A DNA stretch of 64,000 bases, taken from positions 38,541-102,540 of the forward strand of contig JAUHYC010000008.1 of NCBI GenBank assembly GCA_030426685.1. The letters are read 5' to 3'. This DNA is from Alphaproteobacteria bacterium (lineage in GTDB: Bacteria > Pseudomonadota > Alphaproteobacteria > Rhodobacterales > Rhodobacteraceae). This document shows, in pieces, positions 1-64,000 of the stretch. Numbering within the stretch: the first letter of the stretch is position 1; the number at the start of each line of letters is the position of its first letter. The notes beneath the pieces were generated by a model. It was not told the DNA's origin. It was given only the letters and a program-made list of their open reading frames with translations, and searched no databases. Position numbers and translations under genes: made by a program.

Positions 1-600
1 GCGCTGATCATCGGGGTCATCCTCGGGCTGATCGCGGCCTATTTCGGTGGCTGGATCGAGACGCTGATTATGCGGATCGCGGATGTTCAGCTGACCTTTC
101 CTGCCATTCTGGTGGCGATGCTGATCTTTGGGATCGCCAAGGGGATCACCCCGCCTGAATACCGCGACGAGATGGCGATCTATGTTTTGATCATCGCCAT
201 TGCTCTGTCAGACTGGGTGCAGTTTGCGCGCGTAGTCCGCGGAGCAGCCCTGGTTGAGAAGAACAAGGAATACGTGCAAGCCGCACGCCTGATCGGTCGC
301 GGTTCCTTCCCGATCATGTTCCGCCACATCCTGCCCAATGTCCTCAGCCCGGTTCTGGTCATTGCCACCATCTCGCTGGCGCTGGCCATCATTGCCGAGG
401 CAACACTCAGCTTCTTGGGCGTTGGTGCCCCACCAACCCAACCGTCGCTTGGAACGCTCATTCGCATCGGGCAGGGTTTCCTGTTTTCGGGCGAGTGGTG
501 GATCCTGTTTTTCCCGGCTTGCACACTTCTGGCCCTTGCCCTGTCGGTCAACCTGCTGGGCGACTGGCTGCGCGACGCGTTGAACCCCAAACTGCGGTGA
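1..600 (+). CDS. ABC transporter permease, DppC/OppC type (5' partial)
   Basis: Inner-membrane permease of a peptide/nickel-type ABC importer. The reading frame is open from base 1, so the N-terminal part lies outside the window. The visible part has several hydrophobic segments and the permease EAA-type loop (around EYVQAARLIGRGSFPIMFRHILPN), followed by a LSFLGVGAPPTQPSLGTLI stretch typical of DppC-like proteins. It stops 4 bp before the fused ATPase gene, so the two are almost certainly one operon whose binding protein and second permease would lie upstream. The substrate cannot be read from the sequence: dipeptides, oligopeptides or other amines are all possible. Confidence 0.93.
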   Translation, partial: ALIIGVILGLIAAYFGGWIETLIMRIADVQLTFPAILVAMLIFGIAKGITPPEYRDEMAIYVLIIAIALSDWVQFARVVRGAALVEKNKEYVQAARLIGRGSFPIMFRHILPNVLSPVLVIATISLALAIIAEATLSFLGVGAPPTQPSLGTLIRIGQGFLFSGEWWILFFPACTLLALALSVNLLGDWLRDALNPKLR

Positions 601-604
601 CTTC

Positions 605-2317
605 ATGAGCCTTCTGACCATCCAAGACCTCACCGTCGAATTCCCGACCCGCCGCCAGTTGTTCACGGCGGTGGACCACGCCAGCCTGTCGGTCGAACCC
701 GGCGAAATTCACGGACTGGTGGGGGAATCCGGGGCCGGAAAATCCACCATCGGCGCGGCTGTCATGGGCTTGCTGGAGCGTCCCGGTCGCATTGCAGGCG
801 GCCAGATCAAGCTGGGCGGCGATCAGATCAGCGGGATTGATGTCGAGGCAATGCGCGGGCTGCGCGGCAAGAAGATTTCGATGATCTTTCAGGACCCGCT
901 GACCTCGCTGAACCCGCTATTCACGGTGCGCGAGCAACTCGTCGAGACGATACAGGCCCATCTGGGTGGTTCCGAGGCCGAAGCCAACAAACGCGCCCGC
1001 GACCTCATTGACCGCGTTGGCATCCCCGATCCGGATACACGGCTGGACCAATACCCGCACCAGTTCTCGGGCGGGATGCGGCAGCGTGTCGTCATCGCGC
1101 TTGCGCTATGCACCGAGCCTGACGTGATCATCGCGGATGAGCCCACGACCGCGCTGGATGTTTCGGTTCAGGCACAAATCCTGGACCTGATCAAAGAGCT
1201 GGCGCAGGAACGTCAGGTGGGTGTCATCCTGATCACCCACGATATGGGCGTTATCGCAGATACGACCGACCGCGTGACAGTGATGTATGCGGGTAAGGTG
1301 GTTGAAAGCGGTACCACGGCTCAGGTGATGGGCCAGCCGCAGCACGAGTACACCAAGTCTCTGATCGCCGCCGTGCCGCGCCCGACGCTGAAGCTGCATC
1401 GCTTTCCTCAGATCAGCTATGGCGGGCGCGAAACGCGCTTCGCGATCGAGGATATGGCGCGTCACTGGCCCAAAGTGGACAACGATACCAGCAAACCGGT
1501 TTACGAGATCCGCAATCTAACCAAGAAATTCCTGCAGCGACGCGGGTTGCTGCCTTGGGACCGGACCTATTTCACCGCCGTCGATGATGTCAGCTTTGAC
1601 ATCCAGGCTGGCGAGGTTTTTGGGGTTGTCGGTGAATCCGGTTCGGGCAAGTCCACGGTCGCGCGGATGATTGCGGGGCTTTATCCAGTGGACGGCGGCA
1701 CCATCAGTTTCCAAGGGAAACTGGTCAGTGATCTGAGCGACCGCGCGGTTCAGGACGAATACCGCAAGAACATTCAGATGATTTTTCAGGATCCTTACTC
1801 TTCGCTCAACCCCCGGATGCGGGTGGATGAGATCGTGGCCGAGCCGATCCGCCATCACAAACTGATGAGTGGGACCGATATCAAGCGCCGCGTGGATGAG
1901 TTGCTGGATCAGGTGGGTCTGGGCCATGAGGCGGGTCAGAAATACCCACATGAGTTTTCCGGCGGTCAGCGGCAGCGGATTTCAATCGCGCGCGCCTTGG
2001 CGACCCAGCCGCGCTTTTTGATCTGCGATGAGCCGACAAGCGCGCTGGATGTCTCGATTCAGGCGCAGATTTTGAACATCCTGAAGGATTTGCAGGAACA
2101 TCTGGGCCTGACGATGCTGTTCATCAGCCACGATCTTCCTGTAGTGCGTCAGATGTGTGACCGGGTTGCGGTCATGAAGCAGGGCCAGATGGTTGAAATT
2201 CAGGAAACCAGTGATCTGTTCGCCAATCCACAGACGGATTATGCGCGGGAGTTGTTACGACTGATGCCAAAGCTCGACGATCTGTCGACCGATGGGCTGG
2301 GTGAGCGTGAGGAATAG
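605..2317 (+). CDS. Fused double ATP-binding protein of a peptide-type ABC importer (DppD-DppF)
   Basis: Energises the permease encoded just upstream. The 570-residue protein has two complete ABC ATPase halves. The first has Walker [10 protein letters not shown] near residue 40, signature FSGGMRQR and Walker [13 protein letters not shown]. The second has Walker [10 protein letters not shown] near residue 345, signature FSGGQRQR and Walker [12 protein letters not shown]. Both keep the catalytic Glu. Single-chain DppD-DppF fusions of this length are common in alphaproteobacteria. The ATG follows the permease stop by 4 bp. It is convergent with the next gene, with a stem-loop between them. Confidence 0.94.
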
Positions 2318-2328
2318 ATATTTTGAAC

Positions 2329-2363
2329 GCAGCGTCTGACGCGTGTGTATCGTCAGGCGCTGC
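2329..2363. terminator. Stem-loop between convergent genes
   Basis: A 13-base arm (GCAGCGTCTGACG) pairs with CGTCAGGCGCTGC across a 9-base loop with one mismatch. It lies between two converging genes. It has no clear T-run, so it could be a bidirectional or factor-assisted terminator. Confidence 0.5.
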
Positions 2364-2370
2364 GCTTAAA

Positions 2371-3141
2371 TCAAAGGCCCCATTTCTTGCGGTTCTCCTC
2401 AAAAAACCCCTCCGCCTTTTTCACCTCGATCCAATTGTTCACATAGTTGATCCATACCTGATCGCTTTGCGGCAACAACATGGCGATGGGTGAGGGCGAC
2501 CGAGGGCCGGCGTTCTTCACGCGCACGACGGGGAATTTTTCTTCAAGTGTCGAACCTTCGATATTGGAGGTGATGAATACATCCGCCCGGCCCGCCAGCA
2601 CTTCTTGAAAGCCGCGTGCCGGGGCCTCGACCACCTTGATGTCAGCATTCGGAAACCATTCGCGCACCCGCTTTTCAAAGGTTGTGCCCAATGTTGTGGC
2701 AACCTTCACGTCCGGCTGATTGATCGACTCGTACCCGTCGAACCTGTCGGCCTTGTCTTTGGTTGTGTAGGGAAAGAGTTCCACAGCGATGTAGCTGTCC
2801 GAAAAACCCGCAACCTTCATCCGCGGTGGTGAGATCGAGGCTGAACCGGTGATGTGATATTTGCCCGCAACCACGCCGTTGACCAGTGTTTTCCAGTCTG
2901 TCGGAACGTATTCAACCTCAACCCCCAGATCGGCGGCCAGTGCGTTCATGATGTCGATATCGTATCCCTTGTAGCTGTTGGTCGCCGGATCGCGTAACGA
3001 CATCGGGTTCCAGTCCCCCGTTGTGCCCACTTTCAGAACTCCGGAATCCAGCACCTCATTCAGCGCAGATTGCGCCTGAGCGGCCGTGCTGACCACAAGC
3101 CCAAGCACCGCGGCGGCGGCAACATAGAAAAAGCGTTTCAT
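2371..3141 (-). CDS. Periplasmic solute-binding protein, family 3 (amino-acid type)
   Basis: Likely captures the ligand for the ABC importer encoded on the opposite strand at 3259-4754. The 256-residue precursor has a Sec signal peptide ending around AAQAQS and the bilobal family-3 binding fold, with a VGTTGDWNPMS start of lobe 1 and a YKGYDIDIMNALAADLG motif. Overall it resembles the cyclohexadienyl-dehydratase-like branch of this family (recalled, not searched), so an enzymatic role cannot be excluded. It is transcribed divergently from the ATPase gene, with a shared 117-bp promoter region. Ligand unknown. Confidence 0.85.
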   Translation of the reverse strand: MKRFFYVAAAAVLGLVVSTAAQAQSALNEVLDSGVLKVGTTGDWNPMSLRDPATNSYKGYDIDIMNALAADLGVEVEYVPTDWKTLVNGVVAGKYHITGSASISPPRMKVAGFSDSYIAVELFPYTTKDKADRFDGYESINQPDVKVATTLGTTFEKRVREWFPNADIKVVEAPARGFQEVLAGRADVFITSNIEGSTLEEKFPVVRVKNAGPRSPSPIAMLLPQSDQVWINYVNNWIEVKKAEGFFEENRKKWGL

Positions 3142-3258
3142 GTATTTCTCCCGTTGGTGGCGTTAAGCGGTTGACGCTACATTGTTTCTTGATCTGAGCG
3201 TAAAGACAAAGTTAACCTCATGCAAATATTTGACCAGAAAACAAAGGCAGGCCCGTAA
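3142..3258. promoter_or_regulatory. Divergent promoter region of the amino-acid-type ABC importer
   Basis: This 117-bp AT-richer spacer separates the binding-protein gene (minus) from the ATPase gene (plus) and must hold both start signals. An AAAGGCAGG stretch just before 3259 is a plausible ribosome-binding site. I could not assign -35/-10 boxes with confidence. Confidence 0.4.
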
Positions 3259-3987
3259 ATGCCGGATGCTGCGATCGAGCTTGTCGGTGTGAACAAATGG
3301 TTCGATACGTTTCACGTTCTCAAAGATATCAACCTGACGGTGAACAGCGGTGAAAAGGTTGTGATTTGTGGCCCTTCCGGGTCCGGAAAGTCCACGGTGG
3401 TGCGCTGTATCAGCCGGCTTGAGAAGCATCAGAAGGGTACGATCCGCATCGATGGGGTCGAGTTGACGGATGATGCCAGGATCGGTTCCGAGGTCGGTAT
3501 GGTGTTTCAGCAATTCAACCTGTTTCCGCACCTGACGGTGCTGGAAAACCTGACCCTTGGTCCGATCAAGGCACGCGGCCTTTCGCGAAAAGAAGCCGAG
3601 GACAAAGCGCGCCACTACCTTGAACGTGTGCACATTCCCGAACAGGCCGAAAAGCGCCCCATTCAACTGTCAGGCGGTCAACAGCAGCGTGTTGCCATCG
3701 CGCGGTCGTTGTGCATGGAACCTCGGGTTCTGCTGTTTGACGAACCCACCTCGGCGCTGGACCCCGAGATGATTTCGGAGGTGCTGGAGGTGATGGCCGA
3801 ACTGGCGCATGAGGGCATGACCATGGTGGTTGTCACGCATGAGATGGGCTTTGCCCGCAAGGTGGCTGACAAGATGATCTTCATGGATGCCGGAGAGATC
3901 GTGGAAGAGGGGCGCCCAGAGCATTTCTTCACCAACCCCAAATCCGAGCGGTGCCGCAAATTCCTCAGCCAAATCCTGCAACATTGA
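3259..3987 (+). CDS. Polar-amino-acid-type ABC transporter ATP-binding protein (GlnQ/HisP type)
   Basis: ATPase of 242 residues. Walker A is GPSGSGKST (around residues 38-46), the Q-loop region reads [17 protein letters not shown], the signature is LSGGQQQR, Walker B is [15 protein letters not shown], and the H-loop is [15 protein letters not shown]. All catalytic residues are present. It is followed 8 bp later by the permease gene in the same operon. Family membership is clear; the transported molecule is not. Confidence 0.94.
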
Positions 3988-3995
3988 GGGCGTCG

Positions 3996-4754
3996 ATGAT
4001 AAAAATCTTGTTGATAGCGTCCTTAGTCCTACTGGTTGGGTGCTCGTCTTCGCAAAACTGGGGCTGGTATGTCATCGACCCGAGGACGGCCTCTGGCTGG
4101 ACCAATGTAAAGTTCCTGATCTCTGGCATGGGTGCCACTATCCAAATCTCTCTGATTGCGGCGGTTATGTCGATTGTCATTGGGTTGCTGGTGGCGTTAC
4201 CAGGCCTGTCGGAAAAGCGGGGCTGGCGGTACCTCAACCGGGTCTATGTTGAATTCATCCGCGCCATACCCCTTTTGCCGATGCTGTTCTGGGTCTTTTA
4301 CGGTCTGCCGATTGTGTTCCAATCGATGGGCATGAGTATTCCCATCGACCCGTTTTGGGGCGCGATCATTACATTGGCGATTTCCGACAGCGCCTTTACG
4401 GCTGAAATCTACCGCGCGGGCATTCAATCAATTGCACGCGGACAGCGTGAGGCGGCGCAGACCATCGGGTTAAACTACGTGCAGACCATGCGCTATGTGA
4501 TCCTGCCACAGGCGATCCGGCGAATCCTGCCACCGTTGGCGAACCAGTTTATCTACATCGTAAAAATGAGCGCCTTTGCCAGCGTCATAGGAATGCAGGA
4601 ACTCACGCGGCGAGCGAATGAACTGGTGGTGACGGAATACCGCCCGCTGGAGATCTATACTCTGCTGGTCTTTGAGTACCTGATACTGGTTCTGATTATC
4701 AGTGCGGGTGTGCGCTGGCTGGAACGTCGCATGGGCGCGGATGAGCGCGGATAA
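3996..4754 (+). CDS. Polar-amino-acid-type ABC transporter permease with lipobox-like N-terminus
   Basis: Inner-membrane permease of 252 residues in the HisM/GlnP family, with the EAA loop around RGQREAAQTIGLNYVQTMRYVILPQAIRRILPP. The ATG at 3996 is chosen because it sits 8 bp after the ATPase stop; an upstream in-frame start would overlap the ATPase gene. The N-terminus is odd: residues 13-16 read L-V-G-C followed by Ser-Ser-Ser, a textbook lipobox after a hydrophobic run. Lipid modification of a permease would be unusual. It is probably co-transcribed with the AhpD-like gene 11 bp downstream. Confidence 0.9.
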   Translation: MIKILLIASLVLLVGCSSSQNWGWYVIDPRTASGWTNVKFLISGMGATIQISLIAAVMSIVIGLLVALPGLSEKRGWRYLNRVYVEFIRAIPLLPMLFWVFYGLPIVFQSMGMSIPIDPFWGAIITLAISDSAFTAEIYRAGIQSIARGQREAAQTIGLNYVQTMRYVILPQAIRRILPPLANQFIYIVKMSAFASVIGMQELTRRANELVVTEYRPLEIYTLLVFEYLILVLIISAGVRWLERRMGADERG

Positions 4755-4765
4755 GGAGCACACGC

Positions 4766-5101
4766 ATGGACTGGAAAGACTTCATGGCCGAGACCGAGGC
4801 CAATATCGGTACCTTCTCGAAAGAGGTCTCTGAAACCGTGCGGGGCTTTGGCATCATGGGCAAAGCCGCCAAGACCGATGGCGCTCTGAGCGAGAAAACC
4901 AAGGAGTTCATGGCACTTGGCATCGCAATAGCCACACGTTGCGACAGCTGTATTGGGTTTCATGTCAGGTCTCTGGTCCGGTTGGGTGCCACGCGTGAGG
5001 AAATGTGCGAAGCGCTGGCCATGGCGACTTACATGGGCGGTGGCCCCTCATATGCATTCAGCGCCAAGGCACTGAATGCATATGATGTGTTTTCACAGTA
5101 A
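4766..5101 (+). CDS. Carboxymuconolactone decarboxylase / AhpD-like protein
   Basis: Small (111-residue) all-helical protein of the CMD/AhpD superfamily. It carries the redox motif C-D-S-C followed by IGFH (around residues 54-61), with the downstream His typical of alkylhydroperoxidase-like members. Family members act as peroxidase partners or as decarboxylases; the CXXC-H arrangement favours thiol-peroxidase chemistry here. It trails the ABC importer operon and precedes the convergent LysR gene, so it may be co-regulated with uptake. Substrate unknown. Confidence 0.85.
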   Translation: MDWKDFMAETEANIGTFSKEVSETVRGFGIMGKAAKTDGALSEKTKEFMALGIAIATRCDSCIGFHVRSLVRLGATREEMCEALAMATYMGGGPSYAFSAKALNAYDVFSQ

Positions 5102-5237
5102 ACTCCCCGCGCCCTGATCCGACCGGAGCAGGTGCATTCACTGGGATCACGGCTTGGCAGTCCGCTTTGCTGAATAGCCATGTAGAGTTTGGCGAACCGG
5201 TTCTCGGAAATAAACCGGGCCCGAACCTTATAATGCT

Positions 5238-6122
5238 TCAGGTATCCCCCTGCTTCTTTGCCTGCACGTTTTTGACAAACTCCATGAATGCGCGGATGAC
5301 CTTAACTTCATGGCGCTGCGTCAGGTAGATCATGCTTTCGCCCATTTGCAGGTCTGCATCCCTCAGTTCGATCTGGCGCAAACGATCGTCACGACCATAC
5401 TCAGCGCGCGAGACAAAACCGATCCCAGCCCCCGAGGCGACAAGTTCGCGCACAGCCTCGCGCCCTTCGGCGACGATGGCGGGATCAAGCGTGATTTTTC
5501 TGCTGCGGGCCTCATCCTCAAGCTTTTGCCGCGTCTTTGAACCTTGTTCGCGAAAGATCAGGGGCAGATCTTTCAACTCTTTGAATGTGAGAGCGGTTGT
5601 CGTCTCGGGCAGCAATTCTCGCCCGGCAAAGGCCACGATATTGGACGCGCCGAGGTTGAGCATCGTCATATCCTTGCCAGGTGACGGGCTGCCGACAATC
5701 CCGATTTCTGCGTTGTATGACCTGAGTTCCTCCAGGATGTCATTGGTGTTGCCGGACCGCACAACAATGGTGATTTTGGGGTACATTGCTCGAAAGGGTC
5801 CCAGAAAGTCGGTCAAGTGGTGGGCAGAATCAGCGATGATCCGCAATTCGCCGTCAATTGACGCTTTGGATTCGGTTAAGTAATCCTCGATCTGATTTTC
5901 GATTTCAAAATACTGCTTGGTAAAGCGGAACAACTGCTCTCCCTCGGGGGTCAGAAAAACGCGTTTACGTTCACGCTGAAACAGCAACAGATCATGATCT
6001 TGTTCCAGCTTCCGAACCTGCTCTGAAACTGCTGGCTGGGTTAGGAACAATGCTTCTGCGGCGCGGGAAAACCCGCCGTAGAGGGCAACGTTGTGAAAGG
6101 CTTTGAGCTGGCTGTGGCGCAT
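5238..6122 (-). CDS. LysR-family transcriptional regulator of the phosphonate operon (probable)
   Basis: LTTR of 294 residues. The N-terminal winged HTH reads FHNVALYGGFSRAAEALFLT then QPAVSEQVRKLE, and a C-terminal periplasmic-binding-protein-like effector domain follows. It is divergent from phnW with 120 bp between starts, the classical geometry for an activator controlling its neighbour. By analogy with LysR-type regulators beside phnWAY clusters it probably responds to 2-aminoethylphosphonate or a pathway intermediate; that is inference from position. The spacer holds a palindrome that may be its operator. Confidence 0.88.
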   Translation of the reverse strand: MRHSQLKAFHNVALYGGFSRAAEALFLTQPAVSEQVRKLEQDHDLLLFQRERKRVFLTPEGEQLFRFTKQYFEIENQIEDYLTESKASIDGELRIIADSAHHLTDFLGPFRAMYPKITIVVRSGNTNDILEELRSYNAEIGIVGSPSPGKDMTMLNLGASNIVAFAGRELLPETTTALTFKELKDLPLIFREQGSKTRQKLEDEARSRKITLDPAIVAEGREAVRELVASGAGIGFVSRAEYGRDDRLRQIELRDADLQMGESMIYLTQRHEVKVIRAFMEFVKNVQAKKQGDT

Positions 6123-6242
6123 GTATCTATCCGGAAATCAGTCCATAGGTTTGTCTTATAATAAGATTGATATTCTCGATTTTACATATGGAGTATTGGG
6201 TTGCAAATGTTGTGTTGGAGCTGAGGTATTTGAGGGATTGAG
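6123..6242. promoter_or_regulatory. LysR-phnW divergent promoter/operator region
   Basis: The spacer contains an 11-base inverted repeat, CTTAT-A-ATAAG at 6155-6165, which also embeds a TATAAT hexamer (6157-6162). LysR proteins bind dyads of this size with AT-rich arms, so this is a reasonable operator/-10 candidate. A matching -35 was not evident. The region is markedly more AT-rich than the flanking genes. Confidence 0.45.
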
Positions 6243-7430
6243 ATGAGCCATTCAGAGCCAGTGATTGCGCGGCCGGAGCAGGGGGAGCCTTATCTTCTGA
6301 CGCCTGGTCCGTTGACGACCTCGGCTGCGGTGAAGCGGGCGATGCTGCGGGACTGGGGCAGCTGGGATGATGATTTCCGGGCGATGACGCGGGATATGCG
6401 TCACCGGTTGCTGGCGTTGCTGGGCGAGGGGGCGGAAGCCTTTGATTGTGTTCCGATGCAGGGGTCGGGCAGCTTTGCGGTTGAAGCGATGCTGGCCTCG
6501 TTCATTCCGCGGGATGGCAAGGCGCTGGTGCTGGCGAACGGGGCTTATGGCCAGCGTTCGGCGCAGACGCTGGAGTATCTGGGGCGTGATCATCTGGTGC
6601 TGGACAAGGGCGATTACCTGCCGCCGCGCGGGGTGGAAGTGGCCGAGATTCTGGCGCGGGATCCGTCGATCACCCATGTGGTTGCGATCCATTGCGAGAC
6701 CTCCTCGGGCATCCTGAACCCGGTGGAGGAGATTTCCGAGGCGGTTTATGCGGCGGGGCGCAAGCTGCTGATCGACTCGATGTCGGCCTTTGGAGCGATC
6801 GAGCTGAAGCCGTCGGAGATCCGGTATGAGGCGATGGTGTCCTCGGCCAATAAATGCATCGAAGGCGTGCCGGGCTTTGGCTTTGTCATCGCCCGCAAGG
6901 AGGAGCTGGAGGCGGCCAAGGGCAACAGCCACTCGCTGTCGCTGGATGTGCATGCGCAATGGGCGCATATGGAAAAGACCGGCCAGTGGCGGTTCACGCC
7001 GCCGACCCATGTGGTGGCGGCCTTTCTCGAGGCGCTGCGCGCGCATGAGGCCGAGGGTGGTGTTGCGGGGCGCGGCGGGCGTTATAGCCGCAATCGCGAC
7101 GTAATGGTTGCGGGCATGCGCGAGCTGGGGTTCGAGACGTTGCTGCAGAACCGCTGGCTGAGCCCGATCATCGTGACGTTCTTTTGCCCTGCGGACGAGA
7201 CGTTCGTGTTCTCGCGCTTTTACGATCTGATGAAAGACCGGGGCTTTATCATCTATCCGGGCAAGCTGACGGTTGTGGACAGTTTCCGCGTCGGCTGCAT
7301 CGGGCAGATGGATGAACATGTGATGCGGCAGGTTGTGGCCGCCGCAAAGGACAGCCTGGCCGAGATGGGGGTCGCCAGCGCGGCGCCTCCGGTCCGGGCC
7401 CTGGAAGAACGCGCCAGACTGGCGGCTTGA
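6243..7430 (+). CDS. phnW: 2-aminoethylphosphonate--pyruvate transaminase
   Basis: Converts 2-aminoethylphosphonate plus pyruvate to phosphonoacetaldehyde plus alanine, the first step of AEP breakdown. The 395-residue PLP class-V aminotransferase begins [19 protein letters not shown], the conserved N-terminus of PhnW. It has the [13 protein letters not shown] strand and the PLP-lysine context [15 protein letters not shown]. The next two genes supply the following two steps, which confirms the assignment. Codon use is strongly G/C-ending and G-rich compared with the genes on either side. Confidence 0.95.
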
Positions 7431-7450
7431 GAGATAAAGGACACCCCCCA

Positions 7451-8695
7451 ATGACCATCCATACCCCCGTGACCGCGAATGAGCGCGTCTACCCGGCCCC
7501 CAAAGTGCCTGCCATTGCCATCTGCCTGGACGGCTGCGAGCCGGACTATCTGGAGGTCGCCATCGCCAAGGGGCTGATGCCGACGCTCAAGCGCATCCGC
7601 GAGACCGGCACCGACCGCCTGGCGCATTCGGTGATCCCCAGCTTCACCAACCCCAACAACCTGTCCATCGCCACCGGTCGCCCACCGATCGTGCATGGCA
7701 TTTGCGGCAACTACCTGATCGACCCCGACAGCGGCGAAGAGGTGATGATGAATGACGTGCGTTTCCTGCGCGCGCCGACCATCTTCTCGCAGTTCTACGA
7801 GGCGGGGTATCGCGTGGCCATGGTCACGGCCAAGGACAAGCTGCGCGCGCTGCTGGGGGCGGGCCTCAAGTTCGACGAAGACCGCGCGGTGGCGTTCTCG
7901 TCCGAGCGTTCGGGCGAGACCACAAAGGCCGAGCACGGCATCGACAATGCCAGCGAATGGCTGGGCATGCCGGTGCCGGAGGTTTATTCCGCCGAGCTGT
8001 CGGAATTTGTCTTTGCCGCGGGCGTCAAGCTGCTGAAAGAGTTCAGGCCCGACATCATGTACCTGTCGACCACCGACTATATCCAGCACAAGTTCGCCCC
8101 CGAACAGCAGGGCGCGCTGGATTTCTATGCCATGTTCGACAGATACCTGGCGCAGCTCGATGAGCTGGGCGCGGCCATCGTCGTCACTGCGGACCACGGC
8201 ATGAAGCCCAAGCACAATGCCGACGGCGAGCCCAATGTGATCTATGCGCAGGATCTGATGGATGACTGGCTGGGCGAGGGTCAGGCCCGGGTGATCCTGC
8301 CGATCACCGACCCTTACGTGGTCCACCACGGTGCGCTTGGCGCTTTTGCCACCGCCTATCTGCCCGAAGGCGCGGACAAGGCCGACATCATGGCCAGGCT
8401 CGACGCCATCGACGACATCATCCTGGTGGTGGACAAGGACGAGGCGATCCGCCGCTTTGAACTGCCCGCCGACCGGATCGGTGACATCGTGATGATCTCG
8501 GGCGAGAACATGACCATCGGCACCTCGGCCGATCGCCACGATCTGGCGGCGCTGAAGGAGCCGCTGCGCAGCCATGGCGGGCTGACAGAGCAGGAGGTGC
8601 CCTTTATCGTCAACCGGGTCATTGATCTGGGCAATGCGCCCGATCTGCGCAACTTTGATGCGTTTTTCTACGCCACGACAGCGGCGGCGCAGTAA
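7451..8695 (+). CDS. phnA: Phosphonoacetate hydrolase
   Basis: Cleaves the C-P bond of phosphonoacetate to acetate and phosphate, the last step of the PhnW-PhnY-PhnA route. The 414-residue alkaline-phosphatase-superfamily enzyme has the metal-binding start CLDGCEPDYLE, the nucleophile region PSFTNPNNLSIATGR (Thr in the TNPNN motif), and metal ligands in VTADHGMKPKH and SHGGLTEQEVPF. The ATG at 7451 is preferred because AAAGGA (7436-7441) sits 9 bp upstream; a TTG at 7427 overlapping the phnW stop lacks such a site. Confidence 0.93.
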   Translation: MTIHTPVTANERVYPAPKVPAIAICLDGCEPDYLEVAIAKGLMPTLKRIRETGTDRLAHSVIPSFTNPNNLSIATGRPPIVHGICGNYLIDPDSGEEVMMNDVRFLRAPTIFSQFYEAGYRVAMVTAKDKLRALLGAGLKFDEDRAVAFSSERSGETTKAEHGIDNASEWLGMPVPEVYSAELSEFVFAAGVKLLKEFRPDIMYLSTTDYIQHKFAPEQQGALDFYAMFDRYLAQLDELGAAIVVTADHGMKPKHNADGEPNVIYAQDLMDDWLGEGQARVILPITDPYVVHHGALGAFATAYLPEGADKADIMARLDAIDDIILVVDKDEAIRRFELPADRIGDIVMISGENMTIGTSADRHDLAALKEPLRSHGGLTEQEVPFIVNRVIDLGNAPDLRNFDAFFYATTAAAQ

Positions 8696-8698
8696 GCC

Positions 8699-10162
8699 AT
8701 GAAGGACCAGAGGGTGTCTGAGACCGAGATCAGAAACGAAGGCATGCGGATCGGCGGCGAGATCGTCTTTACCGACGAGACCGTGCCGGTGCGCTACCCC
8801 TACACCAATGAGGTGGTCGGCCATGTCCCTGCGGGCCAGGCCGAGCACGCCCGCAAAGCCTTCGAGATTGCAGCGGCTTACACGCCGAAGCTCACCCGCT
8901 ATGAGCGCAGCCAGATCCTGCAGCGGGCCGGAGAGCTGATCGGCGAGCGCCGCGAATATCTGGCCAAATGGCTGGTGCTGGAGCTGGGCATCTGCCACCA
9001 GCACGCCATCTACGAGACCAGACGCGCGCAGGATGTCTATCAGTTTGCCGCGGCCGAGGCGCTGAAGGATGATGGCGAGATCTTCTCGTGTGATCTGACC
9101 CACAATGGCAAGGCGCGCAAGATCTTCACCACGCGCGAACCGGTGGGCGCGATCAGCGCGATCACCCCGTTCAACCACCCGCTGAACATGGTCAGCCACA
9201 AGATCGCGCCGTCGATTGCATCCAACAACTGCATGGTGTGCAAGCCGACCGAGCTGACGCCGCTGACCTGTCTGACGCTGGCCGATATCCTCTATGAGGC
9301 CGGCCTGCCGCCCGAGATGTTCCAGGTGGTCACCGGCTGGCCGCAGGACATTGGCGAAGAGATGATCACCAATGAGAATATCGACATCATCACCTTCACC
9401 GGCGGTGTGCCGGTGGGCAAGATGATCGCGGCCAAGGCGGTGTACAAACGCCAGGCGCTGGAGCTGGGCGGCAATGACCCGCTGATCGTTCTGAACGATC
9501 TCAACGACGCCGATCTGGACAAGGCCGCGGCCATTGCCGTGGCGGGCGCCACCGGCAATTCGGGCCAGCGCTGCACTGCGATCAAGCGCATTCTGGTGCA
9601 GGAAAGCGTGGCCGACCGCTTCGTGCCGCTGGTGCTGGAGAAGGCGAAGAAGATCAGGTTCGGCAACCCGCAGGACCCCGAGACCGAGCTGGGCTGCGTG
9701 ATCCATGACACGGCGGCGGAACTGTTCGAAAACCGCGTTTACAGGGCCGAGAAAGAAGGGGCCGAAATCCTCTACCACCCCGGCCGTCAGGGCGCACTGC
9801 TGCCGCCCATCGTGGTCGACAAGGTGCCCCATGGCAGCGAATTGGTGATGGAGGAAACCTTTGGCCCCATCATCCCCATCGTCCGCGTTCCGGACGATGA
9901 CGCGGCGGTCATGGCGATCTCGAACTCGACCGAGTTCGGTTTGTCTTCAGGCGTTTGCACCAACAACCTCAACCGCGCCATCGCCTATATCAACGGGCTG
10001 AACGTGGGCACCTGCAACATCTGGGAACAACCCGGATACCGCATCGAAATGTCCCCCTTCGGCGGCATCAAAAACTCAGGAAACGGCGTCAAAGAAGGCG
10101 TCATCGAAGCCATCAAGTTCTTCACAAACCTCAAAACATACTCAATACCATGGCCAAAATAA
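8699..10162 (+). CDS. phnY: Phosphonoacetaldehyde dehydrogenase
   Basis: NAD-dependent aldehyde dehydrogenase (487 residues) that oxidises phosphonoacetaldehyde to phosphonoacetate, linking PhnW to PhnA. Landmarks are [17 protein letters not shown], the cofactor-site [10 protein letters not shown], the general-base context [12 protein letters not shown], and the catalytic Cys in [12 protein letters not shown]. It starts 3 bp after phnA ends, so phnW-phnA-phnY form one operon, closed by a strong terminator at 10181. The substrate call rests on the operon; the fold alone would only give an aldehyde dehydrogenase. Confidence 0.93.
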
Positions 10163-10180
10163 TATAACAGCATGGAACAT

Positions 10181-10209
10181 ACGGGGCTCCGAATTGGAGC
10201 CCCGTTTTT
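10181..10209 (+). terminator. Intrinsic terminator after phnY
   Basis: Perfect 10-bp stem (ACGGGGCTCC / GGAGCCCCGT) with a 5-base loop and a run of five T. It ends the phn operon and, being symmetrical, may also serve the convergent tex gene. Confidence 0.9.
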
Positions 10210-10249
10210 CATGGTCTGACTGCGAAATCGCTGACCGCTGGCTGGTGGA

Positions 10250-12565
10250 TTATCGGGATTTGAAGGCATCCCGCAGCGCATCGCCAAAGGCGCTGTTTTG
10301 ATTGGATTGCCTCGCCTTTGCAGCCTTTGGTACACCCGGTGAAGCGGATTTTCGGGGCCCACGTGACGCTTTATCTTCGCGCGCAGACGCACCCCCATCT
10401 TTGCGCATTGTCAGCCCGATGCGCTTTCGTGTTACATCAACCTCGACCACGCGCACCTTTACGACCTGACCGGTTTTGACCACCTCATGGGGGTCTTTCA
10501 CGAACCGGTCGGCCAATTGGCTGACATGAACCAACCCATCCTGATGGACGCCGATATCGACGAAGGCTCCGAATGCGGCGACATTTGTCACTGTCCCCTC
10601 CAGAACCATTCCGGGCTTCAGATCCGTGATCTCTTCCACGCCATCGGTGAACGAGGCCGTCTTGAAACTGGGTCGTGGATCTCGGCCGGGTTTTTCCAGT
10701 TCGGTAAAGATGTCACGCACCGTAGGCAGACCGAATGTGTCGTCGACAAACTGTTCTGCGCGCATCCCCTTCAAGGCGCCTTCATGCCCCATGATCTGTC
10801 GGATATCGCGCCCACAGGCAGCCACCACGCGACGCGCGACGTCATAGGCTTCGGGGTGAACCGAGGATGCATCCAAAGGTTCCACCCCATCGCGGATACG
10901 CAGGAATCCCGCGCATTGCTCAAAGGCGCGAGGCCCGAGACGGGCAACTTTAAGCAAGTCCTTGCGTGAAGAAAAAGCGCCGTTGATGTCGCGATGGGTG
11001 ACGATGGCTTCGGCCAAGCCTGGCCCAAGACCCGAGACATGAGCCAACAGGGGGGCCGAGGCAGTGTTCAGGTCAACGCCAACCGCATTCACCACATCCT
11101 CGATCACCGATTCCAGAGACTGGGACAATCTGTGCTGATCGACGTCATGCTGATATTGGCCGACACCGATGCTTTTGGGTTCGATCTTCACCAATTCGGC
11201 CAGCGGGTCCTGCAGCCGACGGGCAATCGACACCGCCCCCCGTAACGAGACATCCAGATCGGGAAACTCGCGCGCCGCCAGTTCCGAGGCGGAATAGACA
11301 GATGCGCCAGCCTCGGACACAACAACCTTGGTGGGCGCTTTGACCGTTTTGGGCAAAAGAGCCAATGTATCGGCCACCAACCTTTCAGTCTCACGGCTGG
11401 CGGTGCCATTGCCGATGGCAATCAGTTCAATCTTATGTGCGGCCACAAGGTTCAGGATCGAGGCCTGCGCACCGCGCAGATCATTCTTGGGCTGGAATGG
11501 GTACAGCGTTTCCGTTGCCACAACCTTGCCTGTTGCATCCACGACCGCCGCTTTGACACCTGTGCGGATGCCCGGATCCAGACCCAGCGTCGGTCGCGCA
11601 CCGGCTGGCGCGGCAAAGAGCAAATCTTTGAGGTTGCGCGAAAAAACCTGAATTGCCTCGTCTTGTGCGCGACTGCGCAAATCTGCCATCAATTCAACCA
11701 TCATCGACAGGGACAGTTTTACCCGCCAGGTCCAGCCTGCAACTTTGCGCAGCCATTTGTCACCGAGTGCGTCACCACGGGTTTGCAGATGTGCAGCCAC
11801 CATCGCCTCGGCGCGTGCTGCTCCAACCTCGGGTTCAGGGGCGATATCAAGTGTTACGATGCCTTCCTTCGACGCACGCAACATTGCCAATGCGCGGTGC
11901 GAAGGGGTTTTGGACCACGGTTCCGAATGATCGAAATAGTCGCTGAACTTTGCCCCTTCCTGCTCCTTTCCTTCGACCACCTTGGAGGTCAGAACCGCCT
12001 CACGCTGCATGAAGTTGCGCAACTCACCCAGCAAAGCGGCGTTCTCGGTCAGCCGCTCAGTGATGATGTCGCGCGCACCGTTCAGCGCATCTTTGGCTGT
12101 CGGAACAGCCTCAGCCAGATACCCGTTGGCCAGCGTCTCTGGGTCTGCTGAGCGATCAGCCAGAATCGCGTCTGCCAGAGGTTCAAGCCCGTTTTCGCGG
12201 GCGATCATGGCCTTGGTCCGACGCTTGGGTTTGTATGGCAGATAGATGTCCTCCAGCTGTGCCTTGGTCTCTGCCTGAGCGATGGACTTCACCAGATCGT
12301 CAGTGAGTTTTCCCTGATCCTTGATCGAACTCAAAATGGCCTCACGCCGGGTTTCAAGCTCACGCAAATAGGACAGGCGGTCGGAAAGGGTACGCAGTTG
12401 CGTGTCATCCAACCCACCCGTCACCTCTTTGCGGTAGCGGGCGACAAAAGGCACCGTTGCGCCCTCGTCCAGCAGCTTGACCGCAGCCCCGACTTGTTCG
12501 GGGCGGGCGTTGATCTCGGTGGCGATGGTGCGGGCGATGCGGTCCAAAGGGGCCTCCTGACACAT
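10250..12565 (-). CDS. tex: Tex-family RNA-binding transcription accessory protein
   Basis: Conserved cytoplasmic nucleic-acid-binding protein (771 residues) implicated in transcription regulation and toxin expression in other bacteria. The order is an N-terminal Tex helical domain ([17 protein letters not shown]), a YqgF/RNase H-like core ([17 protein letters not shown]), helix-hairpin-helix motifs ([18 protein letters not shown]), then a C-terminal S1 domain around residues 650-720 ([19 protein letters not shown]). A Ser/Ala/Lys-rich tail follows. Length matches the family. It stands alone, convergent with phnY. Confidence 0.95.
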
Positions 12566-12716
12566 AGTTGGACGACCGTCTTAGCCAGAGGTGCGCGTTA
12601 GGGGAAGAGCCTTTGGAATTTTGGAAAAGCTCCCTGCACAAATTCTGCACAACCCATGCGCGATGATCTGCACCAGCAATGGTCAAACAGAGGCTGCACA
12701 AAACAGGAGCAGTGAA

Positions 12717-14186
12717 ATGGGACAGTTTGTCGTACGCGGGGTTCCGGCCTCGGTTCTGCAGGATAGTTGGTGGTTTGATTCCCCGGATCGTGAACAAAAC
12801 AAAAGGGACGGCACATCGGGTCCGCGAAGGCGGCAGGCAGTCGGAGGGCTGGTCATTTTGGTGGCCCTGGCGGATGTGTTGTTTCTGGACTTCGCCCCGG
12901 GAATTTCACTTGCGGTGTTTGCGTTGGCGGTCGCGGGTGTTATCTGGCTGCTTCTGCGCAGACAAACGGGACTGATCGGACCGGGGTTGTTGTTGGTTCT
13001 AAGCGCGCTGCCAGTTGTGGAATACGTGCAGGCCCTGTCCGTTGCCTTTCTAATGGGTGGTTCGGCCGTCGCGCTGTGCTGGGTGGTTCTGGGCCGGAGC
13101 GAGGGTGCGGCGTTGCGCAGATTGGTGACTCTGTATCCGTTTCTTGCCATCCGGCACGCAATTGAAGCTGTTCGGCAGAGCCACATTACGTCGCGGACCG
13201 ATGGAGCCGTATTTCATATCCTACGCGCGTGGGGGTTTCCAACTGGCGGGGCGCTTGTGCTGATGGCGCTCATGTTGTCGGCCAACCCTGTTCTGTCAGA
13301 CTGGGCCGATCGAATCTGGCGTTTCGATATCCGGCTCGACCGCATGCTGTTTTGGTTGGGCGCCGCTGTCATGATCTGGCCGGTTCTGGCGGTTTCGGTG
13401 CAGCCTGAACTGCTGGCCCCTCGTGCCGGACCGGCAAGGATGTGGGACCTGCCCGGACTTGGGTTGAATGCCGGATCGGTCGCCAACGCCTTGATCACAT
13501 TCAACATGCTTCTGGCGATTCAGACCGGCATGGACGTCTTGTTCTTATGGGGCAGCGCAGATCTGCCTGACGGGATGAGCTACGCAGAGTATGCCCATCG
13601 GGGGGCTTATCCTCTGTTGGCCACCGCTTTGCTGGCCGGAGCATTTGCATTGGCTGCGCGTCCCTTTCTGGCAGAACAGCCGGGGCTGACCCGCTGGATG
13701 ATGCTGTGGCTGGCGCAGAACGTGTTGCTGGTCATCTCCTCGCTGATGCGCTTGTCGCTTTATGTCGACGCTTACGGGCTGACATATTTGCGGGTTCATG
13801 CCGCGATCTGGATGGCTTTGGTCGCTGCCGGTCTGTGCCTGACCGGTTGGCAGATATTGCAGGGCAAATCGAACAAATGGTTGTTGCTGCGATCCGCAAC
13901 ATTGGGGATCGGGGTGCTTTATGCCTGTTGCTTCATCAATTTCGCAGCCCTGATTGCGCGGGAAAATCTGCACCATCCGCAGCGCTATGATGAATACTAC
14001 GTCTGTCAACTTGGCCCGATGGCAGCGGCGGAGATCGCAGCCTCTCCACGTCTTACTGGCTGTTCGGTGCAGGGGCCTCAGATCAGCAACTGGCGCGAAT
14101 GGGGGTTTCGCGCAGATCGCGTGATCCGTAGTCTGAAGACCGAAATGACGCCGGAGATAGCTGATGAAAATCCTCGTCGTGGATGA
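12717..14186 (+). CDS. DUF4173/DUF4153-type polytopic membrane protein
   Basis: Integral membrane protein of about 489 residues with roughly ten or more hydrophobic segments, then a short soluble C-terminus with a YDEYYVCQLG motif. It matches what I recall of DUF4173-type proteins; the function of that family is not known. The ATG at 12717 is preferred because AGGAG (12705-12709) lies 7 bp upstream; a longer in-frame start at 12591 has no convincing RBS. Its end overlaps the response regulator start by 23 bp, so it is translationally tied to the two-component system and may be its sensor partner or target. Confidence 0.82.
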   Translation: MGQFVVRGVPASVLQDSWWFDSPDREQNKRDGTSGPRRRQAVGGLVILVALADVLFLDFAPGISLAVFALAVAGVIWLLLRRQTGLIGPGLLLVLSALPVVEYVQALSVAFLMGGSAVALCWVVLGRSEGAALRRLVTLYPFLAIRHAIEAVRQSHITSRTDGAVFHILRAWGFPTGGALVLMALMLSANPVLSDWADRIWRFDIRLDRMLFWLGAAVMIWPVLAVSVQPELLAPRAGPARMWDLPGLGLNAGSVANALITFNMLLAIQTGMDVLFLWGSADLPDGMSYAEYAHRGAYPLLATALLAGAFALAARPFLAEQPGLTRWMMLWLAQNVLLVISSLMRLSLYVDAYGLTYLRVHAAIWMALVAAGLCLTGWQILQGKSNKWLLLRSATLGIGVLYACCFINFAALIARENLHHPQRYDEYYVCQLGPMAAAEIAASPRLTGCSVQGPQISNWREWGFRADRVIRSLKTEMTPEIADENPRRG

Positions 14187-14841
14187 CGATCCCCGCCTGC
14201 GCGATCTGGTCTCAATCACATTGGAGCGTGCTGGCTATCAGGTCGTCACTGCGCGCGATGGCCAGATGGCGCTGACTCATGCGATGCGCGAAACACCGGA
14301 TCTGGTGGTGTTGGATGTAGGCTTGCCCGAACTCGATGGGCTTGAGGTCTGCCGCAAGCTACGCGCCCGCTCGGACGTTCCGATTCTGTTCCTGACGGCC
14401 CGCGATGACGAAATTGACCGGATATTGGGGCTTGAACTGGGGGCGGACGACTACGTGACCAAACCCTTCAGCCCGCGAGAACTGGTGGCGCGGATCAAGG
14501 CGATCCTGAAACGCAGTTCTGCCAGAGGTACAGCCACGGTCTTGCGCTACGGCCCGGTGGAGTTGGATGCGGCAGGGCATTCGGTGCGGGTCGACGGGGC
14601 CGCGCTGGCGCTGACGGCAACCGAGTTGTCGATCCTGCGTCAGTTGATGCAAACGCCCGAGGCAATCGTCTCACGCCCGCAATTGATCGATGCGATCTAC
14701 GGCGCGGGCAGTGCAGTGGCGGATCGGACGTTGGACAGTCATCTGCGGAACCTAAGGCGTAAACTGGCAGAACAGGGCTGGGGCAGCGCCATCGAAACCG
14801 TGCACGGCATCGGGTTGCGGATGGGCACATGGCCGGGCTGA
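14164..14841 (+). CDS. OmpR-family response regulator
   Basis: DNA-binding response regulator of 225 residues. The receiver domain has acidic pocket VVDDDPR, phospho-acceptor Asp in LVVLDVGLPELDGLE, Thr in LFLTARDDE and Lys in DDYVTKPF. A C-terminal winged helix follows (around TELSILRQLMQTPEAIVSR and DSHLRNLRRKL). It overlaps both the upstream membrane-protein gene and the downstream kinase gene, so the three form a tightly coupled operon. Target genes unknown. Confidence 0.94.
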   Translation: MKILVVDDDPRLRDLVSITLERAGYQVVTARDGQMALTHAMRETPDLVVLDVGLPELDGLEVCRKLRARSDVPILFLTARDDEIDRILGLELGADDYVTKPFSPRELVARIKAILKRSSARGTATVLRYGPVELDAAGHSVRVDGAALALTATELSILRQLMQTPEAIVSRPQLIDAIYGAGSAVADRTLDSHLRNLRRKLAEQGWGSAIETVHGIGLRMGTWPG

Positions 14842-15794
14842 GGCGCAAGTGGCGCCCCTCGCTGGGCTTTGTGCTGGGCGGAGGGCTGGCGGGCACGCTG
14901 GCCCTGTCCTTGCTGGGGCTGATTGCGCTGCGCTATCTAGCGCCTGAGATAGGGTTCCGAAATGCTGCGGCTCTGCTGACAGGTCTGATTGGGCTGGCGA
15001 CCGGAGTGCTGGGCTATTTGTTGGTCCGCCTGCTGTTGCGCCCGATTTCCGCGCTGGCCGCCTATTCGATGGCTGTCGACAGAGGCCAGCCCGCTGATCC
15101 CCCCGATCATTATGGTACGCAGGAACTGTCCAGGCTTGCCGGTTCTGTCCTCGGCATGGCAGAGACCCTGCAACGGCGCGAGGTCTCGATCCGCAGTTTT
15201 GCCGACCATGTCACGCATGAGTTGAAAACCCCGGTCACCGCAATCCGGGCGGCAGGCGAGCTGCTTGAAGAGGCCGATACGCTCTCGGATCAGGACCGGG
15301 CTCTGCTGCAGCAAATTCTGGGCGCGAGCGATCAGATGCAAACGCAACTGAGCGCATTGAACAGCGTCGCGGCCGCGCGAGTGACAGAGCATCATGGGGT
15401 GACCACCCTGAAGGATTTGGCTGGTGATCTGCGCGCCTCCTTTCCGGACCTGGAGGTGGAGTTTGAATCGGTCAGTCAACACCTGCCGCTTGCTGATACG
15501 GGCCTCAGCGTTGTCTTGCAGCAATTGTTGGACAATGCACGCCGCCATGGGGCGCAGAGGGTGACCTTGTCGGCCGCGCCCGGACGGCTGATCGTTCAAG
15601 ACAACGGTCCGGGTGTTTCCAAAGGCAACCGTGATCGCATTTTTACCCCCTTCTTCACCACCGCCCGCGAGAAGGGAGGTACCGGGATGGGCCTGACCAT
15701 CGCTGCGAGCCTGCTGAGCGCGCAAGGAGGGCGTATTTCTCTGGTGCCCAGTGATGTCGGAGCCCGATTTGAGATACTGTTTTCAAGGACTTGA
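14829..15794 (+). CDS. Sensor histidine kinase
   Basis: Membrane kinase of 321 residues, cognate to the regulator encoded upstream. Two N-terminal hydrophobic segments are separated by a very short loop, so there is little or no periplasmic sensor. A HAMP-like linker follows (RLLLRPISALAAYSMAVDRG), then the phosphorylation motif FADHVTHELKTPV, N-box LLDNARRHG, G1 DNGPGV and G2 GGTGMGLTI. The lack of a periplasmic domain suggests it senses through the membrane or through the DUF4173-type partner. Confidence 0.92.
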   Translation: MAGLRRKWRPSLGFVLGGGLAGTLALSLLGLIALRYLAPEIGFRNAAALLTGLIGLATGVLGYLLVRLLLRPISALAAYSMAVDRGQPADPPDHYGTQELSRLAGSVLGMAETLQRREVSIRSFADHVTHELKTPVTAIRAAGELLEEADTLSDQDRALLQQILGASDQMQTQLSALNSVAAARVTEHHGVTTLKDLAGDLRASFPDLEVEFESVSQHLPLADTGLSVVLQQLLDNARRHGAQRVTLSAAPGRLIVQDNGPGVSKGNRDRIFTPFFTTAREKGGTGMGLTIAASLLSAQGGRISLVPSDVGARFEILFSRT

Positions 15795-16289
15795 CGAGGG
15801 TTGTTAACTTTTAACGGGAAAACTGCGAGACACGAATACTGCATGCGTTAAATTACGCGTCGAATAACACGCATGAACTTGCGATGGTTGGCTACGACAA
15901 AGCGCTGTTGCTCGCCACCGATGCGACGAAAAGTTTGCCCGAACAACGCTGGGCACATGACAGGAAGCTTCAACTGGATATTGTGAATTCCAAGATTGTC
16001 GACGTCACCCTTGTCATTGCCGAATAAACGGCCAGCCGGTGTGACATGCGTCGGTTAGATCATCGTATCTTGGACCGGTCACGGTTCGATGCGTAGTTTT
16101 AGGTCCCGTGTCAATATGCGCGCCCAAACACGATTGATCCCAGGCCGATCCTCATTTATGGGAGGCCCTGTCAAATCAGAGTCACCCGTGGGGCGTCAAC
16201 GCTCCGTTACGGCTCGGTGCCAGTTTTGAACTATGGCACACACTCTTGGATCGCACGCCCCGAAAGGCTTTAAAAAAAGGTAAGGGAAT
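15795..16289. other. Intergenic region, kinase to icd
   Basis: This 495-bp spacer holds no clear gene. A 47-codon plus-strand frame at 15884-16027 is listed separately. The last 150 bp should contain the icd promoter. Just before the icd ATG is an AAGG-TAAGGGA stretch usable as an RBS. No convincing hairpin terminator was found after the kinase. Confidence 0.5.
15884..16027 (+). CDS. Possible small ORF or gene remnant (47 codons)
   Basis: An ATG-to-TAA frame with coding-like composition, starting MVGYDKALLLATDATKS and ending VTLVIAE. The frame stays open about 20 codons further upstream without another ATG, so it may be the 3' remnant of a decayed gene. No RBS is obvious and I do not recognise the family. 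It could equally be chance. Confidence 0.2.
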   Translation: MVGYDKALLLATDATKSLPEQRWAHDRKLQLDIVNSKIVDVTLVIAE

Positions 16290-18503
<2,214 letters not shown>

Positions 18504-18539
18504 AAACCGGGTTGAGTCGCGACTGTAAGAAATGTGGTG

Positions 18540-18569
18540 ATACCGGCCCTTCGGGGCCGGTATTTTTTT
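18540..18569 (+). terminator. Intrinsic terminator of icd
   Basis: Ten-bp GC-rich stem (ATACCGGCCC with its complement) capped by a TTCG tetraloop, then seven T residues. Confidence 0.93.
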
Positions 18570-18581
18570 GCCGTTGCAATA

Positions 18582-18616
18582 AGAAAAAGGCCGACCCCCA
18601 TAGCCAGCCTTTTTCT
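18582..18616. terminator. Second symmetrical hairpin with A/T tracts
   Basis: Perfect 10-base inverted repeat AGAAAAAGGC / GCCTTTTTCT around a 15-base loop. The A-run on one side and T-run on the other make it usable in both directions, as a backup terminator between convergent units. Confidence 0.55.
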
Positions 18617-18849
18617 GAGTGAGTGGTGGGGCTGACGCCTCACCGGTGCAGTTGAGTACATCCTACGCCTTTAACTCGTCCTGAATATTGGGGGATTCCC
18701 GTAGAGAGGCGGGAATTGCGGGCAAAAAAAGTGATTAATTGAGTAAATGTATAAACAATATGGTCAATACACTGTTTTGCCCGTTCTCAGGCCAGCGGCT
18801 GGAGGTGCAGCGCGATAGCGATCAGACCGCCCACGTAGGTGAACCGAAC

Positions 18850-18878
18850 AAAAAAAGGGCCAGTCCTGAGACCGGCCC
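18850..18878 (-). terminator. Intrinsic terminator of the LysM/kinase gene cluster
   Basis: Read on the minus strand: a GGGCC/GGCCC stem extended inward by three pairs past one mismatch, a CTGA-type loop, then seven T. It lies 27 bp beyond the stop of the last gene of the minus-strand cluster. Confidence 0.8.
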
Positions 18879-18904
18879 CAAAATTGGTCTGATCGACCGA
18901 GGGA

Positions 18905-20011
18905 TTAGTTGGATGCGGCGTTCAGCTTCTCATTTTGCTCGCGCAGTGTGTCCGAGATAATTGCGTACCATTCGCCGGATTCGCGCATTTCGATCAGGCC
19001 CTTGTTCATCATCGCGATATATTCGCGCGCGAACGGATTGGTGCGATGTGCAAGGAAGCTCATCGAGGACAAAGTAGAGACATACGGGTTTTCAACGATG
19101 TCCGCAGAGGTCAAACCCATGTCTCTCATCGTAGACGCAAACAGATCAACTTCGAATGCCGCAACATCCGCTGTACCAGTGAGTACGGCATCAAGGCACT
19201 CACGAGCCGAGTTGGGCTGAACCACGGTTGTGTTGTCTCGGTTCAGTCCTTGCTCTTCCAGCACTACCATGCTCCAGCCGGCCATACGGCAAATGGTTGA
19301 ACCTTCAAGGTCTGAAAAATCCGTAGCTTTTGCGTATTCGCTTTCAGGCAAAGTAAAGAAGCCGCCGACGATATCGTATACCGGAACGGAAGCAACAAAC
19401 TGCGTGCAACGGGCTTCAGTCTCTGCAGACCACTCATAAGAGCGGTTGGTGCAATCCGGTACGGTCCACGCGATTGAGATATCAAACGCGCCCAGCGGCA
19501 ACAGCGTGTCCAGATGCGAGCTCCAGTCATCTACAAAGCTGACCGAGAAATCGCGGCTGTTACCAGCGCGCTGAAGGCTGGTGGTCGCCAGACGTGTCAT
19601 GATGCCACCGCCGCTCAGCGTTTCCGTTGTAAACGGCTCCCAACCGTTGCCTGCCACCATCTTGATCGGTGGCGCATAGACATTTGAACGTTTGACACTC
19701 GCCGCACGCTTTTCTTCCGCCGCAATCAGTTCCTGTGCGCTCTGGCCGTTGGGCAGGCTGCCATCCTCACAAGGAAGGGCTAGAACCAGGCCAGTTTCAA
19801 GCGAACCGGGGTTGGTGATTGCATTGCGGTTCGCGTTGAAGATCGGCTGATAGTTCGAGGTGCCATAGGCGGCGATGGCGATGGTTGCCAACGTGTCACC
19901 ATCCTGAACGGTATAGTTAGAGCAGGCCTCTTGCGCGGCGGCGGCACCGGCGCTCAGGGCGGTGAAAGCTGATGCCGACAGTACTGCTTTCTTCAGTTTC
20001 TTGTTAATCAT
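18905..20011 (-). CDS. Secreted LysM plus solute-binding-domain protein (short paralogue)
   Basis: Predicted periplasmic protein of 368 residues: signal peptide (cleavage around AGAAAAQEA), one LysM domain (YTVQDGDTLATIAIAAYG to near residue 80), then a family-3 periplasmic-binding-like domain (about 110-360). LysM modules bind peptidoglycan; the second domain normally binds small ligands. The ATG at 20011 follows GGAGG by 8 bp and is preferred to a GTG two codons earlier. It is a paralogue of the gene just upstream but lacks the coiled-coil linker. It is the last gene of the kinase cluster. Best guess: a wall-anchored ligand sensor rather than a transporter component, since no permease is nearby. 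Confidence 0.82.
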   Translation of the reverse strand: MINKKLKKAVLSASAFTALSAGAAAAQEACSNYTVQDGDTLATIAIAAYGTSNYQPIFNANRNAITNPGSLETGLVLALPCEDGSLPNGQSAQELIAAEEKRAASVKRSNVYAPPIKMVAGNGWEPFTTETLSGGGIMTRLATTSLQRAGNSRDFSVSFVDDWSSHLDTLLPLGAFDISIAWTVPDCTNRSYEWSAETEARCTQFVASVPVYDIVGGFFTLPESEYAKATDFSDLEGSTICRMAGWSMVVLEEQGLNRDNTTVVQPNSARECLDAVLTGTADVAAFEVDLFASTMRDMGLTSADIVENPYVSTLSSMSFLAHRTNPFAREYIAMMNKGLIEMRESGEWYAIISDTLREQNEKLNAASN

Positions 20012-20055
20012 GTCCACTTCCTCCAGACTTTTGTTTTGTCAGGCCTTAGGGGGCC

Positions 20056-21318
20056 TTAGCCATTTTCCATTTGATAACGCAGGGCGGTCGACACGATGTC
20101 GCGCCATTCGCCCGATTGCTGCATGATTGCCAGGCCCTGGTTGAGCGTCTCAAGAATCGCTTCCCCATCCGGATTATCCTTGTGGGTCATGACGTTAAGC
20201 GACTTGATTGCTGCCAGATTGGGGTTTTCGACGACCTGATGTTCGTAACCCAGGCGCCCAATGGCCTCGACGGCCAGATGAGCCTCGATCGCGACGATAT
20301 CAGCGGCACCGTTCATGACCGCGTGAAAGCAATCGTCGGGCGAGACCGGGCGCATCAGTTTGATTACAGGTTCATAGAGGCCCACCGCATCCATATGCGA
20401 CAAGGACCATCCTTCTGGTCGGCAGATTGTTGTGCCCACGAAATCCGCATAGGTCAGAGTTTCTTCGTAGCCAGAGCCGCCTTTGGCGAAGAACGTATCC
20501 ACAACTTCGTAGAACGGGTTGGAGAAGTTGTAGGTTTCGCAACGCGTACGGTCGCTTTCGGACAGGGCCTCGGCTTCTTCGCAATTTGGTCGCGACCATG
20601 GGAATGTGGCGTCAAAAGCCAAGGTTGGCATCAACAGGTCCAGATGCGAGGACCAGTCGTTCACGAACTGGATTTTATAAGGCTGCTCGGGCGCAGCGCG
20701 CAGCATCGCGGTCTCGACCAAATCCGTGTAGAGACCGCGGTTTGGCAGCGCCTCATCCGTGAAGGGTGCGTAGTTTCCGCCTGTGATCAGAAGAAGCTGA
20801 CGATCGCGGATTTCCGGGCGTTCGCCACCATCCGCATTGCGGATCAGCGCTGCACCTTCCGCACGCGCGGCTTCGATCTCTTTCTTGGCCTCTGCCTTGG
20901 CTGCAATTACGGCATCTTCGCTGGCCTTCTTCGCTTCGGCTTCGGCGGCGGCCACGCGGGCCTCGGCTTCAGCGATGGCTTTTGCTGCGCGCTCTTCCGC
21001 TGCCTTGACCAGTTCTGATGCCATTTCCGCCGCCATGCGACCGGCTTCGGTGTCTGGTATTGAAGGCGCGCGGCCAACATCTTCAAGACAAGGGAAAGTC
21101 AGTATATCGCCAACTCGAATGACATTGGGGTTCGAACCGATGACATCGCGGTTTGCATCATAGATTAGCCGGTAGTCTTCGGTTGCGTAGACCTCGATGG
21201 CCAGTTCCCGCAGGCTGTCGCCGCGCTGAATCTCGTAGGTCGAACACGCTTCTTGCGCCGAGGCCGCCCCTGTTGCGGCCGTAAGAGCCAGGCTGGAAAT
21301 GATCAGATGGTTTCTCAT
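20056..21318 (-). CDS. Secreted LysM plus solute-binding-domain protein with Ala/Glu/Lys helix
   Basis: Predicted periplasmic protein of 420 residues: signal peptide ending ATGAASAQEA, LysM domain (YEIQRGDSLRELAIEVYA to about residue 75), then a long Ala/Glu/Lys-rich helix (about 85-150, repeats such as AEAEARVAAAEAEAKKA) likely to be a coiled coil. A family-3 binding-like domain follows (about 165-415). The last domain shares motifs with the downstream paralogue (FVNDWSSHLDLLMP versus FVDDWSSHLDTLLP), so they arose by duplication. It lies 23 bp after the PP2C gene in the same direction. Role inferred: wall-bound sensor or spacer feeding the kinase system. Confidence 0.82.
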   Translation of the reverse strand: MRNHLIISSLALTAATGAASAQEACSTYEIQRGDSLRELAIEVYATEDYRLIYDANRDVIGSNPNVIRVGDILTFPCLEDVGRAPSIPDTEAGRMAAEMASELVKAAEERAAKAIAEAEARVAAAEAEAKKASEDAVIAAKAEAKKEIEAARAEGAALIRNADGGERPEIRDRQLLLITGGNYAPFTDEALPNRGLYTDLVETAMLRAAPEQPYKIQFVNDWSSHLDLLMPTLAFDATFPWSRPNCEEAEALSESDRTRCETYNFSNPFYEVVDTFFAKGGSGYEETLTYADFVGTTICRPEGWSLSHMDAVGLYEPVIKLMRPVSPDDCFHAVMNGAADIVAIEAHLAVEAIGRLGYEHQVVENPNLAAIKSLNVMTHKDNPDGEAILETLNQGLAIMQQSGEWRDIVSTALRYQMENG

Positions 21319-21341
21319 GTTGTCCTGTTTCTCTGACTTGT

Positions 21342-22121
21342 TTATGTCTGCGCCGGTTTGACAACGGCGATTGAAATATTGTCCTGATCCGGGTCGGCCT
21401 TGGCATGCAACGCTTGCAAAAGCGCATCCGCTATATCACGGGCCGGCGAGTGTGCATGCGCACCCAGCAGGGCCTTGATCTCGGCATTGCTGAGGTACTG
21501 AAGCCCGTCGCTGCCGAGGATCAGAATATCTGCGGGATTCAGCCCCATGGGCTGTTCGGGACAATCAACTTTGGGGATCGCCGCACCCATGATCACTGAT
21601 GTCAGCTGATTGCGATCGGGGTGGGTCTGCGCCTCTTCTTCGGTGAGCAAGCCCTGCGCCAGTTGCGCGTCGATCTTCGGGGCCATCGAGTGATCCTCGT
21701 TGATCTGGGTCAGGGTTCCACCGCGGAAAAGGTATAACGGACTGTCGCCAATCGAGATCCAGAACAGTTTCTGGTTCATGAACAGGGTGCCCAGCAAGGT
21801 TGAACCAAGCTGAAACCCCGTGGTTTCGCCATGGCTCGCCACTTCGGCATTTGCCTGCATGGCTGCCATGGGCAGGGCGTCGAGCAGAGCACCCTCGGTC
21901 ACGTCAGCGTTGTCGAGCTGCGCGTCCAGCGCATTTTGCCAGGCTGAGATTACCAACTCTGATGCAACCTCGCCCGCATCATGACCGCCCATGCCGTCGG
22001 CCACGACGACATATCCCGCGTTTGCCGAGTCAAAGAACCGTGCGGCAATCGCATCTTCCTGCGTGTCGCGCTGACCCTGGTCCAGGATCAGGGCAATATC
22101 ATATGCTGGGGTCGCCAGCAT
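21342..22121 (-). CDS. PP2C-family Ser/Thr protein phosphatase
   Basis: Cytosolic metal-dependent phosphatase of 259 residues, expected to reverse phosphorylation by the kinase at 23317-25491. The PP2C metal-site motifs are all present: GQRDTQEDA, VVADGMGGHDAGEVAS, ISIGDSPLYLFRGG, ILGSDGLQYLS and a C-terminal DQDNISIAVV. Length equals a bare catalytic domain. Its ATG overlaps the FHA gene stop by one base (TAATG), which indicates translational coupling. Together with FHA and kinase genes it makes the writer-reader-eraser triad known from T6SS clusters, but no T6SS gene is present. Confidence 0.93.
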   Translation of the reverse strand: MLATPAYDIALILDQGQRDTQEDAIAARFFDSANAGYVVVADGMGGHDAGEVASELVISAWQNALDAQLDNADVTEGALLDALPMAAMQANAEVASHGETTGFQLGSTLLGTLFMNQKLFWISIGDSPLYLFRGGTLTQINEDHSMAPKIDAQLAQGLLTEEEAQTHPDRNQLTSVIMGAAIPKVDCPEQPMGLNPADILILGSDGLQYLSNAEIKALLGAHAHSPARDIADALLQALHAKADPDQDNISIAVVKPAQT

Positions 22122-23113
22122 TAATCGGCATCCCGCCAGTCAAAGCCATCATCGCAGAAAGCCGTAAAGCGGATCGAGGTTTCGCTGATGCGAATGAGGT
22201 CACCGCTGGACAAGGCAAGGGTGCTGAGCACGGGCTTTCCGTTCAGGCGCACCAGGTTGGCCTTGCCGCCATGGCCCAGATAACATTTTCGATCTTCGGG
22301 GTCATAGGCGATCACCGCGTGGTTGCTGCGCGAGATACCGGTATCTCCGAAATCCAGCTGAATGGCCTGATCATCATTGCGGCCGATCTGCATCAGACCT
22401 TCGGTCAACGTGATGCAAGCACCACGGCCCGGACCGGATGTCACGACCAGCCAGCCCACTGGGTAGGTCTGCTGGGCGGCCTCGGCCTTGGCGACCGGTT
22501 CAGCGGTTTCCATGAGGTCCTGAACATGCGTGTCGGCGCGTTCGAAGCCAAGGAAAGTGGTCTTCACGCGCGAACGACGATCTTCTGCTGGGGCAGGGGC
22601 CGCCACAGGTTCAGGTGTGTCCTCCACCGGCGTGGGTTCGAGGGTTTCCGTCACCGGAGCAGGCTCGGGTTCTGCAACGATTTCCGGCTCAGCCGGGACT
22701 TCGGCGATCTCTTCTGGTTCGGGTGTGGCGACCTCTTCCGCGACCGATGCCAGCACGTTCTCTTCGACCATCTCAACCGTCTCCTCGACAGTCTGGTGAA
22801 GAGTTACGATCTGGTCGTCATCCTCAGCTGCCTCGGATGCAGCAACTTCTTCTTCTGCGGTCTGCGAAGCTTGGACCTCGGCAGGTTGTTCATTTTCGAA
22901 ATTGGGCATCGAGTCTTCGGGGATCAGTTCGTCGGTATCCTCGTAGCTTTCGGTGGCCATACTGCCACCACCCAGTGCTGCCCGGAGGGCGTTGAAGTCC
23001 GCAATCGGTTCTGGTTTCTCGTCCTGTACGGCTTCGGGTTCAGCGGCGGTTTCTTCTTTCGGCTTGCCGGCACCTTCGAGAAGCCGGCTCAGAGGGCTTT
23101 TGTATTTGAACAT
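22121..23113 (-). CDS. FHA-domain protein with long acidic N-terminus
   Basis: Phosphothreonine-binding reader of 330 residues. Residues about 30-200 are low-complexity and rich in Glu, Pro, Ala and Val, with Thr scattered through. The C-terminal 110 residues form an FHA domain (core LMQIGRNDDQAIQLDF, then GISRSNHAVIAYD). The R-N pair and S-R-S-N-H motif are the phosphopeptide-contacting residues, and both are intact. The N-terminus starts MFKYKSPLSRLLEG and has no signal or membrane segment. It likely docks on the phosphorylated kinase or on phosphorylated cluster proteins. Confidence 0.88.
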   Translation of the reverse strand: MFKYKSPLSRLLEGAGKPKEETAAEPEAVQDEKPEPIADFNALRAALGGGSMATESYEDTDELIPEDSMPNFENEQPAEVQASQTAEEEVAASEAAEDDDQIVTLHQTVEETVEMVEENVLASVAEEVATPEPEEIAEVPAEPEIVAEPEPAPVTETLEPTPVEDTPEPVAAPAPAEDRRSRVKTTFLGFERADTHVQDLMETAEPVAKAEAAQQTYPVGWLVVTSGPGRGACITLTEGLMQIGRNDDQAIQLDFGDTGISRSNHAVIAYDPEDRKCYLGHGGKANLVRLNGKPVLSTLALSSGDLIRISETSIRFTAFCDDGFDWRDAD

Positions 23114-23316
23114 GGTGTCGACACCTTCTTGAATTCTGGCGCGGGGTTCATCCCGCGGGGCTGCTACAAACCACTGCGCAACGCGCGCAGAAGCACCGAT
23201 GAAAGGAAAACAGAGACACTTGTAACTTCGCGACGGGCCGGTTCCCGACGGGGTGGCGGTTTTGGCGCCACCCTCAGCACAAACACACTGGCGATTTTCA
23301 CACGAACCGGATTGAA

Positions 23317-25491
23317 CTACTCCTGCGCAAGCTGCATGACCGCAGCGACTTCACCGCCATTGCGCAGAACATTCAGGCGCGCTTGGGGCTGATTTTCGGA
23401 GACAAGCTGGGCCAGGATGCCATCGAGACTTTCGGGCGTATCCACGGCCGCTCCGGTCTGTGCTTCGTGCAGCAGGATGTCACCGCGCTTTAGACTTCCA
23501 GCCGCTTTCAGGGGAACCTCTGTGACGACGGTCTGCCATCCGGCGTCACCGGCATGGCGCACATCAAATGAATATCCGTTCTGCAGGCCGAACATGCGGT
23601 AGGCGGGCAGGGCCAACAATCCGTTTTTCGCCCGTGTCTGTCCCAGCGGTCGGTAACGGGCAGCCACGCGGACATACCCATCGGGATCGACCGTGAAATC
23701 ATCCAGAACCTGCGCCGCAAGCGAAGCATTGGCCTGGATCGGTTCGCCGTTGAGCGTAAAGATCGTCGCGCCACGCTCGACCCATTCGCCGATCACAGAC
23801 ATATCCTGACCGGCGTCGACACCGTTGATCGCGATGACGTTGCCGGTTGAGCTGCGGCGCTTGGATATGGCGAAGGGAATTTCGATGTCCCAATGGCCAA
23901 ACGCCACCTGATCCTGTACCAGATTCACTGGCTCCGGCGCTACTTCAATTGGTACTGAAACCGGAGCAACAGCAACCTCCTCTTCCACCGTGGCGACAGG
24001 CGCTTCAACGTCTGCAGGTGCATCTGTTACGGCGGCATCTTCCAGCGCTGTTTGCGTCTGCTCGACAGGTTGTTCTTGCGCTGCTTCTGGTTCCGGTGCC
24101 AAAGCGGGTTCGGCCGTTTGCGGCTCTGATGCGGCTTCGGCGGTCTGCTCGACCGGTTCCGGTTCAGCTGTTGCGGGCGCCGGAGCGGCCGGAGCCTGTG
24201 CTGTAACCGGTGTCGCCTCGGGTGACGCTCGATCACCCGACATTACGAAATACCCTCCGGTGGCGAGTGCGGCGACAACCACCACTGCCCCGGCAATCAA
24301 TTTTCCGCTGCCACCCGAGCCGCTTTTCACGATGGTGTCGACAGCTGCGACGCCTTCATCTTGAGGCACAAATTTGGCCAGTTCGTCTTCGGTTTTTTCT
24401 CCGTTACCGAGCGTCAGATCCGAATTTCCAGCCAATAGGGCGGTCACGACCGCTTCGGCGTTTTCGCTTTCGGCCTTGATGCGTTCTTTTTCCGCCTGTT
24501 CGTCCTTGCGGTCCATGCCAACGATGACCGAGACCGGACGATAGGCAAACGTATCGAACATGACACCCGGTCCGCGGAACATGCGCAACCAGTCCAGAGC
24601 TGATTGCAGGCGGTCGGTCGCGTGGACTTCCATCGCCTTGTCGATCGCTTCCAGGAACCCGTCAGGGTAGCCTTTGAAACGACCTGCAAGCGGCGAATAG
24701 GGGTCTTCCTGGCCGTTGTTGAATGCATTCAGACGCGATTGGCCATCGATGGGACGCTCGCCACTGATGGAGTGGTAGAGCGTGGCCGCCAGCACATAGA
24801 GGTCGCTGCTCGGGCCCTGATCAGCGCCACGAACGTAGAATTCATGCGGAGAATATCCATCCTTGATCACGCGCAGCGTCAGCAGGGCAGCTGATTTGTT
24901 TGCGGCCTGTTCCCGCGCCGCGCCAAAATCGATCAGGATCGGTTCGCCATTCTCATCGATCAGAATGTTATCGGGCGAGATATCGCGATGCAGCATTCCA
25001 CTCTGGTGGATAAAGGACACCGCCGACAGCATCTTCTCGGTGACCTGAACGATAAAGTCCGGTCCGCTCTTGTTGTCGGGAGTCTCGACATAATCCAGCA
25101 GATCGCATCCCCGGATCAAATCCATTGCGATATAGGCGGTGTTGTTGTCCTCGAATACCTGATGCACGTCGACGATATTGGGATGTACCAGCCGCGCATG
25201 GTTGCGGGCTTCCTGGATGAACAGGTCAATAATCGCGCGCAGATCGTCCTTGTGATCTGGATTGGCAGGCTCAACCAGATCGCCATTCCGCTGGCAGAGC
25301 GCACCTGGATAGCATTCCTTGATGACAACATCCCGGTCCAGGCTATCGCGTGCGAGATAGGTAATTCCAAAACCGCCGTTGCTCAGAAAGCGGAGGATTT
25401 CATACTGACCGCGCAACAGCTTTGCGCCGGGTTGCAGCCCGTCTATCTGTGGTTCGTCGTGCGCTGTGCCGACAGCCTGGTTGTGACTCAT
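23317..25491 (-). CDS. Transmembrane Ser/Thr protein kinase with PDZ-like periplasmic region
   Basis: Kinase of 724 residues. An N-terminal Hanks-type domain (about 28-305) has a Gly loop at 38-47 (NGGFGITYLA), Lys58, HRD at 168-170, Asn175 and DFG at 188-190, so it should be active. A Glu/Lys-rich juxtamembrane stretch is followed by one membrane helix at about 398-417, a Pro/Ala/Glu linker to about 520, and a 200-residue C-terminal periplasmic part. That part contains stretches resembling PDZ carboxylate loops and helices (for example LKRGDILLHEAQ). The signal would be read outside and phosphorylation done inside. It lies 203 bp upstream of the FHA and PP2C genes. Confidence 0.9.
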   Translation of the reverse strand: MSHNQAVGTAHDEPQIDGLQPGAKLLRGQYEILRFLSNGGFGITYLARDSLDRDVVIKECYPGALCQRNGDLVEPANPDHKDDLRAIIDLFIQEARNHARLVHPNIVDVHQVFEDNNTAYIAMDLIRGCDLLDYVETPDNKSGPDFIVQVTEKMLSAVSFIHQSGMLHRDISPDNILIDENGEPILIDFGAAREQAANKSAALLTLRVIKDGYSPHEFYVRGADQGPSSDLYVLAATLYHSISGERPIDGQSRLNAFNNGQEDPYSPLAGRFKGYPDGFLEAIDKAMEVHATDRLQSALDWLRMFRGPGVMFDTFAYRPVSVIVGMDRKDEQAEKERIKAESENAEAVVTALLAGNSDLTLGNGEKTEDELAKFVPQDEGVAAVDTIVKSGSGGSGKLIAGAVVVVAALATGGYFVMSGDRASPEATPVTAQAPAAPAPATAEPEPVEQTAEAASEPQTAEPALAPEPEAAQEQPVEQTQTALEDAAVTDAPADVEAPVATVEEEVAVAPVSVPIEVAPEPVNLVQDQVAFGHWDIEIPFAISKRRSSTGNVIAINGVDAGQDMSVIGEWVERGATIFTLNGEPIQANASLAAQVLDDFTVDPDGYVRVAARYRPLGQTRAKNGLLALPAYRMFGLQNGYSFDVRHAGDAGWQTVVTEVPLKAAGSLKRGDILLHEAQTGAAVDTPESLDGILAQLVSENQPQARLNVLRNGGEVAAVMQLAQE

Positions 25492-25829
25492 ATCTTCCCG
25501 CCCATATCATTCGTTTTGCGGCACGGATAACAGAGGCATCACCCCGGAAACTCACAACCAAATACAACCGCAGGACACTTGAGACGGTTAGACGTTTCAA
25601 ATTTGACTTTATTGGGGCCGCCTGATGGCTTCACTAAGGATCAAAAATCCAACGGTCGCCTATATTGTGTTATCCTACATCGCCAATACTAAATATGGTA
25701 TAATGCGAGTGAACATCTTGGATTTTATCTCAGAAAAATTACCGGTTGGTCCACGAATTCGAAACAATAATCACCCGATTCTGGCCACGCCGAATCGCTG
25801 CTTGGCAGCTCAATTATAGCGGGAGGGGA
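25492..25829. other. Intergenic gap between dynamin operon and kinase
   Basis: This 338-bp spacer has an AT-rich centre (about 25590-25790). It probably holds the kinase promoter and the end of the upstream dynamin transcript. Short frames here lack ribosome sites and coding character. No strong hairpin was seen, so read-through from the dynamin genes into the kinase is possible. Confidence 0.5.
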
Positions 25830-27119
25830 TCAGGTGCCGGTTCTGGGCGGTGCCGAGGCAACCGTGCTTCCGGCCCAGGCGAGGTTGTCGCTGAGCTGCG
25901 CGAGAATGCTGATTGCATCTTTCAACGGAGCATCTCCGCTTTCGAACTGCAATAACAACAGCAGGTCGGTCGCCTTTTCGAATTCAGCGGGAATCCAGCC
26001 AGCTTCAGGATCGATCTCAGCGCCGGAATCCAGCCGTTCGGCAAAGTCCTCGACGATTTCCTGACAGCTTTGCAGAAAGGCGGCAGGTTCGATCTCAGAG
26101 CTTTCGCGTAGATCATTATAAATGCTCGCTATGGCGGCCAACCAGTCTTCGAGAATGGGATTGTCCAGCGGGGGCAGGGCGGATTCCAGGCTGGCATGTA
26201 CAGCCTTACCACCCGCATCAACATCAGCGACCGGTTCAGGGCCAGAGATTTCTTCCAGATAGGGCAGGAAATCCTGCTCCAGATCTTTGCGTGCGGCTTC
26301 GAGGTCGTGCTGGCGGTGATCAGAGGCCAGGCGCAGGACCTGCTCGGCCAAATTCTGACCACCACAGATTTCCCAAAGCTCAAAATCAGGTTCGGGTTCC
26401 TGCTCCATTGCCTTTACGGCGACCGGAGTTCCGATGGGAACCACAGACCGGAACATGCCGTCTTTCTCCTTGTTCAGGCGTCCCACGACGCGATCCAGCG
26501 CGTCGCGTACGGGCGGCAGATCGGCATGGGTCACAGCTAGCAGGCTGTTATCGCGTAGTTTTTGTGGCACCTTTGACCACAAATGACGCTCGGTCTCGCG
26601 CCAGGCATTTGTCCCGTTGGTGCACCAGATTGCGCAGTCCACATAATCCAGCAACTCCAGCGTCTGCTTATATGTGTCATCCAGAGCCCCTGCGCCGGGC
26701 AGATCGAACAATGAGATTTCCTGCAGGGCAGGGGTATTCAGCCCGACCGAAATGAAATCGGGGTTGTCCGCAGCCGCTTTTTCCAACGCGATGCCAGAAT
26801 AGACCTTGGGTTCCTTGTTCCACCAGCCAACGGTAGTTTCCGGCGCTTCTGCATAGGCCACGATAACCAGCGGCAGCTTAAGGTGCTGCGGCCCGGTGGG
26901 CAGGATATCAGCACCCGCCAGCATGTTTGCGAGGCTGGATTTACCTGCGCCAAACTCCCCGGCAAACCCGATCGACACCGCATTCGAAAGCCGCTCGGCA
27001 TGGGCCAGCGCGCGCGTGCGCAACTCTTCCAGCTCAGCCGAGGGGGCTTCTTTTTCGGTGGCGGTCAAAAAGCGCTCCAACTGGCGCACTTCTTGCTCGG
27101 TTCCGGGGAATTCAATCAT
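25830..27119 (-). CDS. Dynamin-like GTPase A (short type)
   Basis: Bacterial dynamin-superfamily GTPase of 429 residues. P-loop GEFGAGKS at 54-61, G3 DLPG at 139-142 and G4-like T-H-A-D at 197-200. Between G3 and G4 is the motif CTNGTNAWRETE, shared almost exactly with the GTPase at 30571-32253, so the two are paralogues. The C-terminal half is helical and acidic. Its ATG overlaps the stop of the B-type GTPase gene (ATGA), strong evidence that A and B are made together, as in two-component dynamin pairs of other bacteria. Likely role: membrane tethering or remodelling with B. Confidence 0.85.
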   Translation of the reverse strand: MIEFPGTEQEVRQLERFLTATEKEAPSAELEELRTRALAHAERLSNAVSIGFAGEFGAGKSSLANMLAGADILPTGPQHLKLPLVIVAYAEAPETTVGWWNKEPKVYSGIALEKAAADNPDFISVGLNTPALQEISLFDLPGAGALDDTYKQTLELLDYVDCAIWCTNGTNAWRETERHLWSKVPQKLRDNSLLAVTHADLPPVRDALDRVVGRLNKEKDGMFRSVVPIGTPVAVKAMEQEPEPDFELWEICGGQNLAEQVLRLASDHRQHDLEAARKDLEQDFLPYLEEISGPEPVADVDAGGKAVHASLESALPPLDNPILEDWLAAIASIYNDLRESSEIEPAAFLQSCQEIVEDFAERLDSGAEIDPEAGWIPAEFEKATDLLLLLQFESGDAPLKDAISILAQLSDNLAWAGSTVASAPPRTGT

Positions 27120-29155
27120 TCTGCAGCCTCTGCCTGTCGAGTGTCTAATGGTGTCATGCCGTCGACTGATCCCAGCTCATCCGCGATGCGGCGGGCCTGA
27201 TCGACGGCGCGCTGCGCTTCTGCACGTGCGTTGGTCCCGTCCCCCGCACGATGTTCAAGATGCCCGGCCAGCAGCGCCAAATAGTGATCCAGAACGGTCT
27301 GCAACCTTTCTGTCAGATCACCGCGGGCGGTGTCTACAAGATCGTCGCCGATCATCTCAAATTCCTGCACGATCATCTTTTCCGCGCGGTTCAGTACGCT
27401 GCGGCGCGAGATCAGACGCGATAGCCAGGTCACGCGCAGTTCGACCGTGATACCACGGGTCAGCGCAGTTGTGTCCGGGCGGAACCAGCGTACGGCGCTG
27501 GTGTTCATCCGATTGTCTACCGGTTCCTGCCAGCCGGGCAGGGCGCGCAGGGCGGCGTTGCTCTGCATGTCGATGGCATAAAGTTCACTCAACATCCGCT
27601 GGCGTACGACTTGCGTTGCGCCCTGCACAAGCTCACGCATCCGTTCACGCAGAGGGGTGAAGTTCAGTTCAGTATCGCCGTCCTTGGCCAAAAGCGGCGA
27701 GTTCCCGTCCGGTCCGCGCACTACGATCGAGACCGCTTCGGCCACGGTGTCATCCATCACGCCGCGTAGATTGGCCAACACGTTGTCCATGTCGTCGGTG
27801 ATGGCTTCGGTTTTCTCTGCAATCAAAGCGCGCAGGTCAGCCAGAGTCTTATTGTTTTCATCCACGTCAGCAGTGTCAGGCCCATCCTGTTCTTCTATTG
27901 CGCGCAGACGGGCGGAGCTGCGTTCAAGCTCGCCCTGTGCAAAGCTGTTGAGATGCTGCCACGCCATGTTCAGTTGTTCCTGACGCGGACCTTCGGTCAG
28001 TGCTTTGGTAACGTGACGGCGCAAATCCGGCAGACCCGAAGCAATCATCGCGGCAAAACGCAACACGCCTTCACGGCTGATCGGGCCGGGGCCTTGCTTG
28101 ATCTCTTCAACACCGGCCAGATACTGCTTCATCTGTTCAGGGTGGGCGCGTAGCCAGGCTAAGATCTCATCGTGGTCGATGCCCGTCTCATCGCCGGTCA
28201 GCGCATAATGCGCCCATTGAGCGCTGCCCATCAGTACATCGATGTCCGAGTTCCCCAGAGCCTGTTCCAGCCCACCCAATACATCAGCGCGCACTTTGGA
28301 CGCATCCTCGGCACCACCACCCAGCTCATCCACACGATTGATGAACACCACGATCTGCCCCAGTTCCAACGCCTGCATCAGACGGAACAGCTTTAGATCG
28401 GCACGCGAAAGAGCCTGATGGGCGGACAAGACGACCACAAAGAAATCAGATTGCTTGAGGTACTGGCGCGAGATTTCTTCGCGGATCAGCAACGGGTCAT
28501 TCACCCCAGGCGTATCGGTAACAGTCACCGGATACGGGAAATGACCGATGTCGAAATAGACCTCTGCCTTGCGGGTGATATCACTGTAAAGACCCCGGTC
28601 TGATCCGGGGTCGTATTGGCCTTCATCGGTCGGGTCATCGCCGGCACAGACATAGCGGGCAAGATCGTCCGATGTCAGCTCATCCAGATCGTGGTGCTGG
28701 CCCAGCAGATGTTTGTAGCTTTCACCCAAGCGCAGTTTGGCGCGGGTCTTCATCGCCTCGACCTGCTCTTCGATCATCTCGCGCTTATAGCTGTCCTCTT
28801 CATCCGGGAACATATTGCGCAGTTCTTCGCCCTCGGCGATCAGGGCTTGCCACTGGCGGTTGTCGAAGAAGTGAAATTCGGCACCCGACGTCCGGCCTGA
28901 GGGATGGCCGAAATGCATGTCGGTGATCACAGTCGTCCAGGGGTTCACGTCTGAGGGCAAATACTCTGCCTGACCAGTGAAGCCATTGATCAGGCGGGAT
29001 TTCCCAGCTTTGATCTGTCCTACGAAGGCGATTGAAGGTTTGAGGTTCGACAGGTTGTCAATGATCCTCGAGATAAACTGACGTGTTTCGTCATTGCTCA
29101 TCCCGTTCATGTCTTCTGCGATGCGAATAAGCTCGCGGCGGTTCAGTTCACTCAT
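27116..29155 (-). CDS. Dynamin-like GTPase B (long type)
   Basis: Dynamin-family GTPase of 679 residues. P-loop GQIKAGKS at 46-53, SDVNPWT at 68-74 (switch I region), DTPGVND at 214-220 and NRVDE at 273-277. A long helical stalk follows, then a hydrophobic, basic segment near residue 590 (ELRVTWLSRLISRR) that may be the membrane-contacting paddle. Shared motifs with the gene at 32262-34262 (SDVNPWT, RYVC-GD, DTPGVND, GSAQWA) identify it as a paralogue. It is coupled to A by a 4-bp overlap. Confidence 0.88.
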   Translation of the reverse strand: MSELNRRELIRIAEDMNGMSNDETRQFISRIIDNLSNLKPSIAFVGQIKAGKSRLINGFTGQAEYLPSDVNPWTTVITDMHFGHPSGRTSGAEFHFFDNRQWQALIAEGEELRNMFPDEEDSYKREMIEEQVEAMKTRAKLRLGESYKHLLGQHHDLDELTSDDLARYVCAGDDPTDEGQYDPGSDRGLYSDITRKAEVYFDIGHFPYPVTVTDTPGVNDPLLIREEISRQYLKQSDFFVVVLSAHQALSRADLKLFRLMQALELGQIVVFINRVDELGGGAEDASKVRADVLGGLEQALGNSDIDVLMGSAQWAHYALTGDETGIDHDEILAWLRAHPEQMKQYLAGVEEIKQGPGPISREGVLRFAAMIASGLPDLRRHVTKALTEGPRQEQLNMAWQHLNSFAQGELERSSARLRAIEEQDGPDTADVDENNKTLADLRALIAEKTEAITDDMDNVLANLRGVMDDTVAEAVSIVVRGPDGNSPLLAKDGDTELNFTPLRERMRELVQGATQVVRQRMLSELYAIDMQSNAALRALPGWQEPVDNRMNTSAVRWFRPDTTALTRGITVELRVTWLSRLISRRSVLNRAEKMIVQEFEMIGDDLVDTARGDLTERLQTVLDHYLALLAGHLEHRAGDGTNARAEAQRAVDQARRIADELGSVDGMTPLDTRQAEAAE

Positions 29156-29225
29156 AAGATATACCCTGGTAACTCGTATTTTAGATTTTACTTCACAAAA
29201 TGGATACTATTAGGCGGGAACGCGG

Positions 29226-30107
29226 TCATTCGACGGCGCTTTTCAAGGCTTTCCAAAGGTTGACGACGGCGCCCAGCTTGCGGGCATCATGGACGGCGGC
29301 GGCGGTTTTTTGTCCGTCGCTCAGTATTGCGAGACCGGCCCCCTGACCGGCAGATGGGCGCATGACAATCAATTGCGGGTGCGACAGTGTATCGGAACTA
29401 TCGGCCTGCCAGCCGGTCAGATCGCGGGCGAAGCGGGTCAGCAGGTCCTGATCGGGGTGCGCCGTCTGATCGGGCGCGCAGATGCCATCGAAATCCGGTT
29501 CATCCGTGGCTCCGCCAATCAGCATCCGACCCAGCGCAAACCGGTCAGCACCCTCATAGAACCGGTCAGCTATACCAGAAGGGTCTGGCTTAGCGATTTC
29601 AACTGATGGCTGATCGGATTGCACTGGCTCTGGTTCGGTTGGCTGATCCGGTACGATCGACATGCGCGGTTCTTCCGCCAAAACGATCTCGGCGCAGGCG
29701 GCTTTGACCTCAGAGAACGTGATGCCGACGTCATCAGCCTCCAACGTCGTGTCGGGGCGCAGCGAAACCAATTCCAAAGGACCTGGGGCGGTTGAGATGT
29801 CAGATACCAGTTGCGCCAACCGCTCGATCAGATCCTCGCGCGCTTCGGTCTCAAAGTCCGGAACTGCGCCCGAGGCGCAGCGGAACACGTCGGTTACCCG
29901 CGAGCTATTGACCTCAATCGCCAGCACCGCGCCATCGGCGGCGGTGAATTCCAGCCTGCGGGGCAGGATGGTGCCGCGGATTGCCTCCAGAACCTTGCCC
30001 CGGCGGGATTGCGCGGTGTCGCCTGACAAACGGATTGCGGGTGACAACCGGGCAGTCGAAGAGCGCCCGATTTCTTCGAGCATATCCAGTATTTCGCTAT
30101 CCATCAT
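29226..30107 (-). CDS. Unknown protein in the dynamin cluster
   Basis: Soluble protein of 293 residues with no signal or membrane segment. It has an N-terminal acidic helical part (MMDSEILDMLEEIG), a beta-rich middle containing LPRRLEFTAADGAVLAIEV, a Pro/Glu-rich linker (about 150-175), and a C-terminal domain ending LIVMRPSAGQGAGLAILSDG then a helix. I do not recognise the family. It sits 23 bp after the roadblock-like gene and 70 bp before dynamin B in the same direction, so it is very likely part of the same operon and a candidate adaptor. Confidence 0.7.
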   Translation of the reverse strand: MMDSEILDMLEEIGRSSTARLSPAIRLSGDTAQSRRGKVLEAIRGTILPRRLEFTAADGAVLAIEVNSSRVTDVFRCASGAVPDFETEAREDLIERLAQLVSDISTAPGPLELVSLRPDTTLEADDVGITFSEVKAACAEIVLAEEPRMSIVPDQPTEPEPVQSDQPSVEIAKPDPSGIADRFYEGADRFALGRMLIGGATDEPDFDGICAPDQTAHPDQDLLTRFARDLTGWQADSSDTLSHPQLIVMRPSAGQGAGLAILSDGQKTAAAVHDARKLGAVVNLWKALKSAVE

Positions 30108-30130
30108 GCCGTGACCCCCTCTGGTCCCGT

Positions 30131-30532
30131 CTAAACCGCAGCCGCCACCGGCCCGAGGCTGAGATGTGATTTTGTAAGTGCAAGACCGACATTCGCGCTG
30201 TCACGACAGAGGTAGCACACCACATGATCAGGATATTCCCGCGTCCTGAGAAAGATGTGCAGCCGATCGTTCGAAAACACCGCGATTTCCCCGAATCCCG
30301 GATGTTCCGCATCGTCTATGTCGGCTGAGCGCAGCAGATCTTCGAACCCTTTGACGCCGCGCCCCTGAAACAAGTTTGCTACTGCAAGCGCGAGATTTTC
30401 CAACGCGTCGGCATTGTCCTGATCAGACGCGTCAACGCCCAGAAGCATCCCGGTTTCCATATCGACATACCCGGCCGCAATGCAGTCGGGTATTGTCTCG
30501 ATGGCCGAGGTCAAAGCGGATTCAATGGACAT
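30131..30532 (-). CDS. Small roadblock/LC7-like protein
   Basis: Cytosolic protein of 133 residues. The pattern IPDCIAAGYVDMETGMLLGVD, helix, FGEIAVFSNDRLHIFLR, then YLCRDSANVGLALTKSH resembles the roadblock/longin fold, whose bacterial members (MglB type) regulate small GTPases. The fold call is from pattern, not a search. Its place among four GTPase genes fits a GTPase-regulator or scaffold role. It lies 38 bp after dynamin A' and 23 bp before the unknown 293-residue gene. Confidence 0.7.
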   Translation of the reverse strand: MSIESALTSAIETIPDCIAAGYVDMETGMLLGVDASDQDNADALENLALAVANLFQGRGVKGFEDLLRSADIDDAEHPGFGEIAVFSNDRLHIFLRTREYPDHVVCYLCRDSANVGLALTKSHLSLGPVAAAV

Positions 30533-30570
30533 CTAACCGCCTGCCTTTGATGTCGAAAGCCGGGGTTGGA

Positions 30571-32253
30571 TTAGATCGCATGCCACTCCGCTCCGCCGCT
30601 TTCACTGGTTTTTGGAACCGCACGCAACGGTTCTTTGTCTTTGCGGGCGTTATGTTCCAGCGCGATCTGGTCGAACTCCGTCAGGAAGGCCGCAAAGGCG
30701 CTTTGCAGGCCCTTAGCGTCATCCGGCAGGGTCTCTTTGGCAACGATTTCGCTCCACATCGCTGATGCACTCAATGGTGTGGTTTCCGGTGCGTTCGACA
30801 CGTTGTCCACGCCAGGGGCAGGGTGTTCGTCCCCGGCAGCACCGTCGTCGTCGGCATGTGCTTTACTGGACATCGACACGACCCGGTCTGGCGTCAACGC
30901 GTTCGACTCCGGTTCTGGTTCGTAGTCGTCATCGGCAGTTTCCGCCTGTTCGGACAGCAACGCTGTGATTGACGAAACTGATACTTCGAGGTCCGAGGCG
31001 GCATCGGTTGCTTCCGAGGGTTGTCCTTCTTTCGCTTCTACTTCGGCAAGTTCTGTGGAAACTTCGAGGTCAGACTTCTCATCCTCCGGGCCCAGAACAA
31101 TCAGTTCTACCTCGTCCTCATCCTCATCCATCTCTTCGTCATCGGCCAGGAAGTCGAATTCATCCACATCCGTGGTCGGGTTTGCAAGAAGATTGAGATC
31201 AAGCGGATCGTCATCCTGATCGGCAAACAGCGCGCGCAGGTCTTCATCGGCGGGTTCTGCCTCGGCCTCCATTTGGGCTCGTAGCCGTTCAGCTTCATCA
31301 GAATCGATCCGGGCGCGCTCAGTATCTTCGGTGCGACGCTCCACGCGAGCAGGCCGGACGGGGAAGCTGGTAATCACGTCTCCCTCGGCTTGCTGATCTA
31401 TCGGCTCGACCAGTTTTAGCGGTGCGTCCCCGGTCCGCTTTTCAGGACGAAGGGGTTGCACCTTGGGGGTGTCTGACAGGGACTTGTCGATCTGGTACCG
31501 GGCCAGCTGATCCGCGCGGTTGTCCATGACCTGTTCAGTGATCTCCAGGAAGCTGTCGACCATCTTACCACCACCGCTGCGCGACCAAAGCTCGGCATCA
31601 CCGGTTTTGTCGCGTGCCAGAATGGCATCCCGGGCCGAGAACAGGATCGTACGGTTGAACAGGTGACCCGCCTCGCGGTTGACGCGGCGCAGTACCTTTT
31701 GCCGGTCCTTCGGCCCGAGGGCATCGGCGCGGGTGATCAACAACAGAGACTTGTGCTGCAACCGCTCGGGCAATGACACCCAGGTCGCACGTTCGGTTTC
31801 GCGCCATGCCTGCGTGGAATGCGTACACCACAGAACGCCATTGGCCTGACCAACAGCGCGTTGCCAGACATCGGTTGAAATCTTGGGGTCCGAAATACCG
31901 GGCGTGTCGATTAGATCAACAGCTTCAAGAATATCCGCCTCAAGGAAAATGCGAATGAACTGAGCGTCGTTGACACCGACCTGGTCAAGCTGGTCCAGTT
32001 CAATGTTCTGCGTGCTGCCATCATGGCGCTTGAAATAAGCCGGTCGGTTGCCCCAGCTGAACCAGACAGGTGGCAGCTGAGTCGCCGTGACCTGCGTCGG
32101 CAAGGCTTGCTTGCGCAACAGAAAGTTCATGAGCGTCGATTTACCGGCGCTGAATTCCCCCATAAGCGCAAACACGGGTTTGCGGCGGGACCACTGCTCG
32201 ATGCGGTTCCAGGCCTTGGGAGAGACGAAGCGGGTTTCTGTATTTTTTACCAT
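30571..32253 (-). CDS. Dynamin-like GTPase A' with long acidic tail
   Basis: GTPase of 560 residues, paralogue of A at 25830. P-loop GEFSAGKS at 32-39, DTPG at 116-119, the shared STQAWRETE motif near 146-154 and G4 T-R-A-D at 174-177. The G domain ends near 250. The remaining 300 residues are a highly acidic low-complexity region (for example DDEEMDEDEDEVE) rich in Ser and Thr, with a helical patch near 500-540. The tail is absent in A. It could be a disordered linker or a substrate for the cluster kinase (inference). It lies 8 bp after dynamin B'. Confidence 0.85.
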   Translation of the reverse strand: MVKNTETRFVSPKAWNRIEQWSRRKPVFALMGEFSAGKSTLMNFLLRKQALPTQVTATQLPPVWFSWGNRPAYFKRHDGSTQNIELDQLDQVGVNDAQFIRIFLEADILEAVDLIDTPGISDPKISTDVWQRAVGQANGVLWCTHSTQAWRETERATWVSLPERLQHKSLLLITRADALGPKDRQKVLRRVNREAGHLFNRTILFSARDAILARDKTGDAELWSRSGGGKMVDSFLEITEQVMDNRADQLARYQIDKSLSDTPKVQPLRPEKRTGDAPLKLVEPIDQQAEGDVITSFPVRPARVERRTEDTERARIDSDEAERLRAQMEAEAEPADEDLRALFADQDDDPLDLNLLANPTTDVDEFDFLADDEEMDEDEDEVELIVLGPEDEKSDLEVSTELAEVEAKEGQPSEATDAASDLEVSVSSITALLSEQAETADDDYEPEPESNALTPDRVVSMSSKAHADDDGAAGDEHPAPGVDNVSNAPETTPLSASAMWSEIVAKETLPDDAKGLQSAFAAFLTEFDQIALEHNARKDKEPLRAVPKTSESGGAEWHAI

Positions 32254-32261
32254 AACTCTTC

Positions 32262-34262
32262 TTATGCTGCTTCGTTACTGAGGTCTTTCAGGATGTCACC
32301 CAGAATATCGTCGCGCGACTTCTGCGGCTTCTGTTCGGCGATCTGTGCCGCGGCCCTGTCCGGTGACTGCGAAATGCTGAGCAGTGTGTCTTTCTGCTCG
32401 GTCATGAAGTCGGCCAAGGTGGCGCGGACATTTTCCAGAACGGCTGCGATCTGGTTCTCCTCGATATCCTTGGTGATCGAGTTCGCCTCAGACGCGATCA
32501 GTCGTGTGTAGTCGGCGGCATAGGCTTCGAACCCTTTGCGACGTTGCCACCAACGGCGCCACCATGTGCTTTGCAGGTCCAGCGCGATTGTGCGACCGAT
32601 CCCCAATGGTGGCGGGACGCGTGGCACGATTGGGGCTTCGATGCTGAATTCGCCCAGGTGGTTTCCCAGCAATTTTTGATACAGCGCTTCAACATCCGCA
32701 GCGGCTGCGGAATAAAGCACACCGGCATCTTTGCGCATGGACCGGGCAAAGCTGAAATAGGCTGCTTTCTGCAAGGTGCGCAGGCCTGCAGGGTCATACT
32801 GCCACGTCCCCTGCTCACCATTCTTCTCAAGATGAGAAATCAGGGAATCTGTGGCGCGTTTGACAAAATTCGCTTCGGCCGACGCCAGCCGCTCCAGTAC
32901 TTTGTCGCGAAGCTTTGTGGTCAGTTCAGCGGCTTTCTTTTCGTATTCACTGGAAACAGTTGCGACGGCCTGTTCCGGCGATACACCATCCAGTTCACGA
33001 ACAATTCCATCGGTATTCGACAATGTCTTTGCTACCGAGGTGGCCCTGATTTGGCTGGCGATGTTGCGCGCCCGATGGCGCACCCGATCCAGCAGACGGG
33101 TTCCGGCACCTTCAGCGATGCGTTCATTCATGGCCAGCAACAGATCAGGCAACCCCGAAAGCGCCCAGATTTTGTCCAGCGAAGCCGCCTGATCACCGAA
33201 ACCGGCAGCCAGGTAGAAGGTATTCAGCGCCTCACGCGATTCCTCGGTCAGTATGTCAGGATTGCCGGTCAACGCAGCTTCGGCCCACTGGGCACTACCG
33301 AAAACAACGCTGGTGTTGGTATCAATGTTGTTCTGCTTCAGCGTGTCCTGAATCCGATCTCGGATCTCCGGGACTTGGTTGACCGGATCAGACAGTTCAT
33401 CGATGCGGTTTACAAACAAAATGATCTGACGGTTCTCGAATTGGGCAATGATCCGCATCAGTGCCATGTCCATCGTGGTCAATGCCTGGCTTGCAGCAAG
33501 GACGACGATGCACACTTCCGAACCCCGCAGACTGCGCAGCGTAATCTGCTCGCGCACCATGAAGGTATCGTTGACACCAGGGGTATCGCAGAGTTTCAGC
33601 GAGATCGGATATTGCGGGATATCCATGTACAGCTCGGCTGATTTTGTCACATCGGCAAAGCGACCGGTCTTGGGATTTATGTCGGGGTCATCCTCGTCCC
33701 CAAGGCAGACGTAACGCTGGATCAGTTCATCGTCAAAATAGTCATATTGATGACTTTGCCCCAGAATCAGGTCGAAATGTTTGCCCAGCCGCTCTTCGGA
33801 TTTGGCTTTCATTTCTTCGATCTGGCGGCGAATGTCGTCCATCTCATCATCGGCTCCGGCACGATTGGCCAGCTCTCCCAAGCGGCCCCCGCCGACCATC
33901 AAATTGTCCCATTCTTCTTGCTCGAAGAAGGTGAATTTGGACCGAGTATCACCTTCGGTCCGAGTATTGATGTTCAATGTCGTGACGACCGAGGTCCACG
34001 GGTTTACATCCGAGGGCAGCAGGTTTGGCCGCCCCGCCAGAATATTTACGATCGAGGATTTGCCCGCCTTCACCTGCCCGACAAGTGTGACGCTTGCGGT
34101 GAAATTCTCCATCTTGGTTTTCAGCGCAGCCAACCGCGCCGAGGAGCGCGCATCCGCCACCTCTGTCAATTGGTCTATCTGAGTCGTCAACGAGGTCATT
34201 GCCTCTGTCATCTCGGACAGGGCCTCGTTTCCAACAGACAGAAGGTGGTCGTTACGCGCCAT
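32262..34262 (-). CDS. Dynamin-like GTPase B' (long type)
   Basis: GTPase of 666 residues, paralogue of B at 27116. P-loop GQVKAGKS at 62-69, SDVNPWT at 84-90, DTPGVND at 226-232 and NRIDE at 285-289. A helical stalk follows, with a hydrophobic/basic segment (DLQSTWWRRWWQRRKGF) near residue 570 that looks well suited to membrane insertion. The end is a basic, charged tail. It starts 2 bp after the small 137-residue gene and runs into A' 8 bp later. Confidence 0.88.
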   Translation of the reverse strand: MARNDHLLSVGNEALSEMTEAMTSLTTQIDQLTEVADARSSARLAALKTKMENFTASVTLVGQVKAGKSSIVNILAGRPNLLPSDVNPWTSVVTTLNINTRTEGDTRSKFTFFEQEEWDNLMVGGGRLGELANRAGADDEMDDIRRQIEEMKAKSEERLGKHFDLILGQSHQYDYFDDELIQRYVCLGDEDDPDINPKTGRFADVTKSAELYMDIPQYPISLKLCDTPGVNDTFMVREQITLRSLRGSEVCIVVLAASQALTTMDMALMRIIAQFENRQIILFVNRIDELSDPVNQVPEIRDRIQDTLKQNNIDTNTSVVFGSAQWAEAALTGNPDILTEESREALNTFYLAAGFGDQAASLDKIWALSGLPDLLLAMNERIAEGAGTRLLDRVRHRARNIASQIRATSVAKTLSNTDGIVRELDGVSPEQAVATVSSEYEKKAAELTTKLRDKVLERLASAEANFVKRATDSLISHLEKNGEQGTWQYDPAGLRTLQKAAYFSFARSMRKDAGVLYSAAAADVEALYQKLLGNHLGEFSIEAPIVPRVPPPLGIGRTIALDLQSTWWRRWWQRRKGFEAYAADYTRLIASEANSITKDIEENQIAAVLENVRATLADFMTEQKDTLLSISQSPDRAAAQIAEQKPQKSRDDILGDILKDLSNEAA

Positions 34263-34264
34263 GG

Positions 34265-34678
34265 TCAGCCTCCGGTACCAGTTGCGGCGATTTGGCCCCC
34301 TGCCCCGTCAGGCAGACCCGCCAACGTGTCGATGCGAGAGATCAGGTCCAGCGCATTCCCGAGGATCGCAGCCTCGGTTCGCGGGGAAATCGATTCGTAG
34401 GCAAGGGAATCAGCCAGAACCTCGATCGAACTAAAGCCCTCTCCGTTCTCAAGGCACGCAACACGGCGCCCGGTCGGAAAATCCTGAGATTTATGTGCGG
34501 GGAGCGGCATGCGAGCGTTGGCCAGCAGGTATCGGTTACCCGAATGAGTTCGGAGAGCGATACCAAAACCCGTGCCAGGATGCTGGCGATTCAGGGTTTT
34601 CAGCTCACCGATGAAGTTTTCACGTGCAAGATCAACGACGTCTTGCTCCGAGGCAGCGGATTTGATCTGGTTGGTCAC
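34265..34678 (-). CDS. Small unknown protein, first gene of the dynamin operon
   Basis: Protein of 137 residues without signal or membrane segment. The central part (TGFGIALRTHSGNRYLLANARM) is beta-rich, followed by a C-terminal helix and a Gly-rich tail. I do not recognise the family; a distant roadblock-like or other alpha/beta small fold is possible but unsupported. It immediately precedes dynamin B' with a 2-bp gap, so a partner role for B' is the natural reading. The operon promoter should lie just upstream, at about 34690-34850. Confidence 0.65.
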   Translation of the reverse strand: MTNQIKSAASEQDVVDLARENFIGELKTLNRQHPGTGFGIALRTHSGNRYLLANARMPLPAHKSQDFPTGRRVACLENGEGFSSIEVLADSLAYESISPRTEAAILGNALDLISRIDTLAGLPDGAGGQIAATGTGG

Positions 34679-35448
34679 GGCAAAGACCCTTGTACTGGAG
34701 TTGAGCAGAAACTCGCACGGTGCCAGATGGCAAAAAGACTCATTAACTCCTGCGCCTTATCAATTACGATCACCGCGGTGTTATTTTGACGCGAATAGGA
34801 TTTTTTAGCGTTTGAATTGTGGCGCAATTATGGTTCCGCTTAGGGAAATACTGCAACTATAAGGCGATTTTGCCAAACGATAACCGTTTCATTTGGTTCA
34901 GACCCGGGTGATAGCCCTACTCGCTAGGGTGCGTTCATTGAGTGTCAAAGCTCCTTATAATACTATATAATACAGTAGTTTACATGGTTTAGTTCATTGG
35001 CAGAACATCGATGCGCATCGTGGCACAGGTCTCAAATTCGATCTTTCTTCGTGGCCATTGCGGCAACGTGGATGTGTTAGGAGCTGAATTATGCTCAACT
35101 AATCCGGGTTAAACTTCGTTTGCCACAATTGTGTATTGTTCGTGAAATGGAAACATTAATTTGGAAGTGCAATCGAAGCTGCAACTGAAATTTTGAGTTC
35201 TCCAATATTCAGATAATTGCCAAATATTGCATTCAATTCATGGCTGAAAATGCGGCCCTGAACAGCCGCAGGCGTCAGGTCATATCCAAAATCAACACAA
35301 TGAACTCGACTCTGTGTCTCTTGCACCCACTCAAGATACTGTTTCCGCAATGTAAGCAATATTCTTGTGAAACACCTCAATTTACCCCTCGCCCTTGATG
35401 GAAAGCTTTGCTATTCAGCGCGTCATTGCGGTGCTGACGCACCGGGTT
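34679..35448. other. 770-bp AT-rich intergenic region before tRNA-Leu
   Basis: No convincing gene. A 74-codon minus-strand frame (35156-35380) starts at TTG and has no ribosome site. The stretch 34780-35200 is visibly more AT-rich than anything else in the window and contains a small CCCTA/TAGGG hairpin near 34913-34929. It probably holds the dynamin operon promoter on its left side and the tRNA promoter on its right. It could also be the remains of DNA inserted beside the tRNA. Confidence 0.5.
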
Positions 35449-35533
35449 GCGGGTGTGGCGAAATTGGTAGACGCACCAGATTTAGGTTCTGGCGCCGCAA
35501 GGCGTGGGGGTTCAAGTCCCTCCACCCGCACCA
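35449..35533 (+). tRNA. tRNA-Leu (anticodon UAG)
   Basis: Acceptor arms GCGGGTG / CACCCGC, anticodon stem CCAGA / TCTGG with loop TTTAGGT giving anticodon TAG, a long variable arm (GCGCCGCAAGGCGT) as expected for Leu, T-arm GGTTCAAGTCC, and an encoded CCA at 35531-35533. Confidence 0.97.
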
Positions 35534-35547
35534 TTATTTTCAGTTGA

Positions 35548-36165
35548 TCAAGCGCCGTAGCGCGCCATGAACATATCAACGGCTTGTAAAGCAACTTCGT
35601 CGATTTCACTTTGGGTAAAATTGCTCTGAATGCCGAAGGCAGCGCGGCTCCAAAGCCGGACTTTGCACAGTTCGGAAAATTGCTCGGCAGCGATGTTGAC
35701 GTCTTCGATGATCAATTCACCTTTGTCGACGGCCTTCAACAGATATTCGACCATTTTTTTCTGACCGTTCTGCGGCCCAGCCTCGTAAAATGCCTTACCT
35801 AAGTCGGGAAAACGGTCGCGTTCGGCGACACAGATGCGAAACACCTGTTGTGCGAACTCTGAGACCAGAAAGGCGGTTAGCTGCGTGGCGGCAATGGTCA
35901 AAACCTCGCGGGCGGGTTTGGTCTCGTCGATCATCGCGATGATGCGCTCGGACATCAAACGGCACTCCGTCTGCGCAACTTCGGTAAACAAGAGCCGCTT
36001 GTCCGGGAAATAGCTATACAGCGTCGCCTTGGACACGCCAGCAGCACGCGCGATGTCATCGACGCTGGCACCTTCGAACCCGTCTGCCATGAATACCTCT
36101 CGGGCCCCGCGCAATACCTGATCGAATTTTCGGCCTGTGCGCAGGATCGTGGCGGTTTGGGTCAT
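35548..36165 (-). CDS. TetR-family transcriptional regulator
   Basis: Repressor-type regulator of 205 residues. The N-terminal HTH reads ASVDDIARAAGVSKATLYSYFPDKRLLF, diagnostic of TetR/AcrR. The C-terminal ligand domain is of the AcrR-like type (FLVSEFAQQVFRICVAERDRFPDLGKAFYEAG). The gene is convergent with the tRNA and divergent from the AEC transporter gene, with about 150 bp between starts, so that transporter is a plausible target. Ligand unknown. Confidence 0.92.
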   Translation of the reverse strand: MTQTATILRTGRKFDQVLRGAREVFMADGFEGASVDDIARAAGVSKATLYSYFPDKRLLFTEVAQTECRLMSERIIAMIDETKPAREVLTIAATQLTAFLVSEFAQQVFRICVAERDRFPDLGKAFYEAGPQNGQKKMVEYLLKAVDKGELIIEDVNIAAEQFSELCKVRLWSRAAFGIQSNFTQSEIDEVALQAVDMFMARYGA

Positions 36166-36314
36166 GATGGCTCCTGAATGCGTTGCCCCGCAACACTATA
36201 AACCGGTCGGTTCAGTTTCAATGATTTTCGCGGGAATTGCGACTTTGACACGCATAATCCTTAACCGCAGCCAACCAGGCTTGCGACGAAGGCAAACCCT
36301 GCTATCACTTCCAC

Positions 36315-37244
36315 ATGGTCGAGATATTTCTGCGCACCCTGCCCTTTTTCGCAATCATCGGCCTGGGTTTCTGGGCTGGGCGTAGCCGGTTCTTTCCACC
36401 TGAAGCAACGGCTTACCTGACAAAGTTCGTCTTTTTCTTCGCCTTGTCTGCGATGTTGTTCCGCTTTGCGGCCACCTTGCCCTTTGCCGAGATTTTCGAT
36501 GGGCGACTGGTCCTCGGCTATCTGCTTGGCACTGCAGGCGTCTATGTGCTGGCGACGCTTGTTGCATATCTGCGCGGCATGAACGTCCCCACTGCGGCGG
36601 TTGAGGCACAATGTGCGGCAATCGGTAATGTCGGGTTTTTGGGGCTGCCGATGCTGGCGATGCTATTCTCGGAGGCAGCAATCGGGCCAGTGATGCTGGT
36701 GTTGAGCGTGGACCTGGTGGTGTTCTCATCGTTGATCGTAATTCTGATCAACGGTGGGCGAGATGGCCGGGTCAGTGCCCGAACACTGCGCCTGATCGGA
36801 ATCGGCTTGTTGAAGAACCCGATGATCCTGTCGATCTCGGGTGGATTGGTCTGGTCAGCCTTGCGGCTGCCGGTGCCTGCACCGTTGAACGATTTCCTCA
36901 CTATTTTGGGCGGTGCTGCAACGCCCGGTGCCCTCTTCGCCATCGGAGCGTCTCTGGCGGGCAAATCGGCCGAACGCATCGAGATCGCGGCCTGGTTGAG
37001 TTTCTGCAAACTGGTGCTACATCCGCTTTTTGTTGCGCTGATATTGATCTGGCTGATTCCGGTTTCTCCGTTTCCAGCGATGGTTGCTATCTCTGCGGCG
37101 GCTCTGCCTGTCGCTGGCAATGTCTATATGCTGGCGGCTCATTATGGCGTGGCCCCGCAGCGCGCCTCGGCTGCCATCCTGCTGTCGACCATATCCAGCA
37201 TAATAACCGTGCCACTGGTGATCGGGTGGTTCAGTACCCTTTGA
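36315..37244 (+). CDS. AEC-family (auxin efflux carrier type) transporter
   Basis: Inner-membrane secondary transporter of 309 residues with about ten hydrophobic helices and the family's two-part layout. Typical features are the N-terminal FFAIIGLGFWAGR, the central loop VSARTLRLIGIGLLKNPMI and the later GGAATPGALFAIGASL. Bacterial members move dicarboxylates or similar anions; the substrate here is unknown. It is divergent from TetR. Confidence 0.9.
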   Translation: MVEIFLRTLPFFAIIGLGFWAGRSRFFPPEATAYLTKFVFFFALSAMLFRFAATLPFAEIFDGRLVLGYLLGTAGVYVLATLVAYLRGMNVPTAAVEAQCAAIGNVGFLGLPMLAMLFSEAAIGPVMLVLSVDLVVFSSLIVILINGGRDGRVSARTLRLIGIGLLKNPMILSISGGLVWSALRLPVPAPLNDFLTILGGAATPGALFAIGASLAGKSAERIEIAAWLSFCKLVLHPLFVALILIWLIPVSPFPAMVAISAAALPVAGNVYMLAAHYGVAPQRASAAILLSTISSIITVPLVIGWFSTL

Positions 37245-37258
37245 TCCCCATCTTCATG

Positions 37259-37284
37259 AAAAAAACGGCTGCCTGAGACAGCCG
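37259..37284 (-). terminator. Terminator-like hairpin pointing to the minus strand
   Basis: On the minus strand, CGGCTG and CAGCCG flank a 7-base loop and are followed by seven T. No minus-strand gene ends here: both neighbours are on the plus strand. It may limit antisense transcription, or act in the plus direction without a T-run. Confidence 0.5.
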
Positions 37285-37347
37285 GACTTTACGCCAGCGC
37301 CACGGGCCGTTAGCCATGGCGCAAACACAACGCAAGGAAACGACCTG

Positions 37348-38181
37348 ATGGAAACCCTTTCGGAAAACGCCTGTTTTGGCGGCGTGCAGGGCGTATACCG
37401 CCACGCCTCTTCTGCCTGCAAATGTGATATGACATTTGGTCTGTTTCTTCCCGCCGAAGCCAAGGACGGGCCAGTACCTGTACTGTGGTATCTTTCGGGC
37501 CTGACCTGCACCCATGAAAACGCGATGACAAAGGCTGGTGCGCAAAGCTGGGCAGCGGAACAGGGCATTGCGTTGGTGTTTCCCGACACCTCACCGCGTG
37601 GCGAAGGTGTGGCGGATCATGAAGACTATGACCTGGGCCAGGGCGCAGGGTTCTACGTCAACGCAACCCAAACACCATGGGCGCCACATTTCAAAATGTG
37701 GGATTACATTGCCGAAGAGCTTCCGGCGCTGCTGATCGAGAACTTTGCCATTGATGCCGACCGGCAAGCCATCACCGGCCATTCCATGGGCGGGCATGGC
37801 GCGCTGACGCTGGCGATGAACCTGCCCGGGCGGTACCGTTCTGTCTCGGCCTTTGCGCCGATTTCGAACCCTACAGGCGCAGATTGGGGGCGCAAACAGC
37901 TCAGCGCATATTTGGGCGAAGATGAGACCACTTGGGCGAAACACGATGCCTCGCTGATGATGAAAAGCACTGGATTTGACGGGCCAATCCTGATCGATAC
38001 CGGAGCAAACGATCAGTTTATCGACCTGTTGCGCCCCGAAACCCTGGCGCAGGCGATCGCGGAACGTCGCCAGCAGGCCACATATCGCCTGCAGCCCGGG
38101 TATGATCATTCGTATTACTTCGTGTCCACCTTCATGGAGGATCACGTCACCTTCCACGCCGAAGCGCTATACGGAGACTGA
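37348..38181 (+). CDS. fghA: S-formylglutathione hydrolase
   Basis: Hydrolyses S-formylglutathione to formate and glutathione in formaldehyde detoxification. The 277-residue esterase-D family alpha/beta hydrolase has oxyanion region LSGLTCTHENAM, nucleophile Ser in GHSMGGHGALT, Asp in DTGANDQFID and His in GYDHSYYFVSTF. The gene stands 3 bp before sthA. The glutathione-dependent formaldehyde dehydrogenase that would act before it is not in the window. Confidence 0.95.
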   Translation: METLSENACFGGVQGVYRHASSACKCDMTFGLFLPAEAKDGPVPVLWYLSGLTCTHENAMTKAGAQSWAAEQGIALVFPDTSPRGEGVADHEDYDLGQGAGFYVNATQTPWAPHFKMWDYIAEELPALLIENFAIDADRQAITGHSMGGHGALTLAMNLPGRYRSVSAFAPISNPTGADWGRKQLSAYLGEDETTWAKHDASLMMKSTGFDGPILIDTGANDQFIDLLRPETLAQAIAERRQQATYRLQPGYDHSYYFVSTFMEDHVTFHAEALYGD

Positions 38182-38184
38182 GGC

Positions 38185-39645
38185 ATGAGCAGATATGATT
38201 ACGACCTGATCATCATCGGGTCCGGACCGTCGGGCCGCGCTGCGGCCATACAGGCGGGCAAATTGCAGCGGCGGGTTCTGGTAATCGACCGTAAAGATCG
38301 GTTTGGTGGGGTCTCAGTACATACGGGCACCATCCCATCGAAAACGTTGCGCGAGACCGTGCTGAACCTGTCGGGTTGGCGCGAGCGCAGTTTTTACGGG
38401 CGCTCTTACAGGGTGAAGGATCAGATCCGGGCAGAGGATCTGAAAGCCCGACTGCATATGACGCTCGACCACGAGGTTGATGTGCTGGAGCATCAGTTCA
38501 ACCGCAACCACGTCGAAACTCTGAACGGGTTGGCAAAGTTCACCGGCCCGCATGAGGTCGAGGTCGCCACAGATGCGGGTGAAACCACACGTCTGACCGC
38601 CGCGAAATTCCTGATTGCTACGGGCACCAAGACCTACCGTCCTGACTATGTGCCCTTTAACGGCAAAACCGTCGTCGATGGCGATGATTTCCTTGAGATG
38701 GAGGAAATTCCACGTTCGCTCTGCGTGATCGGCGCGGGGGTGATCGGAGTGGAATATGCCACCATGTTCTCGGCACTCGACGTGCGGGTTGCGCTGATTG
38801 AACCGCGTGAGACGTTTCTGGATTTCATCGACAAGACGCTGATCCATGATTTCACCCACCAGATCCGGGAGAATGGCGTCGACCTGCGACTGGGCTCAGC
38901 CGTCGAAAAGATCGAAGATGCCGGCACCCATGTTGAGGTTACTCTCGACAACGGTCGCCATGTGCGGGCTGAGATGCTGTTGTTTGCAGCCGGGCGGATG
39001 GGGGCCACCTCGGCCCTGAATCTCGATGCGGTCGGTATCGAAACCGATCATCGCAACCGCATCAGCGTGGACCGGAAAACCTACCAAACCTCGGTGCCGC
39101 ATATCTATGCGACTGGCGATGTGATCGGACACCCCTCGCTGGCTTCGACGTCGCTGCAGCAAGGACGAGTTGCGGCTTGCCACGCGCTTGAAACGCCAAC
39201 TTTGCCGGAAAGCCCCTGGTACCCGTACGGGATTTACTCGGTCCCCGAAATTTCGACCTGCGGCATGTCAGAAGAGGAACTGCAGGAACGCGGTATCCCC
39301 TATGAGGTTGGCGTGGCGCGGTTCCGCGAAACGTCGCGCGGGCATATCATGGGGCTGGAACACGGAATGCTGAAGATGCTGTTCTCGCTAAAGACCCGCC
39401 GGGTTTTGGGCGTGCAGATCGTCGGCGAAGGTGCGACCGAACTGATCCACATTGCGCAGGCGGTGCTGAACCTGAAAGGCACGGTGGACTATTTTGTGCA
39501 GAACACTTTCAACTATCCGACCCTGGCCGAGGCATATAAGATCGCAGGACTGGATGCGTTCAATCGGATGCCCATTCCCGAGGAATTCAAGGTTCGCAAG
39601 TTAACCCCAAAATCCAAACCGGCTAAACAGGCCAAAGAGGCGTGA
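38185..39645 (+). CDS. sthA: Soluble NAD(P)(+) transhydrogenase (Si-specific)
   Basis: FAD-dependent pyridine-nucleotide transhydrogenase, 486 residues, balancing NADPH and NADH. It has the FAD motif [17 protein letters not shown], then [18 protein letters not shown], where the first redox Cys of lipoamide dehydrogenases is replaced by Thr, as in SthA. The NAD motif is [19 protein letters not shown], and a C-terminal dimerisation domain completes it. It sits between fghA and a YaiI gene in one unit. Confidence 0.93.
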
Positions 39646-40097
39646 CGACTCTCTACATCGATGGTGACGCCTGCCCGGTGAAAGCCGAGGCTGAGCGGGT
39701 GGCGACGCGGCACCGCATTCCGATGGTTTTGGTTTCAAACGGCGGTTTGCGCCCGTCGGCCAATCCTCTGGTACAGGTCGTCATCGTCTCGGAAGGGGCG
39801 GATGAAGCCGACAAATGGATCGCCGGGCGCTCCGGCCCAGGTGATGTGGTCGTGACATCCGACATTCCGCTGGCGGCCAAATGTGTCGAATCCGGTGCGC
39901 GTGTATTGCGCCCCAATGGTGAGGTCTTCACGGACGCAAATATTGGACAGCAACTGGCGATGCGCGATCTGATGGCGGATTTGCGGGCGGCCAATCCGCT
40001 GGGTGCAGGCGGCGGTGGAAAACCATTCGGAAAAACGGACCGATCACGTTTTCTGGACGTGTTGGAGCGCGAGATTCGGGGGGCCCTGCGCCGGTAA
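39642..40097 (+). CDS. YaiI/YqxD (DUF188) family protein
   Basis: Protein of 151 residues starting [18 protein letters not shown], the hallmark of the family, with [16 protein letters not shown] and the [13 protein letters not shown] block. The GTG start overlaps the sthA stop (GTGA). These proteins have a PIN-like NYN-type fold with conserved Asp residues, suggesting nuclease activity, but no function is established. Confidence 0.92.
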
Positions 40098-40098
40098 C

Positions 40099-40167
40099 GC
40101 TCCCGCCGGCGGGAGACGCATCAAAGATGCGCCGCCTCCCGTTGGGCCCGGCAGCGCTGCGCGCTGC
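40099..40167. repeat. Multi-hairpin palindromic intergenic element
   Basis: A perfect 16-base palindrome CTCCCGCCGGCGGGAG (40100-40115) is followed by a CGCATC-AAA-GATGCG hairpin (40117-40131), then by a CTCCCG that can also pair with the first arm, and by a CAGCGCTGCGCGCTG palindrome. I recall similar GC-rich palindromic units scattered in Roseobacter genomes. It may act as a transcription or mRNA-stability element. Confidence 0.6.
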
Positions 40168-40238
40168 TGTTGGTGCTTGCAAATCCGTGGCGGGCTTGGT
40201 TCAGTCCGCAGAAAGGTGGAATGCAACCGGAGCACAGC

Positions 40239-40859
40239 ATGCCAATTGAAGCCGTTATTTTCGACATCGGAAACGTGCTGATCGAGTGGCAGCCCGAACG
40301 TTATTATGATCAGGTGATTGGGGAAGAGCGTCGCCGCGCCATGTTCGCCGAGGTTGATCTGCATGGCATGAATGATCTGGTCGATCAGGGGCACCATTTC
40401 ACCGAAACGATCTACAGTTGGGCCGAAAGGTACCCCGACTGGCGTGATGAGATTCGGATGTGGCATGACAAGTGGATTGAACTGGCAACGCCTGAAATTC
40501 CACATTCGGTCCGCCTGCTGCGCGCATTGCGGGCCAACGGCGTACCCGTCTTTGCACTCACCAATTTCGGAGTGCAGAATTTCGATTACGCCACAACGGT
40601 TTACCCGTTTCTGAACGAGTTCGACCGACAATATGTCTCAGGCCGAATGAAGGTGGTCAAGCCGCATGGGCCAATCTATGAGATGGTTGAGGCGGATTGC
40701 GGCCTTCCACCTCAGGCGCTGCTATTTGCCGATGACCGGATCGACAATATCGAAACCGCGCGCGCAAGGGGGTGGCAGACACATCATTTCCATTCCCCTC
40801 AAGGTTGGGCAGATCGGCTGGTCACCGAAGGCCTGCTGACAGAGGATGAAGCGCGTTGA
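40239..40859 (+). CDS. HAD-superfamily hydrolase (YihX-like)
   Basis: Cytosolic phosphatase-type protein of 206 residues. Motif I IFDIGNVLIEW gives the nucleophile Asp, though the usual second Asp is Asn (D-I-G-N). Motif II is ALTNF, motif III Lys lies in KVVKPHGPIYE, and motif IV is FADDRIDN. The ATG at 40239 with GGAG 6 bp upstream is chosen over in-frame starts at 40221 and 40170. It overlaps the next gene by 4 bp. YihX is an alpha-glucose-1-phosphatase; the substrate here is unverified. Confidence 0.88.
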   Translation: MPIEAVIFDIGNVLIEWQPERYYDQVIGEERRRAMFAEVDLHGMNDLVDQGHHFTETIYSWAERYPDWRDEIRMWHDKWIELATPEIPHSVRLLRALRANGVPVFALTNFGVQNFDYATTVYPFLNEFDRQYVSGRMKVVKPHGPIYEMVEADCGLPPQALLFADDRIDNIETARARGWQTHHFHSPQGWADRLVTEGLLTEDEAR

Positions 40860-41764
40860 ACGTCCTTCAGATACCATTCGCCGAGGGTGAGGCCAATCTG
40901 GACTGGGTGGAACTGACTCAAGCCATAGCCGATGGGCATCAGAGACCAAAGGCACAGGTCAAGGACACCTTTCTCTACCGGGGCGACGACACTCTGCTGA
41001 CGCGCTCGGCTTGGGTCGACGGGTTAGGCATCGCCGTAAAATCGACGACCATTTTTCCCGGAAACGCACGGACCGGGCGACCGGTAATTGACGGATCGGT
41101 CAGTGTGTATGACGACGCTGACGGACGGCTGGCGGCGTTGGTTGATTTCTTTCTGGTGACCAAATGGAAAACCGCGGGTGACAGTCTGCTGGGGGCATTG
41201 CGTTTGGCGAACCCGGATAGTCGCAACATCTTGATTGTTGGTGCAGGACCTGTCGGAGAATCCTTGTGCGAGGCGTTTGCTGCCGGGTTTCCCCTCGCCC
41301 GAATAGGCCTGTGGAACCGGACATGCTCCAAAGCTGAGACGCTGGCCAGAAAACTGAGCCATGTCGATGTCGAATATGATTTGCGGGACGCTGTAGGCCG
41401 CGCGGACATTATTGTCACAGCCACCATGAGTATGCAGCCCATCATCAAAGGAGAATGGCTGCGTCCGGGCCAACATCTGAACCTAGTCGGTGCCTTCTTA
41501 CCTGAGATGCGCGAGGCAGATGACACGGCACTGCGCTGCGGCTCGATCTACATGGACAGCTATGACACAACCGTTGAGCATATCGGTGAGATCAGCATTC
41601 CGATCGCCGAGGGCACGATTTCACGCGATGATCTGATTGCGGATTATTACGCGCTGGACAGGTTCGCTCCTGACCCGTCCAAAGTCACTGTGTTCAAGAA
41701 CGGTGGTGGCGCTCATCTGGATCTGATGACCAGCCGTTATATCATCAGCAAGTTTCAGCCCTGA
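40856..41764 (+). CDS. Ornithine cyclodeaminase / mu-crystallin family protein
   Basis: NAD(P)-binding protein of 302 residues with substrate-domain Lys region GIAVKSTTIFPGNA, Rossmann motif ILIVGAGPVGESLCEAF, and GADIIVTATMS-like segment (RADIIVTATMSM). The family includes ornithine cyclodeaminase, alanine dehydrogenases and ketimine reductases, so the exact reaction is open. It starts with TTG overlapping the HAD gene stop (TTGA), indicating coupling. Confidence 0.85.
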   Translation: MNVLQIPFAEGEANLDWVELTQAIADGHQRPKAQVKDTFLYRGDDTLLTRSAWVDGLGIAVKSTTIFPGNARTGRPVIDGSVSVYDDADGRLAALVDFFLVTKWKTAGDSLLGALRLANPDSRNILIVGAGPVGESLCEAFAAGFPLARIGLWNRTCSKAETLARKLSHVDVEYDLRDAVGRADIIVTATMSMQPIIKGEWLRPGQHLNLVGAFLPEMREADDTALRCGSIYMDSYDTTVEHIGEISIPIAEGTISRDDLIADYYALDRFAPDPSKVTVFKNGGGAHLDLMTSRYIISKFQP

Positions 41765-43006
41765 TCAGGCCACAGCGAAGGCTTCGGACCGGTTCTCGCG
41801 GATTGGAAGATGCACGATGGCGCTGAAGGCACCGATGCCTACGCCGATCCACCAGACCAGCGTATAATCACCATATTGGTCATACATGCGTCCGCCGAGC
41901 CAGATGCCAAGAAAGCTACCGATCTGGTGGCTGAGAAACACGATACCGTAGAGCGTGCCCATGTATCGCAGCCCAAAGAGATGTGCGACGAGACCCGAGG
42001 TCAGCGGAATGGTTGCCAGCCACAGCGAGCCCATGACCAGCGAGAATACGATGACGGTCAATGGCGTGATAGGAAACAGGATAAATGCCGCGGCAGCGAT
42101 GGTACGACCCGTATAAACAGTTGCCAGCAAGTATTTCTTTGGAAAGTGATTTCCGGCCCAGCCCGCCAGCAGCGTGCCGCCGATATTTGCCAAGCCAATC
42201 AGCGAAATGGCGATCGCTCCCAGAGCCGACGTTGTTGTGATGCCGATGGAATGCAAAACACCGCCGGGCTGGATCGGGCCACACATCTCGGTCACGAAAG
42301 CCGGGAAATGCGCGGTAATAAAGCCAAGCTGGTAACCGCAGCTGAAAAAGCCGAGCGCAATCAAGGCGTATGACGGGTCGCGCAGAGCCTTGCCTAGGAT
42401 TTGCCCCATGCTCTCTTCCAGTTCCGACCGTGCAACCGGCTTGGGAGCACGCATGAAGGGCAGGATCAGGACCAGCGCAAGGATCGCCGCCGCGAAGACC
42501 AGAAATACCTGTTGCCATGGCAGGAAAGTCAGCAACCACTCAGCCGCCGGCGCTCCGATCACCTGACCGAAGCTACCCGCGGCGGTCACAATGGCCAAAG
42601 ACATTGAGCGGTTCTTGTCCGTTGACGCTCGCCCGACCACCGCCAATACCACCCCGAAGCCAGTTCCGGCGATGCCGAATCCGACGAGCCAGGCATAGGC
42701 CTGATGCCCGAACGGTGTCACGGACCATGCGGACAGAACCATTCCCGCTGCGTAGGTCAGCGCACCGAAGATGATTGCCTTTCGATCACCGATCCTTTCG
42801 GCGATGGCACCAAATATGGGCTGCCCTATTCCCCAAGCCAGATTCTGGATCGCGATGGCCATGGAAAAATCAGTGCGTAACCAGCCGAACTCGTCTGCTA
42901 TGGGGATCTGAAACACGCCAAATGACGCACGCACCGCAAAGCTGACGGTGATGATGATGCAACCGACGATCAGGATCGGATTCAGAAGGCGGGCGCTTTG
43001 CGGCAT
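41765..43006 (-). CDS. MFS transporter
   Basis: Twelve-helix major facilitator of 413 residues. The loop 2-3 signature region reads GAIAERIGDRKAIIFGA, and the second-half loop GNHFPKKYLLATVYTGRTIA. It resembles oxalate/formate- or monocarboxylate-type antiporters in layout, but the substrate cannot be assigned. Its start lies near that of the divergent zapE gene, and its stop abuts the stop of the ornithine-cyclodeaminase-family gene. Confidence 0.9.
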   Translation of the reverse strand: MPQSARLLNPILIVGCIIITVSFAVRASFGVFQIPIADEFGWLRTDFSMAIAIQNLAWGIGQPIFGAIAERIGDRKAIIFGALTYAAGMVLSAWSVTPFGHQAYAWLVGFGIAGTGFGVVLAVVGRASTDKNRSMSLAIVTAAGSFGQVIGAPAAEWLLTFLPWQQVFLVFAAAILALVLILPFMRAPKPVARSELEESMGQILGKALRDPSYALIALGFFSCGYQLGFITAHFPAFVTEMCGPIQPGGVLHSIGITTTSALGAIAISLIGLANIGGTLLAGWAGNHFPKKYLLATVYTGRTIAAAAFILFPITPLTVIVFSLVMGSLWLATIPLTSGLVAHLFGLRYMGTLYGIVFLSHQIGSFLGIWLGGRMYDQYGDYTLVWWIGVGIGAFSAIVHLPIRENRSEAFAVA

Positions 43007-43152
43007 GAAATTCTCGGGCTGTGATCGGTCAGAAGCGTAACGGGGTTACAATTCGCGTCAATTCAGGAATTTTGCGGCGTCGGTTCAGCAAATCTGATGT
43101 GTCGGGAAAAAGGTTTCTTTTCAACGCGTCGGGTGGACGGTATGGCTCGGGT

Positions 43153-44211
43153 ATGTCGGATTTGATTTCGCTCTACGAGGCCCGCATCGCGGATAACACG
43201 CTGTCGCGGGATGATGCGCAAGAGGCTGTTCTGCCTCGTTTTGATCGTATTCGGGCGGCGCTGGCCGAGCCGAACAAACGAAGACTGTTCCGTAAGGCAC
43301 CGCCGCCACCCAAGGGGTTGTACCTTTGGGGGGGCGTAGGTCGCGGCAAGTCAATGCTGATGGATATGTTCGTCGAGACTTTGGGTGATATCCCGGCGCG
43401 GCGAGTCCACTTTCATGCCTTCATGCAGGAAATCCATGCCGGGTTGCACAAGGCCCGCGAGGATGGGGTCGAGGATGCATTGGCCCCGGTGGCCGAAGCT
43501 GTTGTCAAATCAGTCAGGGTGCTGGCGTTTGATGAGATGCAGATCACAGATATCACAGATGCGATGATCGTCGGGCGGTTGTTCGATATGCTTCATGCCG
43601 GCGGCGTCGTTGTGGTGACGACCTCGAACCGGCATCCGGATGATCTGTACAAAGATGGGCTGAACCGGCAGCTGTTTTTGCCGTTCATCGCCCATATCAA
43701 GGAGCAGCTTGAGGTGTGGGAGCTGATCTCACCCACTGACTACCGGCAGAATCGATTGGAGGGGTCGCCGGTTTATTTCTCGCCCATTGGGCCAGAAGCG
43801 CGCCAGAAGATCAGGGAAGTTTGGCAAGATTTGTCGGGCGGCCCGGCTGAACCATTGGCGTTGCAGGTCAAGGGCCGGGAGATCGTTTTGCCCGCGTTTC
43901 GCAACGGTGTGGCACGTGCATCGTTCTATGATTTGTGTGGGCGGATGCTGGGACCCGGAGATTACCTTGCCATTGCTGAGGCGGTAAAGGTCCTTGTGTT
44001 GGAAGATATCCCGCGCCTGTCGCGCAATAATTTCAACGAAGCCAAGCGGTTCGTGATCCTAATTGATGCGCTTTATGAGGCGCGGGTGCGGCTGATCTGC
44101 TCGGCGGCCGCAGAGCCCGAGATGCTGTATGTCGAAGGCGAAGGGACGTTCGAGTTTGAACGCACTGCTTCGCGCCTGCGTGAAATGCAGGATCAGGACT
44201 GGGGGCGGTAG
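43153..44211 (+). CDS. zapE: Cell division ATPase ZapE (AFG1-like)
   Basis: P-loop ATPase of 352 residues associated with the Z-ring under stress and related to mitochondrial AFG1. Walker A GGVGRGKSMLMD, Walker B VLAFDEMQITD, sensor region VVTTSNRHPDDLYKDGLNR, and the LSRNNFNEAKRFVILIDALYE block near the C-terminus. The ATG at 43153 gives the usual N-terminus; an in-frame start at 43021 would add 44 poorly conserved residues. In many alphaproteobacteria it sits near TCA genes; here it is followed by a palindromic repeat. Confidence 0.93.
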   Translation: MSDLISLYEARIADNTLSRDDAQEAVLPRFDRIRAALAEPNKRRLFRKAPPPPKGLYLWGGVGRGKSMLMDMFVETLGDIPARRVHFHAFMQEIHAGLHKAREDGVEDALAPVAEAVVKSVRVLAFDEMQITDITDAMIVGRLFDMLHAGGVVVVTTSNRHPDDLYKDGLNRQLFLPFIAHIKEQLEVWELISPTDYRQNRLEGSPVYFSPIGPEARQKIREVWQDLSGGPAEPLALQVKGREIVLPAFRNGVARASFYDLCGRMLGPGDYLAIAEAVKVLVLEDIPRLSRNNFNEAKRFVILIDALYEARVRLICSAAAEPEMLYVEGEGTFEFERTASRLREMQDQDWGR

Positions 44212-44269
44212 GGGGCTCTGCCCCCGTCGCCTTTGGCGACTCCCCCGGAGTATTTTTGGCCAGATGAAG
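44211..44269. repeat. Rhodobacterales-type intergenic palindromic repeat
   Basis: Two consecutive hairpins, GGGGGCTCTGCCCCC (44211-44225) and GTCGCCTTTGGCGAC (44226-44240), are followed by a CCCCCGGAGTATTTTTGGCC box. I recall this CCCCCGGAGTATTTTT-type unit as common after genes in this order. It lies between convergent zapE and folC and probably terminates both. Confidence 0.75.
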
Positions 44270-44271
44270 CT

Positions 44272-45546
44272 TTAGCCATTCTCACGCAGGATATTGCCTG
44301 CGAGATACAGCGAACCGCAGATCAGGACGCGAGCCTGTGGGTCCTTGTCGACAATTGCGCGCAGAGCCTCGGCAACGCTGTCAGCGATTGTGGCGGGTAG
44401 ATTGACCTTGGTGGCCGCGGTGGCAGTATCGTCTGCGCTGAGCGTGTTGGCTTCACCCGGGATCGAAACCGCCGTCAGCGTATCTGCCTGTGTGGCCAGC
44501 GGGGTGAGATAGCCAGTGACATCCTTGGTGTTGAGCATACCGCAGATCAAATGTGTCGGTTGTTGTGGCAGCTTCGCCAAAACATCTGCCAGGGCCTTAC
44601 CGGCGGCGGCGTTGTGGCCACCGTCCAGCCACAGTTCGGCCTGCGGAGCCAGTTCCGTCAGCGGGCCGGTTTTCAAGCGCTGCATCCGGGCAGGCCATTC
44701 GGCCTTTGTAACTGCGGCTTCATAAGCCGCGTCGCCCATCTGAAGGTGGCGCAGAACCGCCAGCGCCGCGCCTGCATTCTGGATCTGATGCGCGCCCAAC
44801 AGGTTGGGAAGTGGCAGATCGCGCAGGCCGGTTTCATCCTGATAGACAAGACGTCCATTTTCTTCATGCACATGCCAGTGCTGACCATGCACCAGTAGCG
44901 GTGCGCCAAGGCGCGCTGCTGTATATTCGATGACGTCGAGCGCTTCGTCCTCTTGCGGGCCAACGATGCAGGGAACGCCGGGTTTGATGATCCCTGCCTT
45001 TTCAGCCGCGATTTTGCCCAAGGTATTTCCCAGAAACTGTTCGTGATCGACCGAAACTGGGGTTATCACGGTAACCGCAGGTTGTTCGATGACATTGGTG
45101 GCGTCCAGACGGCCTCCGAGCCCGACCTCGAGAAGGGTGTAGTCCGCTCTGGTGCGGGCAAAGGCCAACAGGGCAGCGCAGGTGGTGATCTCGAAATAGG
45201 TGATGTTTTCACCGCCATTAGCCGCGTAGCATTCATCCAGAACCGCCGTCAGTTCGGGTTCCGAGATCAGTTCTCCGGCCAGGCGGATGCGTTCGTGAAA
45301 GCGCGCCAGGTGGGGCGACGTGTAGGCATGGGTCGTGTTCCCTGCCCCTTCGAGCCCTGCGCGGATCATGGCCTGGGTAGAGCCTTTGCCATTGGTTCCG
45401 GCGATATGGATCACCGGGGGCAGTTTCAGCTGTGGATTGTCCAGTGCGGCCAAAAGACGCCAGACTCGGTCCAAGGTCAGGTCGATGATCTTGGGGTGCA
45501 ACGCCATCATCTGGTCAAGGATGACGTCCGAAGTCTGACCGGTCAT
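44272..45546 (-). CDS. folC: Bifunctional dihydrofolate / folylpolyglutamate synthase
   Basis: Mur-ligase-family enzyme of 424 residues that adds glutamate to dihydropteroate and folates. P-loop [13 protein letters not shown] near residue 45, then [18 protein letters not shown], the [16 protein letters not shown] block and [24 protein letters not shown]. Its ATG overlaps the accD stop (ATGA), so it is translated from the accD message; accD-folC is a widespread pair. Confidence 0.95.
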
Positions 45547-46475
45547 TTCTCCGCCGCTTCCTCGGTAGGCGAATCCTCTGCAGCCGCAACCGTCTCTGGT
45601 GCAGGCAGGTCACCTTTTACCGCAGGGGGCTGGTTCATCAGCATCCGGGTAATGGTGATCAACTCATCGCGCATTTCGGTGCGCTTGGTGACGCGATCCA
45701 GCATGCCGTGATCCAGCAGGTATTCGGCGCGTTGAAACCCTTCAGGCAGTTTCTCGCGAATGGTTTGTTCAATCACGCGGGGACCGGCAAAGCAAATCAG
45801 CGCATTGGGTTCGGAAATGTGCACATCGCCCAGCATAGCATATGATGCGGTCACGCCGCCCGTGGTCGGATGGGTCAGCACGACGATATATGGCAGGTTC
45901 GCCTCTTTCAGCATCTCGACCGCCACGGTTGTACGTGGCATCTGCATCAGGCTGAGGATGCCTTCCTGCATCCGTGCACCACCAGCGGCAGAGAACAGGA
46001 TCAGCGGGCGTTTCAGCTTCACCGCTTCCTGTGCTGCTGCGATGATAGCATTTCCGACATACATGCCCATCGAACCGCCCATGAACGAAAAATCCTGAGC
46101 CGCTGCCACAATCGGTGTGCGTCCGATCTCACCGGTTGCGACCAGCATCGCCTCTTTTTCGCCGGTCTTTTTCTGGGCCGCTTTCATCCGGTCCGGGTAT
46201 TTCTTCTGATCGCGGAAATGCAGCGGGTCGTCTTTCGGCGCGGGGACAGCGACTTCGGTGAAAATTCCACCGTCAAACAGGTGCATGAACCGTTCGCGCG
46301 GCGTGATCGCCATGTGGTGGTCACACTGGGTGCAGACATTCTGGTTCTCCGCCAACTCGCGGTGGAACAGCATCGTTCCGCACTCATCGCATTTATGCCA
46401 GAGGTTTTCGGGCACTTCGCGGCGCGAGAAGATCGAGTTGATCCGAGGGCGGACGTAGTTTGTGATCCAGTTCAT
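45543..46475 (-). CDS. accD: Acetyl-CoA carboxylase carboxyltransferase subunit beta
   Basis: Beta subunit (310 residues) of the carboxyltransferase that makes malonyl-CoA for fatty-acid synthesis. The N-terminal four-Cys zinc ribbon is CDECGTMLF and CTQCDHH; the crotonase-type core has [20 protein letters not shown] and [17 protein letters not shown]. The start at 46475 ([10 protein letters not shown]) is the normal N-terminus; an upstream frame to 46568 is not conserved-looking. Followed by folC. Confidence 0.96.
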
Positions 46476-46534
46476 GTCGGAACCTTGCTGAGACTGCGTT
46501 GACGTCAAATAAGACGCAACGGGAAGAATTGCAA

Positions 46535-47434
46535 TCAGCGCTTGAGGACCATGCGCGCGGTTAGCCACCCGACGATCATCAGCGCAAAGTCGACAAGTAA
46601 CCAGGGCCTGATCGCTTCGGTGTCCGAGACCTCATACGGCAAATGATAGAGCGCCAGGCCGCTCAGGCTGTCGGGCAGTGAGATGACAAGGAGTGCCACA
46701 AAATTATTGAAGAAATGCAGCGCGATGGCCGGGCCCAATGTCCCAGCCCGTGCAGTCAGATCTGCCGCCAGAAGACCGAAAGCCAATGCCCACGCGGCAA
46801 CCAGAGAGGCGTTTTCTCCGGCTGTCGCGGGGCTGTAGTGTCCGGCTGCAAACAGCAATGACGGCAGCCCCATCCAGATCAGCGGAGACCGAAAGCGCGC
46901 CGCCAGACCTTGCTGTATATAACCTCGGAACAGGATCTCTTCTGCGCTGGTTTGAATCAGAACGGCAACCAGCGACAAAGGCAGTAGGACCAGCCATCTT
47001 GAAAGAGGCAGATTGGCGATCAGAGGAGCACCAAGATCGTAGGGCGGCAATGCGAGCAGAATGATTGCAAGCAAAGCCAGAGCACGCATGACTCGCCAGA
47101 ATTGGAGTAACGCCACCGTTTGCGGCCCAATTATCGAGGCGAGTGAGCGGCGCTGAATCAATCGGGCGGCCAGCGTGACCCCTAATGTGGCAAAGATAAA
47201 ACTGGCCAACACGACGAGGAGTGCTGACGGTGATGATCCGGTCAGAAACTCGGTTGCCCATTCAGCAGAGCCAAGGCTGGCAACCATCGTAAAAAGGATC
47301 GCATTCAAGGTGAAAATGACCACAGCCACAATGCCCAGTCCAGCAACCAGTCGCCACAGCTCGGGGCGCTTCCGGGCCTCGGTCAGAAGCACCTGGTGAG
47401 GATCATATGCCCTGTTATGATTCTCAGCGCTCAT
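46535..47434 (-). CDS. CPBP-family intramembrane metalloprotease
   Basis: Integral membrane protein of 299 residues with about eight helices. The CPBP/Abi motifs are visible: [12 protein letters not shown] (Glu-Glu-x3-Arg), [12 protein letters not shown] with its His, and [12 protein letters not shown] (H-x3-N). Members cleave CAAX-type or other membrane substrates; bacterial targets are mostly unknown. It overlaps the end of the degenerate ABC gene by 11 bp, so the two are likely co-expressed. Confidence 0.9.
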
Positions 47435-50400
47435 CGATCTGCCCGGAACCTACAGGTTCTCGGGCGTCTCCCAGCGGCGCGTTGGAATTCCGCAGGTGCT
47501 CGGCAGTGGATGTCAGATACCCGGCGACGGTTTCAAGTAACTGTACTGCGACACCTGCGTCGCTTTCAATCACGGCGCGCAGTTCTTCAGCCCCGATTCT
47601 CAGAAACGCGCAATCCGTGGTGGCAACCAGATCCATCTGTCTTGGCTCTTTGGTGATGATCGCAAGGTCACCAATCAACCGCCCCGGCTCAATCGTGGAA
47701 AGAACGTGTTCTTCGCCTTGTTCATTCAGCCAGCTCAGGCTGGCTTTGCCTGAAATGCAAAGATAGGCGGCATCCGGAGCCTGACCGCGGGAGAATATAG
47801 TCTGCCCCGCCGAAGCTTCGTACCATTGAGCCGAGAATGCCAGCAGGCGCTGGTTGCGGCCATCCAGACGCGAAAACAACTCGGTCGAAGAAATGATTTT
47901 GAGCTTTCGGCTCAGATCATCAGAAGCACTGTCTTCGGTATCGACGCGCACGCGCGAGACGCCATCAATCCGGCCATCCTTAACCTCGACAAACAGGTCA
48001 TAGGCCTCGGGGTGTGCAAAATGATCCTCCATGAAGATCATGATCGAATCGGGCAGCAGTTCACGCAATTTCAACCGGGTGCGAAGGCGGCTTTCGGAAT
48101 CATGGCTGGCCAGGGCCTTGTCCAGGATCAGAATGTCAGGGCGTTTGATCCCAGCCCGCGAAAACGCGGCACGTTCCTGAAACACCGTCGGCAGGTTGTT
48201 CCCACCCAGACCCGAAGGCAGGTCATAGATGATGGCTGCTGCACGACGGCGCAGCCCGGCCTCGTTCAGAACCTCGGCCACCAGATCCTCAATCTCTTCC
48301 GCATGGGCACCCGCCATGATCGATACCCGACCATAAAGCGCGTTTTCCATTGCTGTCAGGCGGGGAACGTAGACGTCCGGTGACACCGGCACGAACATCG
48401 CACCCATAGCGCCCCGCAGCCGCTCGGCCTGACTGCGACGAATGGAAAGGATTTTGTCCTTGTACTCCTCGGGGAAACTTGGGCCGATTTGTTCAGCGGT
48501 CAGCATGAACGGGACGGTCAACAGCAGCGCACGTTCCTGATCGCCGATGGCTTCTTCACCCTTGGTTTTGCGCCGTTCTTCGATATCGAGCAGACGGTGA
48601 TACATGTCTTTTGACATGCCAAGCCGCAAGAACAACGGGTGATCCGCCCCGTCTCGTCCGAAGGTCTGGTTCAGGGTATCGAGAACTGCCTCGGCAATGC
48701 TGAGCGCGTCTGCGTCCAGCTCATGCGCGGCCAACATCGACAGAAAACGCCTGTCACCCGCCAGAATGTCCGGGGCGATATCATGAGACGGAGACGCAAA
48801 CAGAAGATTCCCCCCCAACGGTACCGCCGGGTTGAATAGTTCAGGATCGAAGCGATAGACATATTTGTCCAGACCACGTTCCTGCAGGCGCGTTGCAACG
48901 GTGTCGCGCAGATTGACGATCTCTTGCGCAAGGACGGGATGCACCTCAGGGTCGAATTGGGAGCGTAGAGTGCGCCGGAACATGAATTCATCGATGCCCA
49001 TCGCTTCGACCAGCTTGAACCACCAGTCACGGATATCCTCGATATCATCAAGTCCGGCCAGACCCGGATCAATCCATTCATCGCTCAGCGAATCCGGCGG
49101 GTTACCCGCCCTGACGGCCTCGATCTGCTGACGCGAGGGCACCCGCAACGCGTCTTCTTCATGCTGGGGATGCGTGCGCAGCGGCATCAAAAGATTGTCG
49201 CCCAGCGTTCCGTCAAACAGATAGGGCCTTGAATAAGCATACCCGATCCTTGCGGCGATTACTGATTGGTGAAGATCATTCAGATTGTGACCCGCCAGAA
49301 CCACTTCGCCCTGAACGGGCAGCAACTCCCGGGTCAGCAATTGTGCCAGCGCACTGCGCTCCGAAGCATGCGCAGACTGTATCGCCACCCGTGCACCACG
49401 CGGAATGGTCAGATCGATATCTTCGAGGATCGTCTTTCCGTCATCGTCGCGGACGGTCACATTGCGCAGTTCTATGTCGCCAGTCAGGTGCGGGATCGTT
49501 TCGGGAACACCCTCGAACAGGTTCTCGGGGATCATATTTGCGGGTGCGAACCGCTCGGTCACGATTTCCCAGCGCAGCGACATATCCTGGACCTGGTTGT
49601 AGTAAGTCAGCAAATCTTTCCAAGGCCCGCTCAGGTCTTTGTACGCCCCCAGTGCGGCCACCAGCGCGCCCACCGTCACCTCACCCGTGATCGCCAGATA
49701 GCCACCCACCGAGTAGAACAGGAAGGGCGTCATCTGAGTGATCAGATTGTTGAGGAATTTCATGAAGAACTTCTTGTTGTAGATCTTGAATCGGATCTCG
49801 AACAAGGTGCCAAGACGGTGACTGAACTGCGCCAGACGATAACGCCAGCCGCCATTGGTGCGCAGATCACTGATACCCGCTGCGCTTTCGCCGATTTCCG
49901 AACTCAGGCGGCGAACCTCCTGAATCCGGTCCTTGTTCAGCAAGTTGATTTGGCGCTGCAGCTTGGGGATCAGCCAGGCCTGCAATGGGATCAGCGCGAT
50001 ACTGGCCAGCCCGAACCAGACGCTTTGCATGAACAGAAAGGTGACGATGGTCATCATCTGGCCAAACTGAAACACCGGCTGCGCGATGGCGTCGCCCATC
50101 AGCCCCCCCATCGGTTCAGCCTCAGACGTGATCATCGACACCAGCTCTCCCTGGCTGGTGGTGGCGAAATACGACTTTGGGAATCGCATGGACCGGCTGA
50201 TCAGGGTAAAGCGCAGCCGCCGCAGCATCCGTTCGGCCAGGACGCCCTTCATCGTGTTGATGCGCATCTTCATCAGGCCGCTGACAATCACGGTGGCCAG
50301 AAATGCAAAGCATAGGATCAACAGATACTGCACCTGAGTCACCGTAATCCCGAACACCGTCACTGTGTCAGTGGGCGCACCAATCGCGTCATTGATGATC

Positions 50401-50519
50401 TGTTTAGGCAACTCAAGTGAGGCATAAAGGAATGGAAACGACAGGATCGTCAGCAACAGCAGCACCATTTGCTGTTTTTTTGAATGCTTCCAGATGAATG
50501 AAAATAGGGTGGGTTCCAT
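47424..50519 (-). CDS. Degenerate ABC exporter-like protein with cyclic-nucleotide-binding domain
   Basis: Large membrane protein of 1031 residues. Residues 1-310 form a six-helix type-1 exporter domain. The ABC domain begins near 349, but the Walker A position (379-391, AIQSAHASERSAL) has no GxxGxGKS. A long 260-residue insertion (about 450-705) follows. The signature region is GLGGNNL (770-776). Walker B ILILD (796-800) is followed by Lys801 instead of Glu. A His in EDHF (833) survives. Residues 885-1000 are a cNMP/Crp-like domain. It is unlikely to hydrolyse ATP normally. The insertion carries KYVYRFDPELF and AAHELDADALS stretches of unknown fold. It overlaps the CPBP protease gene. Confidence 0.85.
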   Translation of the reverse strand: MEPTLFSFIWKHSKKQQMVLLLLTILSFPFLYASLELPKQIINDAIGAPTDTVTVFGITVTQVQYLLILCFAFLATVIVSGLMKMRINTMKGVLAERMLRRLRFTLISRSMRFPKSYFATTSQGELVSMITSEAEPMGGLMGDAIAQPVFQFGQMMTIVTFLFMQSVWFGLASIALIPLQAWLIPKLQRQINLLNKDRIQEVRRLSSEIGESAAGISDLRTNGGWRYRLAQFSHRLGTLFEIRFKIYNKKFFMKFLNNLITQMTPFLFYSVGGYLAITGEVTVGALVAALGAYKDLSGPWKDLLTYYNQVQDMSLRWEIVTERFAPANMIPENLFEGVPETIPHLTGDIELRNVTVRDDDGKTILEDIDLTIPRGARVAIQSAHASERSALAQLLTRELLPVQGEVVLAGHNLNDLHQSVIAARIGYAYSRPYLFDGTLGDNLLMPLRTHPQHEEDALRVPSRQQIEAVRAGNPPDSLSDEWIDPGLAGLDDIEDIRDWWFKLVEAMGIDEFMFRRTLRSQFDPEVHPVLAQEIVNLRDTVATRLQERGLDKYVYRFDPELFNPAVPLGGNLLFASPSHDIAPDILAGDRRFLSMLAAHELDADALSIAEAVLDTLNQTFGRDGADHPLFLRLGMSKDMYHRLLDIEERRKTKGEEAIGDQERALLLTVPFMLTAEQIGPSFPEEYKDKILSIRRSQAERLRGAMGAMFVPVSPDVYVPRLTAMENALYGRVSIMAGAHAEEIEDLVAEVLNEAGLRRRAAAIIYDLPSGLGGNNLPTVFQERAAFSRAGIKRPDILILDKALASHDSESRLRTRLKLRELLPDSIMIFMEDHFAHPEAYDLFVEVKDGRIDGVSRVRVDTEDSASDDLSRKLKIISSTELFSRLDGRNQRLLAFSAQWYEASAGQTIFSRGQAPDAAYLCISGKASLSWLNEQGEEHVLSTIEPGRLIGDLAIITKEPRQMDLVATTDCAFLRIGAEELRAVIESDAGVAVQLLETVAGYLTSTAEHLRNSNAPLGDAREPVGSGQIDER

Positions 50520-50752
50520 GCCCCTGCCTCGTTATGACACATTATTGATACGGAGGCGTTGCCCAAAGCCTGCGCGACCAGAACGCAGAAGGTAAGCGTG
50601 GGCTTGAGTTATTGCAAGAATGACAAAGGGTTCAACCTGAGATTTCCAGGCGGTTATGCCTCTCTGTTGAAGATCGTGATATCTGGTTCAAGTCGGGTTT
50701 GTCCCCGGCACGGTCTTTGACTAAAGAGAGATCAGAAGCGGATTGTGAGGCA

Positions 50753-51514
50753 ATGGACAAACTTCTGGACCGATATCTTCAACGTAAGGTGCTGTCGCGA
50801 TGGCGCCGGGCCGCGCAGCAGGCGGATCAAACCACTCTGCCCGAGTTGCGCCGTCAACGAGAAGACGCCCGCCGGTTGCACCGTCAACTGGATCAGCTCG
50901 TGCAAAAGGCCGATAGCCGCCTGATCCGGCCGCATGTCGGGTCGAACCGTTTCTCACGGCCGCTGGGTACGGATTGGTCCTGGCGACCAGAGTTGTGGAA
51001 AGCACCTTTGACGCGCAGGGGCCTAGCCTCGGCCCCGCGCAAGGCGAGACTGGACGAACGGGTGACACTGTTTCATGACTGCGATCGGTCCGAAATCGCC
51101 ATTCAGCAGGTTCGAAACCGCCGGGACAAAGACCTGGCGCCCTTCAGCCTTGCCGTTGAGGTCTTTGATTTTCAAGGCTCGTTTCTTTCCCTGTCAGTCG
51201 AACTGCCTGCCGAATCTGCGGTGGATCTGACCCGCCAACATCTAATGCGCGTTGCCATGCTAGTCGAAAGTGAACGTCCGACGCTGGTTTTTACGCGACT
51301 TAACATTCAGCATGGCCCAAATACCGAGCAAGTTCTGCGAGAACTGGACCTGTCACGATCAGAGGCCGATGTGGATTTCGATTTAGCCCATTTGCAATTG
51401 AACGAACGCAGAATAGAAAAGCTCTGGCTTGATCTGATTATTGAACAGCCTGCGATGAACCGTGTTGTCCTGCGTGACTTGACATTCTGCCGTCACCACC
51501 GGGCCGATCTGTAG
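50753..51514 (+). CDS. DUF6478-type conserved protein
   Basis: Soluble protein of 253 residues: a basic N-terminus with a helical DKLLDRYLQRKVLSRWRRAAQQAD start, then a beta-rich core with FHDCDRSEIAIQQVRNRRD and FSLAVEVFDFQGSFLSLSVELP. It fits what I recall as DUF6478, found in Rhodobacteraceae with unknown function. The ATG at 50753 is the first Met that gives this N-terminus; a TTG start 18 codons earlier is possible. It precedes the 119-residue gene by 10 bp. Confidence 0.75.
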   Translation: MDKLLDRYLQRKVLSRWRRAAQQADQTTLPELRRQREDARRLHRQLDQLVQKADSRLIRPHVGSNRFSRPLGTDWSWRPELWKAPLTRRGLASAPRKARLDERVTLFHDCDRSEIAIQQVRNRRDKDLAPFSLAVEVFDFQGSFLSLSVELPAESAVDLTRQHLMRVAMLVESERPTLVFTRLNIQHGPNTEQVLRELDLSRSEADVDFDLAHLQLNERRIEKLWLDLIIEQPAMNRVVLRDLTFCRHHRADL

Positions 51515-51524
51515 GGAACAACTG

Positions 51525-51884
51525 ATGACACAGATGACCCTGACACCGATCCGGTTTGAAGACTCCCTGTGGGAGGGGCATCTGACCGCCGCGAATGAAC
51601 CCAGGATCAAAGTCGAGTACCTCGGCGAACAGCTGCCAAATGTCGAACTGAGGCCCGATGGCGATGGCTGGGCGCTGCGTATCCCGGTGCCGCGTGCAGC
51701 ACTGTCCGAGGGGGTGCACTGCATCCTGATTGCTGATGCTGTCACGGGTGACAAGCTCGGCGATTTCACTGTCATCGCGGGCTCTTTCGCCGCAGACGAT
51801 CTGCGGGCCGAGGTTGCCCTTTTGCGCGCAGAATTAGATATGCTTAAACGGGCGTTTCGACGTTCTCAGACCTCTGAGCCATGA
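51525..51884 (+). CDS. Conserved protein of unknown function (119 aa)
   Basis: Small soluble protein: a beta-sandwich-like N-terminal part (SLWEGHLTAANEPRIKVEYLG, WALRIPVPRAALSEGVH) followed by a C-terminal helix ending in a Leu/Arg-rich coiled-coil-like segment (LRAEVALLRAELDMLKRAF). It is in an apparent operon with the DUF6478-type gene. I do not recognise the family. The paired occurrence suggests a joint role, possibly with the upstream protein at the envelope, but that is a guess. Confidence 0.72.
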   Translation: MTQMTLTPIRFEDSLWEGHLTAANEPRIKVEYLGEQLPNVELRPDGDGWALRIPVPRAALSEGVHCILIADAVTGDKLGDFTVIAGSFAADDLRAEVALLRAELDMLKRAFRRSQTSEP

Positions 51885-51972
51885 CACCGATGGGCCAGTG
51901 CCCGGCAATTTTCCTATCTTTTCAGACATAACCGTGCATCATTGGGTTATTCAGATCTTTTCTGGTGACCTC

Positions 51973-53499
51973 ATGGACCGCACAAGCATCATTAAGGTCA
52001 TCGCATTGATGGTGACAGCATTCGGGATCGGTATCGATTTCACCGGAGCCCTTATGCTGGTCCCGGCCATCGAAAGCAGCTTTGACGCGGACATCACCAG
52101 CACCCAATGGGTTCTGAATATCTACGCCCTGTTCTTTGCCATGACCATGGTCGCGGGTGGACGGATGGGGGATATGTACGGTCATCGAAAAGTGATGATC
52201 ATCGGTCTTTCGATTTTTCTGTTTGCCTCGGTGCTTTGTTTTGTTTCTCCCGGTCTCGACTATCTGATCGGTGCGCGGGCTCTGCAGGGGATCGGCGCAG
52301 GTTGCGTCTGGCCCTGCACCTTAGCGTTCGGGGCCACAAAGGTCTCAAAAAAAGAACACCGTGCGCTTGTGATGGGTCTTATCCTGGCTGGCGTGACCAC
52401 CGGTAATGTATTTGGCCCAATGATCAGCGGCGCCGTAGTCAATATGGGCGACTGGCGGCTGTTCTTCCTTGCCAGTGTCGTGTTTTCCTGCATCTCGATT
52501 GCAACTACGCTCCTGCTCATGGAGCGCGAGACCAAACACAAAAAAGGTGAACATATTGACTTTGCAGGTATGGGCGTCCTGTCCTTTGCGGTTCTGTTGT
52601 TGCTTTATGGGCTGGACGTGGGGGCAGACTGGGGCTGGACCTCACTGCCGCTATTGCTGCTGTTTTTTGTCAGCGCAATGCTGTTTTTCTTGTTTCCGAA
52701 GGTTGAAAAACGGGTCGAAGAACCGCTTTTGCTGCCGCAGCTGATGCAGAACCGAGAGTTTCTGATCACTCTGGGCCTGAATATGTTCAACGTCTCGGCT
52801 GCGTTCGTGGCCTTGCTATATTTCCCGCAATACATGCAAAAGGTTCTTGGCTGGTCGGTGTTCCAGTCGGCTCTGGGGCTGGCTCCTTTGACGATATTGC
52901 TTGCGGTTGGTTCAATCGTTTCGGGTACGCTCTATAATGGTTTCGGGCCCAAACGGTTGCTGCTGTGGGGATATCTCTGTGCAACCGTCGGTGCGGTGAG
53001 CGTTGTAATCATGCCCGAGAGCTGGGGGTATTTTCAGATACTGCCCGGCATGGCGCTCATGGGGTTGGGGGCGACGCTGACGGTTGGTCCTTCGGGCACT
53101 GCGGCAGTCTGCGCGGTAAAGCCCGAACGCGCTGGTCTGGTTGGTGGGCTGAGTTTCATGACCCACCTCGTCTATGGCGCAATTTCCGTCGCCTGTGCCA
53201 CAGCCATCATGTATGTCACCAGCCTGTCCAATTTGCGAGGCCATCTTGCCGAGGCGGGCATCAACTTGTCCGAGGCAGATCAGAAATTGCTCAACGGTGG
53301 AACACTAACAACCGACTCCGCAAAAGCCATTTTGCAGAAACTGGGGTCAGGTGAGGCCGAAAAGGTAAAGGCCGCCATTGCGACGGCCTTTGATGCAGGG
53401 ATGAACATGGCCTTTGTCTTTGCGGCGATCTCGGTTTCAGTCGGGATCATCCTCGCCCTTTTGTTGGACGAGAAGAAATTGCACAAAGTCGAAGGTTGA
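51973..53499 (+). CDS. MFS drug/solute exporter, DHA2 (14-helix) type
   Basis: Inner-membrane facilitator of 508 residues with about 14 hydrophobic segments. Motif A is GGRMGDMYGHRKVMIIG; motif C-like sequence lies near IGAGCVWPCTLAFG. The ATG at 51973 follows a GGTGACC weak RBS; an in-frame upstream start at 51898 would add 25 hydrophilic residues. No EmrA-type adaptor is adjacent, so it probably works alone. Substrate unknown. Confidence 0.88.
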   Translation: MDRTSIIKVIALMVTAFGIGIDFTGALMLVPAIESSFDADITSTQWVLNIYALFFAMTMVAGGRMGDMYGHRKVMIIGLSIFLFASVLCFVSPGLDYLIGARALQGIGAGCVWPCTLAFGATKVSKKEHRALVMGLILAGVTTGNVFGPMISGAVVNMGDWRLFFLASVVFSCISIATTLLLMERETKHKKGEHIDFAGMGVLSFAVLLLLYGLDVGADWGWTSLPLLLLFFVSAMLFFLFPKVEKRVEEPLLLPQLMQNREFLITLGLNMFNVSAAFVALLYFPQYMQKVLGWSVFQSALGLAPLTILLAVGSIVSGTLYNGFGPKRLLLWGYLCATVGAVSVVIMPESWGYFQILPGMALMGLGATLTVGPSGTAAVCAVKPERAGLVGGLSFMTHLVYGAISVACATAIMYVTSLSNLRGHLAEAGINLSEADQKLLNGGTLTTDSAKAILQKLGSGEAEKVKAAIATAFDAGMNMAFVFAAISVSVGIILALLLDEKKLHKVEG

Positions 53500-53525
53500 T
53501 AGGGTTGCAAGCTTGCGGCCCCTAT
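53499..53525. terminator. Weak stem-loop between convergent genes
   Basis: ATAGGG (53499-53504) can pair with CCCTAT (53520-53525) around a GCAAGCTTGC palindrome, between the converging MFS and ctpA genes. No T-run follows. Confidence 0.35.
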
Positions 53526-53530
53526 TCTCC

Positions 53531-54874
53531 TTACTGCGATGGTCCGGTCGGGTTAAGGGCCGACAGACCCTTGAGGATATCGATGGCATAGGCCAGCTGA
53601 TAGTCCTGCTCGCGCAGTTCCGCCGTCGCCTCGGCCCGGGCACGGTCCTCTTCAATCTGGCGAATTTCATCCTCGCTCAGGCTGTCGTTGTTTAGGCTAC
53701 CGCGAAGATCAGCCTCGGAGCGTGTGCGCGCATTGGCCTCTTCTTCTTCCTCAGTCGCAGGCGCTGGGCGCGGTTGTTCCACGATGATATCGGGGCTGAC
53801 CCCTAGCGCCTGAATCGAGCGGCCCGATGGCGTATAATAGCGCGAGGTGGTCAGGCGCATTGCACCGTCCCCCCGCAGCGGCATAACCGTCTGGACCGAA
53901 CCCTTGCCGAAGCTCTTGGTGCCGACGACGATTGCGCGGTGATGGTCCTGCAACGCACCCGCCACAATCTCGGATGCAGAAGCTGATCCGCCATTGATCA
54001 GGACAACAATGGGCTTGCCCCCGGTCAGATCACCAGGTGTAGCATTGAAACGCTCTCCATCTTCCGGGTTACGGCCCCGGGTCGAGACGATCTCACCCTC
54101 GTTCAGAAATGCATCCGAGACCTTGATGGCCTGGGTCAGCAGGCCACCGGGATTGTTGCGCAGATCCAGGACGATGCCGTTGACGTTTTCCACGCCTCCG
54201 GCCTCTTCGATCTGCTTTTCCAAACCTTCCTTGAGGTTGGGGTAGGTCTGGTCGTTAAATGTGGTCACACGCAGCACAACGCTGGTGCCTTCAGTGCGGG
54301 CCCGAACGGCGGTCAGCTTGATGGTGTCGCGGATAATGGTGACATCAAACGGGTCGGCTTCGCCTTCACGCACAACAGTGATCACGATCTCGGACCCAAC
54401 CGGGCCACGCATCAGATCGACCGCTTTGTCCAGCGTCAGACCCAGAATGCTTTCTCCATCAACATGGGTGATGAAATCGCCTGCCTCGATCCCCGCGGCA
54501 TCGGCCGGGGTGTCATCGATCGGCGAGACGACTTTGACAAAACCGTCTTCCTGCGTCACCTCGATGCCCAGTCCGCCGAACTCACCACGAGTTTGCACCC
54601 GCATCTGCTCGGCATCGTCGGGGGACAGATAGCTGGAATGCGGGTCCAATGAAGTCAGCATCCCGTCAATCGCGGCCTCAATCAGCTCATCAGTTTCGAC
54701 TTCTTCGACATATTGCGCCCGAATTCGTTCGAAGATGTCACCGAACAGGTCCAGCTGCTCATAGACACTGGCCTTGTTTTCCGCCTCCTGCGCCAGCAAA
54801 GGGCCTGCGATCTGGGTGGTTGCGATGAACCCTGCCAGGGTGCCGGCCAGACCGGCCATTACAAATTTCTTCAT
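53531..54874 (-). CDS. ctpA: Carboxyl-terminal processing protease (S41, CtpA type)
   Basis: Periplasmic serine protease of 447 residues. Signal peptide at the N-terminus, PDZ domain (around GGLGIEVTQEDGFVKVVSPIDDTPADAAGI), then the catalytic domain with Ser in NGGSASASEIVAGAL and Lys in VVGTKSFGKGSVQT. The Glu/Arg-rich C-terminal extension (about 385-430) is low-complexity. It cleaves cell-wall hydrolases or lipoproteins in relatives. It lies 6 bp after the EnvC-like gene, giving the conserved gpmI-envC-ctpA order. Confidence 0.95.
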   Translation of the reverse strand: MKKFVMAGLAGTLAGFIATTQIAGPLLAQEAENKASVYEQLDLFGDIFERIRAQYVEEVETDELIEAAIDGMLTSLDPHSSYLSPDDAEQMRVQTRGEFGGLGIEVTQEDGFVKVVSPIDDTPADAAGIEAGDFITHVDGESILGLTLDKAVDLMRGPVGSEIVITVVREGEADPFDVTIIRDTIKLTAVRARTEGTSVVLRVTTFNDQTYPNLKEGLEKQIEEAGGVENVNGIVLDLRNNPGGLLTQAIKVSDAFLNEGEIVSTRGRNPEDGERFNATPGDLTGGKPIVVLINGGSASASEIVAGALQDHHRAIVVGTKSFGKGSVQTVMPLRGDGAMRLTTSRYYTPSGRSIQALGVSPDIIVEQPRPAPATEEEEEANARTRSEADLRGSLNNDSLSEDEIRQIEEDRARAEATAELREQDYQLAYAIDILKGLSALNPTGPSQ

Positions 54875-54880
54875 ACTCGC

Positions 54881-56011
54881 TTATCCATCCTTGTCCGTCC
54901 GGAACCAAAGGTCCGGGTCCACGGGGCTGTTGTCTTGTCTTACTTCTATATAGAGCGTTTCTGACCGGTCAGTTCCAGTGCCATCACTGCTTGTTGACAT
55001 AATAGCGCCGATTCCGGGTGTTTCACCGGGCATCAGCCCGACCGGAGTACCCTCGGGGATTACCTCTCCGGTCTGACCGTAAACCTCCTGCAGGCCAGAG
55101 AATACGAACAACAGGCCCGGCTGAGGTTCAAGGATCACCAGATTCCCAAGATCCAGCAGCGGCCCTCTGTATCGGATCGTTGCAGCGGTTGGTGAAACAA
55201 CCAGTGCGCGCGGGCGCGTGACAAGAACAAGGCCGGGGCGGGTAACACCAGCGGCATCCGTCTCGCCTGCCTGATGCAGTACAACACCCTGGGTGGGTAA
55301 AGCGATCCGTCCTTTGAGGTCGGTGACATCACCATTCGATTGGGCGATCTCACCCTCGGAAATTTCGGACAATCCGCTGGCAAACCCATCCAGCGTTTCT
55401 GTAGACGAGATCAGAATGGCGGTGCGAACCGGGTCTTCGACAAAGCGACGTGGCAGATCGGTCCGGTCGGCAATGGCTTCGCTCAGCTGGGCGCGCGCGT
55501 CCTGCACACCTGTCAGGCCTTCGGTCAGTGTATCGGCGGCGCTTTGCTGCAATTGGCGCAATGTCTGCACCTCATGCAAGTCGGCGGCCAATGCCTGAGC
55601 CTGTGCATTCAGACCCGGTGTGACTTCGGACAACATCATGCCCGTGCGCGCTGCCCCCAACGGACCCGAAGGATGTAGCATCAGAATCGGAGGAGCGGTC
55701 GTTTCGATTGTTTGCAGCACACCCAGCAATTGCGCCACATCCTGTTCGCGCGATTGCAGATCGGCGCTCAACTGAGCCTCGCGCAATGCGGCGCGGCGCA
55801 GCCCGTCACGCATCGCGGTTAGCCCGGCCTCATAGGCCTGGATCGTTTCGGTCAGCGCGCGCACCCGATCACGGGCACTTTCGGCCTCGGACAAGGAAAC
55901 GGAAGCTTGCTCCAGCATCTGCGCCGCCTCCAGCGCTGCCTCCGACGGGTGATCCTGGGCGCTGGCAGGCCAGGCCCAAACCAACATTAAGATGAACCGG
56001 TAAGCCTTCAT
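54881..56011 (-). CDS. EnvC-like murein hydrolase activator
   Basis: Periplasmic protein of 376 residues: signal peptide (AWPASAQDHP), a long coiled coil (about 25-230) and a C-terminal LytM/M23-like domain. The zinc ligands of active M23 peptidases (H-x3-D and H-x-H) are not visible in it; the stretch GLLFVFSGLQEVYG replaces the usual GxxTxYxHL. So it should be a catalytically dead activator of amidases, as EnvC and NlpD are. It overlaps gpmI by 4 bp. Confidence 0.88.
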   Translation of the reverse strand: MKAYRFILMLVWAWPASAQDHPSEAALEAAQMLEQASVSLSEAESARDRVRALTETIQAYEAGLTAMRDGLRRAALREAQLSADLQSREQDVAQLLGVLQTIETTAPPILMLHPSGPLGAARTGMMLSEVTPGLNAQAQALAADLHEVQTLRQLQQSAADTLTEGLTGVQDARAQLSEAIADRTDLPRRFVEDPVRTAILISSTETLDGFASGLSEISEGEIAQSNGDVTDLKGRIALPTQGVVLHQAGETDAAGVTRPGLVLVTRPRALVVSPTAATIRYRGPLLDLGNLVILEPQPGLLFVFSGLQEVYGQTGEVIPEGTPVGLMPGETPGIGAIMSTSSDGTGTDRSETLYIEVRQDNSPVDPDLWFRTDKDG

Positions 56012-57525
56012 GTCAACAAGCTTTTTCCTGTCATCTCAGGTGGCACCGGTAATTCCATGAGCTGCAGGAGGGTTGGAGCCAGATCCGCCAGTCGCCCGTT
56101 GCGCAGGCGTGCATCCTTAGGACCTCCAATCAATGCGACCGGAACGGGGTTCAATGTATGTGCGGTGTGCGGGCCACCTGTGTCCGGGTCGATCATCATT
56201 TCGCAATTGCCATGATCCGCTGTGACGATCATTGCGCCGCCTGCCTGTTGAACCGCCGCGACAACCTGTGCCAGACCTTGGTCCACTGCCTCACAGGCAT
56301 TGATCGCCGCTTGCAGGTCGCCGGTATGACCGACCATGTCGGGGTTGGCATAATTGGTGACAATCAGGTCATACCCCGCCTGAATCGCCTCAACGAATTT
56401 TTCGGTCACCTCGGCCGAGGACATCTCGGGCTGCAGATCATAAGTCGCCACTTTGGGCGATTTCGGCATGAAGCGATCTTCACCCCTTTCGGGCTGTTCT
56501 CTACCACCGTTCAGGAAGAAAGTGACATGGGGGTATTTTTCGGTCTCCGCCAACCGGAACTGCCGCAGGCCCTGTTTTGCGACCCATTCACCCAGAGTAT
56601 TCACAATGTCCCGCTTGGGGAACACAGTTGTCATATAGTTATTGTGACCATCGGAATACTCGACCATGCCAAGAAGCGACGACAATCGCGGGCGCGTGTC
56701 TGTGTCGAAATCGGCAAAGCCGGGTTCACCAATGGCACGCAGAATTTCACGGGCCCTGTCGGCACGGAAATTCAGGCAGAAAAACCCGTCACCATCTTGG
56801 ATGCCAGTGTACCCGGCAAGCACCGTGGGTGCGATGAACTCGTCGGTCTCGGATTGGTTATAGGCGTGGTCAACGGCCTCATGCGCCGATTGCACATTGC
56901 GCCCCTGCCCCTTGACCATCGCGTCATAGGCCTCGGACACCCGCTCCCAGCGATTGTCTCGGTCCATGGCAAAGTACCGCCCGCAGACGGTGACGATCTT
57001 TGCGCCTTTGGGCAAACGGTCTCCGAGCTCTGAGATATAGGTGAAGGCTGATTTCGGCGCCACATCGCGCCCGTCGGTGATGGCATGCAACGCGACAGAC
57101 ACACCTGCATCGGTGATGGCCTTGGTGGCGGCCACGATATGATCGAGATGCCCATGCACACCGCCATCAGAAACCAACCCCATTAAATGAGCCGTTCCAT
57201 CTTCGGCTTTCACCTTGACGATGAAATCCTTCAGCGCCTCATTGTCAAAGAACGAACCGTCTTCAATAGCCAGATCGATCTGTCCCAGATCCATCGCAAC
57301 CACTCGCCCTGCCCCGATATTGGTGTGACCGACTTCGGAATTGCCCATCTGACCGCTTGGAAGGCCCACGTCCGGCCCGTGCGTGATCAGCTGCGCATGA
57401 GGGCCTTCTGCCATGAGGGCATCAAAGGTCGGGGTGTTGGCCAGATAAGGTGCGTTGGCCTTTGTGTCATCGGACAGGCCCCAACCATCGAGGATACACA
57501 GAACTACGGGTTTGGGGGCGGTCAT
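56008..57525 (-). CDS. gpmI: 2,3-bisphosphoglycerate-independent phosphoglycerate mutase
   Basis: Glycolytic/gluconeogenic enzyme of 505 residues interconverting 3- and 2-phosphoglycerate. Metal site VLCILDGWGL, catalytic Ser in SGQMGNSEVGHTNIGAGR near residue 60, DGRDVAPKSA, RYFAMDRDNRWER, and C-terminal metal ligands NYANPDMVGHTGD and VTADHGNCE. Its head-to-tail link to envC and ctpA is typical of alphaproteobacteria. Confidence 0.96.
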   Translation of the reverse strand: MTAPKPVVLCILDGWGLSDDTKANAPYLANTPTFDALMAEGPHAQLITHGPDVGLPSGQMGNSEVGHTNIGAGRVVAMDLGQIDLAIEDGSFFDNEALKDFIVKVKAEDGTAHLMGLVSDGGVHGHLDHIVAATKAITDAGVSVALHAITDGRDVAPKSAFTYISELGDRLPKGAKIVTVCGRYFAMDRDNRWERVSEAYDAMVKGQGRNVQSAHEAVDHAYNQSETDEFIAPTVLAGYTGIQDGDGFFCLNFRADRAREILRAIGEPGFADFDTDTRPRLSSLLGMVEYSDGHNNYMTTVFPKRDIVNTLGEWVAKQGLRQFRLAETEKYPHVTFFLNGGREQPERGEDRFMPKSPKVATYDLQPEMSSAEVTEKFVEAIQAGYDLIVTNYANPDMVGHTGDLQAAINACEAVDQGLAQVVAAVQQAGGAMIVTADHGNCEMMIDPDTGGPHTAHTLNPVPVALIGGPKDARLRNGRLADLAPTLLQLMELPVPPEMTGKSLLT

Positions 57526-57612
57526 GAAAGCTCTCCGATTGCGGCGGCGTTGTCGTCTTCTACCCCCTGCCCGCGCAAGGTTGAACCGTCTTTTAAGGCT
57601 GCAAGAGTAGAA

Positions 57613-59283
57613 TTAATCTGACTTGTAGTCTCCAAAGGGCCGCGCCTTGCGGTTGCGGTATTTGACGGTCAACTCAAGGGGCAGGTCGTTCTCATCATAG
57701 ACCCCGATCACCACGCCCGTACCCCGACTTGAGCCGCGCATATCTAATAGTTGCTGTTCAGAACGTGTTGTGCGCTGTGATTGGCGGCGGGTCCATGAGA
57801 ACAGATGATCATACATCTCGGTAATGATATCCGCGTGTTCAATGCTTTCGCCCAGATCGGTCAACTCATGCGGGTCATTCTCGAGATCAAATAAGAGTGG
57901 CCGATGTCCACCCTCACAATGAACCAGCTTCCATTTCTTGTTTGCAACCATGAACATGACCGCGTCACGCACCGACGCACTCAGCATCTGAGCGATCGGT
58001 GAGGCGGAGTAGTCGTATTCGCAGATCGCTACATCGCGCGGCGTGCGATCGGCCTTCCCATGCAGGATTGGCAGCAATGAGTGCCCTTCGAGGATATGAC
58101 CAGCAGGTTCACCACCTGCGATCTCCAGGAAAGTCGGTGCCAGATCAATGGATTCAACCAACGCATCACAGGTGGTACCGCGTGTCGCGTCCGCCTCGGG
58201 GGATGGATCGTAGATGATCAAAGGCATCTTGGTTGAGGCGTCGTGAAAGAAAGTCTTTTCGCCCATCCAATGATCGCCCAGAAAATCACCGTGGTCCGAC
58301 GTCAGCACGATCATGGTGTCCTGCATCCGCCCGGTCTGTTCCATCCAATCGAACAGCCGCCCCATCTGATCGTCGGCCTGTTTGATCAGCCCCATATAGG
58401 CGGGGATCACAGCCTCTCTCACATCCTGACGCGAGAAGGTCTGGCCGATTTTCGTGTCCATGAACGCCTTGAGTACGGGATGGGCGTTCTGTCGTTCAGC
58501 TTCGGACCGGACCACGGGCAGGACGTGCTCGGGACCATACATTGAGGCATATGGTTCCGGCACGATATAGGGCCAATGTGGTTTGATATAACTGAGGTGG
58601 CAGCACCACGGCCCCTCGTGACTTTCCATGAACTCGATGCCACGGGTGGTCAGATAGGGCGTTTCACTGTCTTCCTCGGCGATATTCGCAGCCTCGGACG
58701 AGTTCTTCAAGAACCAACCCGAGAGCACATTGCCATCTGCATCAAGGCCGGAATTTGCGAAATCATGCCAGGGGTTGTCACTCTCGTAGCCTTTGTCTTT
58801 CAGATACTCGTTATACTTCTTCGCCCCGCCTGGATCATAAAACCCATCCGGTCCTTCGGGGCGCATCCCGTCATCGCGCTCGAAGACATCGAAGCCACAT
58901 TCGGCGACCCGCGCACCGATCAGGCTGTCTGGTTCAAGCCCCAGACGGGCCATCCCCTCGGCGTCGGCGCGCATGTGGGTTTTCCCGACCAACCAGCACT
59001 CCATCCCCGCTTTGCGCAGATGATCACCCATGGTCATCTCTCCGACTTTCAGCGGAATACCGTTCCACGACGCACCATGCGAATGTACGTAGCGCCCTGT
59101 ATAGGTTGACATGCGGGAACTGCCGCAGATTGGCGACTGGATGTAGCCACGTGTAAACCGAACACCTTTTGCAGCAAGCCGATCAATGTTGGGGGTGTGC
59201 AGATGCGGATGCCCGTAGCAACTGAGATAGTCCCAGCGTAGCTGATCGAACATGATGAAAAGGATGTTCTTGGCTTTGGTCAT
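57613..59283 (-). CDS. Sulfatase / phosphonate-monoester-hydrolase-like enzyme with CGSSR motif
   Basis: Alkaline-phosphatase-superfamily hydrolase of 556 residues. Metal ligands IMFDQLRWDYLSCYG; nucleophile region SPICGSSRMSTYTGR (about 50-64); HSHGASWN; later SDHGDFLGDHWMGEK. The Cys that would become formylglycine is present, but the sequence is C-G-S-S-R, with Ser in place of the Pro/Ala of the usual C-x-P-x-R. The fold and size fit arylsulfatase, choline-sulfatase or phosphonate monoester hydrolase; substrate undecided. No signal peptide, so it is cytosolic. Stands alone between gpmI and nqrM. Confidence 0.88.
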   Translation of the reverse strand: MTKAKNILFIMFDQLRWDYLSCYGHPHLHTPNIDRLAAKGVRFTRGYIQSPICGSSRMSTYTGRYVHSHGASWNGIPLKVGEMTMGDHLRKAGMECWLVGKTHMRADAEGMARLGLEPDSLIGARVAECGFDVFERDDGMRPEGPDGFYDPGGAKKYNEYLKDKGYESDNPWHDFANSGLDADGNVLSGWFLKNSSEAANIAEEDSETPYLTTRGIEFMESHEGPWCCHLSYIKPHWPYIVPEPYASMYGPEHVLPVVRSEAERQNAHPVLKAFMDTKIGQTFSRQDVREAVIPAYMGLIKQADDQMGRLFDWMEQTGRMQDTMIVLTSDHGDFLGDHWMGEKTFFHDASTKMPLIIYDPSPEADATRGTTCDALVESIDLAPTFLEIAGGEPAGHILEGHSLLPILHGKADRTPRDVAICEYDYSASPIAQMLSASVRDAVMFMVANKKWKLVHCEGGHRPLLFDLENDPHELTDLGESIEHADIITEMYDHLFSWTRRQSQRTTRSEQQLLDMRGSSRGTGVVIGVYDENDLPLELTVKYRNRKARPFGDYKSD

Positions 59284-59298
59284 GCCAAGAGTGGTATC

Positions 59299-59529
59299 CT
59301 AGCCTTCCATTTGCTGCAGCATCTTTTTGGCACGCTTGCACTGCAATTGGTCACGCAGCGGGCTGTCAGGATCGATATCCTTTTGACACACCACACATTT
59401 ATCAGCACCTGAGATCGCATTGAGGCCACCGCAGCTACCCTTGATGGTCTTGCCCATCAGCATCACACCCAAAGACATCCCGACCATGATGATCAACAGC
59501 AACACAAATGCCAGAATAAAGGTGCTCAT
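59299..59529 (-). CDS. nqrM: NqrM, Na(+)-NQR maturation factor
   Basis: Membrane protein of 76 residues: one N-terminal helix (about 5-25, ILAFVLLLIIMVGMSLGVML), then KGSCGGLNAISG and C-V-V-C, giving the Cys set typical of NqrM, which helps place iron in the Na(+)-translocating NADH:quinone reductase. It follows apbE by 15 bp. The nqrA-F genes themselves are not in the window. Confidence 0.88.
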   Translation of the reverse strand: MSTFILAFVLLLIIMVGMSLGVMLMGKTIKGSCGGLNAISGADKCVVCQKDIDPDSPLRDQLQCKRAKKMLQQMEG

Positions 59530-59544
59530 AACGGTTCCTGCCAG

Positions 59545-60570
59545 TCAGTTGGTCCCCAGCGCATCCTTGAACGCGCTGCTTTGCACGGTGATATAGGCTT
59601 CTTCACCGCTTGTCACATCCCGCGAGATGAAAAACACGGCAAGATTGTGCTGTTCGGCCAGTTCAAATCCCTTTTTCTGACCCAGTGCCAGCATCGCGGT
59701 GGCCCATGCATCCGCCATCATCGCGTTTTCCGCCAGAACCGTGACCGACGTGGTGCTGTGCGTGATCGGCCTGCCCGTTGTCGGGTCAATGATATGCGAA
59801 TAGCGCACGCCGTCCTGCTCGAAGTAGTTCTTGTAGTCACCCGAAGTCGCCATGCCCAGATTATCAAGCGGGACGACCAGTTGAATGGCCTGCGCACCGG
59901 TTTCAGGCTTTTCGATTCCGATCTGCCAGCTTTCGCCCTTGTCGTTCTGACCCATGGCAACCAGATCGCCACCGATCTCTACCATGTAGTTTTCTATCCC
60001 GGCCTCACGCAGCTGAGCCGCAACCGCATCAATGCCGTAGCCTTTGGCTATTGCCGACAAATTGATCCCGACACCGGCATCCGATTTGGCCAACGTGCCA
60101 GCGGAGCCATCCAGCGTCAGCAGTCGCGCCTGGCCCACCCGAGCCAATGCCGATGTTATGTCTTCGTCGGCCGGAACCGGGTCTTCGGGTTTGCGTGGAC
60201 CAAATCCCCAGAGCTCGATCAAAGGGCCCAGGGTCACATCAAATGTGCCACCGGATTTGGCGTGAACCTCATTCGCAGCTTCGATCACCAGGGCGAATTC
60301 ATCGGAAACCTGCATGGGCTCGGTACTGGTCGAAGCCGAGAATGTCGAAACCTCGGAATTCGGGTCCCAGTTGGACATCTTGGCGTTGACCTGCGCGAGC
60401 GTGTCCTGAACCGCCTCTCCAAGCGCCGCTTCGTCCAGATCATCGCCGATTGCCGTAATTTTGAAAGTGGTTCCCATCGTTTCGCCCGAAAGGCGCACGA
60501 CATCCGGTTCCTTGTCAAACAGACAGGCGGTTACAAACAGCAACGATGCCAGTGCAATCAGATGGCGCAT
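59545..60570 (-). CDS. apbE: FAD:protein FMN transferase (lipoprotein)
   Basis: Periplasmic lipoprotein of 341 residues that attaches FMN to subunits such as NqrB and NqrC. The signal MRHLIALASLLFVTACLF has lipobox T-A-C. The ApbE core has SGETMGTTFKITA, DVTLGPLIELWGFG, the GVGINLSAIAKGYGIDAV block and YMVEIGGDLVAMG. The ATG at 60570 follows AGGAGA by about 5 bp; an in-frame start 7 codons earlier lacks support. It lies between a small membrane protein gene and nqrM. Confidence 0.94.
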   Translation of the reverse strand: MRHLIALASLLFVTACLFDKEPDVVRLSGETMGTTFKITAIGDDLDEAALGEAVQDTLAQVNAKMSNWDPNSEVSTFSASTSTEPMQVSDEFALVIEAANEVHAKSGGTFDVTLGPLIELWGFGPRKPEDPVPADEDITSALARVGQARLLTLDGSAGTLAKSDAGVGINLSAIAKGYGIDAVAAQLREAGIENYMVEIGGDLVAMGQNDKGESWQIGIEKPETGAQAIQLVVPLDNLGMATSGDYKNYFEQDGVRYSHIIDPTTGRPITHSTTSVTVLAENAMMADAWATAMLALGQKKGFELAEQHNLAVFFISRDVTSGEEAYITVQSSAFKDALGTN

Positions 60571-60635
60571 CAGAATCTCCTGGGAAAACACGTGCCCGGC
60601 ATATGCCAGCGGCCCTGATCAGAGTCAAACCAACG

Positions 60636-60821
60636 TCAGATTTTGAGCGGTAGAAACGCCAGAACGAAAAGCCCGATTGCCGCAGGTAGGCCGAAAAACC
60701 ACGCACGTCTCTGCCAACCCTCTGGCTGCTGCTTCCACGCCATGCGAAAGTTGTGCCCGCAAACGACAACAACAAAAAAGATTAGCGCAGCCACGGGAGG
60801 GGTCAGATAGAGATCGCTCAA
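60636..60821 (-). CDS. Small two-helix membrane protein upstream of apbE
   Basis: Predicted 61-residue protein: SDLYLTPPVAALIFFVVVVCGHNF (helix 1), a Trp/Arg-rich loop, then FFGLPAAIGLFVLAFLPLKI (helix 2). The start is taken as TTG at 60821, with AAGGA about 10 bp upstream; no ATG gives helix 1, though a longer non-ATG start is possible. It lies 65 bp before apbE in the same direction. I do not recognise it. A role with the apbE-nqrM pair is a guess. Confidence 0.5.
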   Translation of the reverse strand: MSDLYLTPPVAALIFFVVVVCGHNFRMAWKQQPEGWQRRAWFFGLPAAIGLFVLAFLPLKI

Positions 60822-60943
60822 AAGCCTGGATTTCCTTGTAAAGTGGTCGGGTTGCGCCAGTTTTCTAAATTGAACCCTATACAGGATTTGTGCCTGCGAT
60901 AAGGTAGAGGAAACAGCCAATCCGGTGAAGGAGGAGACCACCC

Positions 60944-61468
60944 ATGGCCCCAAGCTCTTACCAGCCCCCGACACGCGGCGACAAGGCCGGGTCGACAACC
61001 CATAGTCAGTCTGTTGAGTCCAATCTGTCTCATACGCATACGACGGTTGCCAAGTTGCTGGAAGGCAAAGGAGATGCCGTTTTTTCGGTGCGTCCGAATG
61101 ATACGATTCACGCTGTTGTGGACATATTGCGGGAAAAACGCATCGGCGCCGTGGTGGTAACAGATCAAAATGGTGCGTTACAGGGGATTCTGTCAGAACG
61201 CGACATCGTGCGACGCATGGCAGAAACGCCGGGGCAGACGCTGCCGCAATCTGTGGCCGATCTGATGACGACCGAAGTCAAGACCTGCGCGCCCGAAGAC
61301 TATCTGGACGATGTGCTGAAAACCATGACCGAAGGGCGGTTCCGTCACATGCCAGTGATGAGCGGCGGCAATCTGCGCGGCATCATCACTATCGGCGATG
61401 TTGTGCATTTCCGGCTGAAGGAGCTGGAATACGAAGCCCTCAAAATGAAACAGATGATCGTCGGTTAG
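60944..61468 (+). CDS. CBS-domain pair protein
   Basis: Cytosolic protein of 174 residues: a disordered polar N-terminus, then two CBS domains (about 40-95, with VVVTDQNGALQGILSERDIVR, and about 105-160, with HMPVMSGGNLRGIITIGDVV). CBS pairs bind adenine nucleotides or S-adenosyl compounds and act as energy or redox sensors. A very strong RBS AGGAGGAG (60929-60936) fixes the ATG. It is convergent with the phosphoesterase gene. Confidence 0.93.
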   Translation: MAPSSYQPPTRGDKAGSTTHSQSVESNLSHTHTTVAKLLEGKGDAVFSVRPNDTIHAVVDILREKRIGAVVVTDQNGALQGILSERDIVRRMAETPGQTLPQSVADLMTTEVKTCAPEDYLDDVLKTMTEGRFRHMPVMSGGNLRGIITIGDVVHFRLKELEYEALKMKQMIVG

Positions 61469-61472
61469 CGGG

Positions 61473-62252
61473 TTACGCCGAAGTCCGGACAATGCCGGAA
61501 CGGCTGGTCGAGATAAACCGAACAGCACCATCCGAAACCTCTGCAGCTGTAAGCTGATCCGTGGCAAAGGCGCCGGTGTCAATCGCGATGACATCGCCGC
61601 GCACGCGCGGCTCATCCACGATCGTGTGCCCGTGCACAATCCATTGACCGTCTTTCCTAGATTTTTCCGAGAAATCGGGATGACCCCAAAGGCAGGTCTG
61701 AGCAGCTTGTTCATCAAGCGGTTTTTGGGGATCTAGTGCCGCATGCACCGCTGTAATATTGCCACTGGTCCAAATCAGGGGGCGGTTGCGAATCCAGTCG
61801 AGCAACGGCTCACCCATGGCATCGCGCAACTGTTCAGCCACCACATCGGCCGCAAGGTCACTGGTGTTGATCAAGCCGAACGAAGCCAAGGTCTGCGTGC
61901 CGCCATTATGCATCCAGATGCGCTGCCGTTCCTGCGGGTGATCAAGGAAACCCAGCAACATTTCTTCGTGGTTGCCTTTCAGGCACTCCACCTTCCGGTC
62001 TGGGGTCAGGCTGAGATGATGCAAATGACGCAGGACCTGCGCGCTGTAGTTGCCTCTGTCGATATAGTCGCCCAGAAAGACCAGCGGAACGTCTTGATCC
62101 AACGCGGTCAAAAGCGTCTGCAACAAATCAAGCCTGCCATGGATATCGCCGATTGCATAAAACCGTCCCGCCGGAGCGAGCGTGGACAGGCTGCGAGCCG
62201 AATCTGCCGCTGGTTTCGGCATCAGGAGGTTTTTGATCCATCGTGGTGTCAT
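61473..62252 (-). CDS. PPP-type metallophosphoesterase
   Basis: Calcineurin-like phosphoesterase of 259 residues. Metal-binding motifs in order: AIGDIHGRLD, FLGDYIDRG, LKGNHEEM, then GH in IVHGHTIVD. This is the signature of PP1/PrpA-like Ser/Thr phosphatases and diadenosine tetraphosphatases; which one applies is open. The N-terminal 25 residues are not conserved-looking, so a start at an internal Met is possible. Confidence 0.9.
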   Translation of the reverse strand: MTPRWIKNLLMPKPAADSARSLSTLAPAGRFYAIGDIHGRLDLLQTLLTALDQDVPLVFLGDYIDRGNYSAQVLRHLHHLSLTPDRKVECLKGNHEEMLLGFLDHPQERQRIWMHNGGTQTLASFGLINTSDLAADVVAEQLRDAMGEPLLDWIRNRPLIWTSGNITAVHAALDPQKPLDEQAAQTCLWGHPDFSEKSRKDGQWIVHGHTIVDEPRVRGDVIAIDTGAFATDQLTAAEVSDGAVRFISTSRSGIVRTSA

Positions 62253-62414
62253 TGGCCAGATGCCTACCCCGACTAACCTTGTGCGGCAATCGTCATTTCC
62301 AGCCCGTATTGCAACTTACCGTGTGGTTGAATGGCTGCCAGGGGAATTTCCGCTTGACGATCTGTCAGGGAAAGTATCCCTGATGGTCAGAATTTGGACA
62401 GTGGCGCAGGGCAA

Positions 62415-63428
62415 ATGAAACGAGTTTTGATCACGGGAACCGCTGGGTTTATCGGTTATTATCTGGCAAAGCTGCTGTTGTCCGAGGGGTTCCGGGTGCA
62501 TGGCTATGACGGGATGACGGATTACTATGATGTCCGCCTCAAACAGCGCCGGCATCAGATGCTTCTGCAAAGCCCAGGTTTCACAGCGACCGAGGCTATG
62601 CTGGAAGATCACGAAAAACTGATGCAGGTCGCAGAAGAGTTTCAGCCTGAGGTCATCGTGCATCTCGCGGCACAGGCTGGGGTGCGGTACAGTCTGGAAA
62701 ATCCGCGCAGCTATATTGACGCCAATATCGTGGGCACGTTCAACGTAATGGAGGTTGCCCGACATCATAAGGTTGAACACCTGTTAATGGCCTCAACCTC
62801 ATCGGTTTACGGCGCGAATGAGGACATGCCCTTTACTGAGGTCGAAAAGGCCGATCATCAACTAACGATCTACGCCGCGACCAAAAAGGCAAATGAGGCG
62901 ATGGGCCATTCCTATGCTCATCTGTGGGATTTGCCGACCACAATGTTCCGCTTCTTTACGGTATATGGGCCCTGGGGACGGCCCGATCTGGCGCTTTACA
63001 AGTTTGTCGACGCGATTCTGGATGGCCGCCCGATCGACATCTATAATCATGGGGATATGTATCGCGATTTTACCAATGTCGAAGACCTTGTGCGCGGTAT
63101 CCGCTTGCTGATCGACGCCGCCCCGATCCGCCCAGCTAGCGCTGATGAGATCGAAGACGGTGACAGCCTGTCCCCGGTCGCACCCTATCGCGTTGTCAAT
63201 ATCGGCAATGGTGACAAAGTTAGGCTGATGGACTTCATCGAAGCAATTGAAGACTCAATCGGCCAGAAAGCCATCCGCAACTACATGCCGATGCAAATGG
63301 GCGATGTCCCAGCCACCTGGGCTGATAATGGATTGTTGCAACGTCTGACGGGGTATCGCCCTCAGACTGATTTCAAGGATGGGGTTGCAGAATTTGTCAA
63401 ATGGTTCCGTGACTATCACGGCAAATGA
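62415..63428 (+). CDS. NAD-dependent epimerase, probable UDP-glucuronate 4-epimerase
   Basis: SDR-type nucleotide-sugar epimerase of 337 residues. Rossmann motif LITGTAGFIGYYLAK, catalytic Ser/Tyr/Lys in ASTSSVYGAN and YAATKKANE, then FRFFTVYGPWGRPDLAL. This last block fits the UDP-glucuronate/galacturonate epimerases of capsule loci. The ATG at 62415 gives the normal MKRVLITG start. It precedes a nucleotide-sugar dehydrogenase by 14 bp, so an exopolysaccharide or capsule operon begins here. Confidence 0.9.
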   Translation: MKRVLITGTAGFIGYYLAKLLLSEGFRVHGYDGMTDYYDVRLKQRRHQMLLQSPGFTATEAMLEDHEKLMQVAEEFQPEVIVHLAAQAGVRYSLENPRSYIDANIVGTFNVMEVARHHKVEHLLMASTSSVYGANEDMPFTEVEKADHQLTIYAATKKANEAMGHSYAHLWDLPTTMFRFFTVYGPWGRPDLALYKFVDAILDGRPIDIYNHGDMYRDFTNVEDLVRGIRLLIDAAPIRPASADEIEDGDSLSPVAPYRVVNIGNGDKVRLMDFIEAIEDSIGQKAIRNYMPMQMGDVPATWADNGLLQRLTGYRPQTDFKDGVAEFVKWFRDYHGK

Positions 63429-63442
63429 TCTGAGTGACCGGA

Positions 63443-64000
63443 ATGATAGAAACCGACCCGAATGCCCGAAAGATCGCAGTGATCGGCCTTGGCTATGTCG
63501 GCCTGCCTTTGGCGGTTGCGTTTGGCCGCATTGGGCCTGTTGTTGGCTACGACATCAACGCTGGGCGCATCGCTGCGTTGCAAGCCGGACAGGATACAAC
63601 CCTTGAAGTTGAGCCCGAAGAACTCAGCGCGGCAACGGGGCTTCGTTTTACCACCAGCACCGCTGATCTGGCCGAGTGCGACACCTTTATAGTGACCGTC
63701 CCGACACCGATCACGGCAGGTAAACAACCCGATCTTGCCCCTTTACTCAGCGCCTCGGAAACGGTTGGTGCGGTGCTGAAACCCGGGGATTTGGTGATCT
63801 ACGAATCCACCGTTTATCCCGGCGCGACCGAAGAGGATTGCGTGCCGGTTCTCGAACGCGCTTCGGGCCTGACTTACAACTGTGATTTCTTTGCTGGCTA
63901 CAGTCCGGAACGGATCAACCCCGGCGACAAGAGCCACCGGATCGCCGATATCTGTAAAGTCACCTCAGGCTCTACCCCTGACGTGGCTAGACTTGTCGAT
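63443..64000 (+). CDS. Nucleotide-sugar dehydrogenase, WecC/TviB type (3' partial)
   Basis: UDP-sugar 6-dehydrogenase that oxidises the sugar C6 to a uronic acid. The 186 visible residues begin with ATG at 63443 and contain the NAD motif KIAVIGLGYVGLPLAVAFG, FIVTVPTPITAGKQPDL, and the STVYPGATEEDCVPVLE and YSPERINPGDKSH blocks typical of UDP-GlcNAc/UDP-ManNAc dehydrogenases (TviB/WecC), rather than UDP-glucose dehydrogenase. The frame is open at the window end. It is coupled to the epimerase just upstream. Confidence 0.92.
   Translation, partial: MIETDPNARKIAVIGLGYVGLPLAVAFGRIGPVVGYDINAGRIAALQAGQDTTLEVEPEELSAATGLRFTTSTADLAECDTFIVTVPTPITAGKQPDLAPLLSASETVGAVLKPGDLVIYESTVYPGATEEDCVPVLERASGLTYNCDFFAGYSPERINPGDKSHRIADICKVTSGSTPDVARLVD

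Follow-up and report, generated by a model that had tools for sequence, protein, structure and literature searches.

We describe a conserved gene module of the Rhodobacter-Roseobacter family that encodes a Ser/Thr kinase, an FHA phosphothreonine reader and a PP2C phosphatase together with dynamin-like GTPases and a predicted roadblock protein; Ruegeria and Yoonia are among the marine bacteria that carry it. The reading we favor, with a probability of roughly 0.55, is that the module is a phosphothreonine switch gating membrane remodeling by the dynamins, most likely for inner-membrane tethering or repair under envelope stress. The exact order STK-FHA-PP2C-DynB2-DynA-DynB1-roadblock-UNK was found in 42 genomes from 18 genera. 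Bacterial dynamins are widespread and, to our knowledge, what switches on their activity is largely an open question. Across 18 sampled genera, the conserved gene order points to a complete candidate circuit for their control, and one exact candidate residue can be singled out: Thr185 of the FHA protein, with its equivalents.

The window analyzed here, a stretch of 64,000 nucleotides from Ruegeria, carries a rearranged form of the module that is enlarged by a second DynA, a further small gene and LysM/solute-binding proteins (Table 1). An earlier note on this DNA had listed twelve same-strand genes with a 338-bp gap and several overlaps, and all of these are present, the twelve ORFs lying on the minus strand between 18905 and 34678. 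The gene order is common to all nine sampled Ruegeria genomes, the window counted, one of which (G076, locus L012) has a third SBP, and it recurs in the annotated record of Ruegeria sp. SCSIO 43209 (NZ_CP065362.1). The hairpin directly 3′ of SBP2 is the probable end of the operon, although the terminator scan as a whole proves little (24 sites versus 16.1 +/- 4.3 expected). The promoter scan was uninformative, with 5 found versus 7.5 expected. The 338-bp stretch ranges from 263 to 341 bp among the nine Ruegeria genomes, contains a block that aligns in all nine, and is a candidate second promoter or control region.

Table 1. Features of the module locus in the window, in order along the minus strand.
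Feature	Position	Strand	Description
RB1	34265..34678	-	137-aa protein, first gene; no Pfam/NCBIfam match
DynA1	32262..34262	-	long dynamin-like GTPase; Dynamin_N 2.7e-12; WWxxWWxR in C-terminal half
DynB1	30571..32253	-	dynamin-type GTPase partner with acidic C-terminal tail; Dynamin_N 9.9e-10
RB2	30131..30532	-	predicted roadblock/LC7-fold protein (AlphaFold, Foldseek)
UNK	29226..30107	-	related to the conserved last module gene of other genera (hhalign); no known domain
DynA2	27116..29155	-	second long dynamin-like GTPase, extra copy in Ruegeria; Dynamin_N 3.8e-14
DynB2	25830..27119	-	short dynamin-type GTPase with DLPG; Dynamin_N 5.7e-10
Intergenic stretch	25492..25829	.	338 bp; conserved block at ~25550-25631
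STK	23317..25491	-	Ser/Thr kinase; Pkinase 1.1e-27
FHA	22121..23113	-	phosphothreonine reader (by domain); FHA 2.4e-7; N-terminal part poorly conserved
PP2C	21342..22121	-	Stp1/PstP-type phosphatase; PP2C_2 5.9e-14; metal-binding residues
SBP1	20056..21318	-	LysM-like N-terminus and solute-binding domain; SBP_bac_3 8e-4, below cut-off
SBP2	18905..20017	-	SBP1 paralogue (phmmer); LysM 8e-3, below cut-off
Terminator-like hairpin	18856..18879	-	intrinsic type with T-run, directly 3′ of SBP2

Among the 149 genomes sampled from the order, a profile search recovered DynA in 60. In 55 of these 60, covering 22 of 26 genera, a DynA is linked with the kinase, FHA and PP2C genes in one locus, which is far beyond chance and bears out the single linked system that had been proposed. 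The table of DynA and kinase co-occurrence (55/5/5/84) gives p 8e-29 by a statistic that ignores kinship. It was compiled by hand from search listings at a kinase cut-off of E below 1e-60, and it counts as kinase-lacking one genome (G013) in which contig ends interrupt the kinase gene (its best E is 5.8e-39) and whose locus, L035, has triad genes. A module-like kinase below the same cut-off occurs without a DynA match in five of the 149 genomes (G008, G009, G060, G133, G142). Counted by gene, linkage is looser: 67 of 84 DynA genes share a locus with a triad gene and 17 lie away from it, five of the 60 genomes having only such copies, and the dynamins can therefore do without the triad. Frequent separation of the two halves, which the earlier note had set against its own proposal, was for the most part not seen. 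In Rhodobacter and Tabrizicola loci, FHA, PP2C and the dynamins are kept, and no kinase was found within the fetched stretch.

The exact order also appears in 91 of 161 mapped loci, but that count holds some regions twice, once from the genome sample and once from a named scan, and so our conclusion rests on the 42 of 60 genomes. The motif and TM counts given below cover the same mapped set and share the duplication from the two collections. Short duplicates (L001-L009) were removed before counting, and loci L066-L069 and L163-L169, although inspected, are outside the 60-genome count. A shallow search of 240 genomes of the class and 249 of the phylum, which included members of the family itself and was capped at four scored candidates for each genome, gave no DynA match outside the family, an absence that is provisional.

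The earlier division into a kinase half and a dynamin half has to be redrawn, as the blocks that travel together are STK-FHA-PP2C-DynB2 and DynA-DynB1-roadblock-UNK. On Leisingera scaffolds (L122-L124) these two blocks are on opposite strands and still adjoin. Measured from longest-ORF starts, the median gaps between neighbors are -74 for FHA/PP2C, -1 for PP2C/DynB2 (119 mapped pairs) and -4 for DynA/DynB1. In its common form the module encodes a single DynA, a single small GTPase (DynB1) and a single GTPase-like protein, DynB2. Four dynamins and wall-binding sensors are outside this core, and the SBPs are an addition confined to particular lineages. In a quick tree, DynA sequences cluster mostly by genus; the window's sequence has a very long branch there, which leaves its place unsure.

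Pfam matches, together with a TM-like segment in STK, agree with the transmembrane Ser/Thr kinase, phosphothreonine reader, phosphatase and four dynamins that had been read from the sequence. The kinase domain of STK spans residues of about 24-300, the TM-like segment lies at 398-416, and the C-terminal part is predicted to be periplasmic. Among mapped kinases, the catalytic motif HRD is present in 126 of 127 and DFG in all 127. The nearest solved relative of the kinase domain is PpkA (5.7e-42, versus 4.1e-24 for PknB), a closeness that is a comparison of scores only. The FHA protein has no match among solved structures at 1e-3, and its binding residues (GR, S..H, N) are present in all 133 mapped FHA proteins. 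Equally invariant (133/133) is a Thr in the linker before the FHA domain, window Thr185 (nt 22559-22561), within the motif RxKTRxxGF, which is found in 127 of the 133 FHA proteins and in none of the other module families. This invariance could be structural. The metal residues of PP2C are conserved in 137 to 141 of 141 mapped sequences. The window's FHA protein scores below the cut-off of the OdhI/GarA family (22.3 bits versus 200).

All four large GTPases match Dynamin_N over the Pfam cut-off (9.9e-10 to 3.8e-14), and DynA1 is the copy closest to the DynA of other genera. The best solved relatives of the DynA profile are a Campylobacter tethering pair (5owv, 4e-18) and BDLP (1.1e-12). An AlphaFold model of DynA2 with modest confidence (pLDDT 78.4, pTM 0.66) matches Cj-DLP, SynDLP, BDLP and IniA and aligns to 5oxf/5owv, predicting a bacterial dynamin fold with a helical stalk. 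The motif WWxxWWxR, in 111 of 165 DynA sequences, is only a candidate membrane contact. Ordered G1-G3-G4 motifs are present in 164 of 165 DynA and 147 of 153 DynB1 sequences and in 12 of 142 DynB2 sequences. The DxPG motif is usually lost in the DynB2 of other genera, where a pseudo-GTPase may be envisaged, but the window's DynB2 retains it as DLPG, so that this idea does not apply to the window's protein as stated; the kinship of the two is a profile ranking rather than a tree.

RB1, RB2 and UNK have no match in Pfam or NCBIfam. The AlphaFold model of RB2 (pLDDT 85.4) was matched by Foldseek at a probability of 1.00 to roadblock, MglB, MglC and LAMTOR structures, and this predicted roadblock fold agrees with the roadblock-like protein of the earlier note. 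Neither RB2 nor UNK has a usable sequence match among solved structures, and RB2 has no sequence-profile match. When UNK was compared by hhalign with four families of ~250-aa last genes, three aligned at probabilities of 91.8-98.1 and the fourth was linked to UNK solely via the other three. RB1 is restricted among mapped loci to Ruegeria and one further genome (G072, locus L014). It was also tried as a roadblock protein, without any hhalign link over probability 30 to RB2 or roadblock families.

The envelope-side proteins are possible inputs to the module. The LysM and ligand-binding domains claimed for SBP1 and SBP2 were seen as weak matches, and because these fall below the curated cut-offs the two names are weaker. 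The signal peptide of SBP1 was judged by eye only, and its search against solved structures returned only designed proteins (E 0.02-0.04). A TM-like segment after residue 300 is present in all 90 long kinases and in five of 37 short ones, and linked LysM-SBPs occur in three of seven long-kinase genera versus none of 15 short-kinase genera (p 0.023), leaving four long-kinase genera without a linked SBP. Envelope-facing sensing is probable in the window's lineage, but with 32 of 37 short kinases lacking the segment, it is not general. In other genera, PBP plus OmpA and PilJ-type proteins adjoin the module. A LOV-like protein adjoins kinase-free dynamin pairs.

Taken as a whole, the module is probably a phosphothreonine-gated, roadblock-regulated dynamin pair, fed in some lineages by wall-anchored binding proteins; we infer both the way in which control runs and the job done in the cell. 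In the Ruegeria lineage, wall-anchored LysM/solute-binding proteins would sense a ligand or a change in the wall and influence STK through its periplasmic part. The kinase would phosphorylate the FHA protein, most likely at the invariant Thr185, as PknG does to OdhI/GarA, where a Thr lies near the FHA domain. Phosphorylation may free or capture the FHA domain, with the dynamins being recruited or released, and PP2C would reset the switch. RB2 may be a GTPase regulator or scaffold for the dynamins, while DynB2, usually encoded beside the phosphatase, is a possible adaptor between switch and machine. The most likely job of the dynamins would be to tether or repair the inner membrane during envelope stress. 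A more ambitious formulation, which as a whole falls a little short of even odds, is that this is the first dynamin machine whose assembly is governed by a full cycle of threonine phosphorylation, with kinase, FHA reader and PP2C eraser all present. It would be roadblock-tuned, have a pseudo-GTPase adaptor in most genera and take interchangeable inputs: binding proteins attached to the wall by LysM or OmpA, sensors of the PilJ type, a cytosolic kinase, or a LOV-like protein next to dynamin pairs that have no kinase. Bacteria would then have their own version of the control of dynamins by receptor kinases.

Other explanations for the gene order seem unlikely to us. The kinase, FHA protein and phosphatase might be encoded beside the dynamins for regulatory convenience only and have unrelated targets, as would suit the 17 DynA genes without the triad and the gap with its conserved block that separates DynB2 from STK in Ruegeria. 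This is hard to square with the median PP2C-to-DynB2 gap of -1, with an order constant across 18 genera, and with Leisingera blocks that adjoin despite opposite strands. Just as improbable is a role in cell shape, division or polarity, with dynamins placed at the division site or pole by an MglB-like roadblock protein and the kinase cycle. The predicted resemblance of RB2 to MglB and MglC points this way, as does the function of Streptomyces DynA/DynB in cell division (excerpt of PMC6104087). However, a Ras-like MglA gene is absent from the module, no Pfam family occurs in more than three of 89 flank proteins, and the DynA2 match is missing in 89 of the 149 relatives, which must divide too.

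Slightly less probable still is the phage-defense role raised in the earlier note, in which the kinase would sense infection and the dynamins would reseal or destroy the membrane. The patchy distribution (60 of 149 genomes) is consistent with it, and in PADLOC the window's dynamins weakly match LeoA/LeoBC (1.8e-10 to 1e-3) and its kinase matches PD-T4-6 and MADS kinases, although such matches are expected from many dynamins or Ser/Thr kinases. The gene neighborhood lends no support: among the 89 flank proteins from 18 genera, five PADLOC families match at most nine (mad3 3, mad8 2, AriA 2, PbeA 1 and 1), and the commonest Pfam families are P450, LysR, ABC and response regulators. The grouping of DynA largely by genus, the count of zero DynA1 relatives in 50,697 phage records and the typing of all 18 plasmid records as non-mobilizable also argue against it. 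A defense island was sought among these same flank proteins with PADLOC and Pfam and was not found.

In open-access PMC text we found no description of the combination of kinase/FHA/PP2C, dynamin and roadblock genes. The parts are known; a system of this type, with a phosphothreonine cycle and a roadblock protein joined to dynamins, was not found in the open-access text searched. LeoABC, like the module, has several dynamin-like genes together, but it is not known to be accompanied by a kinase, an FHA protein, a PP2C or a roadblock protein. Most bacterial DLPs are operon-encoded pairs (excerpt of PMC6104087), and the module resembles Cj-DLP1/DLP2 of Campylobacter and other paired DLPs in having unequal dynamin-like genes side by side; the window likewise has adjoining Dynamin_N genes with GTP-binding motifs. 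They differ from the module in that the excerpt names neither a kinase, FHA or PP2C gene nor a roadblock gene for them, and the words "kinase" and "phosphorylation" have 0 occurrences in the text of PMC6104087.

The T6SS threonine-phosphorylation pathway (PpkA-Fha-PppA; excerpts of PMC3953482 and PMC5995506) brings kinase, FHA and PP2C together, as the module does. T6SS regulation was rejected for the window, as the earlier note had anticipated: its genome (95.9% complete) has no VipB/TssC sheath gene, with E. coli as a positive control. One of nine sampled Ruegeria genomes has a sheath gene, on another contig. By hand reading of search listings, T6SS is present in 20 of 60 DynA genomes versus 20 of the 89 without DynA; when the two are on one contig, at least 55 kb separates them. 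Conservons (excerpt of PMC13343842) are similar to the module as operons of a membrane kinase, an MglB-type roadblock protein, a protein of unknown function and a GTPase. They are defined by a histidine kinase-like sensor and a small Ras-like GTPase, whereas the window has Pkinase and Dynamin_N instead. T6SS, in the earlier note the main known setting for such a cycle, does not stand alone as a parallel: Corynebacterium offers another that leads from a periplasmic binding protein to a Ser/Thr kinase and an FHA protein (GlnH/GlnX/PknG/OdhI; excerpt of PMC9769921). The actinobacterial GlnH-GlnX-PknG-OdhI/GarA system, as excerpted there, shares a binding protein, a transmembrane step, a Ser/Thr kinase and an FHA output with the module, but its output is 2-oxoglutarate dehydrogenase, whereas the candidates linked to the module are dynamins.

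All twelve minus-strand genes that an earlier note had claimed are present as open reading frames exactly where it placed them. In family scans of the encoded proteins, Dynamin_N (in four proteins), Pkinase, FHA, and PP2C all scored above cut-offs, while the LysM and SBP_bac_3 matches behind the note's two LysM/solute-binding proteins (SBP1 and SBP2) fell below them. RB1, the roadblock protein RB2, and UNK, the last core gene, had no family match in these scans. The nearest named relatives are from Ruegeria, with R. conchae DynA2, a long dynamin-like GTPase, at 95%. Plasmid unnamed3 (512 kb) of Ruegeria sp. SCSIO 43209 is annotated with the same twelve genes in the same order, flanked as in the window by a TetR gene and isocitrate dehydrogenase.

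The genes of this module are linked well beyond the genus. Using DynA2, SBP1, STK, and PP2C as queries, we searched a sample of 149 genomes of the order, took DynA regions from matching genomes, and assigned the genes there by profiles. DynA was found in 60 genomes (26 genera), 55 of which (22 genera) have at least one DynA in one locus with a gene of the triad of Ser/Thr kinase (STK), phosphothreonine reader (FHA), and phosphatase (PP2C); the DynA-linked locus holds the full triad in 54. By gene, 67 of 84 DynA were so placed. The exact one-strand order STK-FHA-PP2C-DynB2-DynA-DynB1-RB-UNK occurs in 42 genomes of 18 genera, core neighbours in mapped loci overlap or have near-zero gaps, and in 80 named loci of a second collection the core order recurs in Yoonia, Loktanella, Litoreibacter, Jannaschia, Marivita, Actibacterium, Tateyamaria, and others. 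Exceptions to the co-occurrence that the earlier note proposed checking are five genomes with only unlinked DynA (G019, G057, G063, G088, G094) and five of the 149 with a module-like kinase and no DynA match. The DynA profile, run against 240 genomes from the class and 249 from the phylum (both sets including own-family members), matched in its own family only, with at most four candidates scored per genome. In Leisingera aquaemixtae R2C4 too, the eight-gene core lies on a linear plasmid record (33 kb), each gene with its own annotation; the one at the DynB2 position is labelled a hypothetical protein.

The window carries the two core blocks in swapped order (DynA1-DynB1-RB2-UNK; DynB2 plus STK-FHA-PP2C), plus extra genes for RB1, DynA2, and two SBPs. 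All nine genomes sampled from the genus have this arrangement, and one of them adds a third SBP. Leisingera scaffolds (L122-L124) have STK-SBP-SBP-FHA-PP2C-DynB2 and DynA-DynB1-RB-UNK adjacent on opposite strands, and Defluviimonas and Albidovulum (L107, L129, L114) have three SBPs between STK and FHA. The 338-bp gap, at which the earlier note divided a kinase half from a dynamin half, is therefore only a local boundary. An approximately 80-base block inside it, conserved in 9/9 genomes of the genus, is a candidate second promoter. Rhodobacter/Tabrizicola-type loci (L133, L134, L135, L137, L138, L141, L143, L146) keep FHA-PP2C-DynB2-DynA-DynB1-RB-UNK, with no kinase within the fetched stretch; the DynB2 of these loci measures about 800 aa and, in L135, has a long insert rich in proline and glutamate. 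Five loci (L017, L022, L033, L040, L157) are kinase-free DynA-DynB-DynA-DynB tandems behind a small gene, c17, whose product is roadblock-like by eye. Genome G057 has STK-FHA-(PP2C)-DynB2-RB-UNK sets lacking DynA (L163, L164) and DynA-DynB pairs at two further sites (L015, L016).

Among genera with long kinases, 3 of 7 have LysM/solute-binding proteins linked to the module, versus 0 of 15 with short kinases (p 0.023, with few genera), and a TM-like segment is found in 90/90 long kinases versus 5/37 short ones. At some other loci, a PBP-like plus OmpA protein (six loci) or PilJ-domain proteins (four) adjoin the module or its kinase part. In three genomes, DynA-DynB-c17 sets without a kinase are followed by a PAS protein whose NCRFMQ motif we take to be a LOV signature; this neighbour may provide light input to the dynamins. 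These varied neighbours suggest that the sensors change while the output stays fixed.

Coordinates of module-associated features
Feature	Locus or record	Position
PAS/NCRFMQ protein	L020	13402-13944
PAS/NCRFMQ protein	L039	6024-6566
PAS/NCRFMQ protein	L062	13239-13838
PBP/OmpA and PilJ neighbours (example)	L019	14417-16111
PBP/OmpA and PilJ neighbours (example)	L038	3422-4663
Conserved block in 338-bp gap	window	25550-25631
Eight-gene core, L. aquaemixtae R2C4	L171 (NZ_CP041163.1)	8893-17917

The solved kinase nearest to the STK kinase domain is the T6SS kinase PpkA, though the window's genome has no TssC match. T6SS is present in 20/60 DynA genomes and 20/89 others, and lies 55 kb or more from DynA on shared contigs, bearing out the earlier T6SS-free reading. 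The module is real, conserved, and T6SS-independent. A defence-island setting was rejected: few of 89 flank proteins (18 genera) match a defence family, and metabolic and regulatory families prevail. A phage record search with DynA1 returned no match, plasmid-borne copies are on records typed non-mobilizable, and DynA mostly clusters by genus in a quick tree.

Key residues of STK, FHA, and PP2C are kept nearly without exception in the mapped sequences. In the FHA protein, a poorly conserved N-terminal part precedes R-x-K-T-R-x-x-G-F and the FHA domain; 127 of 133 FHA proteins have the full motif, which is absent from the other module families, and its Thr is invariant (133/133). Ordered GTPase motifs are found in 164/165 DynA and 147/153 DynB1. 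Of 142 DynB2, 124 have a P-loop but just 12 the ordered motifs including DxPG, and DynB2 thus looks like a pseudo-GTPase in most genera; the window copy retains DLPG. The predicted DynA2 model (pLDDT 78.4) matches the Campylobacter DLP pair, SynDLP, BDLP, and IniA, and a tryptophan-rich, basic WWxxWWxR in the C-terminal half of 111/165 DynA may have a membrane role. RB2, some of whose homologues are called "Roadblock/LC7 domain protein", is predicted to have a roadblock fold (pLDDT 85.4; Foldseek probability 1.00 against roadblock, MglB, MglC, and LAMTOR). UNK is kin to the last module gene of other genera, directly matching 3 of 4 such families.

Linkage and key residues are what the data show; the module's phosphorylation, contacts, direction of control, and cellular job we infer by joining two precedents. 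A sensor would signal to the kinase, which would phosphorylate the FHA protein at its invariant Thr; the phosphorylated protein would then act on the dynamin pair with its roadblock regulator, and PP2C would reset the switch. The open-access literature searched contained no description of this combination, whose parts are known and whose assembly is new. For input, GlnH-GlnX-PknG-OdhI of Corynebacterium is the nearest working precedent (PMC9769921); for output, it is the DLP pair of Campylobacter, which its authors speculatively connect with membrane repair and envelope stress (PMC6104087).
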